Assembly (NCBI GenBank): GCA_030248065.1
Contig: JASAMV010006242.1
Coordinates: 1 to 64,000, forward strand
Source of the DNA: Rhynchonema sp. JSB1_4
Lineage: Eukaryota > Nematoda > Chromadorea > Monhysterida > Xyalidae
Length of the DNA: 64,000 nucleotides
Reading direction: 5' to 3'
In this document: positions 1 through 64,000 of the stretch, piece after piece
Position numbering within the stretch: position 1 is the stretch's first letter
Layout: each line of letters opens with the position of its first letter
Translations under genes and position numbers: made by a program
The notes under the pieces: generated by a model
What the model was told of the DNA's origin: nothing
Databases searched by the model: none
The model's input: the letters and a program-made list of their open reading frames with translations, nothing else

Positions 1-253
1 CATTTTATGGACATTTTATGAAATCATAACGTGGCGATGTATAAAGCATACAGTATATAGCACGACAGACCCAAAATGGTTAAAGATCAGGGATAAAGGT
101 ATTCCTGAGTAAAAGGCAAGTGGACAAAAGGTGATCCTTTTAAACTGTGTAACATCAACATCGGTCGGTCATGGATTATTCGACGGTTTGACTAGGCTTT
201 TGAATAAGGGCGTTTTGAGTATCACAAACGTTCCATCACCAAGCACTAGCAGT

Positions 254-18289
<18,036 letters not shown>

Positions 18290-19831
18290 TTTTTCTGATT
18301 ATTTGTGATCTTCCACTTATATGCTGACTAAATCGATGGCACAACAAAACGATTTGTGTGTCCGATTCTCATCCATACATCTCAGCTGTTGTTGTCATGG
18401 TAACCATGTGCGCCTGTTTGCATATTTTGGTCCGTGTACACATCAGCCAACAAAACCATCACGATGGATTGTCATTTGTTGCAAATGCCACGCACATGAC
18501 CTGCGCACAATAATGTGTCCGCATTTGAACCATAATGCGCTTTTCGTGCACATACTGTGCGATGGAACGGTTTTGAACAAACAATTTATTGCTGATACAT
18601 GAGTGTCTGCGTCGCTCTCACAATGTTAAGTTCATCAAAACCTCCCACATGCGTTTTAGGGTGGAATTATTGTCGGGCTGGCGACCACCACCGCGACCAG
18701 CGCGTGTTTAGACATGCGGGTGTGAAACAGTTGGAGCTTGTTTATAATAGACCAAACACATTCAGAACAACACCATAATTACACTTTCAAGTTCGTGGGT
18801 ATGATATACGCAGACAGTGGTCGCAGCGCCCAGAATATGGTCGTTGCGCCCAAAATATTCAAAGTTGAAACATTTCAACTTTTCTGGCAAAATTTCATTG
18901 TTCCAGTATTGATCATTAATAATGTTTAAAGGACTCCCGGAATCATTTGAAGCTCTCATACAAGCCATGAGTGGTTGACTTCCAAACACCACGCTTGAGC
19001 TGCCGCAACTTCAACTGTCAAAGTGGTCGCAACTCTGGTCGCGCCCAAAAATACCATAAGGCCGCTTTCACAATCAAACCGTTTTTCCGTTAAACCGTTT
19101 TTCCGGTAAACCGTTTTTCCGGTGAACCGGCGTTGCTTTCACAATCAAACCGTTTTCCAGTCAAACCGTTTTTTAGCTAACTGCTTTCCCGTTAAACCGT
19201 TGCGCAAAAAAACGATTTACCGGCAAAAGTCAATTAGAACCCGGTTCTAATTTTTTGACCGCTTTAGCTCATTTGCGAATCATGCGTTTGCTTCCAAAAC
19301 TCACCCAAAAGCATTTGTACATTAACAATACGTACCTTTCATTGGTTTTCGAATGTGACAAAGCTATATGCGTAGCCCGTTTCGATTATGTTTGCTTGTA
19401 TTTGTAGATACAACAGCAAAAGCCAAAATTTATATGTACAGCGCTGTTTTTCTTTACTGAAACACTGACCGAACAATAATGAAATCAGACGCGCACCTCG
19501 AATTCAGATCGGTTTGGTGCTTGCGATTTTTGTTTGGGTGTTGTTGCGTTAAAGTTTCGAACGCCAGGCGGTACATTGATGTTTTGTCCTTTTATTTTAT
19601 GTCGATGAATGGCCATGATAAAAAGAGGAACAAACGATTTGGATTGAACATAAGAGCTAGAGAAAACTTTTGCAGATGAAAGTCACAACTGCGGGTAACG
19701 GCCAAACAAGTAGGTACAGGATATGTGGAAACATTATCATGTCAACTCATCACGAAAATGTGGAACATAGAGCTGGAGACGAATTGAACATCTTAACATT
19801 ATTGGTGGTTTTTCTGCTTGTCTCTATCTCT
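18290..19831. other. Gene-free stretch 5' of CC2D2A
   Basis: I see no coding exons here. 19055-19230 holds several copies of AAACCGTTTTTCCGGT-like words starting from GCTTTCACAATCAAACCG, which looks like a decayed short element. The CC2D2A promoter should lie just above 18289, but no core motif is convincing. Confidence 0.5.
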
Positions 19832-20324
19832 TAAGCCGGTCTCACAATGTAGCGGGTTAGTGGGTTAGCGGGTTGCGGATTAGCGGACCCGCTTTTCACG
19901 CCCGCTTTTGCTCTCACATGCAAAATTGGAAAAGCGGCTTAGCGGATCTGCCTATAAGCCGCCCGCTAATCCGCTAATCCCCAACGCTGCTGCTCTCAGA
20001 ATGTACGCGGAGGCAGTATTCGCGGGTGAAGCTCAAGGTCATCCATTTTGATTAATTTACCAAGTATTTATTTTATTTATCCGCTTGCCCAAGCTCTGGA
20101 ACTACATGTAGCACTTAAGAATGAGATGTATAAATTATGGAACAGTTTGCTACCCAGAAGAACAGGATGATAGAAAGGCGCACGGGCGCTGCTCTTTTTC
20201 ACTTGCTCAAAGTGGTCTAGCCCAAACCGGCTTTGTCCAATCGTCCGGCACAAAACACAGAATAACGCCCAACCGGTACCTGTCACGATACAGATCTGCC
20301 CATGTGCATGTATGTAGGTAGGTA

Positions 20325-20463
20325 CAGTCGACTCTCTCTATAGTGAACCTCCACATAGTGAGTCTGTAGTGAACGACAGTTTGGGTCCCAATTTGCCATT
20401 AACCTTCCAGATTACTGCTCTGCATAGCGGTGACGATCGCGTCCCCATATAAAGGGTCGACTG
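20325..20463. mobile_element. pogo/Tigger-like short remnant
   Basis: It starts CAGTCGACTCTCTCTATAGT and ends GGGTCGACTG. CAGT-GAC-CTCTCTATA-type ends with TAGTGAACCT repeats are typical of pogo/Tigger MITEs of the Tc1/mariner group. TA precedes the left end. It is short and has no coding capacity. Confidence 0.6.
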
Positions 20464-20517
20464 CACATTCTACTGTGTTACCTACCTATGTAGATCATAA
20501 ATGAAAGTACTTTTTGC

Positions 20518-20796
20518 TATTGGTCGCACAATGACCATATAAGAATTCATCAAAATCAATCCTGATTTTCACGTTCAGTCACTCTTAACTACTGTGCTAT
20601 TTGGGATTCTCACAAAACATTTTCAGCTGAAAATAATCTAGCAGATCAACCACGTTGCCGCAGGTCTGAAACATTCTCTTTACTACGTGTTTTGTGTGTG
20701 ATCGCGCAACGCAACGTCATTGCCCCGTCACTAGCCTGCTTTGCGATTCAGGAAAAAAATTTGACCAATTCTTATAAAGTCATTGTGCGACCAATA
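20518..20796. mobile_element. MITE with GGTCGCACAATGA inverted ends, copy 1
   Basis: The element is 279 bp. The left end reads TATTGGTCGCACAATGACC and the right end CATTGTGCGACCAATA. A half copy of the same left arm occurs at 47177-47300 and a palindromic relative at 21911-22184. Confidence 0.75.
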
Positions 20797-21910
20797 ACAG
20801 ACGCTTAGTTCCTTGCAGTGAACCACGAATGCAGCGCTTCAAAGTTTTGTATGGCATGACACACAGAAACAATAGCAGCCGCAGCATTACGCGCAGTCCC
20901 ACTTTACTGTATCAAGGTTCTTCGGTTCTTCAACTTTCGTTCTTTTGCTTATTTTCATAATAAATTCTTAGAAATATGCTGATAATCATTCATCGGTCGA
21001 ACCTGGGCACGAAAATTGATAGATAATGATAGAAAAACAGTTTCTAAGCGTCCATCAGTTACAAAAATGTCTTCAGTGAAAACAGCATGTTTGATTATCT
21101 GCGGGAGCACATTTTCATGCTCTAATAATGTTTTGGAAACAAATTATGAGCTTCTGAACATGCGCCTCCATTGCTGACCCGCAAAAAAATTAGAACCAGT
21201 CCTGATCGTAAAAAGCGGATTAGCGGACCCGCTAACCCGCGAATTTACATGACAATGTGAGAGCACACGCGGGAGCGGATTAGCGGGTTAGCGGGCGAGA
21301 AAATTCGCTCGCCCGCTAACCCGCAACCCGCTAATCCGCTTTTTAGGTTGTGAGAGCAAAAAGCGGGCGCATCTCGCTCGCTAATCCGCTAACCCGCGTG
21401 CTATGTGAGACCAGCCTTAGGCATGCTCATCAGTTTTACACAGTTTGAAAACACTGAAACTATGAAACCATCGAAAATTTGATAAAAATATCTATTGCTA
21501 TAATATTGGTGTAGGTGCAAGGAAACTGACATTGCAAATTCCGATAAAGCTCTGACCGGAGTAATAAGCTTCTTTCCCGAGCCTCATGCTCACAGAAAAC
21601 GATAAGCAAAACTCGCTTGGGAAAATACGTCACTGCTGTATTCTGCTTAATCTTTGACAACCACCTGTGTAAGTTCCTTAAAACAGTCAGTTTACCAGTT
21701 TTCTTGCTTTGCTCAGATCAATCAAGGTTATACGAAACAATAGACTTGGCATGATGAAGCTTTCGACGGCATTCGTCGCTCTCGGTAAATCTACACTTTA
21801 CAATTTTACCAATTTTTACTGTTCTGGTTTCATTTGGATTTTTTGACGGATGTTTCTTCGATCTGTATAGGATTCAGTCGTACAAAAACGATAACTGAAA
21901 GATATCTAGC

Positions 21911-22184
21911 TATTGGTCGCACAATGACTATATAAGAATCCATCCAAAAATTTTCCTGAATGGTAAGGCACGTCTCGCTGCAGATCACAAGCGGTCTATT
22001 TATATTTTTTCCGAAACATTTCTGCCGATATCACGCTCACTGTGTTCAAGCAGCTTCATTGTAATATCGCCAGAAATGTTTTGGAAAAAATATAAATATA
22101 ACGCTTGTGATCTGCAGCGAGACGTGTCTTACCATTCAGGAAAATTTTTGGATGGATTCTTATATAGTCATTGTGCAACCAATA
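21911..22184. mobile_element. Near-perfect 274-bp palindromic MITE, copy 2
   Basis: The two halves are inverted copies of each other over roughly 125 bp per arm, with few mismatches (for example CTCGCTGCAGATCACAAGCG against its reverse complement). The ends match the GGTCGCACAATGA family. The transcript would fold into one long hairpin. Confidence 0.85.
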
Positions 22185-23705
22185 CTAGTTGTAGTTTTCG
22201 TTTTTTTTGCAGACCAGGCTTAAACAGAAGCCGTAATCCGATTTATGATTATCGACAGCGTCTTACTGTAGTTTTTCAGATGGAGCGCTCGTAGGCTCTT
22301 TTCAGAACAGAAACAGAGAACGGGGTTCTTGCGGAAACCTGAAATCCAAAAACAGTCCGAGTGGAGTTCTGGTATTTTCATCTTCGGTTGATGTTTTATT
22401 TGTTGACCAGTATCGAACGTACAGGCCTCATCGCAACCGGAGCGTGTCAGATTCAATGGTCAACTACTTCATGGTGGCGCCCAACTATCACCACCGATCA
22501 AGCATGCACTGCTTGTGCACAGGTTGGAACCGGTCACTGCGAATCGTTATCAACTGTTGCACAAGCAGCGACCAAGTGCAGTTTTAGATCAAACTTTAGT
22601 AAAGTTCAACTTGTGGTCGTCTGACGTCCGTGTAAGAGAACGGCCCACATCACATTATACCAGTGGATTGTTTGGGCGATTGTTTCATGTTTGCATTCAC
22701 GAACATTGACTAAATGCCGGAGTTTTCCAACTTGCCAAAATAGTTCAAATTAGTGTATGCTGGACGAAAAGACCTCACTTTTTCTGTCGTTTTACCGTTG
22801 TCTTACCACGCTTAGATGAAAATAATCATAATCAGGTTGAAACATGGTACCAAGATGTCAAAATGCTGCCCCAAAGTGTCTCCCTATTAACAATGCTAAA
22901 GACACCCAGTTTTTCTCTTAAGCCTCCAAGGGCTTTATTTAAATTTTTTTCTTTTTGGTCGGAGAGCCCCATTTTTCACCAATTTCCGCATAAAGCCCCC
23001 GGGGCTTTAAGTGGAAAACTCCCGTTCGTGCAGTCACTGCTCTGTAGCTCACGGGTGAGCGGCCGAGCACTGCGATGCTTGATCCAGTCTTCATCAATGT
23101 GCCCCCGATTCGTGTGGACCTAACCTACCAAAGGTTGTGCTGCGGACGTCTATCGGTGCTTCTTCTCGATAGTGAAACATCGTCAAATTTGCTTGACCAG
23201 TGAGACTATGCATTTGTTACCCAAGCGGTTCCCGTGATCAAGAAGAGCCATGCCTGACCCGTGTTCCCATATTGCGATAAACACACTAATTTCATCACAG
23301 TTTCCAAAATTTGTGCCGGTGTGCGTTGTCGCCAGCATCACTGACTTACCTTCACCACCGCACTGATCACCAGTTTTCAGCCAATTCGACCGACATCGAT
23401 TGATATAACAAAATAGGTCCTTTCTCACGACGTACCCTTTTGAGGAAATTATTATAGTTATTGTTTGAATATTATCGATTCAAAGATGGCCCGTCAGTGC
23501 AAAATTCACGGCGTTCGAAAATGCACAATGTGACCAGTGTCAAAGCTGGGTTGGACTTGACGACAAAATTACCTACCGGCATGAGCGATTTTCAATGTAT
23601 TATCCGTACAAAAAAAACAATCACGTGATTAACGCAAAGCCAATCCGATCAGCAAATTTGACAGCGCTTCGCATATTTATGAAACATCAGCCAACACACA
23701 CACAG
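22185..23705. other. Unassigned stretch before the granulin exon
   Basis: No gene recognised. An open frame runs from about 23470 into the granulin exon and includes CDQCQSW, but nothing shows that it is coding. 22910-23015 has an inverted pair of AAGCC(C)..GGGGCTTTA words. Confidence 0.4.
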
Positions 23706-23843
23706 GGTCAAACGTGTTGCCCCATTGGTGGAGGCAAAGTGGGATGTTGCCCGTACGAGCACGCCGTGTGCTGTGATGATCGTATCCATTGTTGTCCACA
23801 ATATTTTCGCTGTCAATTTGGACTGTGCGTTGAGAACAAGGTA
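23706..23843 (+). CDS. Granulin-module exon (partial gene)
   Basis: The exon is bounded by cacacacag at the left and gtatat at the right. It encodes most of one granulin module, with the CC-CCP-AVCCDD-HCCP spacing (GCCPYEHAVCCDDRIHCCP) ending CQFGLCVENK. Granulins are secreted, stacked beta-hairpin mini-proteins with paired cysteines. The module lacks its first third (the usual VxCD..CP part), which must come from an upstream exon I could not identify; no signal peptide or partner exon was found. It may be part of a small granulin gene or an isolated relic. Both boundaries leave phase 0. Confidence 0.65.
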
Positions 23844-26800
23844 TATTTTAAGGGGCAGATGAAGGTCGGTTTGGCTGGACCGGCTCGGTTCGGTATTGGC
23901 TTGGGCAGCACGCATGACGACATGCATTAACGTTATTCCTATGCATTTTTCTTCACGCTTCCGTAATACCAACTCGCATAAAATTATTTGGGGAGAAGTT
24001 TTGCTCTTGTGACGGCACCCGCGCATCAGTGAAACTCAAAATTTTGTTAAAATGCAAAAAGTCACGAGACCAAGACAAGACCGGACCGGACCGATTACCG
24101 AGTTTGATATACCGTTAGGTTTTTAACAACAACTACGAAAGTCCCAAGCTGGCACCATAATTTTTCAGCCGCAAACCGTACCTGCGTTCTTGATGGAGAT
24201 AGCAGCCAACTAAGGTTGACGTTCAACACTGAAGTGAAGATAAATGGAACATTCTTTTGTGGAAGATACAGTCTTTAGTGGAAGATACAGTTCACAGTTT
24301 TGTGTTTATGAAATAAGATAAAAAACAACAACTTATATTTCTATCGATTTGTGTAAAAGATGCATATGTAGGTATATACATGTACATAGTAATAGCTAGA
24401 ATAATCATGGTCCGCTCCACTTCCTACCGTGTCCCATTTGTGCGAGCCAATGTACTGTAGGTATAGCTGTTGATGTTCTTCTGTCATGCAATTAAAAAGA
24501 AACTATCAAATCATAAAACTGGTGTGATTCCCCAATCAATTTGCTTGATAAAATGTTTTAACTAGTATTGCTGTGCACAGTCTTCGTTAATGTTTCATGT
24601 TCACATTCGTGCTTCGCACTGAAATAGCAGCAGTTTGGTTTTGAAGATGCCGTTTAGTCAAGAAAGCGCACTCTCTGTGTTGGGCTTGCAAGAACAACAA
24701 TGCAACAAAACCCCTCAGATTAAAATAAGTTAAACTTCAATGATGGCTTTATCCAAGCGTACAAAGATTAAGTGTTGTAAAAATTACAGATATGTAATAC
24801 CCACCCATACAATTCTTCAAAAGTAGATGAAAACAGATGCAAGTCGCGAGACTTGAACTGCCGTTTGTGACTCTACGGGTTTCTAGGTGCGTGACTAAAA
24901 CGATTGTTTTGCTGCCCGGTACACACCCTTCCACCCATACTTGGTGGCGACGCTGGACCTTTAAACGATTCGCATATTTAATTACAGTTTATACACTGCA
25001 GACATGATCCATGAATGAAGCCAACTTGTTCGTGTGGCTAAACATCTCTCAATGTGCCGTCAAAGAGACCAACATAATAAAAATCAAACGGCGCAAGATT
25101 CCGCTAAAGCAACTGTATAGCAAGCACGACTGAATCAGACTTCCGGACATGCACTGCGCATCAAATATAAAAATATCCGCCGCAGGAGACACGCAATCAA
25201 AGCATACCAGTTTGTGTCGTTTCTGCGCGGTTGTACATCTTGATGTGTATTTCGCAAAAATGACCTGGTTCTTCGTAATATGGATGTTTAGTTCCAGTTC
25301 CCAATCGAAAGTGGACAACCCCCACCGGGGAACCGTCTGGGTCCGGGGGATACGAAATTTATGTACAGAAACTTTCAATTGTGACTAGTTTGTTTTGTTG
25401 TTGACGACATGGTTAGTAGTGGCTTTGAGAGGGTCGCTAGAGATTTGAATCAAGTATGTGCCGAGCCACTGGGTGCGCCACTTTTTTGTTTCGCTTTTTT
25501 GTGCTCCAGACGCTTTGTGAAAGACCCAAGAATTTCAGATGTCTGGGGAGAACAAAAAAAGTTTTCTCTTGCTTCATATAAAACTTTATACAAGCCATTG
25601 AGAAGTGTAGCATCATCTTGCTCGTTCGATTTCGAAAACTAAAAACGCAGTTGTAGCCTTTATTTGGAAGCTTAGCACACCAGACACAAATAACAGCGAG
25701 CCAAACTAACCAGTTAAGAATTCTGGATGCCAGGGCGCGGCGCAGTATTAAATTTGCACTTTGCAGAGGCCCAGATGTTTTGAACAGGCTGGATTCGTTG
25801 TGATTGCATTATGTCAGCTTGAAAAAATACTCATTACTGATGAGAAAAAAACTGAGTTACAGCCCAACAACCATGTTGTGGAGGGTTCGCTATATGCAAA
25901 TGCAACGCTGTATTTTTGTGTTGAAATGGAAAATAATTTTGCAGTTGATTGCAGCTTTGGTTTCTGTGCCTTTTGCCGCTGCGGTCATAAAGATGTTTTT
26001 GTATCGATGAGTGAGCCACAAATGAGAAATTTTGTGTTTTGCAATCGTTTATTCTTATGTCAGGGGAATAATATGGAAAATCTTCTGCTTTTCCCTCCTA
26101 TACTTTCGCTGTCATGCTGATATGTAACTTTCCTCAAGAAACAGAAACTGAACATACGCACCTTCGATGGTGAAACACAAATGGGCCACAAACTGGTTAC
26201 TGATTACCCCAGCACCACAACATAACAATGTCCTAGGCTGCTTGCTCGTAATTGAAACCGTTGTGTCGCCCATAATGTCCATTATCCTGCTGCTTGCTCG
26301 TAATTGAAACCGTTGTGTCGCCCATAATGTCCATTATCCTGCTTTGGGCCCATCTAAGCCCATTTAATCCCATTAGACCTCAGCACTACCGTACACCCTC
26401 GGCTTTTGCGCACTGACCGCGCTAATAATAACCAGCAGAATATCCCTTTATGTCCTGCCATGCTGGGGGTGCAGTTCTATGCTTCATGTTAAAACACTGG
26501 AGGAACCCGAACTGAAAATTGGAGTGAAATGTATTATATTATTCACCGTTGCAACCTGCTTTTGTGGCCCGCGACGGCATTTCAAAAGCGATCGGCAACT
26601 AAATATGTATGTATGTCTGCGCTTGCGCTGACAGCAGCAATTGTCGAAATATGATAAATTACTTGGGTACCGAAATTATGGCTGCGTTTTGCCACCATAG
26701 GTATAAGTTCCTTGAAATGTTTAGGTGTTTCGAATTAATCATGCGCTAATGAGGCCTGGGTCACCTCACCGGCCATCCTTCAGGACACAGGGGTCACCTA

Positions 26801-28506
26801 AATCGGCACCCAATAACAACGAAACATACCAGAATACGCGAACTAAATCGGTGTGCATCTCGCGCACAACATCGAACATGCTGCTGAACAAGCATCCGAA
26901 TATCGAATTACCGCTGGCTAACGGTGGCGCACCACTTTTTGACCACAAGAATGACCCCAACAGCGCCCGTTACTCCGTGAATCTTATTTCCTTTCGGCAC
27001 AGCAGACGTACGTACAGTAGGACACAATCTCAGAGACTAAACAGAATTTGGCCACAAAATGCTCTTGGGGTCTGCCGAACCACGCAACGATTTTTGCTTT
27101 TGCAAATTTGAGCAAACTCCGATAATCGTTTTGCATATGCTGTGACTTTGTGAAAAGCAGCAGTGCACGTTTCTCAGCGGTTCTTACATTCCGCTTTAAG
27201 TCTATCAGCGCTTCAGTTGGAAAATCATGAATTTTGCACATCCAACCTTGTTCACAAACGTGACAATAATTACACCTTGTTTCAGTCGTTATAAAGTGCA
27301 TGTTGTTGTCCTGTACCACACATACGTTTCCCGTAACACTTTACGCCGGTCTTCGGTTTTGATACAAAGTCCAAGCGCCGCCCCTGGAGCTATCATTTCC
27401 TGTTACGCGTGGCTGTTGTATTTTAATATTAGTAACATTGTAACCCCTTTCAGGGTCGGTCTGCCCATTGCATAAGCTTCTATCATGTTCTAAACGCCAC
27501 AAATCATCTCACGGCCTGACACCGCAGCATAACGCAAGTTTGTGTTCGTATTTTTCGCTCTTTTGTGTTCTTTTTAGCGGCGTTGGTGGTTTTTTGACGC
27601 AAAGGGCAGATAAATCTGTGCATATATTTCGTCCGTTGCATATGTGCCAAACGATATTTCATGTGGCCATTATGCTCATAGGAACTGGAACAGGCGCGCT
27701 GTGTCCCAACAGTCCACTGGATGAAACAGCGGGAAAAAACAAGCACGAACTTTATCCAAAATAATGTAGCCTCTCATACCCGCAGACGAAAAATGCAACC
27801 TATATAACTTCTTTGATCGAAATATGTGTTAATTTAATAACAGCGGTACATACAGGAAACAAACTGCCGGATTCACTGTATACGGAGGGTGACGACAAAG
27901 AGGATTTCTGCTTGTACCGTCTTCAAGTACTTCCGCCACCAGAACATTTCCATTTTTCCTGTTTTTTTCGCCGCTGTTTCGTCCGTGCCTCATCATCATC
28001 ATTTCCCGTATGTTATCGCGGTCAACAACAAAAAATGCAACGAAACATGACCAGATTTTCAGATAAACCCTTTGGCTAAAACTACAGATCTGTTGGTGCT
28101 ATTCAGGTGCAGTTTTGTTTGTGAGCACGTTGGTGTATATGATTCTGTGCCAAGAAATTAAAAAAATTCGTATAGCAAGGCAAAGGAACACTTTTACATT
28201 TGCTCACCGCAACACAAAACAAAACGACTTTAGTTTTCATTTTTATGCTCGAGACGAGTATCGCTCTTGATAATGTGCTGGTCTTTCCGACCTGAACGAC
28301 AGAAAGACCATGTTACAGGGCTACATACATTCAATTAGTGTCTTTGTGCGGTTTATGTCTCTCCTGTTTTTTTATGCCTCTGTGGAGCGCACGACATCGA
28401 GGACAACACAGCTACATATACATATATGTTTCCACTGAATGAACAAAGCCGACAAATAAAGTGCCCGAATACTGTAGTTTCATGTTGCATTTCAGATTTC
28501 AGAACA
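23844..28506. other. Gene-poor stretch 5' of the fucosyltransferase
   Basis: No gene recognised. An open stretch on + at about 26755-26985 (MLLNKHPNIELPL, LFDHKNDPNSARYS) looks mildly protein-like and ends at a possible donor, but has no family match I know. A minus-strand frame at 26984-27319 is likewise unassigned. 28008 onward approaches the FUT 5' end. Confidence 0.4.
26238..26341. repeat. 52-bp exact tandem duplication
   Basis: Two consecutive copies, 26238-26289 and 26290-26341, beginning CTGCTTGCTCGTAATTG. The copies look identical, which implies a recent duplication. Confidence 0.9.
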
Positions 28507-30863
28507 ATGAGACACCGATTGAAGGTCAGTCCGTCCTCTCTATTATACGGCGGTTTATTCCTGACCGTGCTGATGTTTCAAACATTACAATTCATGGCCA
28601 TACAACTGGACAAGCTTGAAGCAAGACAAGGACTGGCGTTTCACGACAAACAATCCTACTTCAGGCCGCATAGCGAACTTCGGGTTTTATTTCCAGCCTA
28701 CACTCAAACCGATCGAATTCTCGAACAATTGAACTATCAACCTCCCTCTCGACCAAAGGGTGTCAAACGGATCCTTCTGGCCGATGGGGTCGAAGCCTGG
28801 CCAGATGTGCCCTTGGGACATGCCCAATTTCATTTGGAACAATGCCAAGTTACTCAATGCTCAATTGAAACATCAGCAGCCAGCCAGCACGATGCCGTGT
28901 TGTTTCATGGGGACCACGCGCCGTATTTCAAGCTGAGACACACCAAACTGACCAAAGGACGCCACGAAATCTGGGTGCTGTACCTGCTGGAGTCACCAAC
29001 TCACACAGCGAATTTAACGGCGTTTAATGGATGGATTAACTGGACAGCGACCTATAGATGGGATTCGGACCTGGTGACGCCCTATGACAAATGGGTGCTG
29101 GACACCTGGGTGCCTGATTCTCAAAGGGTGAAACAGGCAAGGACAACCACGTTAGGTGCTGCCAGCGATGGTTTGCGGTTTTCAGGTGCGTGATTTTTCT
29201 TATTCATCTCATACGTGATGTGATTCTGCTTTTTTTGGCCCCTTTATCGTTTTATACTGTCAGCAGTCAACCGTTGCTCGGGCGACCCTATAAAAACAGA
29301 AATCCTCATACATACAATTACTTTTTGTTCAGCCAAAACACGCAACCCAATCTGGCTAGCGTCCAACTGTTTCACGCGAAATCGTCGCGAAAAGTTTGTG
29401 CGCGAATTGGACCAGTATCTGTCGGTTGACACGTATGGTGCCTGTGGCAAACAAACGTGTTCGCGCGGCACAACTGCATGTGATGACATCATCAATCAAC
29501 ATTTGTTCTATTTGGCTTTCGAGAATTCGAACTGTCGTCATTACATCACCGAAAAGCTGTTGAGCAAGGCTTTCAGGTTGGGCTGTTTGCTGCAGTTTGG
29601 TGTCATTGTGCGGTAGTGCATGATGAGCTGGATAGTGGCCGATTTTTCTTTTTGACATACTGTAGGTATACCACAACGATTTCTAGCCCAAAACGCCACT
29701 AAAAATGTTTGTCACGGTCGTTATGACGTAAAACACATGCATTTCTCAGCGATACATCATCTTTTATCACCCGTGTGTTTCCATAAATTGCACAGCTAAT
29801 TGCATGCAAATTGATCGTATGAGCACACACATACCGTAATCAGTAATTAGATTGCTAGTGCGCGCGTAAGCAAGCGCTGCGGGTGGGTGGGTCCAGCCAT
29901 AAACTGTTTTGGGTGACTGTCTAAAAGTGATGACTCAAAGCCCTGATGGAACCCCAGAATTTGATGTTTTTATGGAATAATAGGCCGGGACGAGACGCTG
30001 GCTCCTGTTATGTCAACACAAATTGCACGTTTGTTTGTTATGAAGCGCTTCACTCGTTTTGCACTAGCCGGGTCTCAAATTTGGATATCCGAACCTATTT
30101 TTTCTTAAACGGACCTAAATCGAACTCGAAGACACAAATTCGACGGTCTGCGCACGGTCATTTAGGCGCGCATAATGTGTGTTGCTGTCAACAAAAATGT
30201 CAAGATGTTTTGGTGGAGATAAAGTGGTGTCGGATGAAGGGGCGTGCGCGCCCCCATAAATACACAAACAAATGCGTCATGATAGGAATATCATATTGGG
30301 ACGAGATGGGCCATGCAGATATATCTGTCTGTCATCTGTGGCAGAAATGTCAGTCAACTGCTGTCGGTAGATTTTGGAACACCAAGGCATGTCATGTGCT
30401 TTTTTACGGATTAGAGAAAATTATGAGATCTTTTGCGGGGCAGTTGGTACTGGCGGCACGGCGGAAAAATAAAAAAAAAGTAACGCAACAGTTTACCTGA
30501 AAACAGGATCCACAATTGTCAGTTTGATGCCAGAAGAATTTCTTCAGACACAACACGGTCCCAATCGTGATGGGCGCGCACCCAGCTGACTACAGGCGTG
30601 TGGCACCCAAACGTTCCTACATACACGCGGAGGATTTCAGAAACACTCGAGATTTGGCCGAATTTCTGCTGAAACTGTCCAATAATCAGTCCGCATACGA
30701 ATCTTATCTGAATTGGAAGAGTGACTACACAAGAGTGGATACGAAGTTCTGGTGCAGACTTTGCGCTATGTTGCACGCCCCAAAGGTTGACCCCAAGTGG
30801 TACCCCGATGTCAATGCTTGGTGGCACAGGGCACAGTGTACTGGCGGTAGGTGGACGACATAG
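28507..30863 (+). CDS. Alpha-1,3-fucosyltransferase (GT10), Golgi type II membrane protein
   Basis: The enzyme transfers fucose from GDP-fucose to GlcNAc of N-glycans or glycolipids in the Golgi. Exons 28507-29185, 29333-29576 and 30548-30863 total 1,239 nt, exactly 412 codons plus stop. The start MRHRLKVSP precedes a single membrane segment (SSLLYGGLFLTVLMFQTLQF), the type II topology of the family. GT10 marks follow in order: DAVLFHGDHAP; LESPTHTANLTAFNGWINWT leading to YRWDSDLVTPYD; WLASNCFTRNRREKFVREL; YGACGKQTCSR; LFYLAFENSNCRHYITEKLL; then VPIVMGAHPADY and APKRSYIHAEDF. The C-terminal CRLC pair is present. Phases agree at both introns. An upstream in-frame ATG at 28426 lies before a likely acceptor and is less probable as the start. 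Which linkage it makes (core or Lewis type) cannot be told from sequence alone. Confidence 0.92.
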
Positions 30864-31721
30864 CCGTAATGGCAGTCAAATTGGTCAGTCACAACTTTCG
30901 GTCAAAACGTTGATGAAACCGCGCGACAAAGTAATCTATTTCCACCGACGCCATAATGAAATGAAACAACAAACGGCATGATATAGCAAACCACACCAAA
31001 CACAGAAATATGTCTTAAAGCCGTGAAGAGACCGACCAATCTGACTGACATTAAAGTCACCCATTACGCTCATCACGCAAATATTTATATTTACATATTC
31101 AGTATTTATATTCTGATAAGGCACGGCTGTGATATGCAGGTCTGGAGGTCAGAGGGTCAGGCCAGGGCCATAGTTGGATTTTTATGTGGAAGCTTTTGAT
31201 ATGGCTAGTCAGAATTGATCATTCTTATTTCCACAAGGTGCTGTTTTGTAATTGTACTGATTTTTATTATCTGTCACTGCCTGTCTGAAACAAAAGTCAA
31301 CACGGATAGAGAATATAATTTCAAATTTGTCATCTACTAGGTAATTAATTGGACTATATACACATTGGGACTAACGAATACAGAACGAGACACAAACTTG
31401 GCCAACGTTTGAATCCTGCAAAACACAGGGCCATCAAAAACATTCGTGACATAGAACTTGTAGCTACAAATTTACCGTACAATTTAAACCAAGCACATAC
31501 TTATTCACACAAGAATTTGACAAAATATCGCACCTACTGTATGATATGTACAAGAGAGGTTTGGCACTGAAAGAGCATTAGGTAACATCATCATAAGGAT
31601 ATATTGTTTCTTGTTGCATTTGAACCAATCTTTTGAATCTCAAAAATCGAATGCCATCCTAAAACTATGTACAAAATCGACCCATAATATCGACAGACAA
31701 TACCGCAGCCAAATCACTGTC
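30864..31721. other. Tail-to-tail intergenic region, FUT and LRRC58
   Basis: 858 bp between two convergent stops. No coding signal or clear polyadenylation hexamer was assigned. AT-rich and otherwise plain. Confidence 0.6.
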
Positions 31722-34700
31722 TCAGCCGAGAAGCACCTTCTTCATTTTCTGTTCGGCGTCTGGTTCTGGCTGGTCCGAGTCTGAGTCCGGGTCCGAACTG
31801 GAGCTCACTGCAGTCGACGATACATCGACAGCCTTGTAGGCGGGCGATCGACGACATTTGGGCGAACACAAGTACTGCAGCAGCGGGACGCGGAATTTGC
31901 CGCAGAAATCGACGAATTTTACGTGCTCCACACGCGATTCGAAGTAGACACCTTGGAAAATTAGGGTCTCGATTGGTGAGATAGACACAAAACACACGGT
32001 CGTTTCAGAAAAGACAGATGGTCATCCTTGTTGTCATGCCCATGATTCAATACTATGCTCATTTAAAAAAAATAGCAGCTGGAATAGTGAGTGGATAGAA
32101 GAGCGGTTTCGTGAAAATATGAGGGGTTACAAAGGACTTCACGGTTGTGAATCGTTTGACGAACTACCTTTGCCTCACTTGCTTATCCGAATTAAAAAAA
32201 CGACAGAAATAACGGCTGGCTTGATAACTTAATAACTTGAACCGCCTGATTTTCAAAAGACCGAACCGGACCGACCACCAACACAAGTTCAATTCCACCA
32301 AACAATGTTTTCACCTTACCTCTGCATTTCGGATTCACACATTGTTGTGCACTGGTCAAATAAGTGTGCACTTCGCGAGGGACACACGCCTCAAATGGTA
32401 GACTCTCGAGTTTGACAATCCGACCGGACAATTCGCGCAGGGATGGCGGATCAAAGGTCATCTCACGCACGAAACGGGCCACTGCAAGCACGATTGGGCT
32501 GTATTCTCGAAAAAATAACAAAGAATGTGGTCGTTGGGGTCGACGTTTTGAATTATTATTAGGTTGCTTTTTTCGCACATATCGAATCGCCACACAAAAA
32601 CACGTTATTGTTTTTTCAGTTCATTTTCTTTCCAGTTTCATGCAAATGACGAAACATTTTTCAGCCAAGTGCACTGTTGACACCTGGACATGTGACATTG
32701 AAATACGAGTTCTCCAGTGTAATTTTAGAGCACCCTGTACAAGAGACAAAGTGATTGCATGAAATTTGAAGGCAGGGACCGCTACAAATTTTAGACCGCA
32801 ATTGGGCAATGGAAAACGAGAAACAAGTTTGGTTTTCGACCTCCCATGCCACAGTGTCCAAGAACATCCCATCCCATTACAAATATACAATCCCTTGCTT
32901 TGCCACAGTAGCTGTTCTGCAGCATTATCAGTTCAAAAATGCCGCTCACCAAGAGGATTCGATCGCAGACTCAGCTGATGCAAACGTTGAAGGCGCACAA
33001 TCTCGGGTGGTAGGGTCTGAGATTGAAAATAGTGAAGTTCACATCAATCAATAGATCAAATCAAATTTGTGCGGAAACAACAACAAGAACAGCTGACACT
33101 GCCTGGGTCCGTGTGGCCAATTGGAGCATTCGTACTGACGATGTCCTAGTGCACCGCTTCCCGTCTGTGAAAACACGAAAAAGCTTCACACGGTAATGCG
33201 CTTTGTTATTGTGTCGAATTGATGAACCGACGGACTTTGGCACATCATAACGGCCCAACAACATAGACTTGTCAACGCGTCTGAGTATTGACAAAATAAC
33301 CACAACCATCCGACAAACCGTCAGTTTATTGTTGTGCAAACTGAGACTTTCGAGTGACTCGAGGTCAGCGATTGTGGACGGTATGGTCTCCAATCGATTG
33401 TCACACAACACCAACGATGTCAAATACTGCAATCGACCAATGGTGGCCGGGATCTCAGTCAGACGATTGCCGCCCAAGTACAGGATTTGTAGACTGAAAC
33501 ATTATGGTTGGTAGTGGGCCTGGGTGCGTGACTGACATTATGCTCACCAAGAGCGTCTTCTAACGTAATCATGTTTGTATTCACGACCGTGCCAATAATT
33601 TGTTTGGAAAGAGGCTGGTGGTCCGAGCTACCAGACCTCGTCAGTGCGAACATACCTGACCCATTAGCGTTAAAAAGACGCCAACGAGCCAGTCAATGTT
33701 GTGTTCATCAAAGCTTTTTCCGACTGACTGGTCATTATGATGATCACAGTCATTTGTGTAGACCGTGGTTCAGTGGGCACAACAACAAAGGTGAACACAA
33801 ACGAGTGAAACTGAAGAGCATTGTTGTCAGTTTTGTGCAGGTTTCAGAGTCCTACCTATCACCAGATTTATCGCAGAATTTCAGAAACGTCCTCCAACCA
33901 AACGTCACTCACGCTTTCAACTTCCAAATATCATACGGCAGTTCCTGCACCCTGTTGGCGCCCATGTACAAGGCCTTCAACGCCGGCATTGTCATCAGCA
34001 CAGGGGGCAGCTGGTCGATTCGATTGCCCCCTGCATTCAGGGCCTCGAGCGCTTGCAGTTGGGCAAAGGACTTGGGGAAGGAATCCGTCTCCAGATGGTT
34101 ATTGGCCAGCGACAGCACGCGAAGTTGGGATAACTGGCCGATGGCTGAGGGCAGGTCGAACAGACCTGGAAAACGACTGGTTATGGTTGCAACTACGATG
34201 AAGACTTTGAATTCAATGTTATCTATCGTCTTTACATTTGTTTGCAAATCAAGGCGGCATCTCAGCAAGGCAGAACGTTGGTTCTTTCACGCCATGACAG
34301 AAACATTTACGACTGTTTGGTTCTATTGTTTCGCCAATGCCATGCCAATTACTGATAACATTCACAACAAATGCCATTACCGTACCGAAAGATACACGCT
34401 CTTTAGCAGTTGGCAGAATCATTTTTAATGGCGTGAAGCGCATATGACCAGTTTGGTCACTCACTGGGTAAATTCTGGCACGACGTTGCAATCTACAACG
34501 TGTAAAACACTTCCCAAATTAGTAGCCACGTGAGAATGTTTCACTAATCTGCCACCTCTGAAATCGGGCTCGCTGTTGGCAAAGTGTTAGGGTGGAATTT
34601 TCGAAACGGTGTAAAGGTCAGTGTAAAGTTCGGTCGAAAGCTCGGTCGGCGTAGCTCGGTGTAAACGTGAAACATTGCCTGTTATTAACGTGGAATGTTT

Positions 34701-35609
34701 CAAGTTTACACCGAGGTCTACCACACTGAGCTGTCGACCGAGCTTTCCACCGACCTTTACACCCAACTGACCTTTACACCGTTTCGAAAATATCACCCTT
34801 AGTGTAAATTGCGAATTTCCCCTATATTATCGATATTTTCACAAAAACGGACGACCCAAGGCATCGTCAGTGTGCGAATGCACCAGCCATCGAGGATGTC
34901 ACGTGACTAATCCTACCGTAATCCATCGAACTAACCATTATGTGCCAGATCAAGTGTGGTCAGCTTTGTGAAACGGCCCACCGTAGCGGGAATGGTCAAT
35001 AGACGATTGTGATGCAACAACAGGGAACGCACAAAGGTCGGGCTGAAAAAAGCGTGGTTTGATGTAAGAAACGCGGCTCTTTCCCTTTCACTCCGTTCCT
35101 GCACAAAAGGTACATGCAACAAAAGAGACACACTGAATGTTGCAAGCGTGTCACCCTTGTTATCATGCCCATTGGTTGGTGATTAAAGATGAAATGATTC
35201 CGTGTTTATGTGTGCGTTACCCAAAGTACCGTACCACACACCATGTCACCCGCCATAAACGTGGCAATAAGTGAAAAATAAAAACATGCCACAGGCATGA
35301 TAAATTGCAAAATCATCAGTTCACAATTGGCACAAAAACAACGCCCACGCAAATTGTCACGCGAGAGCCACAAACAACATTCCTGCCAACAACCGTCACA
35401 TGACGCGGAAAACTGCCAAAAATACCACAAACCCTTCCCCACCTGTAGGCGTCACTTGGCTCCAAATAGTGTTGTGGAATGGCGGACAGGTGCCTCGAGC
35501 TGAGGTCGACGTGCCGGTACGAAGTGAGTACGGAGCCAGAGGGCAGATCATAATGCTCCGTGTCAGACCACTCTGATGCCACATCAGCGTGTGAAGCGGC
35601 CGCACACAT
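31722..35609 (-). CDS. LRRC58: LRRC58, leucine-rich repeat protein
   Basis: Exons in transcript order: 35443-35609, 34936-35042, 33913-34165, 33319-33493, 32950-33016, 32320-32481 and 31722-31951. They sum to 1,161 nt, 386 codons plus stop (human is about 370). Short LRRs of the LxxLPxxIxxLxxLxxLxLxxNxL type run through the first five exons. The family-specific end follows: ARFVREMTFDPPSLREL, then CVNPKCRGVYFESRVEHVKF, then VDFCGKFRVPLLQYLCSPKC, a Ser/Asp-rich tail and the conserved terminus KMKKVLLG. The paired cysteines (NPKC, CGK, LCSPKC) suggest a small metal-binding unit (inference). The start ATG is 35607-35609. Family members are thought to act as cullin-ligase substrate receptors; I cannot judge that from sequence. 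One intron carries two small MITEs (34496-34802). Confidence 0.93.
34496..34589. mobile_element. Half copy of the CGCCAACACGAGCCCG MITE family
   Basis: It matches only the right halves of the copies at 40340-40503 and 60622-60806 (AGCAGCCACGT-type interior, then CCACCTCYGAAATCGGGCTC). The left arm is missing. Lies in an LRRC58 intron. Confidence 0.75.
34590..34799. mobile_element. Palindromic MITE with TTA target duplication
   Basis: GGGTGGAATTTTCGAAACGG at the left is inverted at the right (CCGTTTCGAAAATATCACCC). The interior is also inverted (TGTAAAGGTC, GAAAGCTCGGTCG, TCGGTGTAAAC), so the whole 210 bp folds. TTA flanks both ends, which fits a PIF/Harbinger-like 3-bp duplication. It abuts the half MITE at 34496-34589. 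Confidence 0.75.
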
Positions 35610-37486
35610 TTTGAGGTTTGGATTAATGTCAATTACCTCAAAAAACTTTTTTGAGGCTGAAATAATTTTCGGCGATTGCAGTAGTGAACCACCACAGCAA
35701 GGTTGTCAGTCAAAATGAAGCAAGCTCGATCGGACAGTTCTCAAATCATAAAACATGGCATTGCCATGGCGTCCCCAGACAAGCAAGCTGCTCAGAAGAC
35801 AAAATTCGTGCTGCGTTGATATAATACAGAAGGTCGAAAAATATCGTCCGATGCAATTTCTGCTCATAATTCAACGGAATCAAAAATCGATTATTCAACT
35901 CGCGAAAAATGTCTGCTCGCTTGATGAAAAAATTAAACGCAAAACGCATACTATTTGTTAAATGCACAGACGGTCGCGTAGTGCATTAACTAAAAACAAG
36001 AAAATGAAAACTTACAGACCAGACACTGTCACACACACTGAAACTTGCACGGCGTGTACTATAAAACTTTTGCGATAAGACAAAAGGTAAACGCGCAATC
36101 ACGTGCACTGTAGGCAAGTTGCACGTGAATAGAGTAATGGAACGCGTAAAAACGGTTGTGCCGTGCTTGGTCCTGGAGTGTCAGCTTGCAAACAAGTACG
36201 TTTTCCGCTTAAAGCTGTTCAAGTTTTTTTTGATAAATGATAGGTCTTTACATGGTAATTACGACAATGTCGTGTCGAACTCGTATCGATATCAACGTAC
36301 GCACTGGCTGAATATTATACGTAGGTAACTCGGGAACATTTTTTCAACCGAGCAGAATAGCACATCAGTTTTCTGTGAAGCTGTTAGAAAGCAGACAGAA
36401 AGCAAAAGTATATTGTATATTTTATTTGACATGCTGTATGTTGCATATGTTGCTCTCGCCGTAATGGTAACTAGAAATAACAACTCTCTGATAGAGGCAA
36501 GACGTATGGATAGGACATTTTACGTTAAAGGTTTGATTCTTGAACTGGCCTGAGTATAAAAATAACACACCAAACAAAAAACAATACCAACAAAAGCTAC
36601 CAAAAATAGAATCAATACAAAAATACAAATATTTTACCCACAAAAAAATTCCAGAAAAACTCACGAAAGAAAAAAACGACCAGATTTTCTACGTTGTCTC
36701 ACATCAAGAGCCCGCATACTGGTGTTACAGAACCGTTCCAGAAATAACAAAACCGGTGCGGTAAAAAAAAGTAAAAAGGCAACATAATCCAACAATAACT
36801 TCCACCAACAGAGAAAAAATCAACAACAAAATACACTATTTTTGCACGAAACCATCAACATTCACCCCAATAATCTATAATACTGGTCATCGTCATAGTA
36901 AGTAGGTACCTCAGTATCGGTAAGTCACGTCATAATTTTGGTTCTCTTTCTCTATTCGGTGTCAAAATACTGTTGTGCAACTAATAAGTGTGTGCTCAAA
37001 TTTCAAAACAAAAAACACCCGTTATATCCGATAATTGACAGCAAGAGAGACAATTGAGGAACACAAACATCAGGCAGTGATTCACACAAATAAACAACCC
37101 GAATAATATTACTGCAGCCACACGAGAAGCAAAATCTCCACGGAAAAAAGCACCGAAACTAAAACGATGCACAACCACGAAAACTTGTACTGTTGATTAG
37201 AAAAATAGATCGAAAAAGTTGCAAAAGAATGGAAAACGAAACAAAACGTTGCGCCATGGATTACTGAACATCATTAGACTTGCTTGCACTGAAAAAGCAA
37301 AAAACTCTGCCAAGGCTTACGATGAAATACAACACTGCTCTAGAAACCAGGATGACAGAAAAAAAACTCCAAAAACCACCGAAACAAAAATAAGACGCAA
37401 AACCAGCAAAATAACTAAAAAACAGGCGCCCGAATAAAACCAAAACCAAGCAAACAAAACTGTGGCTGCATAAAATCACGGTCATC
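35610..37486. other. Intergenic region 5' of LRRC58 with an A/C-biased strand
   Basis: No exons seen. About 36540-36880 and 37000-37450 are strongly A- and C-rich on the + strand (AACAAAAC, CCAAAAAC words) with few T or G, an unusual strand skew with no clear repeat unit. Apparent frames on the minus strand (Phe/Val/Leu-rich) are by-products of this skew. Confidence 0.5.
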
Positions 37487-40400
37487 TCACTGCATCTCGC
37501 CTTCCAGACTTGGTTCGATTTTGTAGACGCGCGCGAAATTGTTGGCGCGCGACATCACCTGCAGAAATGTCAGTGTGAAACATCAGGCCCATTAGAACTT
37601 ACTCCACTTACACATCGACAACAACTCCCATAACCTCAGCTGCCCGTTGTGTTATCATGCCCATTATCAGTGGCCCCTGACACACATGATACTGGGCAGT
37701 GTAGTTCCTGGGGGGAGGGGGGACCCCCTAAGGTACACTAATTTCCCCGACCAAGGCACACTAGTACACTAATTTCCCCTCCGGGTACACTAATTTCCCC
37801 AATTTTTGCCTAAAATGGCCATTTTTAGGCCTAAAAAGGGCATTTTTAGGCCTAAAATGTGTGATTTTTAGGTCAATGTTCTCAAAAGTCGCCAAAATAC
37901 CCTTTTTATGAAGATTTTTTTCCAAAAAGGGGTAAAAATAGGTAAAATTTTCTACCTCAAAAAGTGACTTTTTCCTGATTTTGGGTCTTCCCCCCCTTCC
38001 CCCCCAGGGAGGCACACTAATTTCCCCTCCGAAAAAGTAGGGAGGTACACTAATTTCCCCGCCGGACCAGGAACTACACTGATACTGGGAGAGACTAATC
38101 GAACGCGCTGCCTCATTGGTGACACCAAACTGCATGTCGCGTCTGCTTGTTGGCAACAGTGTCAGTCTGCAGCGTGACTGTCATCTGGCCAAATTCTGAC
38201 AAAACTCTGTGAAGGCGGTGTGGTGTGGTCATCTCAGGGCCAGGCGCACAAAATTTAATGACAAAAATTTACCCCACCCCCGTCCCCCCAACCATGAGCT
38301 GTCCGTCGGATGTGAGATGCAGATCGCTGGCGAACGGAAAGTGCGGGGCGTAGACGCCGTTGAATGACTGCTGGAACTGCAGCACACATTGGAAATCGCC
38401 GACGTTGTTGAAGAACTGCAATGAACATCATTGGTGAAGTTGATTGATTAGCGGTCGCACTGATGAGGGCCTAGTGCACCGCCGAACAGAAGTGCTCGAA
38501 CAAGTCTCCGTGTATCCCCGACCCTATGGAACGTTGAATGTTATGGGAAGGAAATGAATATGCTGGACAAACAATTTTCAATTGCTGCAACACGCCAATT
38601 CAGCATTCCGAAATGTTTCGAAACTCGCAATTACGAGATTGGGGAAATTAGTAAGGCAGTCCGGTTAAAATCGAAAAATCTAGCACAATATTCGATACTA
38701 ATCTCTTGTTGAGCAGTACACTTCCAAAATATCAGCCGCAGTAAACGATTCAGCAGCCGAGCAACCTAACGACAGCGGCCCACAGCAGTGAGAGCTTAAT
38801 GTTCTGTCATGCCCAAAACAACCAAACCGCTTTGATCACCAGCGCACCTGCACACGATTGTTCTTGGCGTCACCGACGATCAGATTCGCATCGTTGTCGA
38901 ACGAGACGCCGCTGGGGAAGTTGAGATGACCGGGCGCGGCGCCGGGCCGACCATGCCCGATCTGGTGCATGATGCTGCCGTCGAAGCACGACACCACGTA
39001 CACCGTGTGCATGCCTGCAACAACGCATTTGCATGTGTGGGCACGCGGCGGGCACATGGCCGCATCATATGGTACTTGGCTTGAAAAACTCATTCCATAA
39101 CTGAACAGAAGAACATACATGTTTGAAGAAATGTAGATGGCCGCTAAAGTGCAAGTGGCCGATGCTCCGTCAAGTTTGACCTTCGCGTCAAGTTTGACCT
39201 TCGAAATTAATTCTCCAGCACAAAACTACCAGAACAAAATGCCGCAGACAGAAAAATTGGAAATCTGGCACCCATAACTTCACAGTGCTGAAACTCAGGC
39301 GACCCGCGCAGTTTTGACTTTGCTTTAGATGCTACAATATCACAGACGTTGGCCAGTTTCGAAACAAGCTCCCCTAACGCAGACGCACCCAGATCACTGA
39401 TGGCGAGACTGCCATAGCTGTGCCAGTCCATAAATCGCGGTTTCGACTGTCGCGCGCTGCCGCCCTCATACTTGAACTGTCTGAGATTGGCATCATTGGC
39501 CGGATCCACGAAATTCACCGTCGCCCGTTCGCCGTGGAATCCGTTCGCGATCGTCACCAGACACTCGGTGCGTGCGCCCGGCTCGTCGAACTCCTCGAAC
39601 GCACCCGTTAAACCTGAATCGGTCAATGAGAAAGAGAGTGTAGTGAAAATGATTGGGCATCATGGTAGGGTATACTTGCGGGCCGGAAAAAACCGTTTTT
39701 TTCAAAAAAAACCGAAAAAAACCGTTTTTTTCCGAGGCCCGGAAAAATACGTTTTTATTTTTCCGGAAATTTTTCCAAGTGGCAACTTTTGGAAAAAAAC
39801 GGTTTTTTAACCAGGTAGGGTATGTTAGGCGTTCTGATTTCGACCGTGGAAAAGTTTCCAAACAGATAAAATTTCCGCCGGTCGAAATGTGGTGGCCCTT
39901 AGCCACAAAGCTTCATTTTTCTCGTCAAATGCTTTGACCATCAGAAACACGGACCAATGAAGCAATCATCATTGTGCCGCGCAGAACGCACTTTTTTCGG
40001 TGTTTACATCAATCTTTAGTCCGAAAGATCTATCAATCATCAATCAGAAAATGTTTCAGGAACTGTGTAAACAAGCATTAATGTATCCAGCATCAACAAG
40101 TGTCGCTCATCAAATTGGTTGTGAGATCATTCAAATCATAAAACAAAAAAACTAGGAAAAACTGAAGAAAACGCACACATCAATTTGTCATTGGCCGAAG
40201 GCGAGACGAGATGTCGCAGATTCTGGATCTCTTCAAATGTTTTCGAGTCGAATATCTGAAAAAGAAAGGTACACTCGTTCAGCAAAACCGGCAGAAAATG
40301 TTTCACTAAGCGCTCGACAGTTGCCAGAGCTGTGGTTTAGGCAAACCACGCCAACACGAGCCCGATTTCGGAGGCCGAGTGCTTGCAAAACGAATAGAAA

Positions 40401-43400
40401 GAGAAAATCCTAACGTGTAAGTTTTCCCAAATCAGCAGCCACGTATGAATGTTTCACTAATCTGCCACCTCCGAAATCGGGCTCGTGTTGGCGTAGTGTT
40501 ACCACAGTTTTGTTCTCATTGTATGTAAAAGTAAAATGTCCTAACTCGCTGCCGAACCACTGAATTACGCCCAATAGTTAATATCCAGTCCAAAACCGAA
40601 AACCATACATTCGGACAGCAAACACACGCCATTTGCCAGCCAGCCAGGCAGCTGTGCGCAACGTTTCAGAACTGCGCGTGGATAGCGTTCGGGTTTAGAG
40701 GTGGACATTAACTATAGGGCTGGGGCGTATTTTACTGTACGGTGGTGAATTTAGAGATTCACGCGCAGTAACATCCAAGTTTTATTCATAAAAAACTGTA
40801 AAACTTTATATCATAACAATTTCATTCATAAGAAAGTCAAAGCAACTAACCTTGACGGTGAGGTCGTCCTTGACAGCGAAACTGGCCATATCGGTCGAGA
40901 AAGCGACGGCCGACGGTTGTTTGAAGCCGACCTTGGCACCGCCGAATGAAACGGATGGCTCGTCGCCCGTAGACTCGAACACGCGCACCTGATGTTACCA
41001 TATATCAAGTGTTAAGTGTTAAAAACTAAGTACAACTTTGTTTTGATTTTAAAAAAGGTAACCGCGCGCCAAAATGTGAACAACCGTTACGTCAATCAGA
41101 CCAAATTATGAACCGACTTTATTCTCGAGCGTGTCGCAGACAATCCATTGTTTGGCCAGTTCATTGTAGTTGCAGCCGATCGGTTTGTTCAGATGACCAA
41201 AATGACGCACCAGTCGACATTTCAGACCTGTGTGGTGTGCGGGAAACATTGGAATTTAATTATGGTCTGCATTATTCATATTGACGGACATGAACGATCG
41301 GGCGGGACCCGCCAGGGTTTCACTACATATGGAGATGGAGGGTCAGGATGTACAGCGTTATAAAACATCACATAATATTTGACTGAAAGAGAAAACAAAT
41401 TAAAAACTGTTATTGTCAATGACAAAAGGCATACCCTTGACTTTGGTCGTGCTGCGCTGCATCATTTCAACCAGATTCGGTCGTTGATCCACCGTTATCT
41501 TCACCACCGACGAGTCACGTGACACATCCGCAGTTGCCAGCTGCATGATAAGAAAATAATCTAATCCTGGATAAATATACCCGACTATACTAGACGATTC
41601 CACAGCAGAATCACAGACCTAAACAATAACGAAGCACGCAAGCTGCCCTATCGTACCTGTTCGGACGTGCCCGATTGATTGACGCGTTCCAACGCGATCG
41701 CAGCGGCAGCAGGATTGGCGACAAAATTGATGGGTTGATGTGCCACACCGATGATGTCCAGGGCCACATTGATGGGCGACACAACCGTCGATGGCGGGTC
41801 ACCCCAGGTCGATGACGTGGATGCGTTGGGGGAATGCGATGCACACGCGTGCTCACTGCCGGCACGGGCGTGCGATGGAGACGCGGTAGTGGCTGGCGCT
41901 GCATGTTGAATAGAACAAGCGTTTGAATGGGAAAGAAGCAAACGACAAAATCAACAGGTAATAGCAACGATACAAAATGTTGCGCACCACACAACAAAAT
42001 GTATCAATTACGGAGATGAGCACTGCGGCAAAGACAAGGCAAAAGCAAACTAGTGGTCGAAAGCAGTGTGGTGGCAGGCCAATCGACCCAAGATACCCTA
42101 GGGGGGGGAAGGTTTCGGACTTACTCGAGATACCCCCCAGAGGCTACCCAAGATACCCCTATGGTCCGTCAAAAGGCGAAAAAAGGCCGTTTTTTGCATG
42201 CAATTTTACTGCAAAATTGGCCTAAAAATGGGTATTTTTTGACATTTTTGCCGAAAATTGGCCTAAAATGACCATTTTTGGGTGTCTGCGCGCGGAGCGC
42301 GCGATTTTTGGGGGTCCCGAGGTCGAAAAACACCTATTTTTGCCTTTGAAAACCATAAATCGACTTACTCGAGATACCATTTGGGGTCGGCTCGAGATAG
42401 ATACCCTTCCCCCCCCATCCCCCCCCTAAGGGTTGACTCGAGATAGATACCCCTTAGGGGGGGGAATCCCCCCCCCCCATCCCCCCCCAGCCACTACAGT
42501 GGTCGAAAGTGCCTTTATGCTGGTCGAAATCAGTATCCCAACCACCCAATCAAATCGCCAGATGCGTCCCAAAAAAGTTTTGCTTTACCGCAGTCGTAGA
42601 GCGACAAAGTTGATATGGTTTATAATTTGGGCGCTTTTTTGCGTTATTCTTAAAGCAGCATCTTTGGCCGGCCAAAAGACACGGAAGGCGGACACAAACA
42701 ATAGGGTACGACAACAAGAATAAAACAATCACCAACGGTGCATCTTTCCATCGACAATGGCCACTGGTGACGGACTGATTGGTTGGAACGTACTGGTGAA
42801 CGGTGGTTGATTGAAGAAACGCTGGCCATGGCCACTCGACGACGATGCCGACGTTGAATAGTCGACGGATGCAGCTGACGATGGCTCGACGGTGGCTACA
42901 GCAAAAAAAGCTACAGTCCACCCTCTGCATAATGATCCTCTTCGTGCAGTGAGTGAGCAATCTTCAACTTGCCATCATTCTCCTAATCGCCTAGTATCAA
43001 CTTACGCTCAACTTTGACCATATCGAGTGCGCTGACGGGCAGTCCAAACTGGAATCGTGCATTGTTGTTGTCGGGCGAAGAATGGTTCACATCCGACTTG
43101 TTGCGACCGTCGTAACGATTCATTGGCCTCTCGCCCGGTACCAACTCCGGGAACTGGCTGTACGTGATCTGCACATTGGGGTAAATTTGGGATATATTGA
43201 GAGTTAGCGATTTAACGATTACGCTTGGACCGCGTTTACCGAACTCATAATGTACGGCTTTAAAGTTGGTCGCAAAACGTAGTTGAACTGAACCCAAAGT
43301 CCTCATAAAGCATGATTTAACAAACTACAATAATAACCATCATTTGTTTGGTTGGATCGATCGATTTCGGGGCGATGCAATCACGTATCTGTCGCATATC

Positions 43401-45833
43401 ATCCGCCGAATAACTGGCCGTCATCTGCAAATTAATGGAAAATTGCGTTTTTACGACCGGCGCAATCAACATTGAGCTGGTTTCGCACAGATCTGCAGAG
43501 AACGTGGATGTGAGAAAAAAGAAATTTGGAATCAAGCTTGGTGATCTGATCAAAGATTGTACGTGATCGTTGCGAGCTGGTTGACTGTGGCATCCGACGC
43601 TATAGGGTGACCCAAGCCAAGATGCGAAACAAATCGGAATCAGGGGGACACGAACACCAAGTTTGAAACCGTTCCGTGGGCACTTTGTCGGTTCGGTCTT
43701 TCAAACTGCAGGTAATTCCCGACACAAATTCTCTTCAAAATGTTTATATCCAACCTGCTGCTGCGCACCACCACCGCTTTGATACGGGTCCAGTTCGGAG
43801 ACTATGGCATAGCCATCGTCCGTCGATTCTTGTTTGATGTCAGGCATTGCCTGATCTGTCAAGGTCAACGATGCCAGATCGGTGGATAAATCGGTGTTGA
43901 TGTTGTTGGTGGGAGGTGCAGCTGGAAAAAGCATCATGCAGTGGGCAGTGCACTTTCTGGTTGTCCAATTTCAAATCAGAACGATGCCAAAATGATTCTC
44001 GAATTTCAAACTACCACTCCCCACTAGTCACTACCAAGTCAACTTCATCACAAGAATACTTTAAAATCTAAAAAGTCGGTGTTGGAACCAAAAGGTTTAC
44101 ATTGGTGCGCTTTATTCGCAAATTGCAAGGTTAAAAAACTCTATACGAACCTGCTTGATTGATAGGCACGTTGACATCAGGCGAGGTTGAATATCGCCCA
44201 CCAGCCACATCGGGGCCCGGCACACCGTCAGTTTGGTCATGGTCATAGTTTGGTGGCAGGCGCTCATCGGTGTTGGCAGTGGTTGGTGGAATTTGGTCGT
44301 CGAATTTTGATGGAGTCGCACTCGGGGTCATGCAGCCGTTCTGAAAAGAGATTCATGTGCGAAAAAATATGCGACCGGTATCCAAATTGAGCAGGACCAG
44401 CTGTCCAGTTTTGATCATTACGAATTGCTGTCGTGATTATCACAAAGGTTCGATCAGCGTTTGTTTCAAATTTGTTTTCACACACAACTGCGATGTCGAA
44501 ACAATATTCGCGTAATTTTTTTTAAAAACAACGGACCGGCCGGACTCGTATAAATCGATCCCCAAATTTGATCACTGGGCGTAATTTTGCATCACAAGAT
44601 TGTTCTTATCATGGCTCGTTTCAATGAATTTCCCCAATGCCGCAATTCCCATTCTCACCGTCATCACATGGGTGTTGGCATCGGTGCGTGCTTGCTGTGG
44701 CTCAACGCGATTCCTCAACGGAGCAGCCGCATCGCCCAATTCGCTGGATAGGATGGACTTGATTTGATTGAGCGCCGACACCGACGCCAGATTGACGTAC
44801 GAATTGGCCGCCGTTTCGTTCATTGCCGACACCCACTGCAAACGAATTCGAACGGTTCTTTCTAGGTCAATGGTGTCAAAAGTCGCCAAAATACCCTTTT
44901 TATGGAGAATTTTTTCCAAAAAGGGGCAAAAATCGGTCAAATTTTCCACCTCAAAAAGTGACTTTTTCCTGGATTTGGGTCTTCCCCCCCTTCCCCCCCA
45001 GGGAGGTATAGTCCAACAACAGCTAATGCAGAATTTATGTCCACTGCGTTGCCTGATCCGCCAAGCACATAACGCGTGATGCAACATTACAAGCACAGAC
45101 AGGCAGTCAGCTTGTGTGTGTTGGCTGGCTGGGGGGGGTTTTTATTTTTTTTTCTCCGCTTTGTGCTTGGGGGGCAGGACAGAAAAAACATTCCTTTACA
45201 CTAATCGCCGCACGGAAAAAAGGGGTAGGTACACAAACCGCCGCGCCGGATCAGGAACTACACCGGCTAGAGCAATATGCAAACAAAAACCGATCTTTTT
45301 GGAAAAATTTCGTACGCTTAAATTTCCGATATCTCGGTGCAAATTTTCCTTCAAAACGCTTACAGCTGCAGCAAGCATTACCAACCGTCTCACTCTTCTT
45401 CTGCAACTCGTAGCCAATCTTGGTGACGTCCTGTTCATTTGTGGTCGCATCTATTTGTGCACTCAGTTGCTCCACATCCTTTTGTATCGCCAGCAAATGT
45501 GCACATTTCGACTGCATCAGCGCCTCTACGTCGGCTGCAGCACGTTCCTCGAGGTTGACCAGCTGCAATAGATAAAATTTCGTGAAACATTTTGGACCCC
45601 ACAAGGCAGCGAGCTCGAGATGAAAAACGCGCCCAAAAACGGCCAGGTGGCGAAAAACGTTTTCCATTCGTAGTTTGGCAAGTCTTGGAACTGACCCTCT
45701 CAGCGCAATATTCGGCGTCTTGTTTGATCAGGTCCTGTTTGGCAGCCAACGCCTGATGTTCTTGCTGTTTGGCGACCAGCGTTGGTGCAATTGTTTGCGT
45801 CAAATATTGCGTGAATTGCTCACGAAGAGCCAT
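37487..45833 (-). CDS. Coiled-coil / NHL-repeat protein (Brat/TRIM-NHL-like)
   Basis: Seventeen exons in transcript order: 45696-45833, 45386-45562, 44596-44835, 44151-44340, 43769-43921, 43338-43492, 43006-43168, 42737-42895, 41657-41898, 41435-41540, 41118-41227, 40851-40988, 40177-40255, 39389-39613, 38848-39014, 38293-38415 and 37487-37558. They sum to 2,637 nt, 878 codons plus stop. The N-terminal ~180 residues are charged helix (HQALAAKQDLIKQDAEYCAE, LLAIQKDVEQLSAQIDATTN) resembling a B-box C-terminal coiled coil. A long Ser/Pro/Asn-rich linker follows. The last ~300 residues form a beta-propeller of NHL-type blades: WIVCDTLENKVRVFES, FKQPSAVAFSTDMASF, HLNFPSGVSFDNDANLIVGD then AKNNRVQFF, and LHLTSDGQLMVMSRANNFAR. 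Such propellers bind RNA in Brat and TRIM71. No RING or B-box was found upstream; exons 5' of 45833 may be missing. The introns hold five transposon copies or remnants. Confidence 0.82.
37697..38081. mobile_element. hAT-like element A1, word GGTACACTAATTTCCCC
   Basis: The 385-bp element has TIR CAGTGTAGTTCCTGG and a perfect 8-bp duplication atactggg (37689-37696 and 38082-38089). Five copies of the word (G)GTACACTAATTTCCCC lie subterminally in one orientation at both ends. The AT-rich core repeats TTTTTAGGCCTAAAA. Lies in the last intron of the NHL gene. Confidence 0.9.
39670..39827. mobile_element. H-type element (TATACTTGCGGGCCGG), right end degraded
   Basis: It starts TATACTTGCGGGCCGGAAAA and carries AAAAAACCG/CGGTTTTTT words, as does the full copy at 49391-49804. 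The right TIR is lost. A 7-bp direct repeat, ggtaggg, brackets it. In an NHL-gene intron. Confidence 0.65.
40340..40503. mobile_element. MITE of the CGCCAACACGAGCCCG family
   Basis: Inverted ends of about 40 bp (CCAACACGAGCCCGATTTCG and its reverse complement) around 80 bp of interior containing GAATAGAAAGAGAAAATC. Full relatives: 60622-60806. In an NHL-gene intron. Confidence 0.8.
42064..42501. mobile_element. hAT-like element G1, word CTCGAGATAGATACCCC
   Basis: The 438-bp element starts CAGTGTGGTGGC and ends GCCACTACAGTG with the perfect duplication gtcgaaag (42056-42063 and 42502-42509). The word ACTCGAGATA(GATA)CCCC occurs at both ends. The core has GGCCTAAAAATGGG and the palindrome GCGCGCGGAGCGCGCG at 42289-42304. 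Confidence 0.9.
44862..45262. mobile_element. Remnants of A-family elements (A2)
   Basis: 44862-45007 matches the right interior of A elements and 45195-45258 matches a right end (CCGGATCAGGAACTACACC) with the word GGTACACAAACCGCCGC. There is no left terminus or target duplication, so it is a scrambled relic in an NHL-gene intron. Confidence 0.7.
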
Positions 45834-46238
45834 CGCGCGCTGTTGGTTTGGGGCACTTTACAATAATTGGTTTGGTTTCGGTTAACGTTTGGTGATTGCT
45901 CGAATTTAGTTGCCTGCAACATCAAGAACGGATCTGGTGCAAACTACGGACTTTTTTAAGATGATCGATCACACACACAACATAATAAGCCGATAGGAAA
46001 TCGACCTTGGTCACGACAACCAAATCATCTTCAAGGAAAAACAGCAAAGAAACAAAGCAGTGACTCGAAAGTATTTTTTGCGAAGCACAACAACCCACAG
46101 CTGAGACAAACAATATCAGTAATCCAACAGTCGTTGGTCAAGAACATTATGGCAAGGCCTAAAACACAAATTCGCGCGTCTGAAATGCGAAAGCATGAGA
46201 TCAGAAGAAACAGCAAAACAATCAGCAATAGTATGTGA
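45834..46238. other. Spacer between the NHL gene and MAD2L1BP
   Basis: 405 bp separating two same-strand genes. Nothing recognised. It should hold the MAD2L1BP 3' end and the NHL-gene promoter or a missing 5' exon. Confidence 0.4.
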
Positions 46239-49200
46239 TCACTCGAGTTTGTAGCCAAACACCGGTGAATTGAGCGCGAACCACGCATGATCATCGATGT
46301 CAACGTCCCAGTCTGAAACTAGCGAATAAAGTATCTGGATCAAAAAATAAAAACAAGAAAGACAGAACCAACGCCCAGTCGACCGACATTACTGTCTGTC
46401 AAAAAATAAAAACAAGAAGAACAAAAACAACGCCAAACTATTTAGTTGAGTATTCGTCGACCGACACTGCTGTCCGTGATTGATCACAAAATGAGCAACA
46501 CCAGTCTTCAGCTTGACTAATCTCGTGTCACTTGGCAGTGCAAAGGATTCCCTGGATTGAAATTGGTCAATTAAATAACGAACAATGAAGAAAATGACAA
46601 AATTTTATTAGGAAAATGTGAAATATGACCTGGATTCAAATCCCGTGCCCTGCACTGTCGTATCCTTGTGAGCGTACAACAGCACCTGCATTTTTCTGTA
46701 CGAAGGAATGGCGGGTAACTTGCGGAAATTGGACCCGACGCCGTTACCGACCAGTGTCGCAGCTGTTCGTTGGAAATCACTGAAAGTATGTTGGTGCAGT
46801 TGCATGCAGCTCAAGATCCACATCATTTGTGACCATTTTGTGTTGAAAAGGAAAATCGTGAAGAAGTTTAGCGTTTTGTGGCACATTAAATCCAAGTGCC
46901 ATCGTGGTAGTTCTACGGGATACTCCGCAAACAGAACTGTGCTTATTGTTTTATCAAGCAGGAAAAACTGGAATAAACAACTCACCGAGCCTTGAAGCCA
47001 GTTGTTTCATCATGACAAAAACCGGATTGATTTGACATTTCACACATCGAGTGTCGAATGCGATAAATGTCGGACGGGCTTTGCAGCGATGGACCAAGTA
47101 GCAGCACAACCTCCCGGATTTTGCCAATGTTGTGCGAACGAAAGACGTCTTGCAGCGATTGACGGCACTAGAAAGTAGGTCGCACAATGACCATATAAGA
47201 ATTCATCAAATCTATCCTGATTTTCACGTTCAGTCACTCTTAACCACTGTGCTATTTGTGATTCTCACAAAACATTTTCACCTGAAAGTAATCCGTGCGG
47301 CGTTAGCTTTTACAAGCACGCAACACGGCAACAGTTTTTGTTTGTCGAGCGGTATAAGCCAGTTTTAGCCAAACAATTCTTCATTTCGACAAAAAAATGA
47401 CTTCGCCGTAAGGCCGGAGTTTCGAAAAACATTGCCTGCCAGTGTTGGAGAATGTCCAAAAGGGGCAAAAATCGGTCAAATTTTCTCCTCAAAAAGTGAA
47501 TTTTTCCTGATTTTGGGTCCTCCCCCCCCCCCCTTCCCCCCAGGGAAATACACTAACCGCCGCACGGAAACAGGGGTAGGTACACTAACCGCCGCGCCGG
47601 ACCAGGAACTACACTGCTTCGCCGTAAGGCCGGAGGTTCGAAAAACACCCCAGGAGGGGGGGGGGGGGTAGCCCCCCCAGTACAGTAGGTTTCCCCCCTC
47701 GCCTGGTACAGTAGGTATCCCGACCGATGTTTGGCATGGTACAGTACAGTGTAGTTCCTGGGGGGGAAGGAGGGGGGTCCCCCTCGGGTACGTCTGTTCC
47801 CCCTCCATGGTACGCCTGCCCCACTGTTCCCCCTCCGGGTACGTCTGCTCCCCCAATTTTTACCTAAAATAGGCAAATTTTGGCCTAAAATAGGCATTTT
47901 TTGGCCTAAAATGGGTGATTTTTAGGTCAATGATGTCAAAAGTCGCCAAAATACCCTTTTTATGGAGAATTTTTTCCGAAAAGGGGCAAAATGAGCCAAA
48001 TTTTCGACCTCAAAAAAGGACTTTTCTCCAAATTTGGGTCCTCCCCCCCCCTTCCGGGTCCCTCCCCCCCTCCTTCCCCTCCCCAGGTGGGTACGTCTGT
48101 TCCCCCTCCGACAAAAGGGGGGTACCGTCTGTTCCCCCGCCGGACCAGGAACTACAATGTTACAGTCGGTACCCCCCCCCCCCGATTTTCACCCCGTTAC
48201 AGTAGGTATCCCCCCGATTTTGCCTCAAAAGTGCCAATTTTTGACCAAAATGGCCAAAATTAGTGTAAAATCAGTGGTTTTTACCTCAAATTACCCCAAA
48301 TTCGCGCGCTACGCGCGCAAATACTACGTTTTCACACGATTCCACACATAATAAACACATTAAAAATTTTCACCCCAAAACCTAACCCCCCAAACCCCAC
48401 CCTAGGTACATAACCCCCCCAGGCCATCGGCTCTGGTACAGTAGGTATCCCCCACTCTCCGAGCGCGGTACAGTAGGTATCCCCCCTCCAGAGTACCTCC
48501 AACACTGTTGCCTGCCATGTGTTATGTCGTTCCGTTTCCGTATCTGCACATCGTAATTCTTGCCGCCCCCAACCTCGACTCAACCAACCAGAGATTAGGA
48601 TCGGGCCGGGTAACCTCGGCCCGGCCCGACTGACCAAAACTACGGCCCGGCCCGATTTTGGGGTCAGTGCTGTGGCTGGGGGGCCCTCCCCAAAGGCACA
48701 GTATCTCCTCTCGCCAGTACGGTATTGTGGCCACCCGCGCTGAGGTACAGTATTTCCCCTTCTCTGGTACGGCATCTCCCCTAATTTTTCCAAAATTTCC
48801 TCCCAAAAGTACCACTTTTGGCCCAAAATTGGTCAAAATTGACTAAAAGTGCAACAATTCGCATTTTAACCTATAAAAATTGAATTCTCGCGAAAGTAGT
48901 ATGGTAAAGTATCTCCCCCTAAAATTTTTTCCCTCCCCCACCCCCAAATCTGATCCCCTCAAATTCTGGGTACAGTACCCCGGTATCTCCCCTCTTTTTG
49001 GCCGCAAGGTACAGTATCTCCCCCTCAGAAGTAACCACAGCACTGTTTGGGGTCAAAGGAAAAAATGGTCAAAAAAGGCCAAAATTTCCAAAAATTTTCT
49101 TGCTGAAGCACGTTTAGTGGTTCGGTTTCTGTGAACCAGGTCCATTTAGGCCCCACAAAAAATGTGCACATATTCTGCGCGCAGCGCAATTTTTGGTCAA

Positions 49201-52200
49201 AAGCCGTTTTTGGCTCGCAATTGAGCAAGTCCGGCCCGGCCCGAACCTCCAAATCTCCGGCCCGGCCCGAACCTAACGTCCAAAATCCCGGCCCGGCGCG
49301 GCCCGAAGCTCGGGCCGATCCTAAGTTCTGGAAACCAACACAACACCGGCAGTGTGGTGGCAGGCCAATCGACCCAAGACACCCTAGGGGTATACTTGCG
49401 CATTTTTCCGCAAAATATATTTTTGAAAAAAAACCGTTTTTTCCGAAAAAAAACCGTTTTTTTCCAAATATTTTTCCAGTACTTAAGGATACCCATGGTC
49501 CAAAAACGGCTATTTTGGAGAAAATTTTGTCGGGAAATGGCCTGAAAGAGGCTAAAAATGCACTTGGAGATTAAAAAGTGCTCATTTTGAACTGTTTAGC
49601 ACCGATTTACATTGGTTTTGACAACATCCTTTCGCAACCTTTGAAAATATTTCGGAAATTGGAAAAAAAACCGTTTTTTTCCAAAAGTTGCCACTTGGAA
49701 AAATTTCCGGAAAAATAAAAACGTATTTTTCCGGGCCTCGGAAAAAAAACGTTTTTTTCGGTTTTTCCGAAAAAAAAACGGTTTTTTTCCGGCCCGCAAG
49801 TATACCTAGGGGGGGAAGGTTTCGGACTTACTCGAGATACCCCCCAGAGGCTACCCAAGATACCCCGTCAAAAGGCGAAAAAAGGCGTTTTTTGCATGCA
49901 ATTTTATTGCAAAATTGGCCTAAAAATGGGTATTTTTTGACATTTTTGCCGAAAATTGACCTAAAATGACCATTTTTGGGTGTTTGCGTGTTTGGATTTT
50001 TGGGGGTCCCGAGGTCGAAAAACACCTATTTTTGCCTTTGAAAACCATAAATCTACTTACTCGAGATACCCTTTGGGGTCGGCTCGAGATAGATACCCTT
50101 CCCCCCCATCCCCCCTAAGGGTTGACTCGAGATAGATACCCCTTAGGGGGGAATCCCCCCATCCCCCCCAGCCACTACAGTGAACCGGTAAACTGAAATC
50201 TGGAAACTGAAACCAACGCTCAAGAATTGTCTGACAAATTTTGTGCGACCTCGATCTCGATGGCAGCGTTGTGGTAAGCCGTTCTCAAGATGCAGCGGAC
50301 CGTCGTTGGAAACGCCTTCGACGGTAGATTCACAAGAAATGGATGACAAAAGCGCATCACCGATCTGGAAGAACAAAGGTATTTGAATTGTTGTGGCGAA
50401 AAATACGGTAATTCTGACAAAACCGGCACTGCTTGGAGTTGGGATAGGGACCCAGTGCTTAAGGATTGAGCGTCGAGGTTTTTGATTGCAGGCAATGGTG
50501 TAGCAGGGGGGGTGGGGGGTCCCCCCCCCCCAGGTACAGTAGGTAGGTTGCCGCCCCTCGCCTGGTACAGTAGGTAGGTTGCCGCCCCTCCCCTGGTACA
50601 GTAGGTAGGTTGCCGCCCCACCTAACTTTTCACCCAAAACATTCATTTTTGGCTTAAAATTGCATAAAATTAGCATATTTGTCTGCAAATAGGCGAAAAA
50701 TCGCGCGCTGCGCGCGAAATTAGTGTTTTAGCCCTCATTTTCTTCAGTATTTAGACATAAAAAATTTCGGTTTCCAGATGACCCCCCCCCCCAAGTGGTA
50801 CGACCCCCCCCTAGCTCGGCTGGTACAGTAGGTACCGTAAAAACCTAAATACAAGGGGGGGCTCTATTAATTCACTGCAGTGTAGTTCCTGGGGGGGAGG
50901 GGGGGTCCCCCCCCTCGGGTACGTCTGTTCCCCCTCCTGTGATCGTGGTCATCCGTTGACCTGTGCTACAGCCCGTGAAGTAGTGTGTGTTACACTGACT
51001 GAGGCTGTGTGTGTGTACGCGCTAGTGTGCGTTACACGTTATACCTTGTTCGTGCAGTCGTTTGGTGCTGCATAGGTATAAGAGCACGCTCAAGCACGCC
51101 AGCCAGACGGACGCGTAGTTCAGTTGGTTAGAACAGCCGGAAGACGCAGGTTCAACCCCTGCCGTGTCCATATGTTTGGTGGTGTGGCTTGGAGGATCAC
51201 ACTCCGAGGTACGCCTGCCCCACTGTTCCCCCTCCGGGTACGTCTGCTCCCCCAATTTTTGCCTAAAATAGGCAAATTTAGGCCTAAAAAAGGCATTTTT
51301 AGGCCAAAAATAGGTAAACTTTAAGTGAAACCTCCAAAAAAAACGCCAAAATACCCTTTTTATAGGGGATTTTTCGCAAAAGAAGGCAAAAATAGTCCAA
51401 TTTCTCGACCTCAAAAAATGACTTTTTTCCGTCCCCCCCAAATTGGGACTTCCCCCCCAGGTAGGTACGTCTGTTCCCCCTCCGAAAATAGTGGAGGGTA
51501 CGTCTGTTCCCCCTCCGGACCAGGAACTACACTGATTCACTGACCCCATTTTCAAAAAATTATTTTCGTTTCTCAGCGAGAGCGTTCCAAATCCGGTGTT
51601 ATTTTCGATCGATATTCCGAGGGGGGCTCTATTCCGGGGGGGGGGGCTCTATTTAGGTTTTTACGGTAGGTTGCCGCCCCGCATTTTGGGTGGTACAGTA
51701 GGTTGCCGCCCCGCCTGCGGCCTGGGTAGCTACACCACTGATTGCAGGCACAGGCTGCACAAGCCTGACCCCAAAAAAACCACAATACTTTAAAAGGTAA
51801 AATTTAGTGGCTTTTGTCCAAAAATTACTAGCTCTTTTCACCCTTGCAAATTTTGTGGCACAAAACACTAAGTGCTAAAATTTACTAGCGTCTGAAAAAA
51901 GTTACCAGCTAAAAAGCTAAATTTTAATCCAAAAAAACCAAGCTTAACAACCTCCGACCTTTGAATTCTTTCGTCGAAAAATTCACTATTCAAATGAAGA
52001 AAGCAAAAACTGACCACTTCGGGTACAATTGAGCGCTCGTACAGCAAATATCGAATGATTTCATCGAGTATCAATGGCGTGCTATGCACACACATGCATT
52101 TGTTGTAGTTCAATTGTACAACTGTTGTGTTGGACTCAGAAAATTCTTCGTCATTCAGCATTTCTGTTTTCGAGAGCGAGACGCCTGCTTTTCGGTGCCC

Positions 52201-52272
52201 CTTCCGTTTCTTCAGGTTGACGCCTGAATCTGGAAGCCTGCATGTGTGGGGCGTGTGTGCGTCATATTGCAC
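46239..52272 (-). CDS. MAD2L1BP: Probable MAD2L1BP (p31comet), transposon-filled introns
   Basis: p31comet is a HORMA-fold adaptor that binds closed Mad2 and, with TRIP13, dismantles the mitotic checkpoint complex. Exons in transcript order: 52015-52272 (LNYNKCMCVHSTPLILDEII then RYLLYERSIVPEV), 50236-50364, 46986-47167 (CRQSLQDVF..IREVVLLLG then PSLQSPSDIY), 46781-46936 (FNVPQNAKLLHDFPF..HKMV) and 46239-46312 (DWDVDIDDHAWFALNSPVF, stop). The order and spacing match p31comet: a TCELLKHIMYQRQQLP-like helix, CQQAL..VLILLGGNALSPKE, and a C-terminal W-x2-4-WF. Phases fit between the first four exons. The last junction is off by one base, so a small exon is missing or the 46781 exon is wrong. The start ATG at 52270-52272 is the first in frame and not proven. 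The gene is divergent from FAM21. Confidence 0.6.
47177..47300. mobile_element. Half copy of the GGTCGCACAATGA MITE
   Basis: It matches the left arm of 20518-20796 almost base for base (GGTCGCACAATGACCATATA through the TTCAGTCACTCTTAAC region). It begins 10 bp from the acceptor of the MAD2L1BP exon 46986-47167, so the element edge forms part of that acceptor's upstream region. Confidence 0.8.
47455..47616. mobile_element. A-family right half (A3), word GGTACACTAACCGCCGC
   Basis: Right half of an A element ending CCAGGAACTACACTG. Its word differs from those of A1 and A4. It is followed by a 31-bp copy (47617-47647) of the sequence found just outside E1 (47401-47431). Confidence 0.75.
47747..48159. 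mobile_element. hAT-like element A4, word GGTACGTCTGTTCCCC, nested in E1
   Basis: 413 bp, TIR CAGTGTAGTTCCTGG to CCAGGAACTACAATG. The flanks gtacagta and ttacagtc match at six of eight. Four or five copies of GGTACGTCTGTTCCCC or close variants lie at both ends; the core is the same GGCCTAAAA-rich sequence as A1. Confidence 0.82.
48594..49326. mobile_element. P element with GGCCCGGCCCGA words
   Basis: The ends read TTAGGATCGGGCC at the left and GGGCCGATCCTAA at the right. CGGCCCGGCCCGA words lie at both ends and GCGCGCAGCGC at 49171-49181. No perfect target duplication found. It is interrupted by N (48665-49045). Confidence 0.6.
48665..49045. mobile_element. hAT-like element N, word GGTACAGTATCTCCCC, nested in P
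   Basis: 381 bp, CAGTGCTGTGGCT at the left and AACCACAGCACTG at the right, with the perfect duplication tttggggt (48657-48664 and 49046-49053). The word GGTACAGTATCTCCCC and close variants recur at both ends. Confidence 0.85.
49350..50182. mobile_element. hAT-like element G2, disrupted by H
   Basis: The same termini, words and core as G1. Flanks aacaccgg and aaccggta do not match perfectly. The CCTAGGGG site of G1 is split here by element H. It fills the MAD2L1BP intron between exons 46986-47167 and 50236-50364, ending 54 bp from the latter. Confidence 0.82.
49391..49804. mobile_element. hAT-like element H (TATACTTGCG ends) inside G2
   Basis: 414 bp from TATACTTGCG to CGCAAGTATA with the perfect 8-bp duplication cctagggg (49383-49390 and 49805-49812). 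G1 has one uninterrupted cctagggg at this place, which proves the insertion. Interior words are AAAAAACCG and GGTTTTTT. Confidence 0.9.
50938..51201. mobile_element. Small element M carrying a tRNA-like sequence, inside A7
   Basis: Comparison with A4 shows a 264-bp insertion bracketed by ctcc (50934-50937 and 51202-51205) with short inverted ends TGTGATC/GATCACA. It carries a tRNA-like block (51109-51170). It could be a tRNA-derived SINE rather than a TIR element, as no A-tail or clear body is visible. Confidence 0.6.
51109..51170 (+). pseudogene. tRNA-like sequence lacking the anticodon arm
   Basis: Acceptor strands GGACGCG and CGTGTCC pair over seven positions with one G-U. The D arm GTTC..GAAC and the T arm GCAGG-TTCAACC-CCTGC are intact, so A and B box promoters survive. 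Only about 10 nt (GCCGGAAGAC) remain where the anticodon arm and variable loop should be, so it cannot be a normal tRNA. Confidence 0.75.
51780..51950. repeat. Dispersed AAATTTAGTAGCTTTT-type repeat
   Basis: Repeated AAAATTTAGTGGCTTTT / AGCTAAAAAGCTAAATTT words, related to 57965-58146. No clear termini. Confidence 0.55.
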
Positions 52273-53103
52273 ACGATTTTATGTCATCAGCCCAGAGGAC
52301 GGGGAGCTAAATCATGAAAATAAGAACGAAATAACGAAACAAAACAAGTTATTCCCCAAGGCCCAAACATGCCACGCCAAAACAAAATTAGTGAAAATAA
52401 TTCCGTTCTGGTGTTGGCCGCACGTTTTTATGCAGTTCGTGTCGAAAGAAAAGAATCAATCGCTGATTGGACGCAACTCTCAGCTGATTGCCCAGGAAAG
52501 GATTTTGAATCCACACTTCGTTGCGAGACCTGACGTTTTGCTCGTGCTTTGCTATAGGTGAGAGAACTTCGTGTCACAAGCTGGATCAGTCTCTAGCAAA
52601 CCGGTTGTAAGCGACTGCTTTGTTGCAGATTTTCCAATTTCAGACTGGGTGCCCATTTTTTAATTAATTTGGATTAATTGGATTGGATTATGTGTCTGGG
52701 TCTGTTTTCGTGGTTTGTTGTGTGTGGTGTGAGAAAGTCGCATTTTGCTTCCGGTAAAAACCCGTTTTTTCAGAGCCGGATACATTTTCAAGATAAATTT
52801 CCGGAAAAACTACCGAACACGTGCCAATAGGTCAGGTGATTTACTTTTTCGAAAAAATGTGTTTTTTCGGTCGAAATCGAAAATAACGTAGAATTTTCTT
52901 GAAGGTTCCATACCATGTCATAAAATCGTTTTAAAAGGGACCAAAACACCTTCAAAAAAGCTTTTTTCGTCCTAAAGCACACCTGAAACCCTTATTGGGC
53001 AATAAACAAGCCGAACACTACTCGGTCTAAAACTAAAAATTGGTGCGGTCTGCGGTGTTGGTGTATCGTGTATGTTTTTGCTCCTGCCTGTATCAGAGGT
53101 ATG
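52273..53103. other. Start of the MAD2L1BP-FAM21 divergent intergenic region
   Basis: No gene seen. It should hold the MAD2L1BP promoter. The 57851 side should hold that of FAM21. Between them, 53104-57672 is transposon. Confidence 0.5.
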
Positions 53104-53680
53104 CAGTGTAGTTCCTGGGGGGGGAGGGGGTCCCCCCCCTCGGGTACGCTATCCAGTGTAGTTCCTGGTCCGGAGTAGGCCTGGGCACAATACCACTTTT
53201 GACACCCAATACCAATACCCAATACCAATACCGGCCCTGTACCAATACCCAATACCCAATACCAATACCGAATTGGGGACCTAATACCAATACCCAATAC
53301 CAATACCGGGCGAGACCCAATACCAATACCCAATACCAAATCAATACTACTGAAGTGGTTGGTATTGGGTTTGGTATTGGGTTGGTATTGGTATTGAGTA
53401 TTGGGTTGGTATTGGTATTGGGTATTGGGTATTGGTCTTAGTATTGGTTTGGTATTGGGTTTTTGGTCTGGTATTGGGTTGGTATTGGGTTTGGTATTGG
53501 TTTGGTATTGGGTTTTGAGTCAGGTATTGGGTTTGGTATTGGGTTTTTCTGGGTTAGTATTGGGTATTGGTTTTGACCCAATATCTGGGCAAACCCAATA
53601 CCAATACCAGGCCAGCTTCAATACCAATACCCAATACCAGAAATAGACCCAATACCAATACCAAACACTGGTATTGGTAT

Positions 53681-54569
53681 CAGTGTTGGAGGTACTCTGG
53701 AGGGGGGGATACCTACTGTACCGCGCTCGGCGAGGGGGATACCTACTGTACCAGAGCCGATGGCCTGGGGGGGGGGGGTTATGTACCTAGGGGGGGTTTG
53801 GGGGGGGGGTTAGGTTTTGGGGTAAAAATTTTTAATGTGTTTATTATGTGTGGAATCGTGTGAAAACGTAGTATTTGCGCGCGTAGCGCGCGAATTTGGG
53901 GTAATTTGAGGTAAAAACCACTGATTTAACACTAATTTTGGTCATTTTGATCAAAAAATGGCACTTTTGAGGCAAAATCGGGGGGGGATACCTACTGTAC
54001 CGGGGTGAAAATCGGGGGGATACCTACTGTACCATGCCAAACATCGGGGGGGATACCTACTGTACCAGGCGAGGGGGGATACCCATAGTAGTGGCTGGGG
54101 GGGGGTTGGGGGGGGGGTTACCCCCCCCCCTCTCAGTACTTACCTACCACAAAACCCGAGGGGGGGGGGGTTGGGGGGGGGGGGTTGAGTACTTACCTCT
54201 CACAACTCCAAATCATACCTCTCACAAGCAATTTTATACCTTTTTAAGGCAAAAATCGGTGTTTTTCGACCTTATTTTCCCAAAAATCGCGCGCTCCGCG
54301 CGCAAACCCACCCATTAAACCTATTTTTAGGCGATTTTCGGCGAAAATTTTGAAAAAGTACTGTTTTTACCTCAATTTTTGGCCAAAATTGTATCACAAA
54401 AACGGTGTTTTTTCGCCTTTTTGGGTGACCAAAATCGTACCTCTCACGCTTCCGGTCCCAACCCCGCATCATACTTACCTCCCACACATGGGCCTGCCAC
54501 TACACTGGGGATACCTACTGTACTGGGGGGGGGGCTACCCCCCGAACCCCCCCCCCACCTCCAACACTG
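53681..54569. mobile_element. hAT-like element E2, inserted in S
   Basis: CAGTGTTGGAGG to CCTCCAACACTG with the perfect duplication attggtat (53673-53680 and 54570-54577). Inverted relative to E1, same words (GGGGGATACCTACTGTACC) and core palindrome at 53877-53894. Interrupted by F. Confidence 0.9.
54084..54507. mobile_element. hAT-like element F, innermost, inserted in E2
   Basis: CATAGTAGTGGC to GCCACTACACTG with the perfect duplication gggatacc (54076-54083 and 54508-54515). Words GTACTTACCTCTCACAA. Core palindrome GCGCGCTCCGCGCGC at 54287-54302. Confidence 0.9.
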
Positions 54570-55307
54570 ATTGGTATTGGTATTGGGTGGTATTGGTATT
54601 GGGTATTGTGCCCACCCATAGTCCGGAGGGGGAGATAGCGGACCCTCCGTTTTTTTCGGAGGGGGAGATAGTGTACCCCCGAGGGTTTTTGAGGTAGAAA
54701 ATTTGACCTATTTTTGCCCCTTTTTGGAAAAAATTCTTCATAAAAAGGGCATTTTGGGGACTTTTGAGAACATTGACCTAAAAATCACGCATTTTTGGTA
54801 TAAAAATGCCCATTTTAGGCCTAAAAATGCCTATTTTAGGCAAAAATTGGTGGAGATAGTGTACCCGGAGGGGGAGATAGGGGGATAGTGTACCACCTGA
54901 GAGGGAGATAGCGTACCCCGAGGGGGACCCCCCCTCCCCCCCCAGGAACTACACTGACGCTATCTCCCCCTCGGGTGGTACACTATCCCCCTATCGCCCC
55001 CTCCGGGTACACTATCTCCCCCAATTTTTGCTTAAAATGGCCATTTTTAGGCCTAAAATGGGCATTTTTAGGCCTAAAATGTGTGATTTTCTGGTCAATG
55101 TTCTCAAAAGTCGCCAAAATACCCTTTTTATGAAGAATTTTTTCCAAAAAGGGGCAAAAATAGGTCAAATTTTCTACCTCAAAAAGTGACTTTTTCCCAA
55201 ATTTGGGTCTTCCCCCCCCCTTACCCCCTCGGGTGGTACACTATCTCCCCCTCCGAAAAAAACGGAGGGTCCGCTATCTCCCCCTCCGGACCAGGAACTA
55301 CACTGCA

Positions 55308-55920
55308 GAGGTCGCAATCGGGGCACTCCTGGAGTATAGCGGACCCAATAGAAAAATGCCTGGAAACGCTTGGAAAACCCACCCAGGGGTTTTCGATGGT
55401 GCTGAAAACGAATATGACATCGTCTCCAACCCAATCCAACTGAAAAAAAAAACCGGAAAAGTGAGAAAACTTTTTGGCGCCAAAGAGTGTGAGCTGGCTA
55501 CCGTAAAAACCTAAATAGAAGGGGGGCTCCATAATCCACTCGGATATGTGGGCCGGATACAACAACGTCGCGTTTCTCCCCGTCGCACCCCTCTACCAGC
55601 ACCTGCGCGTCAACCACACCCAGCATTTCGTCGACACCATAAACGCCTAACAGCACCATAAACGCCTCGGTCCACTTACCCGAACCCAACGGCCCTCATC
55701 AGGGCCACCAAAACGAAGCCATGTACTGAAGGATTTTGAAAGGGACGTACCTGAAAGAGTTGGATTGGGTCGGAGGGGAAGAGTAGATATGAAAGAGTTG
55801 GATTGGGTTGGAGACGATGTCATATTCGTTTTCAGCCCCATCGAAACCCCTGGGTGGGTTTTCCAAGCGTTTCCAGGCATTTTTCTATTGGGTCCGCTAT
55901 ACTCCAGGAGTGCCGCAATC
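55308..55920. repeat. Inverted repeat with 120-bp arms (K)
   Basis: 55316-55443 and 55797-55917 are inverted copies (GGAGTATAGCGGACCCAATA against its complement, and CCCACCCAGGGGTTTTCGAT). The loop includes an I-type left end at 55501 and a minus-strand frame (KWTEAFMVLLGVYGVDEMLG) of unknown origin. Confidence 0.75.
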
Positions 55921-56134
55921 GGGCCGGGCCGGGCTGCGATTTTGGGCTCTTGGCTCGGGCCGGGCCGGGCCGGAGATTTGGAGGGTCGGGCCGGGCCGGG
56001 CACCCCGGCCCGAAGCTTCTAAAGTGACTTATTTTACTGAAAAAGTGGGCATTTTTTCGTCAAAAATACTAAAATTTCTGACGGATTCGGCAAGTAAGTG
56101 ATCCAATGTAGTACTACTTGGTCAGGGTGCTGAC

Positions 56135-57050
56135 CAGTGGTGTCGTTGGGGGGGAAGGGGGGGTTACCCCCTAGTATCCGGTATCCGATCCGGTATCTTG
56201 ATTTTTTCACCCAGGGGTATCCGGTATCCTGGACTTTCTGTCCAGGGGTATGCTACATTAAAATTTTTCCGAAAACCGTAAAAATCGCCTATTTTTACCT
56301 CTAAAATGCTCAAAATCGCTTGCTGGCGCAAGCATAACCAGGGTAGTACTTGGGGGGGGGGGTGGGGGGGGCTCCCCCCCAAATTCATCTATCTATCGTC
56401 AACACTTTTTGATTTCATCTATCTATCGTCAACACTTATGGGCAAATCTATCTATCGTCAACAAATTCTGGGAACAATCTATCTATCGTCAACACATTTC
56501 GACCCCAAAATGGGTATTTTTGCCTCAGAATGGCTCAAAATCGGTATTTTTTGTCCCAAATAGGCAAAAAATCGCGCGCTACGCGCGGATTTAGTGCATC
56601 TTAGTACATTTTCATTAATATTTACACATTATTACCAACTTAGTACACTATACTATACCTTAATTTTTGGCGACCCCCCCCCCCACCATCTATCTATCGT
56701 CAACAAGTTTGGGTCGACCCCCCCCCCAGATTTCGGACTTGGGTCATCTATCTATCGTCAACACATTTCGGGTCCCAATCTATCTATCGTCAACACCCTG
56801 ACCAAGTACTACACTGAGCATAACCCCAAAAAATGACCGTTTTTTGCGCTTCCAACACCAATTTTGCTCAATTTTCCTCTAAAAAATTGACCTTTTTTTT
56901 GAACAACCCCCCTGGGTATCCGAGATTTTTTATTTTGGGAGGCAACCCCCCTGGTATCCGAGATTTTTCATTTTGGGTATCCGGTATCCGAAAATTTTGG
57001 ATTTTGGGTATCCGGTATCCTGACTTTTTGTTTTCCCAACGACACCACTG
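56135..57050. mobile_element. hAT-like element D, word GGTATCCGGTATCC, inserted in C2
   Basis: CAGTGGTGTCGTTGGG to CCCAACGACACCACTG. Flanks gtgctgac and gtgttgac match at seven of eight. Interrupted by C1. Confidence 0.82.
56339..56816. mobile_element. hAT-like element C1, word ATCTATCTATCGTCAACAC, inserted in D
   Basis: CAGGGTAGTACTTGG to CCAAGTACTACACTG with the perfect duplication agcataac (56331-56338 and 56817-56824). Eight words in plus orientation at both ends; core palindrome ATCGCGCGCTACGCGCG at 56572-56588. A second copy of the family that surrounds it. Confidence 0.9.
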
Positions 57051-57851
57051 GTGTTGACGATAGATAGATTGGGACCCGAAATGTGTTGACGATAGATAGA
57101 TGACCCAAGTCCGAAATCTGGGGGGGTCGACCCAAACTTGTTGACGATAGATAGATGGTGGGGGCGTCGCCAAAAATCAAGGTATAGTATAGTGTACTAA
57201 GCAGGTAATAATGTGTAAATATTAATGAAAAGTACTTAGATGTAGCGCGCGATTTTTTGTCTATTTGGGACAAAAAATACCGATTTTGAGCCATTTTGAG
57301 GCCAAATTACCCATTTTGGGGTCGAAATGTGTTGACGATAGATAGATTGTTCCCAGAATTTGTTGACGATAGATAGATTTGCCCACAAGTGCTGACGATA
57401 GATAGATGAAATCAGAAAGTGTTGACGATAGATAGATGACTTTGGGGGGATCCCCCACCCCCCCCCAAGCACTACCCTGAAGTGATCAGTATTGTCTATG
57501 TGACGACTTTTTCATGGAAAACAATGAATTTTCAACCAAAAAAATAGGTTCAAGACTTCGCAAAAATTATGACAAAAATTGGGTTAAAATCTGAGCTGAA
57601 AATTCGGGCCGGGCCGGGCCGGAGATTTGGGGGCTCGGGCCGGGCCGGCCAAACCCGGTCCGATTGCGACATCTGGCCTGTATTCCTCAACTGCTTCAAC
57701 TTTATTCGAAAAAACCGTTTTTTTTCAAAAATGTAACCTACTGACTCATTAGTCACTGATTTTTGTGCTTGTGCCGATCTTGCCTGTTTTCAAGTTGATT
57801 TCATTCAGACAGATGAACGAGGTTTACCAAGAACAAGATTCGTGATACGAA

Positions 57852-60800
57852 ATGTCGGACGTTCGGGAAAACCTCAACCAACTCACGGCTCCGTTGGGTC
57901 GCTGGACTTTGGCCGACGACGCAAAGGTTCGATTCCATTACCACCATGCTCACTAAGGGGTTATTTTTTCAAAATAGGCTAGTAGCAAAAGTTAGGAAAG
58001 TAAAAAATTTAGTAGCTTTTTTCTGCGGAAATGCCAATTTACTAGCTTTTTTGGCCCAAATATAAAAGTTTAGTAGCTTTTATGCTGCTAAGTTTGAAAA
58101 TTTACCAGCTTTTCAAAAAATTTAGTAGCTAAAAAGCTACTAAATTTGGTTAAAGAATCCATGTAGCTCACATCGGTGGCTTAGTCGGTGTGCGGTCACC
58201 AACCCACCACCACCGGATCAGTGAGCACCCGACCCAGATCTTTGTTCTCCTATCGTTGCCCCCGTGATAACCTGTTTTCGCAAACGGACACATCGATGCG
58301 GCACTGGGGAAATATTTTCTGGCCCATCAAAATCAAACCGAAGCGAGCTGGTTTAAAAGTGCTTCAGATGCGTGACAGTTTCACAAAGTTCGTCAGCGTG
58401 CGTTGAGATCGTTCCTCCAGCTCCAGCCGTGCGCTTGTTATGAAGCGGCACACTTGCAGCACAACTGATGGAGCTGTGACTTTTCAAGCGTGTTGGTGTA
58501 TTATATCCACTCACTCACAGGTGATCAACGCGCTCGAACAATCCTCGTCCACAATCTTCACAGCGACCGATGATGTTTCACGTCAATTGTCCAACCTCGA
58601 CCATCTGGCAGTCACGTCGAACGTCGAGTTCTCCAACTGCCAACATCGACTGCTCGCATTGGCCGCGACGAAATTTGTCGAAAACGTTCGTGCATGTCTG
58701 TGTGATTGTCTAAATCTTGATTTGTTTTCATGCGGAGTAGGGATGTACCTAATATGTGCGACAATCGCGTGAACCATGTGGTTCTGGTTCACAAGTGGTT
58801 GCTTGAATATGACACATGAACTGACAGTGTTTGTTACGGTTTTTCGTTTGTTATCATGCCCATCAACTAGCCAACAGTTTGACTCTCGTTTAGGCCGAAT
58901 TCATAATGGATACGCATTTGCGCGTTTGCGCGTCAACCTGGCTAGACTTCGACACTACATGCTGATGCGCAAACGCGCATGCATTGTGAATCCGGCCTTA
59001 CGACTGTTTCGCAATTTTTCGATTGATTTTCAGCGCGTGTACGACGAAGAAGTGATGCTGAAGAAACCGGCCGAGAAACAGGTACATTTCCACATTTTTT
59101 GTTGACAAAACTGTGAAGAAAAATCGACAATTTCAGCCACAAACGCGTGAACAACGCGAGCGCCGTCTGGTGGCGCAATGCAATCGCGCAGTCAACCGAG
59201 GCTGCCAGCTGCTGACGTCGCATTTTCACAAAATCGAGATCAAACCGGAAGATTTTGACGAGGATGATGACCCGACATTCCAGCCAGCGCCCGTCTTCGA
59301 ACCGAAAGTGAGTTCTTTCAGAATTTTTTGCTCTGTTTTAATCCAAAATGCACGACATAAACCTGGGTGCATCTATCTGTTTTGTTTGTAATTAATGGTG
59401 GTTGGAGATTTGGTCACTCACTCACGGTCACAGTTGAATCTTCGGCCATCGCACAATTTATCCAAACCAGGCAATGAACACTGGCTTCACCGACCCGCGG
59501 TGCCCGAATCAATCAGCGCGAATGCACCAAATAGCCACCGATCCCAACAAACACAAAATTAATTATTACAGGACAAATACGCCGTGCGTTCGCTGCCACA
59601 TTTGGTGGGCGGTCGTCGATTCTTAATGTCGCCATCGGCCGGCCTCGATGAGGACGAAGAGGAACGAGCCGAGCAGCAGGCACAATCATCGATGGAGGAA
59701 CGCGATGTGACTGTGAATTTAGACAGTCCCGTGCACAGGGTGAGCGCGGTGTCGTGCGTGGGGTGCTTTCACATTTACCAGCTGCAGTTTATGCCCACTG
59801 CCTGCACTATATGTGTCCATGTGCAATTTGCACTACTTCTGGCCGCAGGTAGCTCTTGGGCCGGGCTAAACTTGGTGAACTTCTTTATTCGCATTCACCA
59901 TGGAGCCTTTTTGTCAGATTCTTCGGAATTTGTTCACGTCAGCGACTTGTTTCGGCCGGCGTCAGAATTGTTTTTTTGGCTCCCGCGGAACAAGCTAGGC
60001 TAGACGTCTCATAGTCATATCGCTAAACGGATTGCTGATGGACGTCTGGTTAATTATTTTCCATTTTGTTCTCATAGTCAAATGTGTTTCCTCAGGTACC
60101 CCCGACACGCGCTGCAACCGACAATCAGCAGTCCTCATCCGTTCCTCAGTCCATCGTTCCCCCGGCGCCCGTGATCCCCGCGGGCAAACTAGTCCCACCA
60201 GCTGGAGGGTCACAACCCCAGCAGCAAGGGTCAGGCCTGGGGCCCAGTGCCCAAGCGCACCCCCAACCGTCGTCAGCCAGCTCATCGCTGAAAGCGGCAT
60301 CCGACTCGAGTGGTCTGTTTGGTGACGTGGATAGTGACCATGAAGATCTGTTTGCCACTGCGTCACATCATGCCAGCAGACAAGCGACGCAGGATATGGT
60401 GCGTCCTCGCTATCTTTTAGCTTCTGTGAAAAGAAGTGGCTGCATAATGTGTGAACCAAATTTGAATGTTGGCCGGCTGTTTGGCCGGAAATGTTTCGTC
60501 CAGCATGCATATAAAGGCGCACAAATCAATACACGCTAATAAGTCTACTCCAATTCCGTCTGAAAACAGCCATGAAATGGGCATCAAATACAAAACTTCA
60601 TAAAAATATGCACAATGTATGGGCAAACTACACCAACACGAGCCCGATTTCGAAGGTGGTGGGTATTCAAAAGGAATAGAAAGAGAAAATCATCATGCTA
60701 CATTTTGTATTCTTCAGCGTGTAACATTTTCCAAACCAGCAGCCAAGTCAGAATGTTTCACCATTCTACCAGCTGCGAAATCGAGCTCATGTTGGCGTAG

Positions 60801-63800
60801 TTTGCCTTTATCTCAATTTTTATGCTTCAGGTCGATGCCAGGTCTCCAAAACGGCCGGAAGCTCGACCATTCAGTGGCAATGCGAGTGTGCAGGCAGAAC
60901 TGGCCAAAAAGTTGGGTGTTGTGCCGAGCACTGCGGCGTCGTCGAGCGTCACTGTCACCGATGAACATGTCGATAAAATTAGTGGTACGTTTGCTTTTGG
61001 GTGTAGTGTGTTAGACCAGGATTAAATTCGTCAAAAAACTGGAACATGTACTGTGCCAGATTTGGACCCATCTTTCTGGGTTAAAATGGTAAAAACGGTA
61101 CAAACTGAGCACAAAATACAACAATTTTTTTGTTTTGTTGGATAAACTTCCTATCGCTCACAGTCACATTTCCACTTAGTTTCCTTTGTCGTGTTGTTTT
61201 AGGTATACCAATCACTACATAACATAATCTCTTGAATAGTAAAAAAATGGAAAGAGGGCTCACTGAAGCGTTGATATGTCACCTGCCGTACTTTGAAATG
61301 GGGTGAAAAACGACAATTGATAATTAGATTGTTGCCGTCGGATTTTATTCAATGTAAAAAGCCACTAGTTAGTTTCAGATGATGATGAAGACATATTTTC
61401 TCCCACGTTTGTGCCCCCTGTACCCAAGCAACGCACATCCACACAACAACAACAACAGCCGCCCAAAGATTTTCTGTCGCAACTCAATCGAGTCATTGGC
61501 AATCAAAGTTCTGGTTCAGCTGTTGGTCAAACAGTTAGTGGGCGTTTTTTTCATTTTTGGATATGTGACGTGTCTGTCAAATGTAACACTGTTTGACCTT
61601 TCGGTGGTAAGATGCTCAATATGGCTATAGACAGGATTGTTGCTCTGCGTGAAATGAATATTTTTCAGTGTGGCCAAAAATTCCTTTCCCCCGCTCCTGG
61701 ATTTTTTTGACCATTTCTTGCGCCTGAAGACTTAGAATTTGCAGCTACACCTTTCACATTTTGCCAAATGAAATGCTAGGTGCACATTGCACCTAAAATT
61801 CTGACATCTGGGTTGAACTCAGTGTTGTTCGTGGTCCGGAGGGGGATATAGCGGGCCCCTCGTTTTTTTCGGAGGGGGAGATAGTGTACCCCGAGGGAAA
61901 GGGGGAGAAGACCTGAATTCAGGAAAACGTTAATTTTTTGAGGTGAAAATTTTGACCTATTTTTTGCCCCTTTTTGGAAGAAATCCCTATGAAAAGATAT
62001 TTTGGCGATTTTTCACAACATTGACCTAAAAATCACACATTCTGTGCCTACAAATGTCCATTTTAGATTTAAAATGCCTATGTTAGGCAACAATTGGGGG
62101 AGATAGTCTACCCGGAGAGCGGAGGGGGAGATAAGGGGTAGTGTACCACTTGAGGAGGAGATAGCGTACCCGAGGGGGGCCCACTCCCTCCAGGAACTAC
62201 GCTGGTGCATACGGTAAACTCCACTCGGGTTCCGATTATGTAACCACAAAGTCAACACACCTAATTTGACCGTATCAGCTGCAGCCATCAACAATCGTCC
62301 CTCCGGGTGGCACATCTGCGCCTGACCGGTCCGAGACCAGGATCGAGCCTCAGCCTGTAATTGTGCAGAAAAGTATATTCGATGACGATGACAGCGACGA
62401 TGGAGGGGATATATTTGGCAGCAATGTTCTTGGATCCGTTAGTTATTATTGTTTGTGGTTTGTGAATTCAGTTGTTTTGGGTTTAAGAGGGATATAGATC
62501 GCTGAAGGGACTCAAAAGACAATGGAACTAGAATATGCCAGCACTGTGTAGTTACTGGTCCGGAGGGGGAGATAGCCCACCCCCCCCCCGTTTTTTCGGA
62601 GGGGAGATAGTGTACTCCGAGGGGGAGGGGGAAGACCCAAATTCAGGAAAAGACACTTTTTGAGGTGAAAATTTTGACCTGTTTTTGCCCCCTTTTTGAA
62701 AAAAACCCTTTTAAAAGGACAACATTGACCTAAGAATCGTACATTTTAGGCCTAAAATATACATGCTTAGGCTTAGGCTTAAAATTCAGTTAAAACTCTC
62801 TCTCACGAAGGGACCTCAGATCTATTGTGTGCATGTACACAGGTCACAGCCCACTAAACAGGCATCTAACCAAAATGGGCCTCAGAGACGACCCAACCTG
62901 CACCACTTGTGGCGAAGAAGAAACAGTCGAACATTTTCTGTGTAAGTGCCTCGGCCTGAAAAACATCCGAAAAGGAACCTTGGGCGCAGAAACAATCACC
63001 CTGGATGAAGCCCGCGACACTAAAGTGTCCTGGGTGGCCGAATTTATTAGGGAGACTACACGTTTTGATTAGAATTTCGGCATAGTGCAGCATAGAAATA
63101 GGAACAGTCCTGTCACAGTTAGCACACATCACACAATGAACGGGGATCTGTTCTACACAGAATAATGGTCTCCAAGTTGCTGGGCCTGTGTAAAAATCCC
63201 TACCATGGGGTTCCACACTGGCTGCCCACGAATCATCATAGGCTTAAAATGCCTATTTCAGGTAGAAATTGGGGGAGATACTGCGTCCAGAGGGGGATAT
63301 TAGGGGATAAGGTACACCTGAGGGGGAGATAGCGTACCCGAGGTTTTTTCACATCTTTTGTATGTGTTTTAAAGAAAAAAAGTTGCAATGAAGAAGGTGC
63401 TTCCTTTTAAATCTATTTAGTGGCAGGAATAAAGTTGTCTCTTATTTGCACATCTCGTCGCGTGATTACACTTTTCGGTGAACATTCCTGCCGGATTTGA
63501 TAGATGTGTCTTTTCAGATCAGGTCCTCCGCCGCGCCTTCCACGCAACCAACGATCCCCGCCGTGTCTGAGCGAACTGTCTCCCCGGCTCCTACAGTACG
63601 GTTGGTCAATTTAGAGTACCTGTTTGTTGTTTTGGCCGGTTTTTCGTTTCTCGTCTGAAACTCCGCAATATGTTATCATTTCCAGCGCCACAACCACGCT
63701 ACCATCCGCCACCAAGCACGTGTCCTTGTTTGGCGACAGTGATGCCTCTGATGACGATGATATTTTCGCGCCCAGACCCTTCAAGCCCGTTGAAGCCACA

Positions 63801-64000
63801 AAGAAATCAGCTGATTCTGAGAAGAAATTGGACTCAAAACCCAGTCCCACTCCAATTCCAGCCCCTGAAGTACCTGAACAGCAGTCTCAAGAGTCGGCAT
63901 TGCCCCCTGAGGCTCAACCTTTGCCTGGATCGCCGAATGAAATTGTGAACAAACGATCCGAAACCAGCGAAATCAACATAAATATCGGCAAAGATGCTCA
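57852..64000 (+). CDS. WASHC2: FAM21 / WASHC2, WASH complex subunit (5' part; runs off the window)
   Basis: FAM21 is the scaffold of the WASH complex, which drives Arp2/3 actin assembly on endosomes; its tail binds VPS35 of retromer through repeated acidic LF motifs. Exons: 57852-57926, 58521-58685, 59034-59081, 59137-59307, 59572-59739, 60096-60398, 60831-60984, 61379-61533, 62279-62437, 63518-63600 and 63686 to beyond 64000. The N-terminal helical head reads LGRWTLADDAKVINALEQ, FVENRVYDEEV and TREQRERRLVAQCNRAVN, like the vertebrate WSLAADAG..RVYDEEV head. The tail is disordered, with acidic LF-type motifs LFGDVDSDHEDLFATA, DDDEDIFSPTF, IFDDDDSDDGGDIFGS and LFGDSDASDDDDIFAP. Phases agree through all listed introns when exon 10 ends at 63600 (donor gttggt). 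The introns hold an MITE, two A-family elements and a LINE piece. Confidence 0.92.
57965..58146. repeat. Dispersed AAATTTAGTAGCTTTT-type repeat, second copy
   Basis: Words AAAATTTAGTAGCTTTT and TAGTAGCTAAAAAGCTACTA, the latter palindromic. In FAM21 intron 1. Confidence 0.6.
60622..60806. mobile_element. MITE of the CGCCAACACGAGCCCG family, second full copy
   Basis: Inverted ends GGCAAACTACRCCAACAYGA; the interior shares GAATAGAAAGAGAAAATCAT and GAATGTTTCAC with 40340-40503. In a FAM21 intron, 24 bp from exon 60831-60984. Confidence 0.8.
61820..62204. mobile_element. Decayed A-family element A9, word GGTACACTATCTCCCC type
   Basis: Degenerate TIRs (CAGTGTTGTTCGTGG and CCAGGAACTACGCTG), minus-oriented words GGGGGAGATAGTGTACC. 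No target duplication. In the FAM21 intron before exon 62279-62437. Confidence 0.75.
62542..63344. mobile_element. Decayed A-family element A8, split by a LINE piece
   Basis: Left end CACTGTGTAGTTACTGGTCC and words GGGGGAGATAGTGTAC; the right TIR is lost. The GGCTTAGGCTTAAAA core is interrupted at about 62783-63236. Confidence 0.7.
62783..63072 (+). pseudogene. 3' fragment of a non-LTR retrotransposon (LINE) ORF2
   Basis: Open frame to the stop at 63070-63072 reads LSRRDLRSIVCMYTGHSPLN, then RHLTKMGLRDDPTCTTCGEE, then ETVEHFLCKCLGL. TGH..L..HL..MGL..DP.C..CGEEET.EH.LC.C is the typical end of many LINE ORF2 proteins, after the RNase H region. The upstream reverse transcriptase is absent, so this is a 5'-truncated dead copy inside element A8. 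Confidence 0.8.

What the first reader, a model, noticed from the sequence alone, without database searches (positions are those of the whole stretch)
37697..63344. Swappable-word transposons: constant frame, element-specific subterminal word
Elements sharing the same TIR (CAGTGTAGTTCCTGG) and the same GGCCTAAAA core carry different subterminal words, yet each element repeats its own word at both ends: GGTACACTAATTTCCCC in A1, GGTACGTCTGTTCCCC in A4 and A7, GGTACACTATCTCCCC in A5, A6, A8 and A9, GGTACACTAACCGCCGC in A3. Elements with other TIRs fit the same GGTAC-variable-CCCC form: GGTACAGTATCTCCCC in N and GGTACAGTAGGTATCCCCC in E. Subterminal repeats bind transposase in known hAT elements such as Ac. 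Within-element homogeneity with between-element difference suggests that the word is replaced as a set, either by conversion between ends or by switching to a different transposase. I know of no described family with this behaviour.
Basis: partly seen in the sequence, partly recalled or inferred. Interest (0 to 1): 0.9.

Follow-up and report, generated by a model that had tools for sequence, protein, structure and literature searches.

The report
Jumping-gene family with swapped end words
Thousands of copies of a small jumping-gene family in this animal genome share the same tips but carry one of four short repeated words near both ends, and word sets and middle sections have sometimes been reshuffled between them, which may show how such elements change the protein that recognises them.

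Summary
The tip CAGTGTAGTTCCTGG occurs 9,703 times in the 204-Mb genome (reversed control 2) and bounds hAT-type miniature elements, mostly 340-420 bp, with 8-bp target duplications. Five word slots, all in one orientation, are filled by one of four word sets: 292 of 293 scored slots carry their element's own set; left and right agree at 85 of 87 paired sites.

Swapping is partly supported. Words and cores mostly travel together, but two copies with different perfect duplications carry W3 words around a W1 core, and W1 shares linkers with W3 but a core with part of W5. W1 and W3 differ at the same four positions of all five words, while core and linkers differ little. W4a and W4b keep the words (2% different) though their cores differ by 21%. 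For W1-W5 and W3-W5 the linkers differ as much as the words, so there the whole end module differs.

My best reading is conversion during gap repair, plus an advantage of matched ends; one jumped copy with a foreign word (L119) speaks against a strict rule. No autonomous partner was found. Precedents: Galileo chimeras, VANDAL/VANC motifs. New variant of a known kind.

The parts
37697..38081 (+). A1: complete W1 element (word TACACTAATTTCCCC in five slots), TSD ATACTGGG
37732..37800 (+). A1 left word slots 1-3 (slot 2 compound)
37801..37989 (+). A1 core (21-bp repeats with GGCCTAAAA, then unique)
   Evidence: inside the W1 core clade
38010..38060 (+). A1 right word slots 4-5, same orientation as the left slots
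47430..47616 (+). A3: right part of a W3 element (word TACACTAACCGCCGC), left end missing; start approximate
47747..48159 (+). A4: W4a element (word TACGTCTGTTCCCC), TSD 6/8; middle of the core W3-like (by eye)
48665..49045 (+). N element: other tip (CAGTGCTGTGGCTG), GGTACAGTATCTCCCC-type words, TSD 8/8
50878..51534 (+). A7: W4b element with a tRNA-like insert between slots 1 and 2; TSD ATTCACTG
53104..55305 (+). W5 element with W1-like core (W5b), interrupted in slot 1 by the next element
   Evidence: structure, by eye; core 55023-55211
53154..54956 (-). W5 element inserted in the slot-1 word of the element above (TSD ACGCTATC), itself interrupted by other elements
   Evidence: by eye
53681..54569 (.). 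CAGTGTTGGAGGT-tipped pair with TSD 8/8 holding E-type words GGTACAGTAGGTATCCCCC (minus strand); may be composite
61820..62204 (-). Diverged W5 element, TSD 3/8
62542..63344 (-). Decayed, interrupted element with W5-type words (63322-63338)
   Evidence: by eye

Best explanation
This is one lineage of hAT-type miniature elements. The tips, linkers and five word slots at both ends behave as one matched recognition module, and the ~190-bp core is an exchangeable spacer. The words are probably binding sites for the DNA-binding part of whichever hAT transposase (or helper protein) mobilises the element. Four word sets were found. Shown: the sets are homogeneous within elements; they vary less than core and linkers inside each class; cores and, once, a single slot have been exchanged between classes; and at least one exchanged lineage went on jumping. 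Inferred: exchange happens by ectopic conversion or interrupted gap repair with template switching after excision, helped by the shared GGTAC heads and the core repeats; a new word set comes to fill all five slots because slots convert one another and because copies whose two ends match are mobilised better.
For: Slots: 292 of 293 own class; left-right 85 of 87. Words against core: W1-W3 20/60 v 10/188, W1-W5 17/60 v 7/188, W3-W5 22/60 v 9/188, but W4a-W4b 1/59 v 39/188; contrast of W4a-b with W1-W5 p=4e-9. Constraint: within-class diversity of words P1-P4, linkers, core: W1 .021/.048/.071, W3 .048/.059/.070, W4a .026/.033/.085, W4b .021/.025/.055, W5 .026/.027/.050. Exchange: L108/L120 (W3 words, W1 core, two different perfect TSDs); W5 words stand before a W1-type core start at 369 places, and the five such W5b cores read fall with W1 cores (93/89; consensus 4 of 189 different), while the linkers put W1 with W3 (100/100) and reject W1+W5 (p=0.010); E043 and E057 have W1 words and cores outside the main W1 core clade; E008 (W4 words) has a W3-like middle core, E028 joins W4a and W4b cores (by eye). 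Slot level: L119, a W1 element with a W3 word in slot 3, slot 2 deleted, perfect TSD. hAT: TSD 8/8 in 43 of 67 elements, T commonest at position 2 and A at 7 (0.42, strands pooled, so the two are one measurement). hAT-domain elements of this genome carry their own word arrays at both ends (28 of 30 loci). In Hermes, BED domains of the transposase bind subterminal repeats (PMC10368747, passages).
Against: No transposase with this tip was found. L119 shows that a copy with one foreign slot can jump. Copies with fully mismatched ends and testable flanks number only two (E021, E053; TSD 2/8 and 1/8); with L119 counted as mixed, the TSD difference from 55 of 65 matched copies is not significant (p=0.08). 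Linkers differ as much as words for W1-W5 and W3-W5, so a change confined to words is clear only for W1-W3. The core data do not firmly reject W1+W3 as one group (p=0.10), and they do reject W1+W5 as one exclusive group (p=0.028), L108 with W3 words lying inside it; the AU tests were made on groups seen in the tree and on recombining sequences. Slot-specific fixed variants (CCGCCTC in W3 slot 3, GTCTGCT in W4 slot 3) show that slots are not being homogenised continuously. C-rich words may mutate differently from an A/T-rich core.
Confidence: 0.6

Rival explanations
1. Ordinary subfamily history: four masters diverged, words drifted in concert inside each master by slippage or conversion without function, and rare ectopic recombination made the few mosaics.
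For: Words and cores mostly co-segregate (6 changes, shuffled 33). Slot-specific variants are inherited clonally within classes. The mixed-end copies E021 and E053 lack matching TSDs, as expected of recombination after insertion.
Against: Words vary less than core in 5 of 5 classes, and W4a/W4b keep words while cores differ 21%: drift does not predict that. L108/L120 went on jumping after exchange.
Confidence: 0.27
2. The words are not transposase sites but targets of a separate trans-acting protein (an anti-silencing or helper factor, as with VANC in VANDAL elements) or of host silencing, and set-wise change is an arms race.
For: Similar to VANC targets: short repeated motifs in noncoding parts that vary strongly between related elements (PMC5735166, abstract and passages). 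Direct orientation at both ends does not suit a simple mirror-image end complex.
Against: No helper gene was looked for. hAT transposases are known to use subterminal repeats (PMC10368747, passages). The word slots sit only near the two ends.
Confidence: 0.2
3. Assembly artefact: collapsed or mis-joined repeats create the mosaics.
For: Repeats of this kind are easily mis-assembled; only one assembly was available.
Against: The recombinant core occurs at two places with different flanks and different perfect TSDs. The W5-word/W1-type core junction occurs at 369 places.
Confidence: 0.05

Closest known systems
Galileo (P superfamily) chimeric copies, Drosophila mojavensis (PMC3573991, passages read)
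   Same: Copies whose two ends belong to different subfamilies lack matching TSDs; other copies have two ends of one subfamily around a core of another; exchange proposed to found new subfamilies.
   Different: Galileo has long inverted repeats and 7-bp TSDs; exchange there involves long repeats, not short words repeated in five slots of a frame.
VANDAL elements and VANC targets, Arabidopsis (PMC5735166, abstract and passages; PMC10398659, abstract)
   Same: Short motifs repeated in noncoding DNA that differ between closely related elements and are thought to co-evolve with a binding protein.
   Different: Mutator-like coding elements (class recalled) with motifs in tandem repeats; here hAT-type miniatures with five fixed slots near the ends and no known binding protein.
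hAT elements with subterminal repeats (Hermes; PMC10368747, passages read; Ac/Ds recalled)
   Same: 8-bp target site and subterminal repeats bound by the BED domain of the transposase.
   Different: In Hermes most repeats point in opposite directions at the two ends and are 4 bp; here words are ~12-17 bp and all in one direction.
Two hAT-domain families of the same genome (T1 tip CAGTGTTCGAACGGGATC, words GATCCC; T2 tip TAGGGATCGGCGTCGG, words TCGGTG)
   Same: 8-bp TSD and one word repeated at both ends, mostly in one orientation.
   Different: Contain a C-terminal hAT domain; different tips; no change of word seen inside T1 (23 copies) or T2 (5 copies) in this sample.

Membership tests
hAT superfamily, non-autonomous (MITE) | 8-bp target-site duplication | tested here: met
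   43 of 67 elements with 8/8; 55 of 65 concordant elements with 7-8 of 8
hAT superfamily, non-autonomous (MITE) | Terminal inverted repeats of CAGTG type (type recalled) | tested here: met
   Perfect 15-bp inverted repeat CAGTGTAGTTCCTGG in 48 of 67 elements; the search itself allowed at most 2-3 mismatches
hAT superfamily, non-autonomous (MITE) | Target preference nTnnnnAn (rule recalled) | tested here: met
   T commonest at 2 and A at 7, 0.42, 43 duplications with both strands pooled; modest
hAT superfamily, non-autonomous (MITE) | An autonomous element with hAT transposase and the same ends | tested here: inconclusive
   30 best of 150 scored PF05699 places read (330 candidates); 28 lie in two other tip families and none of the 30 has this tip as its own end; the rest were not read
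hAT superfamily, non-autonomous (MITE) | Short and without a transposase gene | not tested
   61 of 67 elements are 340-420 bp, too short for a transposase gene; no frame analysis of each copy was made
Galileo-type chimerism | Mismatched-end copies lack matching TSDs | tested here: inconclusive
   E021 2/8 and E053 1/8, but L119, with one foreign slot, has 8/8; L121 untestable; p=0.08 with L119 counted
Galileo-type chimerism | Copies with matched ends and a foreign core | tested here: met
   L108 and L120, both with perfect TSDs
VANDAL/VANC-like motif system | A trans-acting protein that binds the motif | not tested
   No candidate protein examined
VANDAL/VANC-like motif system | Motif sets differ between closely related elements | tested here: met
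   Words 28-37% different with cores 4-5% different among W1, W3, W5

The most novel reading that the evidence does not exclude
Transposon ends in this genome carry an exchangeable address word. A non-coding element can leave one mobilising protein and join another by having all five word slots rewritten while tip, frame and core stay, and core segments pass between address groups. Several tip families (A, N, and the two hAT-domain families) would use the same word-slot architecture.
Probability: 0.3. Interest if true: 0.75.

Novelty: new variant of a known kind. Interest (0 to 1): 0.55.

Why it matters
How miniature transposons keep pace with, or change, the transposase that moves them is an open question. 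This family offers four word sets on one frame, with natural recombinants that separate words, linkers and core. Word dependence could therefore be tested by changing words in an otherwise constant element. The pair W1/W5b (similar core, different ends) and the pair W4a/W4b (same words, different core) are ready-made controls.

Tried and rejected
Fifth word class: looked for in 19 right ends outside the four exact patterns; none seen, two hidden by insertions. Autonomous partner near words: L034 and L038 looked promising because a hAT domain lies among words, but the domain belongs to the T2 family; in L034 that element is inserted in a W5 word (TSD ATAGTGTA). Family elsewhere: the right-end pattern CCGGACCAGGAACTACACTG gave 0 in viral contigs; no other public collection was searched with it. 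Naming the organism: one fucosyltransferase-like frame (PF17039) gave best relatives at about 39% identity, the named ones a nematode and a sea hare, so the host stays an unnamed, probably invertebrate animal. 'Mixed ends never jump' was my working claim until L119 contradicted it. Labels 'MIX' in the tree for L034, L017, L018, L068 and L093 are artefacts of insertions, deletions or of the word matcher; only L019 (E021) and L085 (E053) are mixed. One search was superseded (double counting of cores); the second half failed and was redone. Literature on set-wise word change in hAT miniatures: (20, 15, 12 and 6 papers listed; titles and openings of abstracts seen); none of those listed describes it, but most subscription journals are not held.

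Rows dropped: of 77 tip pairs 12 were left out of the alignment as nested, decayed or unassignable (E003, E017, E018, E020, E027, E029, E032, E033, E035, E038, E042, E046). E044 gave no core, and E019 and E021 were left out of the tree. The class consensus sequences were made without the two mixed rows and without seven further rows, among them those with conflicting cores (E034, E043, E044, E047, E049, E057, E070). In one search groups were chosen by hand: W1 without L021, L059, L092, L093; W3 without L074, L108; W5a without six rows; W5b from five rows. In some searches and 4 rows were left out, and L093 was relabelled W1. TSD counts of 67 leave out 10 of the 77; those of 65 leave out 12. 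In one search the W1 right-end list was typed up to contig C1406 and the W1 and W5b left lists up to C648; 94 of 181 left sites had no exact right end in range. L119 lies outside those lists. Sampling bias: L079-L118 were chosen by an exact slot-5 word plus right tip, so slot 5 and tips were left out of the comparison. L001-L008 entered no final count.
Full report
What is there. The window lies in contig C3817 of a 204-Mb genome of 5,747 contigs, animal by its fucosyltransferase-like frame (inference). The tip CAGTGTAGTTCCTGG occurs 10 times in the window and 9,703 times in the genome, against 2 for the reversed control. Of 77 tip pairs collected, 67 were kept for counting; 61 of these are 340-420 bp long and 43 have perfect 8-bp duplications. 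From left to right an element has the tip, a G-run and C-run, three word slots (the second compound), a core of about 190 bp with 21-bp repeats holding GGCCTAAAA, a C-run, two more word slots, and CCGGACCAGGAACTACACTG. The words point the same way at both ends.

Word sets. Four sets fill the slots: W1 TACACTAATTTCCCC, W3 TACACTAACCGCCGC, W4 TACGTCTGTTCCCC, W5 TACACTATCTCCCC. Exact right ends number 273, 1,219, 1,038 and 829, which is 3,359 of 4,484 right ends with any word. Nineteen right ends outside these patterns showed no fifth set; in two of them an insertion hides the word. In 63 aligned concordant elements 292 of 293 scored slots carry the element's own set, 22 being unscorable. From printed coordinates, 181 left slot-3 sites of W1, W3 and W5b were compared with right-end lists; 87 had an exact right end at 150-330 bp, and 85 of these agree. 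The two that do not are L085 (E053) and L121.

Words differ as sets. Class consensus sequences (conflicting rows left out, see Tried and rejected) differ as follows, words, linkers, core: W1-W3 20/60, 8/69, 10/188; W1-W5 17/60, 20/69, 7/188; W3-W5 22/60, 23/69, 9/188; W4a-W4b 1/59, 8/68, 39/188; tips 0/33 throughout. Between W1 and W3 the same four positions differ in all five slots, and words differ more than linkers (p=0.005). Between W5 and either W1 or W3 the linkers differ as much as the words (p=1.0 and 0.71), so there the whole end module differs, not the words alone. In W4a and W4b words are fixed and cores 21% apart. A single clock does not give both patterns (p=4e-9 for W4a-b against W1-W5). 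Within classes the words of slots 1-4 vary less than linkers and linkers less than core in 5 of 5 classes, narrowly for words against linkers in W4b and W5.

Words, linkers and cores have partly separate histories. The core tree (62 rows) puts W4 in one clade (100/98) and needs 6 changes of label with the one mixed row as its own group (minimum 4, shuffled mean 33), 5 without it: strong but imperfect co-segregation. Conflicts: L108 (E070) has W3 words in all slots and a core nested among W1 cores; L120, found by the junction pattern, is the same recombinant elsewhere; their TSDs are CTATACAG and GTAGTGTA, both perfect, so this recombinant jumped. E043 and E057 have W1 words and cores outside the main W1 clade. 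W5 words stand before a W1-type core start at 369 places; five such W5b cores were read, including the window's 55023-55211, and fall with W1 cores (93/89), 4 of 189 consensus differences. Linkers instead join W1 with W3 (100/100) and reject W1+W5 (p=0.010). Core data reject one exclusive clade for W3 (p=0.010), W1 (p=0.016), W5 (p=0.034) and W1+W5 (p=0.028; L108 lies inside), but not W1+W3 (p=0.10). These tests are approximate: groups were named after seeing trees, and the sequences recombine. Within cores, E008 (W4 words) has a W3-like middle (by eye); E001, the window's A4, reads the same, and E001, E008 and E010 form one branch (98/99); E028 joins W4a and W4b halves (by eye).

Mixed sets. 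E021 (W3 left, W5 right; TSD 2/8) and E053 (W3 left, W1 right; TSD 1/8) look like recombination after insertion; 55 of 65 matched copies have 7-8 of 8. L121 changes from W3 to W4 inside the core; its left tip is not in the fetched stretch, where another element abuts slot 3. Against a strict rule, L119 is a W1 element with one W3 word in slot 3, slot 2 deleted, and a perfect TSD. With it counted as mixed the difference in TSD integrity is not significant (p=0.08). It looks like a short conversion tract with a deletion, as expected of gap repair with template switching (inference).

Generality. The N family (tip CAGTGCTGTGGCTG) fills homologous slots with GGTACAGTATCTCCCC-type words in the window copy and GGTACCCTACCCGCCCC-type words in three others, at about 62% identity overall, with 599 exact right ends of the second kind; copies of the first kind were not counted. 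Of the 30 hAT-domain loci cut out, 28 contain elements of 1.0-1.5 kb with two further tips around the domain, 26 of 28 with perfect 8-bp duplications; both families carry their own word (GATCCC or TCGGTG) repeated at both ends, mostly in one orientation. So a private subterminal word is common among hAT elements here. None of the 30 has the A tip as its own end, so the partner of the family is unknown.

Interpretation. Shown: homogeneity, set-wise difference, lower variability of words, reassortment, and mobility after reassortment. Inferred: that words are binding sites, that conversion or gap repair does the exchange, and that matched ends are favoured. Known parallels: Hermes transposase BED domains bind subterminal repeats (PMC10368747, passages). 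Galileo shows chimeras with mismatched ends and no matching TSDs, and others with foreign cores between matched ends (PMC3573991, passages). VANC target motifs vary between related VANDAL elements (PMC5735166, abstract and passages; PMC10398659, abstract). The case combines these in hAT miniatures; I file it as a new variant of a known kind.

Noticed in passing
L029-L058 (loci): 28 of 30 hAT-domain places lie in 1.0-1.5-kb elements, too short for a whole transposase, that hold the C-terminal hAT domain; 26 of 28 have perfect 8-bp duplications; 23 share tip CAGTGTTCGAACGGGATC and GATCCC words, 5 share TAGGGATCGGCGTCGG and TCGGTG words. Why such elements are so common is unexplained.
   Followed up: partly
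window 53146-53153, L034:628-635, L119, L120: Elements are often inserted inside the words of other elements (TSDs ACGCTATC, ATAGTGTA, TGTACTAG, GTAGTGTA); 16 of 43 perfect TSDs share a 6-mer with a list of words. No genome-wide control was made.
   Followed up: partly
window 50950-51200: tRNA-like (SINE-like) insert inside A7 between word slots 1 and 2 (by eye; no tRNA search was run).
   Followed up: no
L060, L072; window 56342-56500: Another family with words ATCTATCTATCGTCAACAC ends in CCAAGTACTACACTG, a tip close to the A tip (CAGTGTAGTACTTGG against CAGTGTAGTTCCTGG).
   Followed up: no
window 49820-50170, 54110-54510, 56137-56260; L017:3477-3882, L023:5767-6207: Further families with G-runs and their own words (CTCGAGATACC, TACTTACCTCTCACA, GATACCGGATACC); GCGCGCTACGCGCGC-type palindromes occur in cores of several other families nearby (for example 48300-48320).
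   Followed up: no
window 53204-53670: Long degenerate CCAATA/TTGGTA repeat blocks in opposite orientation, apparently another repeat-rich mobile element.
   Followed up: no
window 28339-29193: Fucosyltransferase-like frame (PF17039), nearest relatives about 39% identical.
   Followed up: partly
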